Assembly: GCA_964030475.1 (NCBI GenBank)
Contig: CAXIPT010000041.1
Span: 84,855-148,854 of the forward strand
DNA from: Tethya wilhelma
Taxonomy: Eukaryota > Porifera > Demospongiae > Tethyida > Tethyidae
Reading direction: 5' to 3'
DNA length: 64,000 bases
The notes under the pieces were generated by a model that searched no databases, was not told the origin of the DNA, and saw only the letters and a list, made by a program, of their open reading frames with translations. Positions 1 to 64,000 of this stretch are shown here, piece by piece. The position numbers and the translations under genes were made by a program. The number at the start of each line of letters is the position of its first letter. Within the stretch, counting starts at the first letter, position 1.

Positions 1-140
1 GAATATTGATTGTTTGATTACGTAATCTGAATAAAGTTTGCCACAACAAAACAATCATTATGATTTAACTAAGATTAGAGAGTCACACAATTGTATCATG
101 AAAGTCTTTGAACTTGGATTCAATCCCTTTACCTGTTCAG
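1..140. other. unassigned AT-rich sequence
   Basis: No exon, RNA gene or recognisable repeat is visible before the duplicated M8-related block begins near position 141. Confidence 0.4.
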
Positions 141-745
141 AATTCAACTCCGCCACCATGAGTGGTCATCTCAGTCAATTTTAGATCTGTTCACTTAGAT
201 TCTATGATGTCACCAAATCTCTGCAGAAAACAAGTTTCCAAACAGTAACTTTTCACAAAAAGTGTTATGCTCAACTTAGTCATTCTGATTTACATTTCAA
301 CCACTCTATCTTCTACATCAACTAACTTTTCAAACAACAAAGACACAATTCAGTTGAACTAAGTCTTAAAAAGACTCGGCAAGTAGCTCAACAAAAGCAC
401 ACAAACTTGAGAAGTATACCACCTTATCTGCAAACCTACATCAAATAAGCTGATCATTAGTATAGTCGGTCTGGTGCAGTTTAAGGAGTGGTCTTGATGG
501 AATGTTTCAACTTTGGAGCACCCAATGGCTGTCGTACCAAGGCATCTACATGTCGATCCATCATTTCTTCTTATCTCTTCACAGTTGCTCATTGAGCCAC
601 AGGTCTGTTGGTTCACAGGGAGCCTGAGTAGACTGTGTGTGTGTGTGTGTGTGTGTGCATATGTACATGAGTATGCGTATGTGAAGGTGTGCGTGTTCCC
701 TCTTACCATCATCTTAACTGTTACTAGAGGAGCAACCGTAAAAAA
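141..745 (-). pseudogene. relic of the 3' end of a leishmanolysin-like (M8) gene
   Basis: This block is a diverged copy of 5480-6110, the last exons and 3' flank of the complete M8 gene. The EGF-like exon copy lies at 538-632 and keeps the [16 protein letters not shown] stretch. The sequence at its 5' end is altered, so the frame used by the intact gene meets a stop before this stretch. The previous exon copy near 695-740 is cut by a hairpin repeat at about 735-915. No upstream M8 exons follow. A segment at about 230-315 is inverted relative to 5573-5630. It is either a local partial duplication or an allelic fragment placed in the scaffold, and it is unlikely to be functional. Confidence 0.6.
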
Positions 746-915
746 GAAAACAAACAAGATGGAATGGCTATTTGAGTGTGTGCAGAATTCTTCCTGTGTG
801 GGCTACATATACTAATAGTACTCTCTTCCCATGTTGAGTCCCTCATGTTGCCCATAGGAATAATTCTCTACGCACTCAAATAGCCATTCCATCTTGTTTG
901 CGTTCTTTTTACGAT
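735..915. repeat. short inverted repeat (hairpin) element
   Basis: The stretch containing AAGATGGAATGGCTATTTGA at about 757-776 recurs in reverse complement at about 877-896 (TCAAATAGCCATTCCATCTT), with matching flanks. The arms are roughly 55-60 bp around a loop of about 60 bp. The element interrupts the copied M8 exon, so it inserted after the duplication or defines its edge. Confidence 0.5.
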
Positions 916-2216
916 TTGGCCATTCCTATGTCTTATTACATTTTCAATGGTTTTTTTTTGTTCCGCTCATTTTTTCATAATTCTATGAATCACTTTTGAG
1001 CTCAAGTTTGTGTGTATATATACGGTAGTTACTTGTACACTATATATCAGCATGAATATTATAGTTTGTATAATCTACTGGTATGCTATGATCAGTAAAG
1101 TGAAGCATCTCAGCACTGGAGTGTATCTAACAAAATTTACTAGCTTTACTCATTTTCTTATAATGACAACAATAATTATAATAAGTGTAACATTAAAGTA
1201 GTCTATTCACCTCCTAAATATTGAAGACTGAATTCGAAAGATTACAGAGAGCTCAGCACAACCAGAAATCTTCAAACAAGCAGGCAGCGAATAATCAGAT
1301 TCCAAATAACGAACACTTAGTCTATATCTGGAAAAGGACCGTCAATTAAATTTTCAAGTAGCTAGCTAATGAAATGGAGAAGGCGCGCGCTTTTCGCCGT
1401 GTATCTAGCCACCTAACGAGAGACACAGAAAAGCGATACCAAAAGCACGTGAAGACAAAGATACCAAGTTTATTCGTTCAAGAATCAGCATCTGAAAGTG
1501 AACAGTCTTTGAGAAAAGTTGAGCTATGATAGAAGAGAAGAAGAAGATCATGGAGAAAATTGGAGGTTTGGCATATTTTATTTTGGTACTTTAGCGATGG
1601 TTTTAGGCCATGTTTTTGGGCTTGCTGGAAAAGAGAAAGAGCTAAATAGTAGCTTAAAAAGCCTTTTAGTGGCAAGCACTCAGTTTTTGCAGAGTTATTC
1701 GCATGAATATTTCAGTGTATTGCGCTAATGGGCCATCCGTGCCATTCCTATGTACCTAGTACTACCGTACTGGGAATATACAGTGACTGTAATATTATAG
1801 TCTTTTAGTGCCAAACAATTTCAATCAAACTGTAACTTAGTCCACCACATCAAAGCAGCAACAGTTACTAGAGACTCTTTCAATTTTCTATTAAGTTTTA
1901 ACTAAACTCGACCATTTGCTCTAAACTCAAAAATGCAATTAATATTGTGCCCACAAATTTTGGAACTCTAAGAAGCTTTCATGTCAATAATATTTTGGCT
2001 GGAGTGCTGGATTAAAGTTCATCGTGCTGTTGCTGTGCTTCCATCTTTTTTCTCTCTTCTCTGGCAATATTTGTTGGTACTCTGAACGTAACGAGGGGGC
2101 ACTCCCCTTTAATATTGAGACAAAATAACTTCTCGAAGGTGATTGTTTTGATAATGTTGAAGCCAACCTAGAATATATTGGGTGTGGGTGTGCGTGTGTG
2201 TGTGTGTGTGTGCGTG

Positions 2217-2265
<49 letters not shown>

Positions 2266-2316
2266 ATGCAGTGATAAGCTGTATATCAATATATAACTTT
2301 TGCTCTTGGACACCAT
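916..2316. other. gene-poor stretch downstream of the COX-like gene
   Basis: No supported exon is seen. At about 1560-1760 there is a repeat ending in AATGGGCCATCCGTGCC. Related sequence occurs near 29,540-29,640 and in reverse near 33,840-33,960. A GT microsatellite lies at about 2178-2263. The 3' UTR of the minus-strand COX-like gene should fall in the right part of this interval. Confidence 0.35.
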
Positions 2317-3079
2317 TCACCCCGGCCAGCTATAATAATATACCTCTCCTCCAAATGTGGATGGCTTCCAGTAGTAAGGACTTGAGATAGGATTGGCCAT
2401 GAGCCCTTTGATGGAATATGGAGCTCCGATTTCAATGAGCGTCTGTCCAAAAGGAGAATTGAATTGTCTCTTCTCCAGTAGAAAGCCGAGATAAAAGTCC
2501 AGACCTTCAATGTCTCCATAAAGCTCTTGGAGTTCGGCAGCCATTTCCTTCTCCCCTGTACACACAAAGTTACAAAAACTTTAACATGAAACTTAGTTAA
2601 CTTTAATTCTTGGTTTATACGAGTAGCAAATGTTTTGTGAAAATAGCTTGAGCAGTGCAGGCATGTAGGAATAAACAAACTATAAGCAGTGCTGAGAAAA
2701 GTATGTTATTACAAGGCATATTTTTATTTTCAGCTCGACCATGACTATTATAGATACAATTCATTTTCAGCAAGAATTCACAAATAACTCTTTGTTGTTT
2801 TCAGTCACATAATTTTTGTCTGTCTGCTTGTTTGTTTGTTTGTTTGTTTGTTTGTTTTTGTAGAAACAAGTGAGGTAGGCTCTCATACCTGCAAAAAAAT
2901 TTTGTATAATTTCGTACAAAGTATTTGTTGTATACCTGTAAGTTCTTCGAACGAAGTGTAAGGATCAAGGTCGAATCTTCTCCTGTAGTTGTTGAAGGAT
3001 TGCAGTCTCAGTTGGCGTCCGTGTTTGAGAATATCGATGGCAACTTCGAGGGTATATTTACCGTGGTTATGATGAGCCA

Positions 3080-3140
<61 letters not shown>

Positions 3141-4295
3141 NGTGTGTGTGTGTGTGTGTGTGACAGTGTGTGTTTCAACCATTTAAGGTAAATTACCAAG
3201 TACCAATTCCAAAGGGTCGTGTGCATGTACGTAAATGTTAAAGTATGAACTAATCATAATATTATTGTTAACATTGGGGTATTGGCACCTATAAACCGGT
3301 GAGCAAAGTTTCAACAATAAGGCCTAGCATATAATATAATATTACTTATTTTTATCTAGCGATTCTATAGCAGTAGACATAATGTTGTCTGAACTACATG
3401 TAGCTAGTCATGGCACAAACACAATATTCAGTATGGAAATCTTAGGGATCGAGTTTCTCTGGGCTTATAATTATAGTGCCCCACAAACAAAGTTAACTTG
3501 GATATTATTGCAGAAGAATTGATAGTTAAAAAAAAAAAAAAGAAAACATGTGCACTAACAAAACTTGCTCACCTTGCCTGCTAAGCTTTTTGACATTGCA
3601 TCCACGAAATTTCTCATCCCATGTTCAATGACAGGATCAACATTGAACATAAAGTCTTCAATGGTATACCTCTTTCCTGCGATGTTGAATTCATCAGGGT
3701 TGAAAGGATGCCAGTGATAGAGGTGGTTGAATTCGATGTGGACACGATTGTCGTAGGTGAAGGGTTGATCAAAGAGGAGCTCAGGCTTGTAGAAGAGGCG
3801 GAAATTATAGTTGGCCAAATGTTGAACATAATCTTCAACGACAATCTTTATGGTCTCACCTGGACCGAGACAAAATGTGAAGGATGTAAAAAATGAAGTT
3901 TTTTTTAATGGAATATGGAGAACATAGTTGTCATATGTGTTTTGGAAAAATAAATTTCAAAATTTAGTGGTGTTGTCTTTACAAAGAATCATGCACAAGC
4001 TCTTCCTTCCTAATGCCTACCAATTTTTTTACCAATTTTGACTTACCGAGAAGAATCAACTTGGCCGTCTGAAAGAGTTGTTCGTCCTTCCAATCTGGGT
4101 GCTCTTTCTTCAGCACGCCACATACGCGATTGTGTTCTCTCAGAAAGATGGTGTTGTACATAAAGAGACCAGGTAACAGGGCAAAGAAAGGATGCCCTAG
4201 AGCAAATTGTTGATGTTCTGGAGTTCCTGGAGGATAGTGCATTGTAACGTTGGCATCTCTGAGATATGGAGGATACTCTTCACCCTTGATGATCT

Positions 4296-4377
<82 letters not shown>

Positions 4378-5091
4378 AAGCATGTGTGTGCATGTGTGTG
4401 GGTGCGCAAGTGTGTAATTTTAACATCAATCATTTCTACCTGAGACTTTAAACGTCCATCTTTGAAACTCCTCAGTATGTTCTCGCGGTCGACTCCTTGC
4501 CCGTATGTATTAGAGACATCAACACCATGACGACCCCACGTGAGACCAGGATTAGAATCCAAGTCAGTCTTGAAGAACTAAATAACACACACACACAACA
4601 ACAACACCAACAACAACAACAACAATATTGTGGAAACTATCGCATAATGATTATTATTATTGTCCTAAGACTGTGGTAGACTTGTTAATGCATGCCCATG
4701 CAGACTTTGCATGCTTGAACCTATAACTTCCAGAATTGCAGCAAAATATTAATAACAACAACAAAACCTTTCCTCCTGAAAGCTTGCTAGTATTGTAGTG
4801 TAGTGATTGAAAATACAAAGGAAAGGGCTTGGCTTAGTACATCATGTCATGCATAGTTAGTTCATTGTAATCTATTTTTGTGTGAGTGCACGAGTGACCG
4901 AGTATGTATCAGAGTCGCTACATATAGCTATGAACATTAGCTGTTTTAAATTTGTGTGTATTATACCTGGTGTGTAAAGTGTTGAGCAAAGTTGGCAAAC
5001 ATGAGACTGGTGTTCATGTGATCGGGGATGAACTTTGTACGAGGAAGAAACCTCTTCACCAACAGCTCAGGACTTGGGGGATCTTTCTTGC
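2317..5091 (-). CDS. PTGS: cyclooxygenase-like (prostaglandin G/H synthase family) haem peroxidase, 5' exons missing
   Basis: Six exons join in frame: 4967-5091, 4440-4577, 4047-4293, 3573-3859, 2936-3080 and 2317-2555, giving about 392 residues of a family of about 600. They cover the catalytic peroxidase/cyclooxygenase domain. Family-diagnostic motifs are AQHFTHQ (distal-side Gln203/His207 region, ovine COX-1 numbering), [14 protein letters not shown] (Tyr385 and haem-ligand His388), YSIKGL (Ser530, the aspirin-acetylated Ser) and [10 protein letters not shown]. The family oxygenates arachidonate to PGG2 and reduces it to PGH2 at ER/nuclear membranes. The signal peptide, EGF-like and membrane-binding exons are absent: 5092-5478 has none, and a gap at 5479 leads into another gene. 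The reading frame stops 8 residues after GGEV. A GT lies exactly at GGE|V, so a further 3' exon is possible. A peroxinectin-type peroxidase is less likely given the near-colinear COX motifs. Substrate is inferred from family. Confidence 0.85.
3081..3173. repeat. (GT)n microsatellite with gap, abutting a COX-like splice acceptor
   Basis: A GT run (CA on the minus strand) is interrupted by an n at 3141. Read on the minus strand, it ends directly in the CAG acceptor of the COX-like exon 2936-3080. The true length is unknown because of the gap. Confidence 0.8.
4294..4376. repeat. compound (GT)n(GA)n microsatellite at a splice acceptor
   Basis: GT repeats followed by GA repeats lie immediately upstream, on the minus strand, of the COX-like exon ending at 4293. 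The CA run supplies the acceptor CAG and the CT run acts as a pyrimidine-rich tract. Confidence 0.8.
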
Positions 5092-5426
5092 CTGAAAGGA
5101 TCGATCAAAGAATGAATTTTATGCAAAAAAATTAGTTCTTGTTTAACCAACAGACATCATCACGATAAAGACCAACTATTTTAATATTGTCCACAGCACA
5201 AATATTACATGTTACTCGGTGTATACATACGATTATTTTGTAGAATTTCTAAGAGTACAAGAGTTCAATACTTTAATAGTCAAGAAATTAAAATCTCACT
5301 CTTTTTTTTCAAATTTTTTTGTAAGTGTGTAATCATTTGTAATCATGACATTTATATTAGCTATAAGCACTTTTAGCAAGAAAACCTTGTGTGCATGTGT
5401 GAGTGTGCATGTGTGTGTGTGTGTCA

Positions 5427-5478
<52 letters not shown>

Positions 5479-5543
5479 NAATTCCACCACAATGAGAGGC
5501 CATCTCAGTCAATTTTAGATCTGTTCACTTAGATTCTATGATG
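5092..5543. other. no exon visible; contains (GT)n and an assembly gap at 5479
   Basis: This should hold the 5' exons of the COX-like gene, but none is recognisable. A GT microsatellite from about 5400 runs into the n at 5479. After the gap the sequence is the 3' flank of the M8 gene, homologous to 141 onwards. The adjacency of the two genes is therefore uncertain. Confidence 0.5.
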
Positions 5544-5865
5544 TCACCAAATCTCTGCAGAAAACAAGAAATAGAGTGGTTGAAATGTAAATCAGATTGT
5601 GAAGAGTTACTTTTTTGGAAATTTTAGTGAAAACTAAAGTTTTCTACGTACATCAACTAACTTTTCGAACAACAAAGACACAATTCAGTTGAACTAAGTC
5701 TTAAAAAGACTTGCCAAGCAGCTCAACAAAAGCACACAAACTTGAGAGGTATACCGCCTCATCCGCAAACCTACCTCAAATAAGCTGATCATTTGTATAG
5801 CCGGTCTGGTGCAGTTTAAGGAGTGGTCTTGATGGAGTGTTTGGAGCACCCAATGGCTGTCTTAC

Positions 5866-6000
5866 CAAGGCATCTACATGTCGATCCATCATTTCTTCTT
5901 ATCTCTTCACAGTTGCTCTTTGAGCCACAGGTCTGTTGGTTCAATGGAAGATCACAGGGAGAGTAGACTGCATGTGTGTGTGAGAGAGATGTGCGAGTAT

Positions 6001-6045
<45 letters not shown>

Positions 6046-7897
6046 ACATGCAGGAGTGTGTGTGTGTGTTTCCTCTTACTGTCATCTTCACTGCTACTGG
6101 AGGAGCATCCTTCAGTCTCTGGCAAAGTACAATCATCTTGGTCCTGCAATGGAGAATAAAGAAGAAGAAAGTCATAATAGTGTTGGGAGTGAAGAACAAA
6201 GATATTCTGGTCAAACTTTACATACACTAAAATGCCACAAAGTTGGAAATTTCGATTTGGAAATTGTATACAAAGTACATATTGACTTACATAACACATT
6301 GACTTGCAGGAAGGACATACAAGGAGTCCTTGATGGATATCTAGGGTCTTGGGATCAGTCACATTGACAAAGATCTAATAAAAGGAAAAAACGTTTGGAA
6401 AGAAAAAAATATTGAAATAGGCAATGTAGCCTATCAAAGAAAGAATTTTAACTACAACCAGTAATTTTAAGGTAGTGATCAATTTGATCTAATTAAGTGA
6501 AAAAAGAAATAATATCAAATTATGCATAATTTTTTTACCTCTTGACCTTCACAACGACAGCGATATTTGGTCCCATAGACATTCGCAATGATCCCATGGT
6601 CAGTACACTCATACTGCACAGAGGAGAAAAAATATCACAAGCTGGGTTGAGTAAATCAAGACAGAATGGAAGAGGAATAAAAAAGAATCTCAGCTAGATA
6701 AAAAATTAAATAACGCTTTTTATGATTGTGACTGACCTATGCCAAGTTGCATATTGTACAAGTACAGTACAAGCCTATTACTGATTTCTATTCGAAAAGA
6801 AATGTCTAACTGTTACACTAATTCAGGACAAACTTGAAAGTAGGGGAAAAAACAAACAACAAACAAACAAACAACAAAAAAAAACACTTAGAAATATCCT
6901 GGATACAAATATTCCTAGATAAAAAAATGTTTACTTGATAGCAATCGGCACTGATTAAGTGTGAAATGATAGGGGCAGAGGGATCACTGGGGATGTGTGT
7001 CCACTGCCCTCTGTGAACAAAACACCTGGTGTCTGGATAAGTGGTTCCGCTACGACCATCCAGGACCATCTCGGTTGGGTCCTTGTTGCAGTAGGACTAA
7101 ACATAGATTGATACGTGTGCATATGTGAAAGAAAAAATTCTTTATAAAACAACCACAGTATAATTATGGACATTTTGAGCTTTCATAGCATGAATTCGCA
7201 AAATCAATATAATATTATTTTCAGGACATTTTGGTCCATGGACCTTTATTAGGTGATAATCTTTGATATAATTTATAAATTTGAACAAAACAAGTGTTGT
7301 TGGTTTGTGCAGATGATCGAAGGTGCTCACCCTTTCATTCTCACAACATATGGGACAGTAGTCAAACAGCTCAAACCTTCCACCAAACGTGCTAAAGCTA
7401 AAATACTGTATGAAAAAAGAAGTGGAAAGAAAAGAAATATAATTCACAAAACTAACATAGAAGTGCACGTGTGTGTGTATATGTGTGTGTATGAGTAACT
7501 GTGAGCAAGCCTGTGTGTATATATGTGTCTTACCCGATATTCAGATGGTAAACTTTCATTGAAAAATTGTACCGAGCAATCAGAGATATAAGTCCTATCA
7601 GAAGCACAGGAAGGTCCTTGCAACTCCATATAGTTACAGAATGGAACTCTGGCGTCCCCTGATGATATCTGAGACTGGATGTGTTCGAGGCAGCTTCCCT
7701 GGGCAAATCTACAACCTTCGTTTTGTCCCCAGGCCATTATTTCAGCACGAGCAAAGTTAGGTGAGTACCAACTGTGTGTGTGTGTGTGTGAGAGAGAGAG
7801 GGAAAGAGAGAGAGAGAGAGAGTGAGTGTACATTTTTGTAAAGAAAGGAGTATTAGTGCAAGATTGAAATACAAGAGTAAATGTGCATTTGAGTATG

Positions 7898-7940
<43 letters not shown>

Positions 7941-9936
7941 CATGTGTGCATGTGTGTATGCTTGCAATGTACCTACCCAGAATCTTTCAAAAGTGCGAGA
8001 GTGAGTCTCGAAAACTTTCCAGTCGAACAAAAGGAAGTGCCTATCATCAACTCATTCTAAAAGGGAAAACAAAAAACACCTACTCAAAAACATGCATACA
8101 AAATAAATATTAAAAAGTAGACAGCTGAAAAAATCCACAACATCTAGAACATGCTAAATTAGATATGAACTATGATCATTACAAGCAAAAAGGGCATGAT
8201 TAACTTTAGAGAACCACAAAATTGCCAAACGCAGGCTTCTCAAATTTTTAGTGCCACAAAAATTATTAGTAGCTATAATATACTCATTAAAGGATACCTA
8301 ACCCCACAACACATTAATTTCAGTGCCACAAAATTAGTAGCTATAGTATACTCATTAACTACCTAACCTCAATAACCTTGTTCCCAGGCTCTCACATTAT
8401 TTGACCTCGAGAGCCTGGGAACGAGACTATAACCCAGAACAAGTTTCACAACCCTTTAACGCCACAAAAATGTGTAGCTATAATAGTATTATGTGAAGCG
8501 CAATACATTTTGACCTTTCCACTTACTCCCAGTATCCTAGCCTCCCAGTGGACCCCTCTGGTCCCATTAGGACCTTGGTTCTCCAGCTCCACTCCCTCGA
8601 GAGTCGGACAGTTAAAGAAGCTCCTAGCCTCCTCCTTTTGATTTGTGTGTATGTACGTGATATTTAGAATAATCACGAATGCACAAAATATACAATACAA
8701 GTTTAAGAAACTTCTATGCTATAAGTGAAACCAAGATTAAAGTTGTATATAATAATTATTATGTGTGTGCAAGTACACAATATTATACTTAGTGTTTAAA
8801 TCACAAAATGGACAAAATCATATACACAAAAAAGTTTAGAAATTTTTCTTAGTAATAAGATAAAACCAGAGCACAAATCATTGATATGTGGGTATACGAC
8901 AATGTGAGCTTAGCTAATAACCTTCATTCATCATAAGCACTTATAACAATTGCTACAGGGGCTTACCACAACGGTTGGCGTAACGAGAAGCTTCACTGGA
9001 TGGTTCACAGTCCCGCTGTAAACCCTCCAATCGTTGTATACAACCTCCTTAATGGTCTCTTGGGAAGGAATGTAGGAATAGGTGTCCATGTCTTGGGGAG
9101 GAAATCCGTACTCATCCCTGGGAGTGCGAGGCTCAAAGTTGTTGTCTGAGTCGCGGTAGAATGGATAGAGATTGGAGTTGAACACCTAGAGAGCAGTGTG
9201 TGTGTGTGTGTGTGTTCAAGAAAGAATAAGACTTGATCAATTGTCAAGTCATGTAATATTTAAAATAAAAAGCACTAGGAGAACATACATGAACAGTTGT
9301 AAACACATTAATCAAAATTTAATGGACACTGGAGTCGAAAGCTTGACCACACATATATGCTGTTTATGTCAGTCAGACCATATGCATGCATGGCTTACCA
9401 AAAAAGAATATTGTCAAGTCACGCACATACACTGTAGCCTTGTTCCCAGGCTTTCTACACATGCTGCCAGTATTGATTTATTAAATTGACAATGTTTACC
9501 ATTTTACGTGTACCTGGTAAGGATTGTCAATGTAATAAGTCAGTAATAGTTTCACGTAGAGGGCCTGGGGATGAGGCTACATACACTGCATGTTTTTTAT
9601 CAGGACGGTCTTGACTTACCAATGCGTGGAGTATCTCATGTTTGATAAGTGCAATAAGCCTTTCAGTGGTATAGGAGCTAATGGCATCTTGGCACAGAGT
9701 CATGTAGCCAGCAATAGGTCTGGGTGGAGAGAGAGAGAGAGAGAGAGAGAGAAAATGAAACAAGTTATTGTTATTATTACATACACTTTGAACTAAAACT
9801 GCTAGAACTGAAACTTTAAAACATTGAATAAGTATTGCACCACGCTCAGAACCAGGATATATGCACACACACACACATAATAATTTGAAGAAAATTTTAA
9901 GTTACAAAAGTGTAAGCTGGAGAAAATCTCTTGCGT

Positions 9937-9992
<56 letters not shown>

Positions 9993-10201
9993 CCTCACCT
10001 ATCATACTGGCTCTCCATCTGGCAGGTTCCAGCATAACCTGCCACACCCACACCAGATGAACTATCACAGATCTCTGAATCACTGATCGACACAAAGAGA
10101 ATGAAATGACCTTTGACCCCACCAGAACCAGCAAATGCTGCAACAGTGATATTGTCAACAGTGCAAGGATCAACAGAGCCACACTGACGACACCTCTGAG
10201 G

Positions 10202-10258
<57 letters not shown>

Positions 10259-10500
10259 TTGACACACTGATTACAGAATATATAGAAGTTTTGAGAGCAG
10301 CTAGGCAATATTTAGAATCACCTACATTGAGGTACTGGTCAGGTACAGTAACACCTCCACACTTGGTCTCCAGGACACAACTATCCACACATGCCTTCAC
10401 GATGGTACCAGCTAAGTTGAACAGGATGTAGCCAGCATCACCAGAGCATCTCCTGGAAATAAACAAATGAGGAAAGTTTCAAAAAAGTGTATTTTGAAGC

Positions 10501-10569
<69 letters not shown>

Positions 10570-10570
10570 N

Positions 10571-10615
<45 letters not shown>

Positions 10616-10824
10616 CCTCACCTATCATACTGGCTCTCCATCTGGCAGGTTCCAGCATAACCTGCCACACCCACACCAGATGAACTATCACAGATCTCTG
10701 AATCACTGATCGACACAAAGAGAATGAAATGACCTTTGACCCCACCAGAACCAGCAAATGCTGCAACAGTGATATTGTCAACAGTGCAAGGATCAACAGA
10801 GCCACACTGACGACACCTCTGAGG

Positions 10825-10881
<57 letters not shown>

Positions 10882-11120
10882 TTGACACACTGATTACAGA
10901 ATATATAGAAGTTTTGAGAGCAGCTAGGCAATATTTAGAATCACCTACATTGAGGTACTGGTCAGGTACAGTAACACCTCCACACTTGGTCTCCAGGACA
11001 CAACTATCCACACATGCCTTCACGATGGTACCAGCTAAGTTGAACAGGATGTAGCCAGCATCACCAGAGCATCTCCTGGAAATAAACAAATGAGGAAAGT
11101 TTCAAAAAAGTGTATTTTGA

Positions 11121-11171
<51 letters not shown>

Positions 11172-12265
11172 GAGCCGTTTGTAACTCACCTGTCCAGTAG
11201 TACAGGTCCAGTAAGGGGTTGAACTTTCAAAACGTCTTCGAAAAAGTGCCTCGCTCTTGTTACAGCTTCCTGAAAGATTCACAAAGAAAAAAACTTAGCA
11301 ATGGTTCAAGCCTCAAGTTACAAAATTCAATATTCACCTTAACATGATCGGCAAGAGCAGAAGGGACAACAGTAGGTCTGCATTTGGAGAAATTTTTGAC
11401 ATATAACTACTTACCAAATCCTTTCATTACACAATACTTTAAAAGTAGAAAAAAAAAGCACATGAAACTGTTTTCTTTACAAACGATTCCCAAATCAAAA
11501 GCAACCATCCCAAACTGACAAAAGACCAAGCCACTCGGATGCTTAGCCTTGAGAATATGTAAAGTTTGCTAAAATTGACCAAGGGGAGGTAAGGTGTATT
11601 ATAACCATTTGGGTTTTTCTCTCTAACATTTAGCTTATACTCTTCAAACATCTTACTCATGGATAGCCTCGTCATAAACAATTTCCATTTTGAAACTCTC
11701 CCAATCATCAACGGTCATTTCTTCTCTCTTTGACCTCTCATGATAGTGGACCCCCTCGCCTCCTTGGTCTGCTTCAAGGAGGAGCTTGGTGGACACCGTA
11801 CTGTCAGCTTGAGTTGACACACTGGCTATAGCTTTAGTAGATAGGTCCACTTTGTAGGTTATCTGTATATAGAGAGAAGTGTTTATAGTGTATAATGCAT
11901 GCATGTGCAGATAAAATAAGTGAAGACAAGTATAGAAAGAACCAGTTCGAGCTGAAACTGAAATTTATTCGTATCAGTGAGAATTAGAGTATTGAATAAA
12001 TTTGAGATTGTGAATATTAAGGAATTACTATATAAAGGATATTGAGAGTTGACTTCAAGACTCTAAAAAGAGTCAGCTACATGCACGGCAAAAAAAAAAA
12101 GAAAAAGAAGACAAATAAACCTTTTCAACTTACTTCTGTGTTAGGAGCAGCACCACACTGCACTTGGCTTTGTGCTGGCTGGTAGTTGACGTTGCCAAAA
12201 TACATCCCACTACTTCCCATGAGTGTCAGCAGAAATAAGACATAAGAGAGTAACAACCTGTCCAT
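5866..12265 (-). CDS. LMLN: leishmanolysin-like (peptidase family M8) zinc metallopeptidase
   Basis: Seventeen exons join in frame: 12134-12265, 11657-11862, 11338-11377, 11190-11269, 10949-11075, 10622-10818, 9620-9719, 8967-9185, 8527-8634, 7977-8056, 7534-7771, 7331-7405, 6935-7096, 6539-6613, 6291-6374, 6080-6143 and 5866-5967, about 700 residues. The protein starts with a signal peptide ([15 protein letters not shown]). Metzincin hallmarks are HEILH (exon 9620-9719), a third His in GVHWE after a long insert, and the Met-turn NELMIG. Family landmarks [22 protein letters not shown] and FELFDYCP follow. The last exon encodes an EGF-like Cys pattern. A short final exon at about 5544-5554 would add a few codons and a stop (weak). 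Expected product: secreted or membrane-associated protease; substrate unknown. Exons 5 and 6 are present twice (10949-11075/10622-10818 and 10326-10452/9999-10195) around the gap at 10570, probably an assembly duplication, so one pair should be dropped. Confidence 0.88.
8381..8432. repeat. palindromic TAGCCTCGTTCCCAGGCT-type mini-element
   Basis: CCTTGTTCCCAGGCTCTC is followed within about 20 bp by its reverse-complement form GAGAGCCTGGGAACGAG. The same short inverted-repeat family recurs near 9435-9580, 14581, 17942-18026, 18330, 27700, 37030 and 44750. This copy lies in an M8 intron. Confidence 0.55.
9935..11170. repeat. exact 623-bp-offset duplication around a gap (M8 exons 5-6)
   Basis: About 9980-10500 is repeated at about 10603-11123 with the same two exons and the same internal (GA)n, separated by a compound (GA)n-gap-(CA)n at 10501-10614. 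The two coding copies translate identically. This pattern fits two overlapping contigs or alleles laid end to end rather than a genuine exon duplication, although a very recent tandem duplication is not excluded. Confidence 0.7.
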
Positions 12266-13103
12266 GACTAACTAGCTCTCGTCTTGGTATTGAAGTTAGT
12301 AGCAGCAGTAGAAGTTGAGAGGAATGTGATGGTGGACAATTTCAAGTGTTGACTATTCTCAATATCCTCCCAAGTTAGGCTAGCACGTCTAAGTTGGAGA
12401 GAGTAGAGTTTGTGTTTCAATAGAGTGGCTGTTCTCTCCTTTAGACCTTCCAACAGACGTAGCTTTCTCGCTGTTTTTTGAAAAATACAAGGTAAAAGTT
12501 TCTCCTTTTTGTACCGTGTGTCTTACCCGCCCGGCATGCGGCAGACTTTGGGCGGCCAACGCGTGCACACTGTAAACACATGATATGAACAAGGTTGTCA
12601 GCTGAAATGAAACACTAATTCGACAAGACAAAACAACAAGCTTGTTTCTTTTCAAGAAACAGTTCAAGTTCTTGCTTCCATTCCATTCTCAGCCACGTTG
12701 CTCCTTTTCTGCGCATGTGCAGTTGATTGTGACGTAATTTTAAATTTTTGGGCGGGAAAAGAAATATTCGTTTAATTAGGGATGTGGGGGAAGTAAGGTC
12801 TTGTAGTTCATTCATTGGTGGCTATATAGAATTCATTCAACCATAATACTCATCTGAATTATGAAGTATAAACAGTAACCATTGAACCAATGAATACTAG
12901 TATACAGCCCCCACACGTAGTACATACTCGCTATAGACAAGATAATACGGCTGACATCATTGTCTCGTATTCCAATGTTTGTGGGAGGGGCACGTCGTAT
13001 CGTATTACTACACTCTGTATATAGTGTGGGCAGCATCGGTGCTATAGGGCTAAAGCAAATGTAGTCAGTATTGTTGTCGATTTGTAACTTAGCAGGATCA
13101 CAA
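12266..13103. promoter_or_regulatory. divergent intergenic region between the M8 gene and the first receptor gene
   Basis: Both flanking genes start outward from this 838-bp interval. It holds a TGCGCATGTGCA palindrome-like site at 12710-12721 (NRF1-like) and TGACGTAA at 12730-12737 (CRE-like). No coding exon is seen. Promoter function is inferred from position and these motifs only. Confidence 0.35.
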
Positions 13104-15823
13104 ATGGAGGTCTCGTATATCGCTCTACTGTTGATTCAAACAGCAGTGTACCTGGGTACCAACTTCAACGGTGTTCTAGGCCAACAAGGTAGGTACTATG
13201 TATTCAAATGGCATGACATAGTTTAAACAGTGTATCTAACCCCACATTATAAAGATTTAGTGTACTAAAAGGGTTATAAAGAAACTAAGCTTGTATTATG
13301 CCAGTGACAGCATACATGCATGGTACAAATGTACCTGAACTTTGAAATTCCCCAGGGTTATGTATCTCCAATATTCACCATAGTAACGTGTGTCTGTGCT
13401 AGCTATTTTAATGTTTTTATTGTGCTACAATTAGATCTAAATTACCAATTAACCTCCACACTGCACGTGCAAAATGACCAATAATATGAACAAGAATGTA
13501 AAAAAATCGTAGTATTGCCATTGTATGATAGTGTCACCGTACAATTTTGTTATGAATTCAACTTGAATTGAAAGGTGCACCTATCCGTATAACTATAGCT
13601 GATATAGTCTTTTGTTTTAATGTTTTCCATTCTTGTACCCAGTTTCTCTTAGGCTTGGTTCAGTGATTCTCACCAACAACAGTCAAGTGGCCATCACTGA
13701 TATCGGAGACCCCAACAATGGAGGTATTCCTCTCACATGCACCACAACCTTCAGACCGTGTTGTAGCAGTCTAGAAAATCGCTATGGAGAGTGGTACTAT
13801 CCTAATGGAGTCCTGGTGCCCAATTCTGGAACTGGGCAAAATTTTTTCCGTGGACGAAGTGATGATGGTGAGGTTCGTTTGAGTCGAAGGAACAACGCTC
13901 TGACTCCACTGGGTACTTTTACCTGTGAGATACCACTGAATGGTCCCACTGATTTAGTGATGCTGACAGTTCAAGGTATATATGTATACGTAGCTAGATA
14001 TATAGTCAATGGTGTGTGTGTGTGTGTGTGTGTGTGTGAGTACATGTATGTGGGTGCTATTCACAATTTCAGAGATCTAGTATGTATCTTCATAACAGTA
14101 ATAAGCAATTAAGTTAAAGTTTAGATTCCCCGAAACACTCTAGCTAGTTTCAATATGATCAAAAGAGAGAAATATTTGATTCTGACTCAACTCCGGAGTA
14201 CAAATTTTCCCTTTCATAACCTCTTATGCCCATTATCCTAAGTTTAGAGTTCACTGTCATCCATTTCACGGTCGTAATCACTCTAATGGCTAGTGTTCAA
14301 TTGTGTGTGTCCAGTTTTGATAGCAACTATACCACCAGACATGTCTGTCAGGCATATACTGCATGCCTATATACAGACCTCCCACACAAAGTCTTTATTC
14401 CAGTGTATTCAATCATGTGGCATAATACCTCCCTTGGGAGTACGGGGTGTTTCCAACATTTGCAAGTCATTCTCGTTAAAAGTTTGTTCATTGGAAATGA
14501 TCTTGAGATATAGCTGGGATCCGAATATTAACCCATACTGCGTGGTCTTTCAAGTTCTAGTTGAATGCTCTTATGTATACTAGCCTCGTACCCAGGCCAC
14601 TCCCTCTTTTTAGTGTTTCATGTTAAAAAGAGGGAGATTACCACTGAGCTATACTAAAATTGACGGGCATTGGAGCAGAGAATAGCAGTATACACTAGCT
14701 ACTATACATAGACACTAGTCGATTTCCAAACTAGATCTTGATACATGATAGCCATAAAACTATAGGTTTTATAAATCTTTTTATTGTTATGTGATTTATT
14801 TTCCAGAATAATAAGCATAATACCAAGAAGTTAATCTCTCTCAAATCATTCACAAACTTACTCCTTAGCTTGATCCTGGAAAGCCCAAAAATATCTTATT
14901 ATAATAATTAAATACTTTGAATTCAATTCTCATGTAGACATCTCACTAACAGCACTGTAAAATTCTACCAAGCATGCAGTCTGTCCACATCTACAAAATA
15001 ATCTTTATTGTTGTTCACGAAAATGTTCAGTGATGCATGACGTGGCAGCTGTTATGTTTCTGTTGTCCTGTTCAGTCTAATGGCTACTATAATAACGTAC
15101 TGGCACATTATTGAGCGCACTTTGCATATAAGTGCCCACTCGAATATTATAACCCATGCCTCGTTGTTTTTGCTCTTGACACTTCATTATTAAGCGCTCA
15201 TGATGATTTTCACTATTGACACAGGGGAAGGGTCAGTTTCTGGACACGTAGACAACGCTTCACCCACAAAAAGAGTCCACATGCTCTAGACAAGTTGTGC
15301 TCAAAATAACGCTCTCCAAAAATTCCGTTGCCTCGTTCAGTTTGAAACATATAGCTCACGTGGCAGTGTATCTTAAGTTATTACGCACATTTTGCTGTTA
15401 AGCGCCTCTTTTCTTCAACTGAATCTGGGATTGGAATGTACCAATATAATTGAAACTCAATCGCGTGCCATACCTCCCTGCTATCATGTGTATCAGATTA
15501 AGTTCATCATTAATTTTTGTATGTCTTTTGTTCTACCTACAGTCATTGAGGCATCTCCAATAACTACTTCTGCATCCACAACTTTACCTCCATTCAGCAC
15601 ACTACAAGCTGAGACGACCATTGCCATGTCAACAGCAGCTGAGACTACCGTTGCCATGACAACAGCAGCAGTGACGACTACTCAAGAACCGACTACCCAG
15701 ATTTTGCCAACTGAGGTTGTAGAAACTACTCAGGTGGAAACTACCCAGACTACATCAGAAGTTACGACTGTAGTAGAGACAACTAGTACTGCAGTAGAAC
15801 CATCAGGTAAGATTACATTGATA

Positions 15824-15896
<73 letters not shown>

Positions 15897-16131
15897 AAAA
15901 AAATCACACAGTCACACACACAAACAATGCGAATACCTTGGCATGTGCAAAACAAACTAACCTACTATCCCACATACATTATAACCTTATAATTATGAAA
16001 ATTCCTTCATTTTGTCAGCAAGGAATGCTACATAATTGTTATTATTAATTTTTATTGACAATGTATGGGGGAGTTGACTTTAATATGCATGACACTACAA
16101 CCAAATTTGAAAAAAACCCAACTTTTTTGCT

Positions 16132-16175
<44 letters not shown>

Positions 16176-19100
16176 TCTCTTAGTCTTGGAAACACTACTC
16201 TTGCCAACAACAGTGAGGTTGTGATCACCGATATCGGAGATCTCGACCAAGGTACCGACCTAGTCTGTTCCACGACCTTTAGACCTTGTTGTAGCAATGC
16301 TGATAATCGTCACGGTGAATGGTACTATCCCAATGGGACATTAGTACCTAATATGGCAGCAGGGGCGGATTTTTTCCGTGGACGAAGTGATGAAGGTTTC
16401 ATCCGTTTGAGTCGAAGGAACAATGCTCTCTCTCCACTGGGTACCTTCACCTGTGAGATACCACTGAGCAGTCCCAGTGATCTAGTGAGACTGACAGTCA
16501 CAGGTATATGAGTTCAAAAACTATTGTCAATACATTTACAGTAAAGTTGTTTTCTACATGTGCTTTCAATGTACTATAATATTATAGCGGGTAATTTTGA
16601 TGGGCTTAAAATTTGGTGAATTTGCATTTTAGCATGTTTGGTGATTTAGCTCCACACACTGCATTGTTTATATACGCGCATGGGAATAATTATAAAACTG
16701 TTTGGTGATTTGAAAAATAATTCAACTATTCGCCAAATTTACCTGCTATACCGTGTCTTAGTCCACATGAAAAATCATTGGAAAAATCTTTGTGATATCT
16801 AGTTGGGATTCGAACCCATGCAGGTCGATCTTTAATTTCTTCCACAATAGGTGTATGCATTCTACTTGACTATAATATTTATTTATTTTTTAATTTTTGC
16901 AGTTATTGAAGCTCCTTCTACAACTGATAGTGTTCTAGTAACAACTGAAAGACCAACAACAATGACCACTATGGGCCAAACTGAAACTACCTCTGTCCAA
17001 ACTGGTGCCACTACTGTCCAAACTGATGCCACTACCATCCAAACTGATGCCACTACTGCATTCCAAACTGATACCACTATTGTCCAAACGGATACAACTC
17101 TAGTTGAAGCAGAAACGACTGCTACAACTGAAACACTCACAACACAACCTCCCACGACTGAAATACCTCCAAGTGGTACGCACATTCCTCATGTCATTCA
17201 TTCATTCTTAGCTATACCAACAAATTAGGTCTTTCCCTATCAAAACTTGTCTAGTCTAAATTCCCCATTACTTAAAGAAACTATGTCACTATATAAGCGC
17301 TGTTTTGTTACGAAAACCAAAATGTATGACGTTTTATGACATACTGTGTTCTATGACCTTTTGTGACATTTTTTGTTTTGTTTCTAGCACAATCTGGGTA
17401 CCTGTTTGGATGCTAGCTATATATATGTGTATGTACCTGTATTGCAACAAAAAATGTACAAAAGGTCATAATTTTATTTTTGGTAACAAAAACAGCGCTT
17501 ATAATAGTGACATAGTTCTTAATTTTAAGTAAAAATTATAATTATTATGCTACGTACCTTTTCCCCTCTCTTTCTTCATACCTATAGTTTCTCTCAGTCT
17601 TGGAAACACTCCTCTTGCCAACAACAGTGAGGTTGTGATCACTGATATCGGAGATATCAACCAAGGTACCGACCTAGTCTGTTCCACGACCTTTAGACCC
17701 TGTTGTAGCAGTACTGATAATCGTCATGGTGAATGGTACTATCCCGATGGGAGACAAGTACCTAATATGGCAGCAGGGGAGGATTTTTTCCGTGGACGAA
17801 GTGACGAAGGTTTCATTCGTTTGAGTCGAAGGAACAACGCTCTCTCTCCACTGGGTACCTTCACCTGTGAGATACCACTGAGCAGTCCCAGTGATCTAGT
17901 GAGACTGACAGTCACAGGTAATTGAAAGATAGTATATAGGGTTAGCCTCGTTCCCAGACAGTGACTCTCTCCTGTGACCTCACACTCATGGTAAAGAAGG
18001 GGAGAGCCTGGGAACGAGCTAGACTAGATAGAGTTAGATTGATAGATTCATGTATGCTGCCACTATATAGTTCATCTGATTTTAGAATGCCGGTAGAAAA
18101 AATCAAGTAACTTTCTGAGTTCTTTCTGATTCTTTCCGATCCAACTGATTTCAAAATCTTAAGCATCATTGGAAAGTGCTCGCTCTCCCTGCAAAACTTT
18201 AATTTCCTATGGGACAAAATAGCTAACTTTTGACAGGTAAGGTGTAGGAAGAGCTGGAAAACCAATCAAAAGAACATGAATCTCATTATTTCACTTCCAG
18301 CAATATTCTCAAACCAGATGGATTTTAGCTAGCCTCGTACCCAAGTTCTCTCCTTTGACCTTATTTTTCGAAGCTAAATATTAAACGTTTGATTCTGATC
18401 TTCTTCATTTGATTCAATCAGATATTTGGATTCAGAACTAACACTTTCATTCACTCTACACACATACAGTTGTGGAACCTCCTACAACTGAAGCACCAAC
18501 CACTACAGCTGAAGAGACTACACAGCCATCACCACTGATGACTACCTCCGAATCCACAGAACCATTCACGACCAGTACTGAGTCATCAGTGACTCAAATG
18601 ACCAGCACGCTCGATAATAATCTCGATTCGGCTCTGTTTCAAGTTCGTCTCACAGGCATTAGCAACTGTATCACCTGGAGAGTGAGTGGATTTTTATTGT
18701 ACTCTATATAGTTTGCTAAACTTTTAACTGTAGTCATATGCTATAATAATGTATAATGATATAATGTGCAATATTGTAAAAAAAAAAAGAAGAAAAAAAA
18801 AGCATAATGTATGGAATAAAGCCTCGCATCCAGCCTCTCTCCTACTGTTTAAGATTGCATAATTTTAAGATCATAATCTCGTGCCTGTGAAATGTCAACT
18901 GTGAACTGTTTATTCTTAACTGTGAACTCTGAACTGTGCATTTTTAACTGAGAAATGTATATTCTTAAAATAAGATAGGAATAAATTTTAAACAGTAGTA
19001 GTTATGATTTTTTTCCTAATTATTACAAAAAAAAATATCCAGGAAAGCAATGCTGTTGAGAAAGCTGAAGATGTACTTGATACAATAGTCACTAACATCA

Positions 19101-19577
19101 GAGATCTTTGCCAATGTGACTTCACACGCTCTCAAATCACAAGAGGTGGATTCCGCTGTTTCCCAGGCTCTTCAAACTCGGTCACCTATCGTGCCGAAAT
19201 CGTAGGCGATTCTCTAACAAGTACCGATCAGCTACTAGCACACATTGAATCTTGGCTGAATAGCGACAGTGCCAATTCTGTCCACATTCAATCGGTCATC
19301 CTAACTGCTGACAGTTCTTGTAGCGTTCAAATTTCGAGCCTAAGTGAAGCAGAGTGCCAAAGAGGTAAAGGAGGATCGGTACCATTGGCGGCCATTGCTG
19401 GTGGTGTGGCAGGAGGTGTGGTGGTGATAGTGGTGTTGGTGATTGCTGTTGTTGTACTGGTCTGTTTGAGAAGAAGACGAGCAAAATACCACTTGGCTTT
19501 TCCACGAGGGTAAGTGTCTTTAGAGAGAAATATGTTATTATAACATCATTTTCTCTGTGTGTGTGAGTGTGTGTGAG

Positions 19578-19648
<71 letters not shown>

Positions 19649-20221
19649 NTCATCTCTTTTTTTTCTTGCAGGAGTGATGATTTTACCAATCATGACGCCA
19701 TGCTAAATGCAGTCTCCTTCACCAACCCATCCCACCATCTCTATGACGATGTACCAAGATCAGGAGGGGCAGCTCGTCACCAAAAACGACGAAAATCCAT
19801 GGACAGAAAACTGAGCATTTCCAGTCTCAAACGAGAAGTGATCAATGTAGAGGCTTCCAATGTCATCATGACAAACCCAAGCACGGGAGTCTACGAGCAG
19901 GTCGATCTTGGACAAGTAGGTTTTGCCGAAACGTCAACTTTCTCCGAGAGAAAAGCGAAAACGGATCCTCTACCGAAACTACCTGGGGAACAGACGCCTC
20001 AAGCTCAGCGCCGGCCTTCAGATTATCTCGTACCCAACGTCAAAAGTAGCAGTCAAATGATACCCAATCCCACGTACGGAGTAGCACCCCCTGGGAGTGG
20101 TCCCGTTCTAGACCCCCCCAAGGATCCTGTGAGCCGACCGATACTACTAGGAGGAAGTGAGGGAGGTGGGAGTGATATGAAGAGTAGTACTGGAGATTAT
20201 GCTGTTATTGACATCAAGTGA
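13104..20221 (+). CDS. class A receptor: three Ig-like domains, Thr-rich stalks, SEA-like module, TM, tyrosine-motif tail
   Basis: Nine exons join to exactly 947 codons plus stop: 13104-13188, 13643-13975, 15543-15806, 16174-16503, 16903-17175, 17588-17917, 18470-18681, 19043-19509 and 19672-20221. Residues 1-28 are a signal peptide. Three Ig-like domains (about 29-139, 228-337, 429-538) share LxCxTTFRPCC, WYYPxG, FFRGRSD, LSRRNNAL and PLGTFTCE. Each is followed by a Thr-rich, mucin-like stretch. Residues 590-720 form a Cys-containing module (SNSVTYRAEI, IESWL, DSSCSV) resembling SEA-type membrane-proximal domains; this is tentative. The TM helix is about 725-750, followed by RRRR. The tail has YDDV, YEQV, DYLVP, NPTY and DYAVI motifs, suited to SH2/PTB or sorting adaptors. 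Ligand unknown. Ectodomain introns are phase 1 and the post-TM intron is phase 2. It is not a family I can name. Confidence 0.85.
15827..15894. repeat. (GA)n microsatellite in a receptor intron
   Basis: A pure GA run directly follows the Thr-rich exon that ends at 15806. It is not coding, because the exon donor GTAAG precedes it. Confidence 0.8.
16795..16880 (-). repeat. tRNA-like (SINE relic) sequence in a receptor intron
   Basis: On the minus strand GGGTTCGAATCCC (16805-16817 in reverse) matches a pol III B box. TAGTCAAGTAG about 55 bp upstream resembles an A box. No clover-leaf with proper acceptor pairing is evident, so it is probably a decayed tRNA-derived element. Confidence 0.35.
17942..18026. 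repeat. palindromic TAGCCTCGTTCCCAG mini-element
   Basis: TAGCCTCGTTCCCAG near 17944 is mirrored by CTGGGAACGAGCTAG near 18010-18026. It sits in the intron after the third Ig-like exon and belongs to the same family as the 8381 copy. Confidence 0.5.
19560..19648. repeat. (GT)n(GA)n microsatellite ending at the gap at 19649
   Basis: A GTGTGAGTGT-type repeat runs into a long GA run and then the n. It lies in the last intron of the first receptor. The related gene copy has the same compound repeat at the same intron (38335-38410), also broken by a gap. Confidence 0.75.
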
Positions 20222-20654
20222 TCACTTAATACAATATTATATTGTGTGTAAATCCCTTGTGAACAATCCTACGTGTGTGCTTGTTAATATTAATTACAAA
20301 GAATTGTCAATCTTTTTCATTAATTTTATTATTGTAGCTATCAAAATTTTTGTAGCATTATATTATGTAGTATGCCATGGTATCATATATGCATACACAT
20401 GCACTTTTAAATCATGCTTTGCAATTGTTTAATATTCATTGAATGTCCTTTAGAATAAGCACACGGACACAACTTATATTAGTGTCAATGGGACAATTGG
20501 TCCATTCCTAATATGCGTACTATACCATAATATTATGTTTCACCACAAAACAATTGTAGGGTGAGGCAAGTGAATGCATGACATTGTACGTATAATTATA
20601 GAATCTAATGCTTTGTCTATCCAAGCAAGATCGTATTGTATAGCAAAATTTAAT
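20222..20654. other. 3' flank of receptor 1 and conserved upstream block of a leader exon
   Basis: No coding exon is seen. From about 20430 the sequence (CATTGAATGTCC, then CTAATGCTTTGTCTATCCAAGC) is related to blocks upstream of the other leader exons at 39180-39400, 45830-46038, 53150-53396, 57545-57784 and 62650-62880. It may be a shared promoter or 5' UTR. Confidence 0.45.
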
Positions 20655-20748
20655 ATGAAGTCAATACTTGGTGCCTGTCACATTGGTGTGCTACTAATAT
20701 TGTCACTGTTTGTCATCTTCATGATCAGTCACTGTGCAATGGGACAAT
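20655..20748 (+). pseudogene. orphan receptor leader (signal peptide) exon
   Basis: The 94-bp exon encodes a hydrophobic leader starting MKSILGACHIGVLL and ending MGQ, followed by a GT donor in phase 1. It is the counterpart of leader exons at 39403, 46039, 53397 and 57785. No Ig-like exon follows before the sortilin gene. It is either a relic of a deleted gene or a leader that could splice to a distant receptor body. The latter is speculative. Confidence 0.55.
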
Positions 20749-20759
20749 GTACGTAAGCT

Positions 20760-21607
20760 GAAAATTAGTAGCAGCTCTCATAGCCTCGCGGGCCAGCCCT
20801 TTCATGAGTCTGGTAACACTGGCATGGCGGAACTTTAATTGGCTTTAGTTGGCTACAGCCTGTTGCTATGTAAACTTCAATAGTACTGATAGAGTCCCTA
20901 CTAGAGGTGAAACCGTTACATCACTTGTCAATTTTGATAATAGCAACCCCCAACTACAATTTGCTGACAGTGCAGAACAAACTACTGATAGCAGTGTTAC
21001 CAGACTCTTCCTTTCCCTTGGAAAGAGCTGGCTTGCGAGACTAGCTCTCATAGCTATTAGAGTATGGCATGTTTAGTAAGAATGGGCCGATGTTTATGAT
21101 TATATAAATCGTCAAGCCTATTTATATCCGTAGTATAGAGAGAAGCGCTAGTGGGAAGCCCTTATAGTGTAATGAAAGGCACCATATGCATGGTGCACAA
21201 CCCTCGGCGTATATACACTGTGATAAATGCAATACAATATTTATTGCATGCATTATAATCAGGCAATGAGGAAAGATATCGAGGCATGATTGTACGTATA
21301 CTGTCGGCATTGCAATCTCATGTAAAACATACTTTCTATACTTTACTGCAGCTGTATAACATCGAGGCTGGCAATGCATGCAGACTGTACTGTGCATGGG
21401 CGTGGCTACTTAGGCAACGTCGCGATCATAATATTATCACAAGCTATCTTGCTGCAGAGTTTGCAAAACAAAAGCGCTTGGACTAGAAATACTCTGTTAC
21501 GTCTAAGCATTTATACTAGAGTCAGTGTCGCTATCTCAGACTTCCTAGTGTTTTAGCGAGGTCCAGCTAGCGCACGATCAGTCAACTCTCGATCTCGCTA
21601 TATATTT
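20760..21607. other. gene-free sequence with repeat fragments
   Basis: No exon is seen. Near 21070-21170 there are fragments (GAATGGGCCGATG, GCGCTAGTGGGAAGCC) of the repeat family found intact at 60836-61080 and 63757-64000. Confidence 0.35.
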
Positions 21608-21920
21608 GGGGTGGCCTGGTGGCTAGTCCAACAATGACTCTGACTCCCAACCCTTGGGTAGGCGGTTCGAGTCCCTCCAGTGCCACAGGTATTTGTTTCT
21701 TTCCCATTTTCTCTTTCGAGCTCTGCCTAGGAGTTGACTCAGCTCTACCCCAAAAAATGAGGAGGTGAATTTCACCGCATCCTTCGGAGGGGATGTAAAG
21801 CCGTCGGTCCCGGGGGACCTGCGTTCATTAGCCTTAGGCTATTTGCAGGCCCTCGTTAGCCACAATTGTGGTAAACCCGAAGGGGCACTTAAAAAAAAAT
21901 AAATATATATATATATATAT
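21608..21920 (+). mobile_element. tRNA-derived SINE
   Basis: The head GTGGCCTGGTGGCTAG resembles a pol III A box, and GGTTCGAGTCCC about 45 bp later is a near-perfect B box. A non-tRNA body with GGATGTAAAGCCGTCGGTCC follows, and the element ends in an A-rich (AAATATAT)-type tail at about 21891-21920. This structure is typical of SINEs; the family name is unknown to me. Transcription by pol III is expected from family knowledge, not shown. Confidence 0.7.
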
Positions 21921-22153
21921 ACGTAGTGCTATAGTGGGTGGGGCCACGTAGACAAAATGGCCGCCCGAGCGATGGGTCGGACTGAAAATCCTGGCATAGC
22001 TCAAGAACTATAAGCTTTTAGCTTCTGATACACGTATTTTTTTTAGATGAACATCAGTACTCCATGCTTATGTCCTTAATTTTCAGAGTAGACTTGCTGT
22101 TCTTCAGATTAAGAGTGAACACACACACACACNAATGCTAAATCAATTCGTAC

Positions 22154-22469
22154 CTGATCCATCATAGACATGAATGAAAGCACCACTCTCATGAGTTGCC
22201 ATGACAACGTAAAACTGCACGGAGAGATCAACTTTAAACCAGTCAAACCAGTCAAACCAGTCAAACCTGTTTCCCTGACCTGTTGATCCTGCAGCGATGG
22301 AAGCTGCACCTCTGAGAAGGTGACAGTGTCCTGGTCATAGTCTGTGGCCACATAGAGCCTCCGAGACCTGTCATCAGCCTCCTTGTGACCAGTGATGTTC
22401 TTACGAGAGACAAACAGGAAACGATTGTCCACTCTAAACCGGTAGGCAGAGTGATCAATGACTGCTCCA

Positions 22470-22520
<51 letters not shown>

Positions 22521-24222
22521 TATCAACGGTAGGCCTTTGCAAATTATGCTAGCATAATTTTGAGCATACCGTAAATCATGAAAATTTCATAGTCGATTAA
22601 TTTTCGTAGTCGCTGCCGACTACGAAAATTAAACGCACGAAAAATTGCAAAATAGTGGGTGGGGCTGCGTAACGCAGCGATGCTACGAAAATTTAACATA
22701 CGAAAAATTTTAACACTAAAATTTCGGGATTTACGGTAATAGGTAAGCATTAGAATCAGAGAATTATGCTGGCATAATAGGTGAATTCTTGGCATAATTT
22801 GAGCAAAAACATTTAATTGAATTATAAAGTTGAACACTTTCTTACTATCTATTGTAGGTTTCAATATCTACAAGGGTTAACAATGGCATCTTATCTTAAT
22901 GACAGTTGTGTCAAATTGTACTCAAAATTGATCTAGATATCTTGGTAGATGTTGCGTATTTTGCATGACAAATTATGGATTTTAACACGAAAACGTTGAG
23001 TATAATAGGTAAAACTGTGGAGCATAATAGGTGAAATTGTGAGAATTAGAGCATAGCATAATGGGCAAAAAATTAAGCATAATTTGCAAAGGCCTAATCA
23101 ACGGTGAAGATTCAGGGTCAATCAATGGCTCACCTTGAGTGCTTCTATCAGCTATGTTCATCCGATAGAGGGGGGCGTGGTCAGACATGGTGGACTGGCT
23201 GCTGTAGTAGACATACTCAATGTGGGGGTTGATGGTGACACTGATAGAGGGGGAGATTAACGTGAACCCTCAACAAATACCACTCTAATTGAATTATCTC
23301 ACATCTCCACTAGTCGTACACTGCGAGCCACAACGCTCCAACTCCTAGCGCCAGTCTCCGAGACATACAACTGCAATGACATCACTATGACATAATGCCA
23401 AGGGATCACATGATCTCTCACTTACCGTCCCTGAATTGTCCCTGATGATCATGTGCTGAGGATTGCGCCCACTGAGATAGACCTCAGCCTCGGGGTCAAA
23501 GTCCGTGGAGGGGGTGTGGCGCATGTCCCAGGTCTCTCCTGCGTCGTGACTGACATAGATGAAGCGTCTATTGAGGGAGAGGACGATCACAGTGTGCCTC
23601 CCGTCGGCTGCGGAGGTCTGGAGGGAGTTGGGGTAGACACTGGTGGCTATGAGGGAGGCATCGGACGTGAAGTGGAACAGACCAATGGACTGCCTGATCT
23701 TCCCTCTCCACACGTTGGTGGAGCCCTCCTCTGTCTTATCAGAGGCCAAGATGAGGATCTCCTGGGCAGATAGAGAGGACATGAACACACCTAACAACAC
23801 ACACCACTGCCGTGGTCCTCACATCTCTTCCCACCCAGATGGCCTGGATCGTCTCTGCCTTCTCATCAAGGTCTTGCTGAATACAAACAAACACACAAAA
23901 TAATTATGATGTCATTGTAAGTAGAACCATGGATTAGATATGGTACGACCGTTCTTACTGGTTCATGATTGAGGTCCTGGGCCATTCCACAGCTCTCGTC
24001 GCTCCTCCTGTGGCGATGTCTAGGCCTCTCATCATCTGCTACCGTATTCTCTGAGGAAGCCACTAGTAGCCCGTCCGTAGATGGTAACTTGCTTATTATT
24101 CTGGCCTCTGTATTTCTCCGTTTCTGTGTCAGTAATCCTTCAGAAGTCAACGATGAGACAAGGAGCACACAAGTTAGTAGAACTGCCGCCAAATGGTTCA
24201 TCTCGCTGATCGCTGGAGACAT
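22154..24222 (-). CDS. sortilin-like VPS10-domain receptor, 3' part lost in a gap
   Basis: Seven in-frame exons are seen: 23959-24222, 23823-23876, 23426-23761, 23303-23370, 23134-23240, 22280-22461 and 22154-22214. The product begins with a signal peptide; the alternative start MNHLAAVLLTC at 24201 gives a cleaner leader. A basic RPRHRHRRS stretch, typical of furin-processed sortilin propeptides, follows. VPS10 beta-propeller features include FIYVSHDAGETW (Asp-box-like), NRFLFVSRKN, RRLYVATDYDQ and FYVVMATHESGAFIHVYDG. Sortilins sort cargo between Golgi, endosome and surface. The 10CC module, TM and tail are missing beyond the gap at 22133. An hAT-type MITE sits in the intron between exons 5 and 6. 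It starts 108 bp from CFAP20DC on the opposite strand. Sortilin versus SorLA/SorCS type cannot be decided without the C-terminus. Confidence 0.82.
22530..23096. mobile_element. hAT-type MITE (copy 1) in a sortilin intron
   Basis: The terminal inverted repeats begin TAGGCCTTTGCAAATTATGC and end with the complement. An 8-bp target duplication ATCAACGG flanks both ends (22522-22529 and 23097-23104). The 567-bp element carries no transposase and is internally rich in ATTATGCTC-type subrepeats. The 8-bp duplication and TAGG ends suggest mobilisation by an hAT transposase. Confidence 0.8.
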
Positions 24223-24330
24223 TCCTTCAGCACCGGGAAGAATATATGGTGGGCTTTATTTAGAATTATGGATGTCACATGACCAAAAGAGGTGTGGTCG
24301 ACGATCATTTCCATCTGACAGCAGCTGAAG
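24223..24330. promoter_or_regulatory. 108-bp bidirectional promoter region (sortilin / CFAP20DC)
   Basis: The two start codons face away from each other across 108 bp. An E-box TCACATGA at 24275-24282 matches the MiT/TFE-type (CLEAR/M-box) core. Promoter use is inferred from the arrangement. Confidence 0.5.
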
Positions 24331-25747
24331 ATGTTCAAGAGTCAGTACCAGGTACTATACATACATGGCTGCTATATTGTCTGTGGTATGAAGTACTGTA
24401 CGTGTGTAGAGTCACAGATAATGCATACTATGTATGGTGGAGGTCAGATGGTGATATTCTTATTGAGTTATTGTGTCTGTGTGCACAGGGTGGGTCGTGT
24501 GTGGATGTGTTCAGTGCTCAGGGTCGTGACCCCGTCTCCCACTGGAAGCTGGTGGGCTCAGTGAAGAAGGAGTATGACAAGTCTTTGAAGGGCTACGTCT
24601 ACAAGATGGAGGGTGGCACCTCCAGCACCACCACTCGCATGACTCTGCCCAAGAATGAGAAACAATCACGTGAGCTAGCTGCTGCATCTGCCCAAAAATA
24701 AAGAGACACCTACTGTATATTGGGAAATTTTTATTAGTACAAAATTTCGCACAAATCGTTAAGAGTGCACCAGAAAATTTTTGTATATATGTGGCAAGTG
24801 CTAGTATATATTGCACATAATGCACAAGTTACTTTCGTAAGTGTTAGTTTCTGGTTGGGTATTAGAAATATATTCTTGTTCACCAACCCAGTATGCAGAT
24901 TGCCAGAATTAAAGTTTGATATTTTCAATCTGCATACTGGGTTGGTGAACTAGAATATATTTTAATAATGCACAGTTAGTTTGTTTTTTCAATTTCCGTA
25001 TGTTCAACCAGTAATTTGCACCATACAAAAATTTCCCACCATAGAGTAGGTGCAATCAGCGTCATCAAGACCGGAAGTGTTTTGAAGTGATACTGGAAAT
25101 AGTTATATTTGCTGTATGGAAGTAAATGCCCGTTTCTCTGTATTGCTCTGTACATTTTTGCCATATGGAAGTGACTCGTAATTGCACCCCCTCTATACTG
25201 TCTCTCCCTCCCTCCCTCCCTTGCAGTCGGCCTGGTCCAGCGCTACCTGGTGCTGCAGCTATGTGTTCCCTCTGGAGGCAGGCTGGTCCTGGAGCTGACT
25301 CTGGTCGACAATGGAGGCGCCAGGAGAAGAATACAGCTCTCTTCCTCCCTCAGGGAAGTGTCGTCAAGCCCCCTTAATGCCAGGGTTCCCCTCTCGGGGG
25401 TGCTGCTAATTGACCAGTGGGTCAATGTGTGTGTGGATGTTGCTTCTCTTGTGAGTGGTCTCTTCAAGGCCAGCAGCCATCGCTCCCTCGAGGCGCTCTC
25501 CATCGGAGGAAGCTGCTCACTGAGAAGAGTGTTCACAATGAAAACCCCGCCCCACGACACTACAGACCACACCCACCAAGCTGGTGATGATGTAATGTGT
25601 GAGGAGATTCCTCATTCGTTTCAACTCCATTCCTCGTCCATCACCGTGGCAACACAGGTCAGAGGTCAACTTGTACAGCAAAGAGCAAACACTTCCACTC
25701 CACAGTTGTTTGCTGAGCTCTCTCTGTTGGTCCATATCAACTCTTGA
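24331..25747 (+). CDS. CFAP20DC: CFAP20DC (C3orf67)-like protein
   Basis: Three exons (24331-24351, 24489-24669, 25227-25747) join to 240 codons plus stop. The N-terminus MFKSQYQGGSCVDVFSAQG is nearly colinear with vertebrate CFAP20DC. So are HWKLVGS, KGYVYKMEG, LPKNEKQSLGLVQRYLVLQ and CSLRRVFTMK. This is a CFAP20/DUF667-type domain, linked to cilia. The domain fills almost the whole product. Vertebrate proteins are longer, so this is a short form or lacks later exons. The tiny 21-bp first exon is chosen because it restores the family start and keeps phase. It shares a promoter region with the sortilin-like gene. The second intron holds an inverted-repeat element around 24865-24960. Confidence 0.88.
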
Positions 25748-25981
25748 GCATCAATGACAGAGAGACAAATAAGGATGTCTTGTTTCACCAGAGGCCCACA
25801 TCAGGTGATATGGCCATGGAAAATCATCATTGCACGCGCTGCAGTAGCCATGTGATTTTTAGAAGGTGACCTTTTGCATGCAAATTGTAAAAGACACACC
25901 CTTTTTTCTTGCAACTGTCTCTCTATTTAACTGAATCGTATGAAATTTTAAATACCAGCTGGAAGTGGGCAATCAGGCAAG

Positions 25982-26443
25982 ATGAGTAGAGAATTGCGTG
26001 TATATCCTCCCATTTACCGGCTGGGTAGTCTAGGGAGATGGATCAGAGAAGAGCTGAAAGCAGGTAGATGATTCATATGTATAATCAGCTAATTATGTCT
26101 GTAAATCTCTGTTGAATGTATTATCTGTGGTTGACTCTCCAACAGGTATCCTCCGTGGCACCCCAGTGCTGCTCCACATCCAGAGGCTCAGAGTCCCGGC
26201 TCTCAATCAACTTATGAAGATAATTAGTTTCTTAGGAGAGGAAGAGTTCTACACTGTGTTGGTGGTGGTCATGGTCTGGCTGGTGGACTCTGACCTTGGC
26301 TGGAGACTCACGGTCATCATGGCTGCTGGCTTCTATGTTGCTGGTACACACTATCAAATAGATCAGTGATGAGTTCCCTTTCATGTCCTCTCACTGTTGC
26401 AGGTTTCTTCAAGAACCTGCTGTGTCTCCCTCGCCCCCCTAGC
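25982..26443 (+). CDS. PAP2-superfamily lipid phosphatase, sphingosine-1-phosphate-phosphatase-like, truncated by a gap
   Basis: Three in-frame exons (25982-26063, 26146-26343, 26403-26443) encode the first 107 residues from an ATG. After a short cytosolic N-terminus, LNQLMKIISFLGEEEFY and two hydrophobic segments precede KNLLCLPRP. This matches PAP2 motif 1 (K-x6-RP), the start of the phosphate-binding active site. The spacing and the CLPRP context fit the LCB3/SGPP branch, which dephosphorylates sphingoid-base 1-phosphates in the ER. The remaining motifs (PSGH, SRxxxxxHxxxD) lie beyond the n at 26444 and are not recovered after it. It starts 234 bp downstream of CFAP20DC on the same strand. 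Confidence 0.75.
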
Positions 26444-26444
26444 N

Positions 26445-26466
26445 GGGGGGGGGGGGGGGGGGGGGT
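26445..26466. repeat. poly(G) run at a gap edge
   Basis: A run of about 22 G follows the n directly. It is most likely low-quality contig end sequence rather than biology. Confidence 0.6.
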
Positions 26467-26607
26467 TACATTTCATTGGATTGAGAAAGAAATTCGATGA
26501 ACAAAACTTTTGGGCTGGCCTCTCTAAACAGAACCTAAGAATTTATAATGGTATCAGTTTTTGGGGCTTATAGCATGCGGCAATAAACTTAGCTCTTAGA
26601 ATGCGTA

Positions 26608-27036
26608 TAGGCCTTTGCAAATTATGCTTAATTTTTTGCCCATTATGCTATGCTCTAATGCTCACAATTTCACCTATTATGCTCCACAATTTTACCTATT
26701 ATGCTCAACATTTTCCTGTTAAAATCCATAATTTGTCATACATCCATACAAAATACACAACGTATACCAAGATATATCCAGATCTTTTTTGATTGCAATT
26801 TGACACAACTGCTGTTAGGATAAGATGCAATTGTTAAGCGATATTATAAGGTGATTTGTCTAGAGTAAACTATATATTGATTATTCAAACCTACAATAGT
26901 TAGTACAAAAGTGTTCAAGTCTATAATTTTTGCTCAAATTGTGCCAGGAATTCACCTATTATGCCAGCATAATTCTCTGATTCTAATGCTTACCTATTAT
27001 GCTCAAAATTATGCTAGCATAATTTGCAAAGGCCTA
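26608..27036. mobile_element. hAT-type MITE (copy 2)
   Basis: The terminal repeats are the same as in copy 1 (TAGGCCTTTGC to GCAAAGGCCTA). The 8-bp target duplication AATGCGTA lies at 26600-26607 and 27037-27044. The element is 429 bp, non-coding and inverted relative to copy 1. Confidence 0.8.
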
Positions 27037-27044
27037 AATGCGTA

Positions 27045-28402
27045 CCTCAGCTTCAACCACACTGGAATAACGCTTCTGTTCCTGTAATGAGATTGTATTT
27101 TGGTATGTATGCTCACCATCATTATCATCATCATTCTGGATTTCTGGGGGAAAGAAAAGGACCATCAATTGCCATTCTGACAGTTATGCTAATACAAGAC
27201 TCATCCCTATAGGCAGGCCAAAAAGAAGGAACCGATACACTATGTTTGTCAATGTGCATGGATAATTGAAGGGCTCGGAACCATAGCACTAATGTTTTAA
27301 CCTTAAATGAAACACGTGAAATAGTCCTAAAGATTATAGTCACATTGAAATGATAAATATTACGTGATTAATGTTTATTAGTGTTTAAGGGGAGTGAACT
27401 GAATTCAGGATTTGTGGGTTAGACCAGACCACTTAAAGCTCCTTGGAGTGTCTGCTCAGGGATATTCAACTGTATCCAGCAATACATATGGAAGTGTTTG
27501 TGTTGGGACAGCTGGGACAACCAAGATGCTTCAGTAGTGTGCAGGCAGCTCGGTTTCTCTTTAATACTGCAAGATACAGGTAACATTTTAAAATTGGGGT
27601 TCAATTTGAAAGTATATACAATACTGAATTACATCTGATCATGAGTATACAAAATTAATGTGTGTTAATAGTTCTCAAAGGTAATAACCCTGAAGTCCCA
27701 GAGAGCAGTGTGTCCTCTCCCTTGGGCTTGGGAAAAAGGCTACATACATGCATGCATGAATGAGTCATGATGACCCATAGGTGTTTTGTTTTGTAGGTCA
27801 CTTAACAGTATAATAATATAGGCTAGTATAGCACAATGTATAACTTCACCATGTCTTGTCTTTGGTTGATATTGTGATATTCTCTTGCCTCTGGAAAATA
27901 GAGTGACTTGTCTACATGTATAGGTCAATGTGTTACTACAGTTCTCATTTGGGTGCCTAAAGTAGTACTGGCAAGTACAACACGTACACAATTAATTTGC
28001 TATGAGCTTTTCAGACAGCTTTTGAGTTAAGGTTCAATCAAATGCAGAGTGACTGTCGTGACTTGATACCAATATGCAGATAAAAAATATGTAGTGACTT
28101 TGTTAGACAACTAAAGTTACTTAACGACAATGTAATTACCATAACAAGTCTGTAGAGAAAGAACTGCATTTTTTTTCCATATAACAGTTTTGCACAATGA
28201 TGCATCAATACACAAATAGCAAAAATTAAGTGCACCCAGCTATATAAAAAATATGAGAGTATACATAAACAACTAACAAAGTGATACTATAGTTAAAGGG
28301 ACAATACAGTACTCCTAAATGATAATACACCTACCAACTTGAGGGTCATAAGAAATTCTTTGTTGTATAACCAGATTACTTCTAGCCTGATGAAGATGAG
28401 TA
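27045..28402. other. gene-free AT-rich stretch
   Basis: No exon is supported on either strand. A fragment of the TAGCCTCGTTCCCAGG mini-element family lies near 27,700-27,750 (CTTGGGCTTGGGAAAAAGGCTA). Otherwise nothing is recognised. Confidence 0.35.
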
Positions 28403-28581
28403 TCAAGTGATGAATAGAGCAAGAATGCCACCTAGGGAGGCTCCAATAGCAATCCATAGAACATTGTTAACGTTACTATTAGGTGACCCTGGTGGAGCTG
28501 ATGTGGTGAGTGTAGGAGAGGTGGCAGGAGGTGCTGTAGTACCAGTAGCAGTAGTAGTAGCAGCAGAGGTACAATCATTAA
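28403..28581 (-). CDS. possible C-terminal exon: Thr/Ser-rich stalk plus terminal hydrophobic helix
   Basis: After a good acceptor (TTTCTGTAG), the minus strand encodes NDCTSAATTTATGTTAPP, a Thr/Pro/Ser-rich stretch, then NNVLWIAIGASLGGILALFI and a stop. It looks like the end of a mucin-stalked membrane or GPI-type protein. No upstream exon is recognised, so the gene identity and reality remain open. The stalk style resembles the receptor cluster, but no sequence match is seen. Confidence 0.35.
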
Positions 28582-29002
28582 CTACAGAAAGTAGTAATCA
28601 GAATAATATACCAAGAGTAAACACTTACTAACTCAAAGCCACACTTACACTTCAACTACAATTAAACTACATCATGTCATCAATCTCAATAATTATTAAT
28701 GGATTGCTATAGTTATAGACAGCATACTATGGCTGTTGATCGATTTTGTATGGTTTTGGTTGTAACTTAGGAAATGTGTCAGTATTATTATAAGCATTGT
28801 TGTTACCAATAAATGAACAATGAAACCTTACAACTTGATTTAAGTGTGCATTACACGAGAAATAGCAAATTCATAATACCCAGAGCTAGTATGCAAATGT
28901 TCCCAAACGCAGTACTCAGGAACATTTCAACGTCAATTTGAAAACAATTTCACAAAATGCAAAAAAATGTCAATTGTAAATTTTTAAATATTTTTTTGCA
29001 TT
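28582..29002. other. no gene recognised
   Basis: AT-rich sequence without a supportable exon. Confidence 0.3.
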
Positions 29003-29430
29003 TATATATAGCTTGACGTAGCACACAGTTCTTAGCAGCTTGTAAAAGAGCTTGAGTCTGAAGCATTTTGAAAATGATGAGGCAAACAATGAGATTTTGG
29101 CAAACAATACAACAATGAGATTTTGGTATGAGGTAATGAACAATATGGAGAGTCTCTGATACAATGAAGCTTGCGAATGAAATTGTACATGTCACAATTA
29201 AAAATTGAACAGTGTCAAGATGGGAATCCTGTTTGTTGCTTATTCAGTTTTGTGTACCAGATTATCTTCTTACTTCCATTCTACTATTATGGGAGGAGCT
29301 TTCTATTATTATGAGCATTCATCTTGTATTAACAGTAAACATAGCTGTGTTGTGTTCATTTCTAAACCCTTACAAGAACATTTTCAGTTCATCCAGAAAA
29401 CACTAGATACCTGGAATAACCACTGACTAA
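29003..29430. pseudogene. fragments of the multi-pass membrane protein gene in opposite orientations
   Basis: On the minus strand (about 29003-29165) out-of-frame pieces match the C-terminal part (IIFKMLQTQALLQAAKN). On the plus strand (about 29205-29425) SIHLVLTVNIAVLCSFLNPYK matches the late transmembrane region of the gene at 30646-32421. Opposite orientations and frame breaks show an inverted, decayed copy. Confidence 0.6.
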
Positions 29431-30640
29431 AATTGTAAAAAAAAAATGCTTAACTATAAGATATAGGAATGCATGGTTGTTTGATTGAATGGGAAGTTCA
29501 GTATTAGGCTTGATAGAAATAGAATAAGCTAAATCACAGCTTTAGAAGCTTTTGAAGCCTAGCTTTAATGCCAAGTGCTCAGTTGAAAAGTCAGTTAGTC
29601 CTGTGAATATTTGTGTTGCACATAATGGGCCATCCATGCGATTCTTAGAAATAGTACAGCTGAACAGGTAACAGAAAAAAATGCAGTAACTGTTTCAAAA
29701 TGAATTTCCACAGAATACTCATACTGCAGCAGGACCGTAGAAGCTGTAGCGGTAGAGGCGGCCATGGCTGCTCCACTTTTTGGCTATATGCTCAACTTCA
29801 AGTTCTCCGCTTAATTCTATCCCAGAAGCACTAAGCCAGGACTCTCTTGGTCAAAAATCTAGCTAGAAAATTATCCTGGTATGGTGTGCACAGCTAAGTG
29901 TACAAAGTTCAATCATTGCACGATTCACCCACACTTGCATTCTAAATAAAGCACACTACAAATTTAAAGTTTGCTGAGTCAGCTGGCCTTCATCTAACAA
30001 AAGATAGCATTATTTCGATTGCCAGAAGAACGATATAAACTTTGAAATTAGCAAATAATTATATAATATTATATTAAATAATATAATGGTATATGTACTG
30101 AAGTCTTGATACCTTCTTTTTAGACAACACAACTGGAAGTAAGGGGAAATTAACAAAATTTTGCTGTAAGACAGTTGCTGCAATTAATTAATTATTATTA
30201 ACCCCCCCTCCCGGCCTTACCACCTGCTATGACCTTCCTACGAGCCTGTGCAGTAGGAAGCCTTAGCAACAGTACTATAAATGCTATAATTATGTTAAAG
30301 TAAGAATAATTATTACTACATCAGATTAAGGCAGATCAGAGTCAACAATTATTCACACAAACTAAACTGAAGCAGTAAATAGAAGGAAACTCACACATCA
30401 ACATTAGATATACTAGCTTTTAAACTTTATACTGAGTCTCATAGTCAGTTCTACTGAAACTTATGGACAAATCAATACTCACAGCATGTACATTAACTAC
30501 AAGAACACAGAAAATATTAGAAAAAAATATATCAATATGCAAAATGTCAATGTACATAAAAATGCAACTTAACAATCATGCAGTTATTAAAGATGTCTTT
30601 GTGAAAATCAAACTATTTATTTTGTTCCCCAACCAGACTG
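29197..30640. repeat. left arm of an inverted duplication (right arm 33400-34280)
   Basis: The sequence is nearly the reverse complement of 33400-34280. It starts at the CAATTAAAAATTGAACAGTGTC region and runs to the 3' flank of the multi-pass gene. The arms differ mainly by a 519-bp transposon insertion in this arm. Together with the coding copies (30646-32421 and 32590-33391) this forms a large imperfect palindrome around the gap at 32582. Confidence 0.65.
29730..30248. mobile_element. 519-bp non-autonomous DNA transposon with 5-bp target duplication
   Basis: The ends are CAGGACCGTAG and, in reverse complement, CAGGCTCGTAGG. The target duplication TGCAG lies at 29725-29729 and 30249-30253. 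The opposite arm of the inverted duplication near 33,760-33,790 preserves the empty site (CCTACTGCAGTATGAG read forward). No transposase is visible. Confidence 0.7.
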
Positions 30641-30645
30641 AGTGC

Positions 30646-32421
30646 TCAAGCTGTCCCAACTGGTGGTAGCAATGGCTCATATTCAGAGGAGTGATCCAAT
30701 CGATGTGGAACAATAGGCTCTTGAGGTAGCACACGGTTCCTAGCAGCTTGTAAAAGAGTTTGAGTACATTCAAAAGAGATTATAATCTGAAGCACTTTGA
30801 AAATGATGAAGCAAAGAAAGTAGAGCAAAGGAAACATACAAAAGATGGATACTGGTATGAGGAAGCCAAAAGTATGGTGTGCTCCTGATAGAATGTAGCT
30901 CAAGTATGATAATATTGTACATGTAATAATTCCAAATTGAACAGTGTCAAATAAATTAAAAACGTTCTTCTTGTAAGGTTTTATGAATGAGCACAGCAAA
31001 GCTATGGTTACAGAAAATACTAAAAGAGTAGTCATGTTTAAAGTCATGCTACTTCCATAATTGTACACTGAAAGCAAAAAAATAATTCTATACACAAAGT
31101 AAACCCCTGCGTACCAACGACAGTCAGGTGTTCCATCAATACCATCCTTGTAATGGATGTGACAAACTCTAGCCAACTCAGAGAACAAGATCACATTCAT
31201 TCTACATGTTTGAAGACACCTTTGGAAGAGTTTGTTTTGATACATTAAAATGAACACCAGAGGAAGAAAATTAAAAAGCACAAGAAAGAACATAGCAATG
31301 ATGGCATATGGTAAGTGAGACTTGCTCATATAGAGTAGAGATGGTTCACTGTAGACCACAGTGGTTCTTTCACCACAGCCATTGTAACGATAGATTGGCC
31401 TCAGTAAACTGCTGGAGGTATAGAACAGCTTACAATAAGAAAGAACCATAAATGTTGCAAGCACATTCACAACAGATCCTTTGATGTCCAGCCCTCTTCT
31501 AAACCGAACAAAACATGGATGGAATGGTTTCCACAAACTAACTAGCACCTTACACCCTCTGTCATGCCACTCAATGCAATAGTACACAACAGCTGTAACT
31601 ACAAGGGGATACAATGCAACAAGATAGTCAAGGGCTATCACTTGAAGCATGTTCATTTTAGAGCTGATACAAAATGAGGGAATCACATCACGAAAGAAGT
31701 CGAGATTCCAAAAGCCATAAAATGATAGCATACTCACAAAGAAAGGTCTTAGATCTTTAGAACTGCTCAGTAAACTTTTGCTGTCATTCAAAAAATAGAC
31801 AATATACTGGCAGGTCAAAACTATGATATTTATGAAGGGGGCATTTGCATTAATGCGACAAATGATTACTATAATACAAAAGAGGGTGGTTGGACCCAGT
31901 GCTGCTGTAATGTAGACAAGCCATCCGTATCCACTGTCAAAACACTTTACACACTTTCTCCTGAAGAGAACAGCTGGCCCCAATCCTGGCATACACTCAC
32001 TGCATAACAGACCAGTCCTATTGAACTCCTCTTCACACATTTCATTGAACTGGTAGACATTGGGTGGGAGGGTAACCTCTAGCTGAAGAGAAGCACTGCT
32101 GTTGTCTCTCAAGTTGTTATAAGGACAAAGTCCACCAAAGACTGTGTGTGTTGTAGCATTGAAAGAAACACAGTAGTATCGATGGAGCTTTGTTTTGTTT
32201 GTGTTACTGTCACATTGAATGTAATCACTCACTGCATTTCCACAGTGACATGTGTTCTCACCACCATTGTCTGGTTTGAACCAAGCTGGACATTGACTCA
32301 CAATATCACTGGAGATAGCACAAGAGTTTGTAGCTAAGACATTGATGTGTTCTGAACTGACAAGTGATAGTGACACTACTAGCAAGGCTACACTGGTGCT
32401 GTTCTTTCTTGGCAGTACCAT
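30646..32421 (-). CDS. single-exon Cys-rich multi-pass membrane protein (sponge-type, function unknown)
   Basis: An uninterrupted 591-codon frame. A signal peptide (about 1-25) precedes a Cys-rich, N-glycosylation-rich ectodomain to about residue 165. It contains an EGF-like FNRTGLLCSECMPGLGP stretch and CVKC. About eight or nine hydrophobic helices follow from YGWLVYITAALGP to the PVSIFCMFPLLYFLCFIIFK region. Between helices lie KPFHPC and the pair NVLATF..CKLFYTS, then PIYRYNGCGERTTVV. The cytosolic C-terminus ends HSSEYEPLLPPVG and has a YEPLL dileucine/tyrosine-type sorting motif. I recognise the layout as common in sponge and cnidarian predicted proteins but know no assigned function. 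GPCR-like or transporter-like roles cannot be told from sequence. It is flanked by inverted copies of itself. Confidence 0.75.
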   Translation of the reverse strand: MVLPRKNSTSVALLVVSLSLVSSEHINVLATNSCAISSDIVSQCPAWFKPDNGGENTCHCGNAVSDYIQCDSNTNKTKLHRYYCVSFNATTHTVFGGLCPYNNLRDNSSASLQLEVTLPPNVYQFNEMCEEEFNRTGLLCSECMPGLGPAVLFRRKCVKCFDSGYGWLVYITAALGPTTLFCIIVIICRINANAPFINIIVLTCQYIVYFLNDSKSLLSSSKDLRPFFVSMLSFYGFWNLDFFRDVIPSFCISSKMNMLQVIALDYLVALYPLVVTAVVYYCIEWHDRGCKVLVSLWKPFHPCFVRFRRGLDIKGSVVNVLATFMVLSYCKLFYTSSSLLRPIYRYNGCGERTTVVYSEPSLLYMSKSHLPYAIIAMFFLVLFNFLPLVFILMYQNKLFQRCLQTCRMNVILFSELARVCHIHYKDGIDGTPDCRWYAGVYFVYRIIFLLSVYNYGSSMTLNMTTLLVFSVTIALLCSFIKPYKKNVFNLFDTVQFGIITCTILSYLSYILSGAHHTFGFLIPVSIFCMFPLLYFLCFIIFKVLQIIISFECTQTLLQAARNRVLPQEPIVPHRLDHSSEYEPLLPPVGTA

Positions 32422-32589
32422 TGTTGGAAATGTCTGCTACACAAAGCTCAGAGCATAATGAATTCTGGTGAACTATTGTACTGTCACAGGACTATGCATC
32501 ATATAAAATTCACTCAGTATATATAATTCCTATATGCATGTATATATAAACAAGAGTACATTACACATCTATTAGCTGTGTNATTTATG

Positions 32590-33391
32590 GTTCTTTCTTA
32601 TTGTAAGCTGTTCTATACCTCCAGCAGTTTACTGAGGCCAATCTATCGTTACAATGGCTGTGGTGAAAGAACCACTGTGGTCTACAGTGAACCATCTGTA
32701 CTCTATATGAGCAAGTCTCACTTACCATAATTATGCCATCATTGCTATGTTCTTTCTTGTACTGTTTAATTTTCTTCCTCTGGTGTTCATTTTAATGTAT
32801 CAAAACAAACTCTTCCAAAGGTGTCTTCAAACATGTAGAATGAATGTGATCTTGTTCTCTGAGTTGGCTAGAGTTTGTCACATCCATTACAAGGATGGTA
32901 TTGATGGAACACCTGACTATCGTTGGTACGCAGGGGTTTACTTTGTGTATAGAATTATTTTTTTGCTTTCAGTGTACAATTATGGAAGTAGCACGACTTT
33001 AAACATGACTACTCTTTTAGTATTTTCTGTAACCATAGCTTTGCTGTGCTCATTCATAAAACCTTACAAGAAGAACGTTTTTAATTTATTTGACACTGTT
33101 CAATTTGGAATTATTACACGTACAATATCATACTTGAGCTACATTCTATCAGGGGCACACCATACTTTTGGCTTCCTCATACCAGTATCCATCTTTTGTT
33201 TGTTTCCTTTGCTCTACTTTCTTTGCTTCATCATTTTCAAAGTGCTTCAGATTATAATCTCTTTTGAATGTACTCAAACTCTTTTACAAGCTGCTAGGAA
33301 CCGTGTGCTACATCAAGAGCCTATTGTTCCACATCGATTGGATCACTCCTCTGAATATGAGCCATTGCTACCACCAGTTGGGAGAGATTGA
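32590..33391 (+). pseudogene. inverted partial copy of the multi-pass membrane protein gene
   Basis: This plus-strand copy begins just after the gap at 32582. It covers the C-terminal half, from the LFYTSSSLLRPIYRY region to LLPPVGRD. It is nearly identical to 30646-31430, with an insertion of about 4 bp near 32730 that shifts the frame, and a 3-bp deletion near 33125. The signal peptide and ectodomain are absent on this side of the gap. It may be a second allele or paralogue truncated by assembly rather than a true pseudogene. Confidence 0.65.
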
Positions 33392-33399
33392 GCACTCAG

Positions 33400-34345
33400 T
33401 CTTGTGGGGGAACAAAAAAAAATAGTTTGATCTTCACAAAGACATCTTTAATAACTGCATGCATGATTGTAAAGTTGCATTGTTATGTACATTGACATTT
33501 TGCATATTGATATTTTTTCTAGTATTTTCTGTGTTCTTGTAGTTAATGTACATGCTATGAGTATGTAAATTCAGTAGAACCATGAGACTCAGTATAAAGT
33601 TTAAAAGCTAGTATATCTATAATTTTGATGTGTGAGTTTCCTTCTATTTACTGCTTCAATTTAGTTTGTGTGAATAATTGTTGACTCTGATCTGCCTTAA
33701 TCTGATGTAGTAAATCTTACTTTAACATATATGTGCCAGTACTGTTGCTAAGGCTTCCTACTGCAGTATGAGTATTTTTTGAAATTCCTTGAAATTCATT
33801 ATGAAGCAGTTACTGCATTTTTTTTCCTGTTACCAGTTCAGTTGTACTATTTCTAAGAATTGCATGGATGGCCCATTATGTGCAACACAAATATTCACAA
33901 GACTTACTCTGCAACTGAGCATTTGGCATTAAAGCTAGATTTCTAAAGGCTTCTAAAGCTGTGATTCAGCTTATTGTGTTTCTATCAAGCTTAATATCAA
34001 ACTTATCGAACAACCTTATAGCTAAGCATTCTTTTACAATTTTAGTCGGTGCATGGTTATTCCAGGTATCTTGTGTTTTCTGGATGAACTGAAAATGTTC
34101 TTGTAAGGGTTTAGAAATGAACACAACACAGCTATGCTTACTGTTAATACAAGATGAATGCTCATAATAATAGAGAAGCTCCTCCCATAATAGTAGAATG
34201 GAAGTAAGAAGATAATCTGGTACACAAAATGAATAACCAACAAACAGGAGTCCCATCTTGACACTGTTCAATTTTAATTGTGACATGTACAATTTTATTC
34301 GCAAGCTTCATTGTATCAGAGACTCTCCATATTGTTCATTAAGCA
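33400..34345. repeat. right arm of the inverted duplication, with decayed gene fragments
   Basis: Reverse complement of 29150-30640 without the 519-bp insertion. On the minus strand at about 33990-34304 frame-broken pieces again match the multi-pass gene (SIHLVLTVSIAVLCSFLNPYK). Confidence 0.65.
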
Positions 34346-34369
34346 CAATATTTCCTGTTGCGTCACATN

Positions 34370-35113
34370 TGAGGATTCAGAATCGAACTTAAAACTAACA
34401 GTTCAAACTCTCCTGGAAAAGTACCACTGTGAAGTTAAACCACAGCATGGAATGGTATAGCTAAGCTTATATTATCAACTGTCCTTTTTTTATCTGTTTT
34501 TAAGCCTCGGCGCGTGCGTAGCACGTGCAGAGGGTTACGGTAGTCGTTTTGTCTGTCTGTCCCATCGAAATCTCAAGAAAGACAGCTCTAGCAACAAAAT
34601 TGATGGCACTTACGTTCATAACTCTGAATGATCTTGTAAAAATATATTTTTTGCTGTTCAAAACACTGTAGTTCTTGAGATTTGAGACTTTTGTGCTTGT
34701 TTGAGCGCTTAGCTTCGAGGCCACGCCTACTAATTTGGTGTGCGTTATCTAGAATTTGTCCTGAATATAAAAAAATACTCAGACAGAAGCAATGCCTGTA
34801 ATACTGACTGAGCTGTGTCTAAGAGCCGCCTAGCTAACCACTGATGAATGATCTAGCTGGTACCAGTAAAGTCTTTGCATGCCCTATATGCTTACATAGA
34901 AAGCAGAACAACTCCTGTCTGTCTTGCGGCAACAACACAAAGTTACCAACCGCCATGCAGTTTGACTGTGGTAGCAGTTGAGTATTACAACGCATGTATA
35001 ATTGTAGCAGAGCTCATCTGAGTCTGGTTCATAGTCTGTGACATGTGCTGCTTCACCACAGCCGTGTTAGCTATGCCGGCCACTCATCACAAGACACATG
35101 TACCGTCGGCAGT
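34370..35113. repeat. 744-bp exact duplicate of 43175-43918 at contig edges
   Basis: The segment begins immediately after the n at 34369 and matches, base for base as far as read, the segment that ends immediately before the n at 43919. It contains the end of the second ZU5-region exon (to 34454) and the following intron. Either the contig 34370-38381 really continues the one ending at 43918, or the locus contains a very recent tandem duplication. Confidence 0.85.
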
Positions 35114-36196
35114 GATATTGAGTTATGACCGTGACACACTCTTTTACACTGTGTATGCATATAAGCGTACTAGCTAGTTGAGTGCGCCAAGACTTATGCA
35201 CCATCGGTGCCTTCATTTATGTCTGTATATTGTTTGAAACTAGATTCCAGTGTCTTCTGTTGACTTCTGGCAGCGAGAATACAACCAAGATGAGTTGAAA
35301 CTTGAACATGATACTGGCTTGTATCCTCCAAGAGTTAAAGTTAGTTTCAGACCTCTTGAAAACACTCAAGAGTTTTGTACAGTGCCAGTTACAGTCACTG
35401 GGAGTGATTGCAACCTGAACTCAGAAATTGGCCTTCCACTTGGTAAGTGATCCATGGAGGAACATATAGGTGATGTTAATTATAGACTATACAATTAATG
35501 CAATGAAAAATCATGTAGCTAATTTCATTAATTATTTACATTGTTGTAGTTTCACACTTCCCTCCCACTTCATCACCTAATGATGATAGTGAAAGCAAAG
35601 GTGTACAATCAAATGGTATAGCAATAATATTTATTATCATACCCTATAATACCTGTATTATTTGTTTATAATGCTTGATAAGTGATCCATGGAGGAACAT
35701 ATAGGTGATGTTAATTATAGCAATACAATTAATGCAATGAAAAATCATGTAGCTAATTTCATTAATTATTTACATTGTTGTAGTTTCACACTTCCCTCCC
35801 ACTTCATCACCTAATGATGATAGTGAAAGCAAAGGTATACAATCAAATGGTATAGCAATAATATTATCATACCCTATATTACCTGTATTATTTGTTTATA
35901 ATGCTTAACTTATAGTTCTAACAGAGCAAGAACACTTAAAAATTTGTGGCTACATAAAGGTTATGAACAATTCTGACATTATTCGTCTTGGCCAGGCTCT
36001 TGGCTTGCTCCGATCAAACCTCCAACGAAAGGTGACCCTTCCCGATGACATGATAGATGATTGGCTTGTAAAAGCTGATAATGTCATGGTAACAAGTGGG
36101 CCTCCTACATGGAACAGTCTGTGCAAGGCTTTGAGGCTGATAGAACAACCTGGGATTGCATCTGACATTGAATCAAACGGCAAGTTCCACTCATAG
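34370..36196 (+). CDS. class B receptor, 3' part: ZU5-region end, UPA-position region, death-like domain
   Basis: Exons are 34370-34454 (end of the ZU5-region exon), 35244-35442, 35550-35600, 35784-35834 and 35916-36196, all in phase. The second to last of these is a duplicate of its neighbour. The 199-bp exon encodes DFWQREYNQDELKLEHD and FRPLENTQEFC. The last encodes a death-like domain: LGQALGLLRSNL, LPDDMIDDWL, GPPTWNSLCKAL, IASDIE. The layout matches the intact class B gene (46039-49415). Because the first 744 bp are identical to 43175-43918, these are probably the missing 3' exons of the gene at 39403-43259. Death-like domains mediate homotypic signalling assemblies; the partner is unknown. 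Confidence 0.75.
35443..35910. repeat. tandem duplication of about 240 bp that copies a 51-bp exon
   Basis: GTGATCCATGGAGGAACATA through AATCAAATGGTATAGCAATA occurs at about 35447-35660 and again at about 35683-35905 with few differences. Each unit carries one 51-bp exon with intact splice sites and symmetric 1-1 phase. Confidence 0.8.
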
Positions 36197-37764
36197 AATA
36201 TTGTAATTATTTTTAAAAAACTGATTTAGAGTTTACTATTGTTACAGTCACAATTGAGCTGTAGACCAAATAGTTCCCATGATTACTATACTTTGATATA
36301 GAATAATTATTATTAATATCATTCATGTATGCATACAGTGGTTGCCAAAGAATCTTGAACATGGCCTGAGACCTTATATTGTTGCAGTATATATATGGTT
36401 AGATTAGAATGTCGTTTCAAAGATAATATAATAATTATAATATTATTGCTTATGCATGTATAGTCATTGTTTGTTTTTGTTTAATTAAGTTGAACATAAT
36501 TAACCACAATTAATTTCTCCTACACATATGCACAACTTTTTCCATATAATTTTAAGCTAGTTTAGCTGTGCATGGCTTTGATTTCAAACACTCGCAGTGA
36601 GATTTCTTCAACTCTTGATGATTGATGAACTTCTTGACAAATTAAGAAGAAACTTAATTATATACCCTTACACTCTCCGTCACCCTACACTCCTCACCTA
36701 TCACACCCTCCACACCCTCACTCCTCACACACACCTCAATACACCTCTCCCAAGCTGTGTATATACAATGTCATGTAGAACTAGAAACAGACTTCTTCGA
36801 TCTTTTGATTCTAATTTCCAGGGTCACATTCTCACTCTCGTCTTCATCAACATTGTAAGGATGGAGCCTAAGAATCAGTTTTGGGAGTGGGCCAGTAGCA
36901 GCATGATCAGACTGTTCATGATCAAGTTCAATTAATTTTTATCATTGCAGAAGATGTACATGCAGTGCCTTGTCCTGCCTGTATATCATATTTAATAAAC
37001 TCATGTACTCAGTTTGTACTTGCAGCTAAATAGCCTCGTTCCCATGAAGGCTCTCTCCCAGTGAATATTTATGCACGCGTGCGCAACTTCAAGGATGATG
37101 TTTATGATTTGGAACTAAACATAAAATTAACAGTTCAGAATCTCCTTCAATCCCTGGCTCCTTCAAGTACCTTTGTACTAGCTAATTAAGCAAAAAATTA
37201 TTCTGATTTAAAATAATTCTTTAAGAATAGCATTGTAGTGCAAAAAAAATTTTTTTTGCAATGAAGTCTACATGCAGTTTCAGCAAAACATATGATTATG
37301 TGATCAAAGTGGGTGGGGCCGGGGCTGACATTGGAAAATCATTGATTTTAAAATGCGGATGGCTAATTAACAAGTCACACCCCCAAAATTTATTTTTGAA
37401 TTGAGTAAGAATAATGCTATTTAGTGGTTCCTGGGAAATTGTGCACAGAGTTTCATGTAAAGAGTTATTTACTTTTTGCATGTATAAGTAGGTGTGCTTT
37501 TATTAGAAAACAGCTGTTTTAATGCATATTTCCAGTATGTAGTGATATTGCAGAATTTCTCGGCATATTTTAGAAACTTCTCAGAAGTAATATCATGATT
37601 TCGACCAAAAATTTTTGGGCATCTTAATCACGTGATCCTGTAATAATGAACCATTATTCCAAGTTTGAGCTCAGGAAACTACACTGTGACCATTACAAAG
37701 TTATGATCTCATTATGCAATGTTAAGGCATATAATATTATATAGTGCACATGCCTTAACTACCC
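36197..37764. other. gene-poor stretch with one ZU5-region relic
   Basis: At about 37085-37160 the plus strand has a decayed copy of the second ZU5-region exon (KLTVQNLL core). A TAGCCTCGTTCCC mini-element fragment is at about 37030. The remainder holds no supported exon. Confidence 0.4.
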
Positions 37765-38330
37765 TGAGAAAGTAATACTGTCGAGAAAGCTAAAGATACA
37801 GTGTAGTAGATACATTAGTCACAATCATCAGAGCTCGACATGATCTTTGCCAAATTATGTGACTTCACCAGCTCTCAAATCACAAGAGGTGGATTCCGCT
37901 GTTTCGGACTCTCCAAACTCGGTCACCTATCGTGCCGAAATCAGGCGTAGGCAATCCTCTAACAGTTAAGTACGGATCAACTACCGTAGCGCACATTGAA
38001 ACGTGGCGGCTAAATAGGCCCGGCGCCAATTCTGTTCACATTCAATCGGTCATCATCTTAAGCGCCGACAGTTCAGTCTTGTAGCGTTCGAATTTCGAAC
38101 CTTAGTGAAGCAGAGTGCCAAGGAGATCAAACTCAGTTTGTGTGGATCAGCCGGTATACCAGTGGCGGCCATTGCTGGTGGTGTGGCAGCCCGGAGGTGT
38201 GGTGGTGATAGTGGTGTTGGTGATTGCTGTTGTTATACTGGTCTGTTTGAGAAGAAGACGAGCAAAATACCACTTGGCTTTTCCACGAGGGTGAGTGTCT
38301 TTAGAGAGAAATATGTTGTTATAACATCAT

Positions 38331-38367
<37 letters not shown>

Positions 38368-38382
38368 CAGTTTATCAAATTN

Positions 38383-38415
<33 letters not shown>

Positions 38416-39036
38416 ATTGAAGAATTCATCAATATTCATGCTATTTGTGTTTTCATGTCTTTTTTTTCTTGCAGGAGTGATGATTTTACCAATCACGACG
38501 CCATGCTCAATGCCGTCTCCTTCACCAACCCATCCCACCATCTCTATGACGATGTACCAAGATCAGGAGGGGCAGCTCGTCACCAAAAACGACGAAAATC
38601 AATGGACAGAAAACTAAGCATTTCCAGTCTCAAACGAGAAGTGATCAATGTAGAAGCTTCAAACGTCATCATGACGAACCCAAGCACGGGAGTCTACGAA
38701 CAGGTCGATCTTGGACAAGTAGGTTTTGCCGAAACATCAACTTTCTCCGAGAGAAAAGCAAAAACGGATCCTCTACCGAAACTACCCGGGGAACAGACGC
38801 CTCAAGCTCAGCGCCGACCTTCGGATTATCTCGTACCCAATGTCAAAAGTAGCAGTCAAACAATACCAAATCCCACGTACGGAGTAGCACCCCCCGGAGC
38901 TGGTCCCATTCTCGATATGCCAGAGGATCCAGTGAGCCATCCGATACTGCTAGGAGGGGGAAGTGAGGGAGGTGGCCCAGGTAGGAATGATATGAAGAGT
39001 AGTACTGGAGATTACGCTGTCATTGATATTAATTGA
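37765..39036 (+). pseudogene. class A receptor 3' end: decayed SEA-like/TM exon plus intact cytoplasmic-tail exon
   Basis: The region 37765-38290 aligns with exon 19043-19509 of the first receptor but has many 1-4 base insertions (for example GGCAGCCCGGAGG for GGCAGGAGG) that break the frame. The tail exon 38475-39036 is intact and almost identical to 19672-20221. It keeps YDDV, YEQV, DYLVP, NPTY and DYAVI. The gap at 38382 lies in the intron between them, within the same (GT)n(GA)n repeat as in receptor 1. The clustered small insertions could be poor base quality at a contig end rather than true decay. No leader or Ig-like exons precede it here. Confidence 0.65.
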
Positions 39037-39402
39037 TCACTTATTATAGTGTGTACAGTCCCTAAAAGTTGTGATACATCAATTATTAATACCAAAAGTC
39101 TGTAATTTTTAATGTGCAATTTTTTAGAATGAAATAGTAAAAATTTGTCATACACTTTTTAAATCATGAGTCTTTGCAATTGTTTATACATTCATTGGAT
39201 GTTCCTAATTGTCAGCTGGTGAATAAGATTATAAAAAACACATCATCATAAAAACAGTAGAGTCATCCAATGAATCTCGCTTTAATAGCTGCAGGTGCCA
39301 ATGATGGGTGGGATACTGTCAATGAATGCATATATATCTAGAATCTGATGTTTTCTCTATCATGCAAAGCAAGATTGTAGCTGTTTAGCAAAATTAATAA
39401 AG

Positions 39403-42400
39403 ATGATTCAGAAGTCAATACTTGGTGTCTGTCACATTGGTGTGCCACTAATGTCATTGTTTGTCATCTTAAGTCACTGCATAATGGGACAACGTATACG
39501 TAAGCTGCATGAGAAATGCTATATATAATTAATCTAAAGTATCACGCATATGCTATATACTATGTGTGAGCTTGAACCCGCAGTTTGCATGTGCAATGTT
39601 CCACTTAAAGTGGCCATAGAATAAAATTAACACCCCTTTTTCATACAGCTGTCACTCTCAATCTTAGAGGTACATTCCTGGCCAACAATAGTGAGGTTGT
39701 GATCACTGATATCACAACTGGTGATGAAGGTGGTGAACTGGTCTGTGCCACTACCTTTAGACCATGTTGTGCATCTCCTCCCAATCGCTACGGGCAGTGG
39801 TATTATCCTAATGGAACAGTTGTACCTAATAATGTAACTGGCTATGGTTTTTGGCGTGGACGAAGTGATGATGGTGAAGTTCATTTGAGTCGTAGGAACA
39901 ATGTCTTGTCTCCACTGGGTACCTTCACCTGTGAGATACCACTGAGCAGTCCCAGTGATCTAGTGACACTGATTGTTACAGGTAATATTTTTGACATTAT
40001 TAGATGTATTGATAATAAAAATAATCAAAAATATTTTCCCCTTTCTGCTAATTGCAGTTGTTAAGGATTTAGATGAGAAACCAGCAGTTCCTACTAGTCA
40101 AACGACAACTAAGGATGAAATTTCAATGACTCAAGGTGAACCTGCATTTCCAATTACAGCAAATATTGGTGTTACTATCGGAGCTGTCCTCATACTACTC
40201 ATTGTGATGTGCTTGTTAATAGCAGCAGGGCTATACTATTATAGAAGAATAAAAAACTTGCCATTGAATCTTGATGATAGGTATGTAAATAGCTATTTAA
40301 CAGTATATACGTATAGAGGGATTCTACAAAACTATTAGCAAATTAGCACTCCAGACTTTGACCACGCCTCTTGTGGGCAAATGATTGTGTTGCCCATAGA
40401 TATTATCATAATGTAGGTAGGCCTGAGTATATTATGCTCAAATAGTTCTCCTATATTATGCTCTAAATTTTACCCTATTATGCTCACAATAAATTTTGGA
40501 AACAACTTTAGATAAAATTTTAATAAGCCACAAATGGAGCCATGTAAGCTAGGCACCTCCTATATAGCCAATAATGAAGCCGTATTGTGCACGTTATTAC
40601 TGCGCGCAGACCACTAGCGTGAGTCTCCACGCTCTTCAAATTCAGCCAATGCTCATGAAAAGCTCTAGTATTACTCTTCACAATTTTTTGGCTTACCTAG
40701 TTCCTGGCTGCACCCGTTTTCGACGCTAAATCTGAGCGTTCTCGATCGCGAACACGTCAAATGTAAGCCACACCCCCTAGATCGAGGACAATATTAAGGT
40801 TAAAAGGGTGGTCGGACATGCCCACGCACCGCGTTGCTAGGGAAATTTTCAACTTGCAAAAGACACAAAATATCAACTTTTCTGTCCAGATTTTTACACA
40901 AACAGGTAGCGCTAATGGATATCTAGCTATACTATACTGAGCACGATAGACAAAAATTTTCCTGAATAGCAGCTTTTTCACCGACTTCCAGTTTTCTGCC
41001 TATCGCATCTATTTCAACACAAACTAGAATGATCGAAGAACCAAAAAGGAGGTATACCTACTTATTTTTAGCTGCTAAACACTTCTACGTATCGTTATCT
41101 GTAATGTTACAGTACAATTATAGAAATTAATACAATGTCATGTATATTGCCGATGATGTTTATAAAGTTTGTCTTCTAATGCGGATTCTTGTTTTAACCC
41201 CAAGCAGTCCTCTGAGGAGTATAATAGCTGAGTTGTATTCAAATAATTGCATGGTTTAATGTAGGAATGTAGTGTATCATAATAATATATAATGTAATAT
41301 AATGTAGGAAAGGCAAAATTCACCAATGTTTCCCATGAAAGCTGCCTATTTTTCTTGTTTTCTTTTATCAGCCTATTTTCCCCAAAATTATGCTAGCATA
41401 ATGTGCCAGGGCCTAGTAAGGACATCTATAAAAAAAAGTGAATGAACAAGTAGTAAAATTTTGTAAAAATTAGAAGTGTAGGCCGTGCAGTAAAAAGCAA
41501 TGAAACAAGGCAAGTCTCTGAATTTCGGCACATGACTACTTCATTTTTTGTGCCCTACTCTTTGTATATCTACATTCTAAATGCTTGTTACTTCATCCAA
41601 ATTAGTCAAGTGATTGCTTACATTGACTTATAATATGAGCCAAACGACCAACATTTATAATGAAGGATCTCAAACTTGCAATAAACATAATTGCGCATGC
41701 CAAAAAGGTCTACTACCATAATAATTATTATTATGATAAATCAGTCAAGCCAATAATAATAACAAGTAGTAAAAGTTTTGTAAAAATGAGAAGTGTAGGA
41801 TTGGGCAGCACGGTAAAAAGCAATGAAACAAGGCAAGTCTCTGAATTTCGGCACCCGACTATATACTTCATTTTCATGAGTACCAACTCTTGGTTGGCAG
41901 TCCAACTTAAGTTACTTGTCTCGGTTATAGTTTACTCCACTACTTAGCCAACTGATTAGTAGGAATTTGAACCAACACAATAATAAGCAATGAGGTGTAC
42001 CGCCTTGTTGACTTGTTCCAATAATTTTACTGCACTGCCCAATTAAAGTTTGATATTATTTCAATCGCATACTGGGTTGGTGAACAAGAATATAATTTAA
42101 TAATGACTAATACCCAACCAGAAACTCACTTACGAAGGTTTATACTATTAATTTTTTACTATAATTATTATTATCCATGGTAAAGTATACTTTAATAGCT
42201 CAGCCACATAATAATAGACTGTTTAACATGGCTATGTGCATGAATAATAATAATTATGTTATTAGTGTGTTATTCAAAAATGTAATTGCAGAAATGGTAC
42301 TAACTATACCTATCATGCACGAAGAAATTCACCAGCAATAATAAAAGGAGGGGAAAATGGTATTTTTATTGCACGTACATAACTAGCTATAATAATTATA

Positions 42401-43259
42401 ACGAAATTGTGTAATAATTTTACTCTTTTGTTAGTGTACCTCAGTATACTTATATTATACCAACAGAGAACAATTGCATGTCTCTTGTTACTTCCAATGT
42501 GCAGAAAACTTCATTGATCCTGTCACACCCCTAGTGTGTGACTACAGAGGCATTGAACACACTCTAAAGCATCATGATATCACCTTAACAATCCCTGAGG
42601 GTGCTATTCCTGAAGGAAAAGTGATACACTTTAAACTGGGTGTGGCATTGTATGGTCCCTTCAGTTTCCCTGGTAACACACGTCCAATCTCCCCCATCTT
42701 ATGGCTGTGTCCTCAAGTCGAGATTGAATTTAATGAACCCATCATGGTTACTCTTCCTCACTGCCTGACAGACTTGAATGTACAAGAGTTAGAACAGTTA
42801 GGAGTTACATTCGTCAAGGCTAACCACAATTTTGGAGCAAAAGAGGAAGAAAACATGAAGTTCAACTTTAAACCATACTCAACTAAGTCAGGACAGACTG
42901 AGTATGGCTACAGGAAGAGCCAAGGATTTGCAACCTTGAAGACCAATCATTGCTGCTACATTTGTATGACAGCCAATCAGTCCCCCCTTCTAGCTAGAAG
43001 CATGGGTTTCTGCCTCACTCGTATTGACTATGTTTCTGAGTCATCACTTCATGTGGTCAACTTTTGCATCACATTCTTCTTGAAATCTTGTATAAATGCA
43101 CTCAAGTCCCAGTTTGATGGTTATAAACTCAAGAACATTGAATACAGACGTTTCAAATTCACTGATCAGCTCTCTGAGGATTCAGAATCGAACTTAAAAC
43201 TAACAGTTCAAACTCTCCTGGAAAAGTACCACTGTGAAGTTAAACCACAGCATGGAATG
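39403..43259 (+). CDS. class B receptor, 5' part: leader, one Ig-like domain, TM, ZU5 (frame problem)
   Basis: Exons are 39403-39493 (leader MIQKSILGVCH), 39649-39981 (Ig-like), 40058-40280 (short Thr-rich stretch, TM, YYYRR), 42292-42359 and 42435-43259 (ZU5 and following region). ZU5 shows LTIPEGAIPEGK, LYGPFSFPGNTRPISP and ILWLCPQ. With the family's usual splice site at 42435 the frame is broken by a net 10-nt indel. Skipping exon 42292-42359 and using the acceptor AACAG at 42466 restores it exactly. The intron present in the other class B genes after the TCIK position is absent here. The 3' exons are not downstream; they lie on the contig 34370-38381, whose start duplicates this gene's end. 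Confidence 0.72.
40427..41414. mobile_element. degenerate relative of the TAGGCC hAT-type MITE
   Basis: It starts TAGGCCTGAGTATATTATGCTC and ends CTAGCATAATGTGCCAGGGCCTA, with internal ATTATGCTC subrepeats as in the 22530 and 26608 copies. No clear 8-bp target duplication was found. It lies within the long intron of the partial class B gene. The middle may carry unrelated nested sequence. Confidence 0.45.
41430..42040. mobile_element. long-TIR MITE family B (TTCGGCACATGACTACTTC), rearranged copies
   Basis: Two tandem partial copies in the same orientation (AATTTCGGCACATGACTACT near 41520 and CTGAATTTCGGCACCCGACT near 41840) sit in a receptor intron, with AGTGTAGG and GGGCAGC-type arms. Confidence 0.5.
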
Positions 43260-46038
43260 GTATAGCTAAGCTTATATTATCAACTGTCCTTTTTTTATCT
43301 GTTTTTAAGCCTCGGCGCGTGCGTAGCACGTGCAGAGGGTTACGGTAGTCGTTTTGTCTGTCTGTCCCATCGAAATCTCAAGAAAGACAGCTCTAGCAAC
43401 AAAATTGATGGCACTTACGTTCATAACTCTGAATGATCTTGTAAAAATATATTTTTTGCTGTTCAAAACACTGTAGTTCTTGAGATTTGAGACTTTTGTG
43501 CTTGTTTGAGCGCTTAGCTTCGAGGCCACGCCTACTAATTTGGTGTGCGTTATCTAGAATTTGTCCTGAATATAAAAAAATACTCAGACAGAAGCAATGC
43601 CTGTAATACTGACTGAGCTGTGTCTAAGAGCCGCCTAGCTAACCACTGATGAATGATCTAGCTGGTACCAGTAAAGTCTTTGCATGCCCTATATGCTTAC
43701 ATAGAAAGCAGAACAACTCCTGTCTGTCTTGCGGCAACAACACAAAGTTACCAACCGCCATGCAGTTTGACTGTGGTAGCAGTTGAGTATTACAACGCAT
43801 GTATAATTGTAGCAGAGCTCATCTGAGTCTGGTTCATAGTCTGTGACATGTGCTGCTTCACCACAGCCGTGTTAGCTATGCCGGCCACTCATCACAAGAC
43901 ACATGTACCGTCGGCAGTNGTAGAATGTACTAACAGGATATTGCCTGACCATTTCTGTATGCATGTGTAACGTACATTATACAAGTCTGTCAATAGTTAT
44001 CTTTATGTCAATTCATTACTAGTGCTAGCTTACCTTTTCTGAACTTGCATGGACATAGTCTAGTCCTAGACCCCACCTAGGACTAGACTAGCATGGACAC
44101 AAGTCGATAATTTGCTGTCAATAAGCTTCAGAATGCCTAAAAACATGAATGGCAATACATGTATGGCATCAGTCAAGTGGTTGTTATCTATCAATTCAAA
44201 GCTATAGCTTACCTCCAACTTGCATAGGCTTCAGGATAGAATGCAATGCCTATAGTAAAAAAAAATCATGTGTGCTGTTGTGGTGCATACTAGCATTGAG
44301 TTTAGCTTACCTCCCACTTACAACACAGGTTAGCTTCTGAATGCGTAATAATGGAGATGGTTAAGTTGTTTGAGCCAAAAAACTTTCATACCTTGGAGGT
44401 TTTCTTGCTCTGTGTTCCCAAGCAAAAATTTCTCTGAGCGCTGACCCTTGAGGTTGCTACATAATTACGTCATACATTATCGCTCGCGATTGCGCATGCG
44501 CAGCAAGCGCAAGCAGAAAATAGTTTCTTGTGGAGTGCACTCGGCACAACTTGAGGCTTAATCGCTTCCATAATGACGATTTCAAGTCCGGAGAAATGGC
44601 TTGCCTACACACCTGTTTGATCAGGCAAACATCCATAATTTATTCATGTGGCTGGGAGATCAACTGCTGTAGCCTAGGCTAATGATTTCAGAGGCTCTCT
44701 CGACTGGGCTGTCTTCACACCACAGAGGAATTCAAGTCCAAATAGCGTTAGCCACATTCCCAGGCCTCTTTTTGGGTCTGGGAAAGAGGCTAGTAAAATA
44801 CCGTATGAACAAGAGTCATGAAAACATGATCTGTACAGTATGGATTTTTCAGCATTGAAAAGATACTGTAAAAATTCGTTGTCATTTCGAGCTCTAAAAT
44901 CCATTATCGTTTTACCAACGGTAGGTTACGGGATAGATACAGCCTTGAGATTCCTGTACTGGATCAGTACTGTTCGCTTCGTGATCGAGCCAATCATGTT
45001 TATTCGGTAAAGTATCGTTATCGAAATTTCTTCGTGCTTGTTACGTCATTGTAAATCAATATCAAACTGTCCCCGAAAGGCATTCGGGGTCGAATCAGTA
45101 CTCGAAATTTTTGGCTGTGTAGAGTTCAAAGGTCATTATCCACGTGGCATTATTATGCGCATGCGCATTAGCCTCCTCTATTGCTGCTACTCAACTGAGC
45201 TTTTTGTAAAGACTAACCAGTCTCTAATATTTTCCACACTGTAGTGTTGAAAAAAGTGAATGAACAAGTAGTAAAAATTTTAAAAAAATAAGTAGTGTAG
45301 GAATGGGCAGTGCGGTAAAAAGTATTGGAACAAGGCATGTCTCAATTTCGGCACATGACTACTTCATTTTTTATACCCAACTCTTGGCTAACAGTCCAGT
45401 TTAAGTTACCTGTCTGTTATAGTTTGCTCCACTGCTTAGCCTACTGATTAGTAGTAATTTGAACCAATACAATAATAAGCTACTGCACTATTGTACAGAT
45501 CATTGCATTTACGACACTTATAGCAGGATCCTATAAGGAAGGATCAACTGCATGACAAGAATAAAAATGAAGTAGTCATGTGCCGAAATTGAGACATGCC
45601 TTGTTCCAATACTTTTTACCGCACTGCCCATTCCTACACTACTTATTTTTTTAAAATTTTTACTACTTGTATAATTTATGTGTGTGTGTGTTTGTTATTA
45701 TCAAAAGTCTGTAATTTTTAACATTATAGAATTGAGAATAATCAATAATTTTTTCTCATTATTAATTTATATGGATGTACATGATGTCATACATTTTTAA
45801 ATCATGCACTAGTAGGTCTTTGTGATATAATTGTTTAATAATCATTGAATGCTTGTCCTTGTTTGTGAATAAGATTATTAAAAACAAACCATGACAAAAC
45901 AATTGCAGAGTTATGCAATGAATTTCACCTTAATAGCTGCAGGTGGGATGGTATGAGCAGTAATTCGATACATGTACCTAATCTGATGCTTTCTCCATCC
46001 AAGCAAGATTGTATAGTGCTGTATAGCAATTAATAAAG
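43260..46038. other. gene-free region with gap and MITEs, upstream of receptor 46039
   Basis: 43260-43918 is the duplicated contig end. After the gap at 43919 there is no ZU5/death exon. 44040-44100 holds a short CCTAG hairpin and 44487-44498 a TGCGCATGCGCA palindrome. 45265-45668 is a MITE. 45830-46038 is the conserved block found upstream of leader exons. Confidence 0.45.
45265..45668. mobile_element. long-TIR MITE family B, complete copy
   Basis: Arms of about 110 bp are perfect or near-perfect inverted repeats, running from ACAAGTAGTAAAAATTTT through GTGTAGGAATGGGCAGTGCG to CGGCACATGACTACTTC and back, around a unique centre of about 190 bp. No coding capacity is seen. Related copies lie at 41430, 55115, 57315, 58990, 61434 and 63220. 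Confidence 0.75.
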
Positions 46039-49000
46039 ATGAAGTCTATTGTTGGTGATTGTCATATCCATTATATTATACTACTAACATTGTTACTGTT
46101 AATCATCTTCAGTCACTGTGCAATGGGACAATGTAAGTAAGCTGCATGAGAAAAGTAGCATCTATACATAAGCTAAAGCATGCATGACTGGTCAGTATCA
46201 TGTATACGCTAGAGCTTGAACCCAAAATTTGCACGTACATTGTTTTACTTTGAAGTGACTATGATTTAATAATATCTTCTTCGTATACAGCTCCCACTCT
46301 TAGACTTGGAAACACAATGTCCCTGTGCAACAATAGTAAAGTTATGATCACTGATATCACAACTGTTGATGATGGTAGTGCACTAATCTGTACCACTCCC
46401 TTTAGACCATGTTGTTCAACCCTCCCTAATCGCCTTGGAGAGTGGTACTATCCTAATGGAACAATGGTACCTAATAATGCAACTGGTTATGGATTTTGGC
46501 GTGGACGAAGTGATTATGGTGAAGTTCGTTTGAGTCGTAGGAACAACGTCTTGTCTCCCCTAGGAACTTTTATCTGTAAGATACCACTGAGGAATCGTAC
46601 TGATCTAGTGAGACTGATGGTTACAGGTAATTTTTTGATAATAATGATAAATAAGTAACGTTAAAATTATTTTTTACTCTCTCTGCTAATTGCAGTTTTT
46701 AAGGATTTAGATGAGAAACCAACAGTTATGGCTTCAACAACTGCTCTTCCTACTAGTCAAACTTCAATGACCGATGTAACTGCTACAAGCCAAATTTTGA
46801 AGACTGAAGCTCCTACTAATCAAACTTCAATGACTAATAAAACTGCTACAAACCAAAGTTTGAAGACTGAGGCTCCTACTAATCAAACTTCAATGACCAA
46901 TGAAACTGCTACAAGCCAAATTTTGACGACTGAAGCTCCTACTAATCAAACTTTAATAACCAAAGTTTTTGCTAATCAAACTGGTTTGACGACCGAAGAT
47001 AAAACTTCAATGACTGAAGGTGAACCTGTATTTCCAAATACAGCAAAAATAGGTGTTGCTATTGTAGTTGTCATCATAATACTAAGTCTTCCCACTGGAG
47101 TGTGCTTATTAATAGCAATGAAATACAGAGCAAAATTACGATTGAATTTTGATGATAGGTATGTAAACAACCATTAATTTTAACAGCATGATGACTCTTA
47201 ATTACTTTCACATCATCATTTCCTTGATTGATTTACTCTAATGATAACAGTACGCAATGGCTCAGTCACAAAAGTGAGCAAACATGCAAGATATACGTAT
47301 ATTGCTATAGAATAACTGTAATGTGGCCATGTGCATGAGTATGTGTTAATTATTTGCGTGTTACGTATTCACATCAAAAAATTGTCATATTGCAGAAATG
47401 GTATCTTAATGTCTGAGCGTGATACCCTGATCTATCATACTTCATCATCACAAATTGTCATAAAAGGAAGAAAAAATGGTCACAAATCAAAGATCTTTGA
47501 AGGTATCACTTTAACCCATAAGTAAATAATTGGTATTCGCACAACTCTAACAGTGGTGTATATGAGAGTGAGTGCAAGTATATTTTCATTGCATGCACAT
47601 AACTATTAGCATATTGTGTATTATATAACTTTTATTCTTTTTGTCAGTGTACCTCAGTGCCTATCGCAAACAGAGAACAGTTGTCTCTCACTACTACCAA
47701 TGTGCTGAAGACTCCGCCCACATCCCCTTTATTGATCCGATCACAGTCCTAGAGTGTGATCACAGAGGCATCAAACACACCCTAGAAGATCACAACATTA
47801 CCTTGACGATCCCTGAGGGTGCTATTCCTAAAGGGAAAATGATAGACTTTGAACTGGGTGTGGCATTGTATGGTCCCTTCAGTTTCCCTGACAACACACG
47901 TCCCATCTCACCCATCCTGTGGCTGTGTCCTCAGGAGGAGATTAAATTCAATAAACCCATCATGGTGACTCTTCCTCACTTCCTGACAGACCTGAGCGTG
48001 AAAGAGCTAGCACAGTTGAGAGTTTCATTTGTCAAGGCCGACCACAATGAATATTCTGGATCAAAGGAGAAGCAGAATTTGATGTTCAACTTTAAAAGAT
48101 GTGAGAATAAAATTACTATGCCTGTGTTCAGCTACAAAGAGAAGCAAGGATTTGCAACCTTGAAGACCAAACATTGCTGCTTTATTTGTCTGACAGCTAA
48201 ACAATGCCCTGTCCTAGCTAGAAACATGGGTTTCTGTCTTTCTCGTATCGACTATGTTTCTGAGTCATCACTTCATGTGGTCAACTTTTATGTCACTTTT
48301 TTTCTTGAAACCTGTATAAAGGTACAATCATAATATTATAAAATGCATAGTCTACTTGATTATCTTCTAAAATCAATGCAGGTACTCAAGTCTCAGTTTG
48401 CCACTTATAGATTGGTTAACATTAAACAGCACCGTTTCAATTTTAAGGATGGTGTTGATGATTCGGAAACAAGCATAAAACTAACAGTTCAAAATCTCCC
48501 TGATAAGTACCATTGTACAGTTGAACCACTGGACGGAATGGTAAAGTATAATAAACTAAAATAAAACAAAACAAAGCTAAAAGCAACAACAACAGCAAGT
48601 AATTTAAAATTTGAAGAAACATAATATCAATTTCTTTGTACATTATGCCTGTATCCACATGCACACATTGCATGTTCAAAACCAGATTGAAAAATCTGCT
48701 GTTGACTTCTGGCAGCGAAAGTGCAGCCAAGATGAACTGAGGCTTGAACACAAAAGTGGTATATACCCTCCAAAGGTTCAAGTGAGCTTCAGACCGCTTG
48801 GAAACGCTCAAGAGTTTTGTACTGTGTTAGTAGCAGTTATTGGGGGTGATCGCAATTTGAACTCAGAAATCGTTCTCCCTCTTGGTTAGTGGATCATATT
48901 CATGTATCACAATAAAATTATTGATGAAGCAATAATTGTGTTTTATATAGTTTCATGCTTCCCTCTATCACTGAATGATGCCAGTGCCAGTGCAAGAAGA

Positions 49001-49042
49001 ATTATGCCACCAAATGGTATACCAATATTGACTACCAATTAT

Positions 49043-49085
<43 letters not shown>

Positions 49086-49415
49086 ACTGGTTATTATTAT
49101 TAAAGTAAAATCAAAGTATTAATACTTTTATTTGTAGTTCTAACAGAGCGAGAACACCTCAAAATTTGTGGCTACATAAGGGTTATGAATAATGAAGACA
49201 TCATCCTTCTTGGCCAGGCTCTTGGCCTGCTACGATCAAATCTCAAACGAATGGCGACCCTTCCTAATGACATGATAGATAAGTGGCTCCTTGAAGCAGA
49301 TGATGTCAGGGAGACAAGTGGACCTCCAACATGGAACAGTCTGTGCAAGGCTTTGAGGGAGATAGACCAGCCTGGGATTGCAGTTAACATTGAATCAAAA
49401 GTCAAACTCAATTAA
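46039..49415 (+). CDS. class B receptor: leader, Ig-like domain, Thr/Asn-rich stalk, TM, ZU5, UPA-position region, death-like domain
   Basis: Nine exons join to exactly 791 codons plus stop: 46039-46132, 46291-46626, 46696-47158, 47396-47502, 47648-48321, 48382-48540, 48686-48884, 48951-49016 and 49138-49415. Residues 1-31 are the leader. The Ig-like domain (32-143) has FRPCC, EWYYPNG, FWRGRSD and LSRRNN. A stalk with about four copies of a TEAPTNQTSMTN-type repeat follows, rich in N-glycosylation sites, then a TM helix near 262-286. ZU5 (about 350-450) shows LTIPEGAIPKGK and LYGPFSFPDNTRPISP. A beta-rich region occupies the UPA position. The death-like domain (about 715-785) has LLGQALGLL and GPPTWNSLCKAL. 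The order TM-ZU5-UPA-death equals UNC5 netrin receptors, but there are no thrombospondin repeats and the ectodomain differs. Ligand and pathway are unknown; the death fold suggests apoptotic or inflammatory-type signalling. Confidence 0.88.
49046..49081. repeat. (GA)n microsatellite in the penultimate intron
   Basis: A GA run lies between the 66-bp exon and the death-like-domain exon. Confidence 0.8.
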
Positions 49416-49837
49416 TATACAAAAATTGATTATGAAAAATTATTATAGTTAAGTAACTGCAGTAGTTTGCTTCCATAATAATAAATTTTCTAAAGAATCT
49501 TCATGAAGCAATTCCAAGCTTTACTTGCTATGATGAGATCCTAGCTGTAACAGTGTAAACAGACCATTCAAGTTAATTTTGTGAACATAAGGTTTGACCA
49601 CAGGGGAATCCCCCATATACACACCCACACACAAATAATACACTTTACATGGCTGAAAAATTGTAATTTTTATGGCTATTGTAATATCCGTTCCATTAGA
49701 GTTAACATTTGTCTTTTCATTATGCGGTTGTAATGTGTGGAAATTTTTGTGTCATAAATTTTAAATCAGTCTTAAAGTTTTTATTATTCATTGAATACAT
49801 GTCCTTGTCATTGAATAAGATTAGTGAAGACATACCT

Positions 49838-49969
49838 GCACCAGTGGCGGCCATTACTGGTGAAGTAGCAGGAGGTGTGGTGTTGACAGTGCTGTTGGTT
49901 GTTGCTGTTGTTATACTGGCCTGTTTGAGAAGAAAACGAGCAATAATAATTATACCAGTTGGCTTTTAA
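49838..49969 (+). pseudogene. relic of a class A transmembrane exon
   Basis: APVAAITGEVAGGVVLTVLL and LACLRRKRA match the TM segment of receptor 1 (VPLAAIAGGVAGGVVV, LVCLRRRRA), then a stop. Just upstream (49785-49835) lies a fragment of the block normally found before leader exons, directly fused to it. This shows a deletion that removed the ectodomain exons. Confidence 0.65.
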
Positions 49970-50029
49970 TTCAACATGGGTGAGTCTAGAGAGAAAATTT
50001 ATGCTATCATAACATCATTTTCTGTGTGT

Positions 50030-50060
<31 letters not shown>

Positions 50061-50224
50061 GATGTGTGGGTGTGGGTATGGGTGTGTGTGATGCTTATAC
50101 TTATAACATTCAAACATTTACTTATAACATTTAAACATGTACTTAATTATAACATTAAATTTTTAATAAATTAATCATGTACTTGTAACATTCAAACATG
50201 TATTATATTTTGGTTCTCTGGAAA

Positions 50225-50420
50225 TGCTTTTCAAGTAAGTCAGTTATTTTAGGAAGTACGTACGTAAGTTATAGATGAACAAAAATGGCACTATTGTGGT
50301 TTCCTACTAGCTCTTTCTACGAGTGCTGAGGAAAGTTTCTGTGAGTTTTAGACCGTGCATGCAATTGGTAATCTGTGAGTGAGAGCCTCTGAGCAAGTTT
50401 GAAAACTTAATTTTGTTTTG
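50225..50420. mobile_element. MITE family C (GTACGTACGGTAG / GGGCCG), reverse-oriented diverged copy
   Basis: GAACAAAAATGGCACTATTGTGG and the following CTCTGAGCAAGTTT region match, in reverse, the elements at 60836-61080 and 63757-64000. The copy lies just before the fold-back element. Confidence 0.5.
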
Positions 50421-50425
50421 CTATA

Positions 50426-51986
50426 GGGTCATTCCATGTGGAATCAACACAAAAAAATGATGCATGTCCTCAGATTTTATCCAAAGTTGGTGTGCACATA
50501 GTATATCATGAGATGTAAAACCACAACAAATTTTAGGTTCCAATGTTGTATGGCTTCTTAGTTATAACAGGTTAAATTTTTGATATTTTTGCAATTTTTC
50601 AATGACTCTGTGGTACAAAATATACTTTATCTTCGACTAGGAGCAAGATATGAGGAAACCAACTAGATTTCCTAATAGCACTTGAAATAAGCTTTAAAAT
50701 GATATGCTACGCGTATGTATTTGATCCACTAAAGTCAAAGGTTATGTTAACGTTTTGATTAAGTTTGTTTTTCTTCCTCTCGGGATGCTTCAATTTTCTT
50801 AATTTTTTGTCAAAGTGTTCTTTAGTCATTCGTTAATATGTAGACAAAATTTTATCTTGGGCCGATAATGGGCTCCGGTAAAAAATGGTAATTTACTGGT
50901 TCAGGTCCTGAAAATTGGCTAAATAAGCACATACTTGGTAACATGAGCTAGTAAATCAGTGACCTAAGCAAGTAAATTGCTACTTTAAACTGGAACCCAT
51001 TATAGTCCCAAGATAAAATTTTATCTACGCATTAAGGAATGACTAAACAGCATTTTGACAAAAAATTAAGAAAATTGACGGATCCTGACAGGAAGTAAAA
51101 CAAACTCAATCAAAATGTTGCCATAACCTTTGACCTTACTTGATCGTTGTAGTGTATGTGCTTTGGTTAATGTCTTACGTAATGGTTATGTTTACTTCCG
51201 TTTTGTGATCATGTCGGATGTTGCGTGTGTTCTAAGTTGTGCAGTTGTGTGTGTAAGATATCTTTCGTGTGTTTGAGCTCAATAAAGAGATTTGATATTA
51301 AACCTGTTGAACTGATAGCTAGAAGTTGAACAAACACAACAATCGTCAAATCTTAATTTTTTGTCAAAGTGTTGTTTAGTCATTCCTTAATACGTAGATA
51401 AAATTTTATCTTGGGTCGATAATGGGTTCCAGTATAAAGTGGCAATTTACTTGCCTAGGTCTTGTTCATGTTACCAAGTATGTGTAATTTAGCCAATTTT
51501 CAGGACCTGTTCCAGTAAACTGCAACATTTTACTGGAGCCCATTATCGGCCCAAGATAAAATTTTGTCTACACATTAACGAATGACTAAACAACACTTTG
51601 ACAAAAAATTAAGAAAATTGAAACATCCCGAGAGGAAGAAAAACAAACTTAATCAAAACGTTAACATAACCTTTGACCTTAGTGGATCAAATACATACTC
51701 ATAACATATCATTTTGAAGCTTATTTCAAGTGCTATTAGGAAATCTAGTTGGTTTTTTCATATCTTGCTCCTAGTCGAAGATAAAGTATATTTTGTACCG
51801 CAGAGTCAGTGAAAAATTGCAAAAATATCAAAAATTTTAACCTGTTATAACTAAGAAGCCATACAACATTGGAGCCTAAAATTTGTTGTGGTTTTACATC
51901 TCATGATATACTATGTGCACACCAACTTTGGATAAAATCTGAGGACATGCGTCATTTTTTTGTGTTGATTCCACATGGAATGACCC
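50426..51986. mobile_element. 1.56-kb fold-back element with very long inverted repeats
   Basis: The ends GGGTCATTCCATGTGGAATC and its complement are flanked by TA (50424-50425, 51987-51988). Each outer arm is about 450 bp and highly similar. Inside, the CCAAGATAAAATTTTATCT module is repeated in further direct and inverted copies near 50850, 51010, 51390 and 51550. There is no open frame for a transposase. TA flanks and palindromic ends fit a Tc1/mariner-type mobilised or fold-back element. Confidence 0.75.
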
Positions 51987-51997
51987 TATTCCCAGTA

Positions 51998-53084
51998 CGG
52001 TAGGCTAATTTTTATCTGACGCACCCTTTTGGGACTTAAAAATTTTTTTTGGGTAGAATTCTTAGGAAAAGATCGTCACAATAAAATAGTGTTTGCAGTG
52101 AGTGTACTGTCCATCTGCTGATATAAAAATAAAGAGAGATACCGGCGGCTATAGAATCTGATCCTGCTCCATGCACTCATGCATGCAGTGCATCCTAGCT
52201 AGACTAGCTAGCTAGCTATATAGTCTCAGCCTGTGACTTTGAGCGGTTTCAATTTGCCCATTAGCATTGCTTTACTGTGTCAGTTTTGTGTGTGCCTGCT
52301 TTAATTTTCTACATAATGACTATAATAGCTGAATTGTATAATATCTATGAATACAGTGATCCAATGCTTGCAATTGAATGCGGCATACTTGCTATATAGT
52401 GACTCAGCACGACAAAGTTGTGAAGTTTAAGTCATAGCCGGCTCGCTTGAGTGACATAAAGAGTCAGATGACTCTGATGAGCCTGAAATAACTTTTCTGA
52501 TGTAACAAGTTTTACTGAGCTGCATGCCTTATTCAGCCCACTAGGATACTGATCAATGTAAACTTTTGAACTAAAATCACATCTGATTCAAGATAGTGGC
52601 TCAAAAGAGATCAACAGTGTCTGTGGAGATCGAACTTCTGCACTGAGAGGCCCATGATCGATCAAGTTCTGACTGTTGCAATACTTTATGAGTTTATTGC
52701 ATTTGCTTTCAAAGGCAGTCTTTGGCAGACTGTGTTAGCTATAGCTAATATAATTTATAGCAGTGATAGTCAAGCTTGCATGCAAGCTACTACTACCTCT
52801 GTGTGTCAAACTGTACTAGGCCTACACTTGCTACTACAGCTAGCTAGTCTAGCTATATAAGATGCTGCTCAACTCATGCATGAGTTGAGCAGTCTGGATC
52901 TGTAGCTGTCTATCTCTTTATGATTTATATCTGCAGATGGACAGTACACTGCAAACACTGGAATAGTCAAAATTAAATTTCAAGCTCTAAAACCTATTTT
53001 ATTGTGACGACCTTTTCCCAGGAATTACCGTGAAAAAAATTTCTAAGTCCCAAAAGGGTGCGTCAGATAAAAATTAGCCTACCG
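51998..53084. mobile_element. 1.09-kb inverted-repeat element with TA flanks
   Basis: The ends CGGTAGGCTAATTTTTATCT and complement are flanked by TA at 51996-51997 and 53085-53086. The terminal arms are about 150-170 bp and include TGACGCACCCTTTTGGGACT and GATGGACAGTACACTGC(A). It lies only 10 bp after the fold-back element. Coding potential is not convincing. Confidence 0.7.
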
Positions 53085-53134
53085 TACGTATGATACACTA
53101 ATCATGCATATATACATACATGCAGTGAATTTTG

Positions 53135-53396
53135 TTTAATATTCATCAGTGAATATGCTTGTCTGTGAATAAGATTATTAAAGACACACCTACACATCAA
53201 CATAAAATAATCAGCTTTGAACAATTGCAGTCATGCAATGAATCTCACTTTAATGGCTCTTAACTTAATTAACACAAGTGGGAGGATCACATGATTTCCA
53301 ATACTTAAGCTTGTATTAGGTGCTTTGAGCTTCCTCTATAAGCTATTATAGATTTATATTATATATGTTCTAAGAGTCCTCGGACAAGATTAAAAG
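53135..53396 (+). promoter_or_regulatory. conserved block upstream of a receptor leader exon
   Basis: Blocks sharing GTGAATAAGATTATTAAA and GTCATGCAATGAATCTCAC precede leader exons at 39403, 46039, 53397 and 57785, and the broken copy at 62904. Conservation of about 200-260 bp next to the start codon suggests a shared promoter or 5' UTR, though recent duplication alone could explain it. Confidence 0.45.
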
Positions 53397-56300
53397 ATGA
53401 AGTCTATTCTTGGTGCCTGTCACATCAATGTGCTACTAGCATTGTCACTGATGTGTGCAATCTTCAGTCACAGTACAATGGGACAAAATTGTAAGCTAAG
53501 AGAATCAATAGTAGCTATACATACCTGAGCAGCATGCTGAGGAATATTGCATTACATGCATGCATGGTTATGGATAGTATACTATGAAATGTTTAAGCTA
53601 AGATTTGCTTTGGATACCAAGTGACTACAATTTTGCATGCATCTTTCCTCTACACTACAGTAACAGCTGTCACTCTTAGTCTTGGAAGCACACTTTTGGC
53701 CAACAATAGTGAAGTTGTGATCACAAATATCACAACCTATGATAATGGTAGTGCTCTGATCTGTAATACTACCTTCAGTCCATGCTGTTCAACCGTTCCT
53801 AATCGCCATGGAGAGTGGTACTATCCTAATGGAACAGTAGTACCTAATATGGCAAGGGGGGAAGACTTTTGGCGTGGACGAAGTGATGATGGTGAAGTTC
53901 TTTTAAGTCGTAGGAACAATGCCATGTCTCCGCTGGGAACCTTCTATTGTGAATTACCTCGCAACAGTTCCAGTGACCTAGTGAGATTGACAGTTCAAGG
54001 TAAATATTTTATTACAACCTTTTAACTTGACATTTATTCTATTGCTTTGTCATTATATATATATTGCAGTTATTGAAGCAATCTCCACAACTGATAATAT
54101 GCCAGTCACAACTGAAAATCCAACAATGACCACTACCATCGAAACTGACATCACAGTCCCAAATGATACCACTACTATCCAGACTACCGCCCAAACTGAT
54201 CCTACTATTAGCATCCAAACTGATACTACTGTTCAAACTGATGTCACTACTGTCCAAATTGATGCTACTACCATCCAAACTGATACCACTGCTGTCCAAA
54301 CTGATGCTACTACCATCCAAACTGATACCACTGCTGTCCAAACTGATCCTACTACCATCCAAACTGATGCTACTACGATCCAAACTGAGGCCAATACTAT
54401 CCAAACTGATACAACTGTCATAGTCGAAACACAGAAGACTTCAACCATCAAAGCCATGACTACACAACCTCCCAAAATAATGCCAAGTGGTACAAAACAT
54501 TTCAGCCTTTCTTAGCTACTATTATTTCCAATAGAAATTTTTGCATTTGTTGATGACACTAATATTTCCCACCACTTGTTTTTCTATTACTGTAGTTTCT
54601 CTCAGTCTTGGAAACACATCTCTAGCCAACAATAGTGAAGTTGTGATCACTGATATAACAAGTCGCACTGATGGTGATACCCTAATATGTACTACTACTT
54701 TCAGACCATGTTGTGCTAGCATGGAAAACCGTTATGGGAACTGGTACTATCCTAATGGAACAGTGGTACCTAATAATGCAACTGGTTATGGTTTTTGGCG
54801 TGGACGAAGTGATGATGGTGAAGTTCGTTTGAGTCGTAGGAACAACGTCTTGTTTCCACTGGGAGCTTTCACCTGTGAAGTGCCACTCAACAGTTCTGTA
54901 AATGAGACACTGACTGCTAGAGGTACTGCTATACTATAACAATTTTTGGTATGCATGCATGCAGGTATACATTAACTATTGCTTGTTATGCAGTTGTTGA
55001 GGAGCTAATCACCACCATTGAGCCAAGATTAGCTCTGTTTCAATTGCATCTGCTTCAAATCCAAGAGTGCTGTGCCGCATGGATAGTAAGTATTGAGACA
55101 ATTATTATTTAATATAAACAAACAAGTAATAAAAATTTCATAAAAAATACTAGCAGTGTAGGAATATGGGCAGTGCTGTAAAAAGGAAGGAAACAAGGCT
55201 ATAGAACTTTAAATTTAGGCACATGATTACTTTATTTTTGCGGTCTCTATCTCATATAACCATGATCATGAATTAAAATTCTGATTCAGGGGCCAATTAA
55301 GTTATGAATTATTCAAGTATATAAATTAAAAAGCATACAATACAGACAACCTACGTGAACTTGGAACACTTTGGAATAGTTAAAATGAAGTAGTCATGTG
55401 CCTAAATTTAAAGTCCTAGCCTTGTTTCCTTCCTTTTTACAGCACACTATTAAAAATGATGTGTCCCCAACACGTTAGGTGTGTTCAGACAAGTGCACTG
55501 CCCATTCCTACACTGCTAATTTTTATGAAGCTCATTCCTTCTATATGTACTACCATAAGTATGATTATTACTATTATGTACTTTTGACTTCTTCTGCACA
55601 CATGATTATTGTTTATTACTATTTAGGACAAAAATAGTCCAAAAGAAACAATCACTGAAGATCTTGTACAAAGTGTCAGTGGATTGGACAGTAGCAGCCA
55701 AATAAGAAATGAAACATTTGTGTGTTCTGATAATTCAGCCAATTCTGTCACATATCGGGCTCAAATTGAAAGCAAATCTTCAAATATTAGTACCAAACAG
55801 TTGTTAGCATACATCGAACGATGGCTAGAAAATGGCAGCAATGGGGAGCAATTCGTCTTTACAAGTTTGGGAATCAACAGTTCATGTGTGCTAAGTATTC
55901 CGAGTTTTGAAACAGAATTATGTGACCAGCACAATCGAACGTCAACAACTTGTATTGGGTCCACCTATTCAGATTCAATGAAGGAAAAGATTATAATAAT
56001 TATAGTTAGTATAGTTTGTGTTATAATAATTATTGTGGCGCTGATTGGCTTGATAGCACTAACTGTTGTAGCTGTAAAGAAAAAGAGGCACTTCAAAGGA
56101 AAATTGTCATTAAAATTTAGCATAAGGTATGTCGTATATTCATAAGTAATAAATGTATGCATGCATCATAAACTGGTAATGTCATACAATGTAATACATT
56201 GACCTCTTTGTTTTCCTTTTTGTTTGGTATATAGCTATAAGAGGTTCAATAGCCATAGAACAGACTAATGTGTATACTAACATGAAGCAAAATGCATATA

Positions 56301-57026
56301 TAGATGATATTGATGATTTTCCTCCCTCTATACAGTGGTATGTATGGGATTCACGACTCACAAGCTGTACGACTGCATCATATAGGAACGTACAATGAAT
56401 CATTTGATTTGACAACTGGCAATGAACCTATTGATAGGAGATACTTTGAAGTGACGATACCAGCTTCAACTGACAATGCTCAGCCACAGCAAGAAGATAG
56501 GAGATACTTTGAAATGACACTACCTAGGACTAACACTCAACCACGACAGCGAAAAGAAGATGAAGAAAATCAAAGAGACCTTATATTTGCAAACCAGTCA
56601 ACAGTTAGTACAGACACCGAAGGCTATGTACGAGTTGACATTATAAAGAAAGATGTGAATGAGGCTGTGCAAAGCTTGGAGCAAGTGGATTCACCCCTTG
56701 GTACTAGTGGACAATATGGTACTAAAATGACAGGACAAATGCTGAGTAATGAGAATAGTAAAACTTCTAGCAAAGATCCACATCCGCAGCAAACTGGGCT
56801 TGATCGGCAAAAGTTGTCAATACCAACAGTAAACTTTTTGATAACTGAGAACCCTGCTTATGTACCAAGCGAACAATTATTGTTATCTAGTAGTGGAAGG
56901 AACGACCAGTCCACAGCTGAAATATGTACAAGAGGAGGATTTGCTACTAAAAGTGGACAATATGGGAGTGGTCTACCATCCATTAGTGAAGAAACTGAAC
57001 TGAAAAGAGATTCAGACTATACATAA
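53397..57026 (+). CDS. class A receptor: two Ig-like domains, Thr-rich stalk, SEA-like module, TM, tyrosine-motif tail
   Basis: Seven exons join to exactly 818 codons plus stop: 53397-53490, 53667-53999, 54070-54489, 54596-54922, 54994-55085, 55627-56126 and 56336-57026. The leader (1-31) is followed by Ig-like domain 1 (32-142), a Thr-rich stalk of IQTDATT-type heptad repeats (143-282), Ig-like domain 2 (283-391) and a Cys-containing SEA-like module (about 395-530, with NSVTYRAQI, IERWLENG and NSSCVLSI). The TM helix (about 544-572) is followed by KKKR. The tail has RRYFEV and RRYFEM (YxxM, PI3K-SH2 type), GYVRV and an NPAY motif. NPxY is shared with receptor 1, although the tails are otherwise unlike. 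Phases match receptor 1. A family B MITE sits in the intron before the SEA/TM exon. Role unknown. Confidence 0.85.
54160..54415 (+). repeat. coding minisatellite (21-bp unit) in the Thr-rich stalk
   Basis: Units of the form ACTACCATCCAAACTGATGC repeat about nine times, encoding T-I-Q-T-D-A/T-T heptads. A shorter array of the same unit lies in receptor 1 at about 16990-17100. Confidence 0.8.
55115..55545. mobile_element. long-TIR MITE family B in a receptor intron
   Basis: Left arm ACAAGTAATAAAAATTTCAT, GTGTAGGAATATGGGCAGTG; right arm in reverse near 55400-55540, interrupted by a short insertion (CACTATTAAAAATGATGTGT). Confidence 0.65.
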
Positions 57027-57784
57027 TAATTATTATGTTGAAATAAAAAATATAACTTATTAGGATAGACTCTGGAAATAATAATATAGATTTGATTTAT
57101 CCATTTTGACTTATATAGTTTCGTTGTTTTGTTGCAATCCTTTGTTTTGGATAGTCATGCATAGTTGGATAGTGTTAATCTCATAACAAAAGCTATGGGA
57201 CCAAGGATATCATCAAGTTTTCAACCTTTAATAAGGTTTAATTTAATTCCTGCATATGCAAAAGAGAAGCAGGCTACATAAAGGTTATGAATAATAAAGA
57301 CCTTGAATAATAATTATTACAAGTAGTAAACATATTTCAAAAAAATAATAATGTAGGAATGGGCAGTGTGGTAAAAAGTATTGAAACAAGTCATGGTCTC
57401 AATTTCGGCACATGACTACTTCATTTTTATTCTCGATCCTTCATATGGATTTTCAGTGTTGTGTTGCAATGATCTGTACAGTAGTACTGTAGCTTATCAT
57501 AACAAAACACCGCTTATATAGTGACAGTTCCTTTAAATCTTGCCAATTGATTATATTCATTGATTGTATGTCCTTATCTGTGAATAAAGACGCATCCTAC
57601 ATAGCTATCAACTTAAATATTCAGCTTTGAACAACTGCAGAGTCATGCAATGAATCTCACTTTTAGCTCTTAACTTAATTTACACAGGTGGGAGGATCAC
57701 ATGCCAATACTTGTTGGTAATTTGAGCTACATCAATAAGCTATAGCTAGCCGGATTATGTTCTCTCCTTGGACAAGGTTAAAAG
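57027..57784. other. 3' flank, MITE fragment and conserved leader-upstream block
   Basis: A polyadenylation signal AATAAA at 57042-57047 follows the class A stop codon by 15 nt. A half copy of MITE family B lies at about 57315-57430. 57545-57784 is the conserved block upstream of the next leader exon. Confidence 0.5.
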
Positions 57785-57875
57785 ATGAAATTTATTCCTG
57801 GTGCCTGTCACATTGATCTGCTACTAGCATTGTCATTGTGTGCAATCTTCAGTCACAGTACAATGGGACAAAATT
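57785..57875 (+). CDS. receptor leader exon without a visible Ig-like exon
   Basis: The 91-bp exon encodes MKFIPGACHIDLLLALSLCA and ends in MGQN with a phase-1 GT donor. No Ig-like or TM exon is present before the gap at 58893. It could be the start of the class B gene whose 3' exons are at 59374-62411, with the middle lost in the gap, or an orphan like 20655. Confidence 0.5.
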
Positions 57876-59373
57876 GTTAGTAAGTCAGTACTAGTTGTCA
57901 TTTATAGGTCACAAGTTTTTAGTGTGTATAACCTGAGGGCAGCTGTATGTATTCCCGAGGGCACAGCACGAGGGAATTTACAGCTGCACGAAGGTTACAA
58001 TAATATTACATATACACACTAAAAACCTATAGTACAGTGAATGGCCTGTGCTACAATCAACCATTACTCTGATTGTACAAAAGCTTTCCGAAGTAATTCT
58101 AGAAATAGAAGATTCAAATTATATATGTACTTCAGTTTGGTACAGGTTTCATGACAAAATGATTCAAAATAGAAGTCTTATCATTTTTTAGAAGTTTAGT
58201 TTGGATTTTCACTAGCTGTCTATATTTCTCTGGGGTATGAACAACGGTATGAAGAACAAAATCGTACAGCAGTATTGGATTGTTGGAGCAGTGTAAATCA
58301 GTGTTAAGTGAGAGCCACTAAATTAACACCAGTGATCAGGCTTTCTCAATTATCTGCTGCTACTATACTACTACTACTACTGTCCTTTTTCAGCTAGAAC
58401 TTTTCCATATGAGGTTTATATAGTGTGTATAAGGTTATTGTGACCTGAGAGCAGCTGTATGTATATTCAGGGCACAGCACAAAGAAAAGGCTTACATACA
58501 GCTGCACAAAGGCTACAATTACATACACACTAAAAACCTATAGTACTGTACTATATTAGCTCATACACCCTAGGTATCATACGTACGGTAGAGTAAACGA
58601 TCAATTTTCGGCCGTCTCAATTTTCGGACGCCGTTTCTGACTTGCCTGTAGATGCTACTGCTTCGAGACTACTACCAGAAGATAGCCCATGAAAAATTAC
58701 CTAAGGTTGTACAAACTTCAAGCCCCACCCACCTACTGTAAGGCTTCCATGTGCCGAAAAAGAGGTGTGTCCGAAAAAACATAAAATCGGACAAAATAAT
58801 CGTATTTCGAACGGCAGCTCCAAGAGACCTATAAACTTATGCCAGAGCTGCCAAATCTGGAAATCAGGAAGTTCAGTCTTTCTGCTACTGATNCCTGTCT
58901 GTTATAGTTTACTCTATTGCTTTAGTAGCCAAGTGATTAGCGAGAAATTTGAACCAATGCAATGAATATTAAGCTACGGTACTATTATACAGATCATCGC
59001 AACACAACACTGAAAATCCATATCAGGGATCAAGAATAAAAATGAAGTAGTCATGTGCCGAAATTGAGACCCTGCCTTGTTCCAATACTTTTTAATGCAC
59101 TGCCCATTCCTACACTGCTTTTTTTTTTGAAATAATTATTAGCACCCCCCTGAGCTAAATCCTAGACACGCCACTGGTCTAACTGATTAAAAATTTTCAT
59201 GTGCCGAAATTCAGAGACTTGTCTTGTTTCCCTGCTTTTACAGCACTGCCCATTTCTACACTTTTCATTTTTATAAAATTTTTACTACTTGTATTATTAT
59301 GAGTTGCATGTGTGTGTTATGTCAAACAATTTCCATTGAGATGATTGACACACACACTTGTAATACTTTGCAG
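57876..59373. other. no exon; repeats and gap at 58893
   Basis: Two related stretches (AACCTGAGGGCAGCTGTATG near 57930 and GACCTGAGAGCAGCTGTATG near 58443) show a local duplication. Family B MITE fragments occur at 58990-59130 and 59190-59295. No Ig-like exon was found. Confidence 0.4.
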
Positions 59374-62300
59374 TAAGGGCAGAAGTACCTCATATGATAA
59401 TGGCTATGTCTTTCCTGCCGATTTATCACTAAGAGATTCAACGCTAGTTAAATCCAAAACAAGAATAAATGAGTACAAATCAAAAATTTTTGAAGGTATG
59501 ATGCATGTATAATTATTATGAGATCCAGAGAGTGCACTATCATAATTATATACATTGTGTCTTTTGTCAGTGTATCTCAGTAATTATCGTCAACAAAGAA
59601 AAGTTGTCTCCCATTACTACCAATGTGCTGAAGACTCCGCCCACATCCCCTTCATTGGTCCAGTCACAGTCCTGGTGTGTGATCATAGAGGCATCAAATA
59701 CACCCTAGAGGATCATGACATCACCTTGACAATCCCTGAAGGTGCTATTCCTAAAGGAAAGGTGGTACACTTTGAACTGGGTGTGGCATTGTACGGTCCC
59801 TTCAGTTTCCCTGACAACACTCGTCCCATCTCTCCCATCTTATGGCTGTGTCTTCAAGAGGAGATTGAGTTTGAAAAACTTATCATGGTGACTCTTCCTC
59901 ACATCCTGACAGATCTGAATGAACAAGAGCAGATGGGGGTTACATTTTCCAAGGCTGACCACAATGACTATTCTGGATCAAAAGAGGAAGGAAACGTGAA
60001 GTTTAACTTTAAATCATGTTCAACTGAGTCAGGACAAATTGAGTTTGGCTACAGAAAGAGCCAAGGATTTGCAACCTTGAAGACTGAACATTGCTGCTAT
60101 ATTTGTCTGACAGCCAAACAGGCTCAGAATCCAGATCTAGTTAGAAAGAATGGCTTTTGTCTCTCTCGAATTGACTCTGTATCGGAATCCACTCATGTAG
60201 TCAACTGCTGTGTAACATTTTGTTTATCAACTTGTGACGAGGTACACTGACCTTATTATTAATTATTATCTTAATCTATTCACTTTTGTGTGTGCAGGCC
60301 ATGATGTCACAGTTTCCATATAAGACGGATGTTCGTAAATATTACTTTACTTTCAAACAACAAGATGATAGTGGTACTAAGCCACATTTAACAATTGCTA
60401 TCCAAAATGACTTCCAGGACAAGTACCGTGGTGAAATTCACCCTCCTGATGGGAAGGTATATGATTAACATTAAGAAGCATTCTATTTAGATCTATAGCT
60501 AATTTATTTATTATGAGTTGCAATATTAATTATTGATATACAGATAATGATGTCTGACGTTGATTTCTGGGAGCATGGCTGGGATACAAACTTAATGAAG
60601 TACATGCACAAAGCAGAGCTCTACCCTCCTAGGGTTACAATACACTTTATACCACAAGGAGCTAACAATGGGTTTCAGTGTACTGTAAACTTGAAAGTTT
60701 ATGGACATTCAAATGACCGCAACCTAGACAGTGAAGTTAATCTTCCACTGAGTAAGTAATCGTAGCCCATTAATTCCCCACCTCCTGAGCAGTGAGCACC
60801 CTTTGTCTATAGATACATGTATATGCATACCACGTATCATACGTACGGTAGTACGTATAGTAGGAATGGGCCGACTGTCCCATAGACACAATACAAAATG
60901 TTTATCACCATAAAAATCTAGCAAGGCAAAGTTAAACCTTCAAACTTGCTCAGAAGCTCTCTCAGACAGATTAACAAACGCTTGCATAGCCTAAAACTCA
61001 CAGAAGCTTTCATAAGCACTCGTAGCGAGCGCTAGTTAGAAGCTACACCCACGCAATTTTGTTCTCACTTACTTACTTACTTACTTACTGACTTACTTAC
61101 TTGAAAGCGATTTCCAGAGAAACAAAAGATGTTGAGCTTGTTTTGACTATACAGAACAACTTGTTCTCATCTGGACTAGTGCCTTTTGCACTCGCTTTCT
61201 GCCCAAATGTGTTGAAACAAGAGCTAGAAAGCTTTAAAACTTAATATATAAATTCATACACTTCAATGCAGCCATCTTTTGTAGGTAGAGGTCAAAGGTC
61301 GTTATCTATCCACGTGGCATTTAATGCGCATGCGCATTAGCCTAATAGTACTGCTACTCAAGCTTTTTGTAAGGACTTACTATTAAAGTCCCTGATATAG
61401 TCTCCTCACTTTAGTGTTGAAAAAAGTGAATAAACAAGTATAGTAAAAATTTCATAAAAATTACAGTGTAGGAATGGGCAGTGCGGTAAAAAGTAAGAAA
61501 ACAAGGTATGTCGCAATTTCGGCACATGACTACTTCATTTTTTTATACTCAAGTAGAATATTGAGGATTAACTAAACATATTTGCCTAGATTGCTTGCTT
61601 ATATACTTTGCCTCACTTAGCTAGCTAACAGTTAAGTTCCACACCTCAATTAATCCATCGGCACTCCCTGTCAGTAATCCGACCATAAGGTGGCACACTC
61701 TGTAGCATACTGATTGGCATGCATGATCTATGAATTCAAACCATTATTTTATCCAGGCATGTACAACATATTGTTTGAAGCATATCAATATTTATTTTCA
61801 TATGACAGGATGTATGAGGAATCAAAAATGAAAATGAAGTAGTCATGTGCCGAAATTGCGACATACCTTGTTTTCTTACTTTTTACCGCACTGCCCATTC
61901 CTACACTGTAATTTTTATGAAATTTTTACTATACTTGTATAAAAGGATGCATAACTTTTACATTATATTAATTTATTCAGCATCTCGCTTGCTGGTTCCT
62001 CAGCTGAATCCTGCCAGTGAACATGTTACACATAAACAACAAACAAAGAGTAAGTTATCAATCACACTGAATTGAAATTAAGTTTGGTTTGTCACCATCT
62101 TATTGCTATAAATAATAGAACTTTCACAAAGAGAACACTTGAAGATCTACGAATATCTCCAAGATCTGGAAGAACGTGACATCACTCTGTTAGGCCAAGC
62201 TCTAGGCCTACTGAGACCAAATATCAAGAAAATGAAGGACCTTCCTGAAGATATGATAGATGCCTGGCTCAACCAGAAAGATCATGTTTTAATCACAAGT

Positions 62301-62411
62301 GGTCTACCAACTTGGCAGAGTTTGTGCAATGCTTTGAATTCAAAACCAGTTGGTCATCATGGAATTGCTGACAAAATTAAAGAAAATGGTATGATCACAT
62401 TTTCAATTTAG
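59374..62411 (+). CDS. class B receptor, 3' part: ZU5, UPA-position region, death-like domain
   Basis: Six exons are in phase: 59374-59495, 59571-60241, 60298-60456, 60544-60751, 61981-62049 and 62119-62411. The first continues from a phase-2 post-TM junction (the AG|T pattern seen in the family). ZU5 shows LTIPEGAIPKGK, LYGPFSFPDNTRPISP and ILWLCLQ. The UPA-position exon encodes DVDFWEHGWDTN and YPPRVTIHF. The death-like domain has TLLGQALGLLRPN, LPEDMIDAWL, GLPTWQSLCNAL and GIADKI. Leader, Ig-like and TM exons are not found after the gap at 58893; the leader exon at 57785 may belong here. The intron before the 69-bp exon contains MITEs of families B and C. Function is inferred only as death-fold signalling. 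Confidence 0.78.
60836..61080. mobile_element. MITE family C copy in a class B intron
   Basis: It starts ATCATACGTACGGTAGTACG, AGTAGGAATGGGCCG and continues through AGCGAGCGCTAGTTAGAAGC. It is nearly identical to 63757-64000 and related to 50225-50420. A (ACTT)n tetranucleotide run follows. Confidence 0.6.
61434..61940. mobile_element. long-TIR MITE family B in a class B intron
   Basis: Left arm ACAAGTATAGTAAAAATTTC to CGGCACATGACTACTTC; right arm in reverse complement ends GAAATTTTTACTATACTTGT. The centre is about 300 bp without coding capacity. Confidence 0.7.
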
Positions 62412-62903
62412 TCTGATTCATGTTAATGGTGCATGAATTTTGTCTGTATACATGCAGAGTTTACCAGAAGGTGAATCCAATGACTGCATTTGAATGAGCT
62501 AGTGATACACTTAATTTGACTTAAATTGCTCCAAAAGTGGGGTCACTATATATACAGCTACCTGAGTTTGCATGATTTGCCACTGATTATTATAATGATA
62601 TCGATGTACATATATAGTTTTTATTGTGAGGTTTGTAATGATTGCATAAAATTTTGTGCCAATTGATTAATTATTCATGTATGTCCTTATCTGTGAATAA
62701 GATTATTAATTAAAAGACACACCCTACACATCAACATAATATTCAGCTTTGAACAACTGCAGAGTCATGCAATGAATTAACTATTACGTAACTTTAACAC
62801 AGGTGGGAGGATCACATGATTGCATGCCAATATATACTTGTACGTGCTTTGAGCTTCATCAATAAGCTATAGATTATATAAATTTTACATCTTTCCCATA
62901 CAG
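62412..62903. other. intergenic, with conserved leader-upstream block but no leader exon
   Basis: 62650-62880 matches the block upstream of leader exons (GTGAATAAGATTATTAAT, GAGTCATGCAATGAATT), but the leader exon itself is missing before the Ig-like relic. Confidence 0.45.
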
Positions 62904-63757
62904 CCATTTCTCTAAGTCTTGGAAGCACACCTTTGGTCAACAATAGTGAAGTTGTAATCACAAATATCACAACCTGATAATGGTAGTGCACTGATCTGTA
63001 ATACTATACCTTCAGTCCATGCTGTTTAACTGTCCCTAATCGCCATTTAATAATTATTGTCATTATAAATATTGCAGTTATTGAAGCAATCTCCACAACT
63101 GATAGTATCACCATTGAGCCAAGATTAGCTCTGTTTCAATTGCATCTGCTTCAAATCCAAGAGTGCTGTGCCGCATGGATAGTATATAAGTATTAAAGAA
63201 TTTAGATGATTATTATAATATTATGAACAAAAAAGTAATAAAATTTTCATAAAAATTAGCAGTGTAGGAATGGACAGTGCTGTAAAAAGGAAGAAAACAA
63301 GGCTAGGACTTTAAAATGAGGCACGTGACTACCAATGTTATTACTATTTAGGACAAGAATATTCCGAAAGAAACAATCACTGCATGAGGATCTTGTACAA
63401 AGTGTCAGTGGATTGGACAGTAGCAGCCAAATAAGAAATGAAACATTTGTGTGTTCTGATAATTCAGCCAATTCTGTCACATATCGGGCTCAAATTGAAA
63501 GCAAATCTTCAAATATTAGTACCAAACAGTTGTTAGCATTCATCGAAAGATGGTTAGAAAATGGCAGCAATGCATGGAGATCAAGTCGTCTTTACAAGTT
63601 TGGGAGTCAACAGTTCATGTGTGCTAAGTATTCCGATTTTTGAAACTGAATTATGGGACCAGCACAATCGAATGTCAACAACTTGTATTGGGTCCACCTA
63701 TTCAAATTCAATGAAGGAAAAGATAATAATAATTATAGTTAGTATAGTTTGTGTTAT
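62904..63757 (+). pseudogene. condensed, broken class A receptor copy
   Basis: The order of receptor 53397-57026 is retained but collapsed. An Ig-like exon start (LSLGSTPLVNNSEVVITNIT) has a 2-bp deletion and is cut after about 140 bp. It runs directly into the Thr-exon start (VIEAISTTD), which is fused to the SEA-start sequence (TIEPRLALFQLHLLQIQECC). A family B MITE half follows, then a SEA/TM exon from 63351 with an insertion creating an in-frame stop. The TM coding sequence is interrupted at about 63757 by MITE family C. No leader exon. Clearly non-functional as read. Confidence 0.75.
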
Positions 63758-64000
63758 CATACGTACGGTAGTACGTATAGTAGGAATGGGCCGCCTGTCC
63801 CATAGACACCATACAAAATGTTGGCCATTATAAAAATCTAGTCAAACAAAATTAAACCTTGAAAGGTGCTCAGAGGCTCTTAGTGACAGATTACCAATTG
63901 CATGCATGGCCTAAAACTCACAAAAACTTTCCACAGCTCTCGTGGAGAGCGCTAGTGGGAAGCCACCATAGTGCCATTTTTGTTCATCTAACTTACGTAC
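63757..64000. mobile_element. MITE family C copy, cut by the window end
   Basis: Begins CATACGTACGGTAGTACGTA, AGTAGGAATGGGCCGCC and continues to the window edge, matching 60836-61080. It inserted into the TM exon of the broken receptor. Confidence 0.6.

Follow-up and report, generated by a model that had tools for sequence, protein, structure and literature searches.

The 64,000-nucleotide stretch of Tethya wilhelma DNA analysed here (the window) carries a tandem cluster of predicted type I receptors, in which one Ig-like ectodomain module on a mucin-like stalk is joined to different cytoplasmic signals, and recognition of self/non-self or of microbes is, by a modest margin, its most likely role. 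One Ig-like exon is present in seven intact copies, and in one relic, within a plus-strand tandem series of membrane receptors. The genomic sequence itself shows the gene structures, the shared module, the ZU5 domains, the tyrosine tails and the swap of outputs, and shows that across the family the module is also paired with outputs of the phosphatase, ITAM and ITIM-like kinds. The receptor family is real, large and apparently undescribed; a literature search of titles and abstract starts, with most subscription journals outside its coverage, found no description of the module family. The cluster comprises the following features:

13104–20221, plus strand: G1, nine exons, 947 amino acids, open GT–AG model without stops
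13643–13975, plus strand: Ig-like exon, G1 copy 1, phase 1-1 (motifs, profile, gene model)
16174–16503, plus strand: Ig-like exon, G1 copy 2 (motifs, profile, gene model)
17588–17917, plus strand: Ig-like exon, G1 copy 3, a recent duplicate of copy 2 (dS 0.12)
20655–20747, plus strand: orphan leader exon of the G2–G5 type (tblastn E = 1.6e-8)
34370–36196, plus strand: G2, 3' part, with a copy of a 744-bp repeat, exon 35244–35442 and then death-like exon 35916–36196
37842–39043, plus strand: relic, duplicated G1 3' end (85.8 per cent nucleotide identity to 19103–20228), membrane-proximal domain broken, tail exon open
39403–43259, plus strand: G2, 5' part, with leader, Ig-like exon 39649–39981, transmembrane (TM) exon and a ZU5 exon fused to the following exon
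46039–49415, plus strand: G3, eight exons, 769 amino acids, open GT–AG model
49706–49966, plus strand: relic, G1-type TM fragment (tblastn, 71 per cent to G1 TM, E = 3e-4)
53397–57026, plus strand: G4, seven exons, 818 amino acids, open GT–AG model
57785–62411, plus strand: G5, leader 57785–57871 (E = 4e-5), with juxtamembrane, ZU5 and death-like exons 59374–62411 in frame
62882–63830, plus strand: relic, G4-type gene, Ig-like exon and membrane-proximal domain both broken

The original prediction, that several genes share a distinctive Ig-like exon marked by the motifs FRPCC, WYYPNG, RGRSD and LSRRNN, holds. All four motifs are present in five of the seven exons; FSPCC replaces FRPCC in the G4 exon at 53667–53999, and WYYPDG replaces WYYPNG in G1 copy 3. 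A profile built from the seven exons recovers every one of them at E ≤ 1.8e-60 in a search of both strands of the window and finds the relic exon at 62882–62974 (E = 3.7e-6), the next-best match on either strand having an E-value of 0.021. Copies differ in intactness and in the number of Ig-like domains, as had been proposed (three in G1, two in G4, one each in G2 and G3 and none in G5, besides the relics). A common leader, also proposed, is shared by G2–G5 and the orphan exon at 20655, but G1 has a different one.

Splice sites of G1–G4 were predicted from the genomic DNA, guided by homology and an uninterrupted frame, and the four models are open throughout, with GT–AG introns and 669–947 codons. 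G1 encodes a leader, three Ig-like domains interspersed with Thr-rich stalks, a membrane-proximal Cys domain, a TM segment and a tyrosine tail. G3 consists of a leader, an Ig-like domain (46291–46626), an Asn/Thr stalk, a TM segment, ZU5 (47648–48321), two linking exons and a death-like domain (49138–49415). In G4, a leader of the G2/G3 type is followed by two Ig-like domains (the second at 54596–54922), a Thr/Gln stalk, a membrane-proximal domain, a TM segment and a tyrosine tail; the nearer acceptor leads to a stop about 11 codons past the TM exon, and the model uses another. Between the leader and the juxtamembrane exon of G5, a gap that contains a single N at 58893, no Ig-like or TM exon was found. 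The label 'SEA-like' was dropped for the membrane-proximal domain, which matches no PDB entry at E = 5 or better and has single-member Pfam matches only (best 0.0082).

The missing 3' end of G2 coincides with assembly seams. Single Ns accompanied by perfect or near-perfect repeats occur at 10570, 34369 and 43919; at 32582 there is an inverted repeat. Positions 34370–35113 and 43175–43918 are identical at 744 of 744 bases, each copy adjoins a single N (34369 and 43919, respectively), and the last two exons of G2 sit upstream, across this repeat. Once the displaced exons at 35.2–36.2 kb are joined and a shifted acceptor at 42445 is used, G2 reads 669 amino acids with no stops; the chosen acceptor is 10 bases past the G3-homologous site, which itself leads to a stop at codon 266. 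Given the seams and the open frame restored in this way, we set aside the possibility that G2 is a pseudogene, although its acceptor and exon order are provisional.

The division originally drawn between tyrosine/NPxY tails and tails with ZU5 and a death-like domain is borne out by the window genes. The G1 tail contains one NPxY and three YxxV/I motifs and the G4 tail one NPxY, the YxxV/I counts being near those of shuffled sequences (P = 0.05 for G1 and 0.43 for G4). ZU5 (PF00791) is above the Pfam cut-off in G2 (E = 2.1e-7), G3 (E = 2.9e-7) and G5 (E = 1.8e-5), and the PDB chains closest to it come from ZO-1 (E = 0.12) and UNC5B (E = 0.19). In G2 and G3, exons correctly placed for UPA, between ZU5 and the death-like domain, nevertheless have no Pfam match. 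The death-like exon of G3 has no Pfam match either; among its relatives, 16 of 40 match Pfam Death weakly (PF00531; best E = 0.005) and other families match at most two of the 40 each, and comparison with PDB death domains gave nothing below E = 1. A protein search with this domain returned 45 unnamed proteins, all without Pfam labels, and one with full-length G3 returned two ZU5 proteins and nothing else among 7997 candidates scored. The suggestion of paired activating and inhibitory-style tails fares less well here: a motif scan of the whole G1 and G4 tails and of the G2 and G3 juxtamembrane parts found neither ITIM nor ITAM.

In the tree of Ig-like exons, those of G2, G3 and G4b cluster together with support (96/84), to the exclusion of G1, and G1 is also split from G2–G4 in the DNA tree (99/98). 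G4 combines a stalk and a membrane-proximal domain resembling those of G1 with Ig exons that belong with G2/G3. Because the Ig exons of this tyrosine-tailed gene group with those of the death-type genes and not with those of G1, the phylogeny indicates that outputs were swapped onto one ectodomain, that is, exchanged between genes of the cluster that share it. The tree supports the picture of receptor genes in a tandem cluster that is turning over, in which a single ectodomain module is joined to more than one kind of cytoplasmic output. The rapid protein evolution that had been suggested finds no support over whole exons: dN/dS is 0.23–0.54 over 21 exon pairs, and these whole-exon values reflect ordinary purifying selection, with no positive selection.

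Searches with the module reveal a large family, with at least 150 copies in the source genome (150 scored among 209 candidates), 70 of the 150 inside the 0.9 Mb of C1:25.1–26.0 Mb. In other assemblies, related modules occur in 208 proteins, with up to 68 per cent identity to the first G1 module among the best 120 of the 208. We rejected the idea that the window is a haplotig of the C1 cluster, as the closest C1 modules are at most 68 per cent identical to the first module of G1 and the window tails have no copy off the contig: the G1 tail occurs twice genome-wide, both times on the window's contig, and the G4 tail is unique.

Two output systems had been predicted; across the genome, the module is paired with at least five, since phosphatase (L060, L061), ITAM (L062) and ITIM-like (L030) outputs add to NPxY and ZU5-death. 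At L060 and L061, tyrosine phosphatase (PTP) domains lie downstream of a module on the same strand. This pairing rests on these two loci, as proximity counts alone show no linkage and were dropped as evidence: within 10 kb of the 150 module places, PTP matches are downstream in 17 cases and upstream in 21 on the same strand, and on the opposite strand in nine (the counts drew on 150 of 209 module candidates and 150 of the 167 PTP matches, on every one of the 38 ZU5 matches and on 82 of the 114 matches to the membrane-proximal domain). At L062, a tail with YEDLTKYSEAYEEI, an ITAM, follows a module on the same strand, and a second copy of this tail, 94 per cent alike, is found at L051. ITIM-like sites occur in the tails of L029, L030 and L015, and an ITSM-like site in that of L030, a tail that also lies downstream of a module on the same strand; these ITIM-like sites outside the window are weak as well, with shuffle P-values of 0.006–0.17. 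The L030-type tail is present at 12 places in the genome, nine of them within C1:25.70–25.98 Mb. A genome search found the TM exon that links the module to ZU5 on the window's contig only, ZU5-death modules read elsewhere are carried by other proteins, and the predicted fusion of Ig and ZU5-death is found only on this contig.

If these are recognition receptors, the module would bind a surface ligand of a neighbouring cell or a microbe. Binding to G2 or G3 would release the ZU5-death tail and set off death-fold signalling that leads to cell death or inflammation, as with UNC5 or PIDD, binding to G1 or G4 would result in phosphorylated tyrosines that recruit SH2/PTB proteins, and cells may read the balance of both arms. 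Tentatively, the whole family might constitute a sponge self/non-self system feeding one Ig-like module into ITAM, ITIM, NPxY, phosphatase and ZU5-death outputs, with the same ligand class wired to death versus a kinase/phosphatase balance.

It is possible, though we consider it rather improbable, that the family instead serves adhesion or guidance, with G2 and G3 as sponge UNC5-like receptors and the phosphatase relatives as LAR-like ones, acting in cell sorting and tissue building with no non-self recognition. G2 and G3 share with UNC5 netrin receptors an Ig ectodomain, one TM segment, a cytoplasmic ZU5, for which UNC5B and ZO-1 are the PDB neighbours, and a putative C-terminal death-like domain; the FN3 and Ig ectodomains of the phosphatases and the purifying selection also fit. 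Unlike UNC5, they have one undescribed Ig-like module, an Asn/Thr stalk, tandem copies and a UPA unrecognised by Pfam, and TSP1 repeats were absent at E ≤ 0.1 from the whole G2 protein and from the Ig-like exon and cytoplasmic part of G3. To our knowledge, guidance receptors seldom come in large tandem arrays that include relics, exchanged tails and relatives of the ITAM/ITIM kind.

Weak sequence evidence suggests an Ig fold for the module. Residues C33, W51, G91 and C95 are invariant or at least 90 per cent conserved in 81 module sequences, and the Ig hallmarks (Cys in strand B, Trp in strand C and G-x-F/Y-x-C in strand F) are all present in the register of ordinary Ig domains. That the module is some other disulphide-rich beta domain we regard as unlikely, even though none of the 81 relatives scores below 0.02 against any Pfam Ig family (PVRIG is at 0.025 and CD47 at 0.13, in one member each), comparing its profile with that of ordinary Ig domains from the source genome gave a probability of only 2 per cent, and a 14-sequence profile (A1) best matches designed propeller repeats in the PDB (E = 2e-5 and up), with Ig in only 6 of 25. 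The profile alignment to ordinary Ig domains nonetheless falls in the canonical register for strands C and F, with P = 0.022 for Ig, whereas FN3 gives 0.81 and the membrane-proximal domain 0.23. With the 81-sequence profile (A5), Ig domains make up nine of the ten PDB matches (E = 0.17–0.97), six of them NCAM, and the tenth, adiponectin (E = 8e-5), consists of three weak copies of one repeat; moreover, ordinary Ig and FN3 exons surround the module.

We also regard it as unlikely that decay and misassembly lie behind much of the apparent diversity, with few working genes and dual output as a by-product of unequal crossing over: the relics (37.8–39.0, 49.7 and 62.9–63.8 kb), the orphan leader, the three repeat-bearing seams, the inverted repeat and the repairs needed to open G2 would agree with it, but four models stay open over their full length with GT–AG sites, and pairwise dN/dS between exons of different genes is well under 1.

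For the recognition reading, the closest parallels are Hydractinia Alr and Botryllus FcoR/fester, which are likewise Ig-superfamily receptors, encoded at allorecognition loci. Botryllus FcoRs are described as type I and clustered, with haplotypes that vary in gene content and with ITIM, hemITAM or YxxI/L/V tails, and such motifs are likewise reported for Hydractinia alr (PMC12065747). The Ig modules differ from that of the window family, the accessible portion of the same source (PMC12065747) mentions no ZU5-death tail for Alr/FcoR, and polymorphism and function have been shown for those receptors, whereas the window genes are candidates read from one genome. ITAM/ITIM-like motifs occur here in relatives with the same module (L062, L051, L029, L030 and L015), not in G1/G4.

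Members of the TIM family, such as TIM-1 and TIM-4, combine a V-type Ig domain, a Thr-rich mucin stalk and a tyrosine tail; the window family differs in having multiple Ig copies and ZU5-death forms. TIM-1 is among the weak, non-significant PDB profile matches (E = 0.017 with A1 and 0.36 with A5). The Ig-like domains of the Geodia cydonium receptor tyrosine kinase are reportedly polymorphic. This sponge signalling receptor, cited in the portion of PMC12018476 available, resembles the window family in carrying Ig-like domains, and its output is a kinase; among the kinase matches listed (123 of 1398 candidates scored), none lies in C1:25.1–26.0 Mb or on C41. In sponge Ig-TIR receptors, too, Ig ectodomains are coupled to an intracellular domain of the innate type, but, as far as the available text of the two sources goes, their output is TIR, not ZU5-death, and their Ig domains are detected by Pfam models (PMC8242945, PMC12909245).

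Sponges display highly specific self/non-self discrimination, and a polymorphic genetic system has been inferred in work on Amphimedon graft transcriptomes, according to the part of the source available (PMC5450542). Concrete receptor candidates for this discrimination would come from the family, which has at least 150 module copies and outputs of the ITAM, ITIM-like, phosphatase and death types, and sponges would join cnidarians and tunicates in having ITAM/ITIM-style signalling.

A profile search of the window, which forms the final 64 kb of contig C41 (148,854 bases), detects the module, the Ig-like exon of approximately 330 bases common to the receptor genes G1–G4, as seven intact copies and one relic between 13.1 and 63.8 kb, all on the plus strand; the next-best match on either strand of the window has an E-value of 0.021. 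In the gene models, the copies are flanked by phase-1 introns, the usual sign of a shuffled extracellular domain. Splice sites were picked from homology and open frame, and the models are predictions.

Features of the window
3558–3956: frame that, judged by eye, is probably the next exon of the prostaglandin G/H synthase gene; no Pfam match at 0.01
3982–4419, minus strand: prostaglandin G/H synthase (cyclooxygenase) exon (PF03098, E = 4.5e-15; PDB prostaglandin G/H synthase 2, E = 4e-33)
13104–20221, plus strand: G1; leader, three units of module plus Thr-rich stalk, membrane-proximal Cys domain, transmembrane (TM) segment, tyrosine tail; 947 codons, stop-free
30249–33765: inverted duplicate of a probable-looking multi-pass membrane protein with a 596-codon frame (30649–32436, minus strand); no convincing Pfam family
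35.2–36.2 kb, plus strand: last two exons of G2, displaced upstream of the remainder of the gene
39.4–43.3 kb, plus strand: 5' part of G2; leader, module, TM, ZU5
46039–49415, plus strand: G3; leader, one module, Asn/Thr stalk, TM, ZU5, two linking exons, death-like exon; 769 codons
53397–57026, plus strand: G4; G3-type leader, two modules, stalk and membrane-proximal domain of G1 type, a tyrosine tail of its own; 818 codons
57785 and 59374–62411, plus strand: G5; leader, then open juxtamembrane, ZU5 and death-like exons, with a single N between leader and exons
37.8–39.0, 49.7 and 62.9–63.8 kb, plus strand: relics of G1- and G4-type 3' ends, from sequence comparison

The two G2 places have in common a 744-bp segment that is identical at every base, with a single N adjoining each copy, and the displacement is most simply explained by a loop in the assembly or by a tandem unit that has been collapsed. 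Joined to the displaced exons, G2 would comprise 669 open codons, only with an acceptor 10 bases past the G3-homologous one. The intron between ZU5 and the next exon of G3 and G5 is missing in G2 (42445–43259), where the frame continues through. In G5, module and TM exons were looked for and not found. Single Ns occur at 3141, 5479, 10570, 19649, 22133, 26444, 32582, 34369, 38382, 43919 and 58893, several of them at dinucleotide repeats; in places these seams are adjoined by direct repeats (744/744 and 99.7 per cent over 604 bp) and an inverted repeat (94 per cent). The order of C41 at the seams is uncertain.

The module very likely represents a divergent Ig domain. Pfam gives no convincing match to it, but it carries the Cys, Trp and G-x-F/Y-x-C residues that are the pattern of Ig domains, and aligned to conventional Ig domains from this genome it falls in the canonical register (P = 0.022, a 2 per cent probability; the two controls, FN3 and the membrane-proximal domain, gave 0.81 and 0.23). 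Against PDB, nine of the ten matches of an 81-sequence module profile are Ig domains, none significant, and the top match is adiponectin, as three weak copies of one repeat. When the profile is built from 14 sequences, designed propeller repeats rank first and Ig domains account for 6 of 25 matches, all TIM proteins. The membrane-proximal domain (19043–19509 in G1; 55627–56126 in G4) is undescribed, has conserved CQC, F-x-C and VTYR motifs and is matched 114 times in the genome; no Pfam family fits it convincingly, and PDB gives no match.

On the cytoplasmic side, ZU5 scores above the Pfam cut-off in G2, G3 and G5. The death-like exon is a probable death domain: Pfam Death is matched by 16 of 40 death-like sequences (best 0.005) and the next family by 2 of 40, and a PDB profile search returned no death domain under an E-value of 1 (a chain named PIDD-CC appeared at 1.3). 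The linking exons occupy the position expected of UPA, which Pfam does not recognize in them. Genome-wide, the death-like exon has at least 150 matching places (150 of 188 candidates scored) versus 38 ZU5 matches, an excess that indicates a large death-fold repertoire.

Tail type does not track module type, as judged from the tree groupings. Specifically, the second G4 module clusters with the modules of G2 and G3 in the protein tree (support 96/84), and G1 modules are split from those of G2–G4 in the DNA tree of seven exons (support 99/98). The trees contain seven labelled rows, the protein tree leaves 13 of its 22 inner branches unresolved, and one tail change suffices in 4 per cent of 200 bootstrap trees. 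For G4 the best reading is recombination, giving it a G2/G3-type 5' end and a G1-type 3' end. The original inference of a rapidly evolving locus is not supported at the whole-exon level: dN/dS among the seven modules is 0.23–0.54, a sign of purifying selection rather than hypervariability.

Across the genome (124.6 Mb in 204 contigs), the module occurs in at least 150 places (150 of 209 candidates were scored, and all 150 match). Among the matches listed, 107 are on contig C1, 70 of them within 25.1–26.0 Mb, and the biggest cluster holds 43 copies in 0.22 Mb. Several further loci were read as chains of exons on one strand, not as transcripts.

Module-bearing chains elsewhere in the genome
L060, minus strand: FN3, module, Ig, TM, tyrosine phosphatase; read directly
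L061, plus strand: same layout as L060; read directly
L062: module, stalks, module, Ig and FN3 domains, third module, more Ig, membrane-proximal domain, TM, tail with YEDLTKYSEAYEEI
L030: module, Ig, TM, tail with ITIM-like (shuffle P = 0.105) and ITSM-like (P = 0.046) sites

The L062 tail (7041–8160) conforms to the ITAM pattern (shuffle P = 0.004, a single-test value, with ten motifs in nine tails tried), and a second copy, at L051, is 94 per cent identical and keeps the motif; this tail, which lies behind the module in L062, occurs twice in the genome. The L030 tail type occurs in 12 places, nine of them within C1:25.70–25.98 Mb.

The fusion of module to ZU5-death looks local to C41, because a TM exon joining the two is seen only there (in G2 and G3), no ZU5 exon outside C41 lies, among the places listed, 15 kb or less downstream of a same-strand module, and the other readable ZU5-death genes have, by eye, different N-terminal parts. 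Upstream of one ZU5-death gene, the reverse complement of locus L057 carries an open frame, 1476 codons long from base 522, that resembles ubiquitin-like repeats. Among the best 120 of 208 proteins from other public assemblies, module relatives are at most 68 per cent identical to the first module of G1, and the module family is therefore not private to the Tethya wilhelma genome. In an open-licence literature library, neither the module nor any Ig-ZU5-death receptor from sponges turned up among the titles and abstract openings that the searches listed. Sponges are reported to possess Ig-TIR receptors (PMC8242945, PMC12909245), and clustered Ig receptors with ITIM/hemITAM tails and an allorecognition role are described from Botryllus, with ITIM/hemITAM-type motifs reported in Hydractinia too (PMC12065747).

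We propose, as the most likely mechanism, that a ligand on an adjacent cell or microbe would cluster the receptors. In G1 and G4, binding would be coupled to tyrosine phosphorylation; in G2 and G3, it would be coupled to death-fold signalling, in either direction, by analogy with UNC5B, reported to trigger apoptosis without its ligand (PMC8358048), and with CARD8 and NLRP1, for which autoproteolysis via a ZU5-like domain is reported (PMC3210808). Given that ITAM, ITIM-like and phosphatase outputs occur among the relatives, it is plausible that the receptor family acts as an integrating system.
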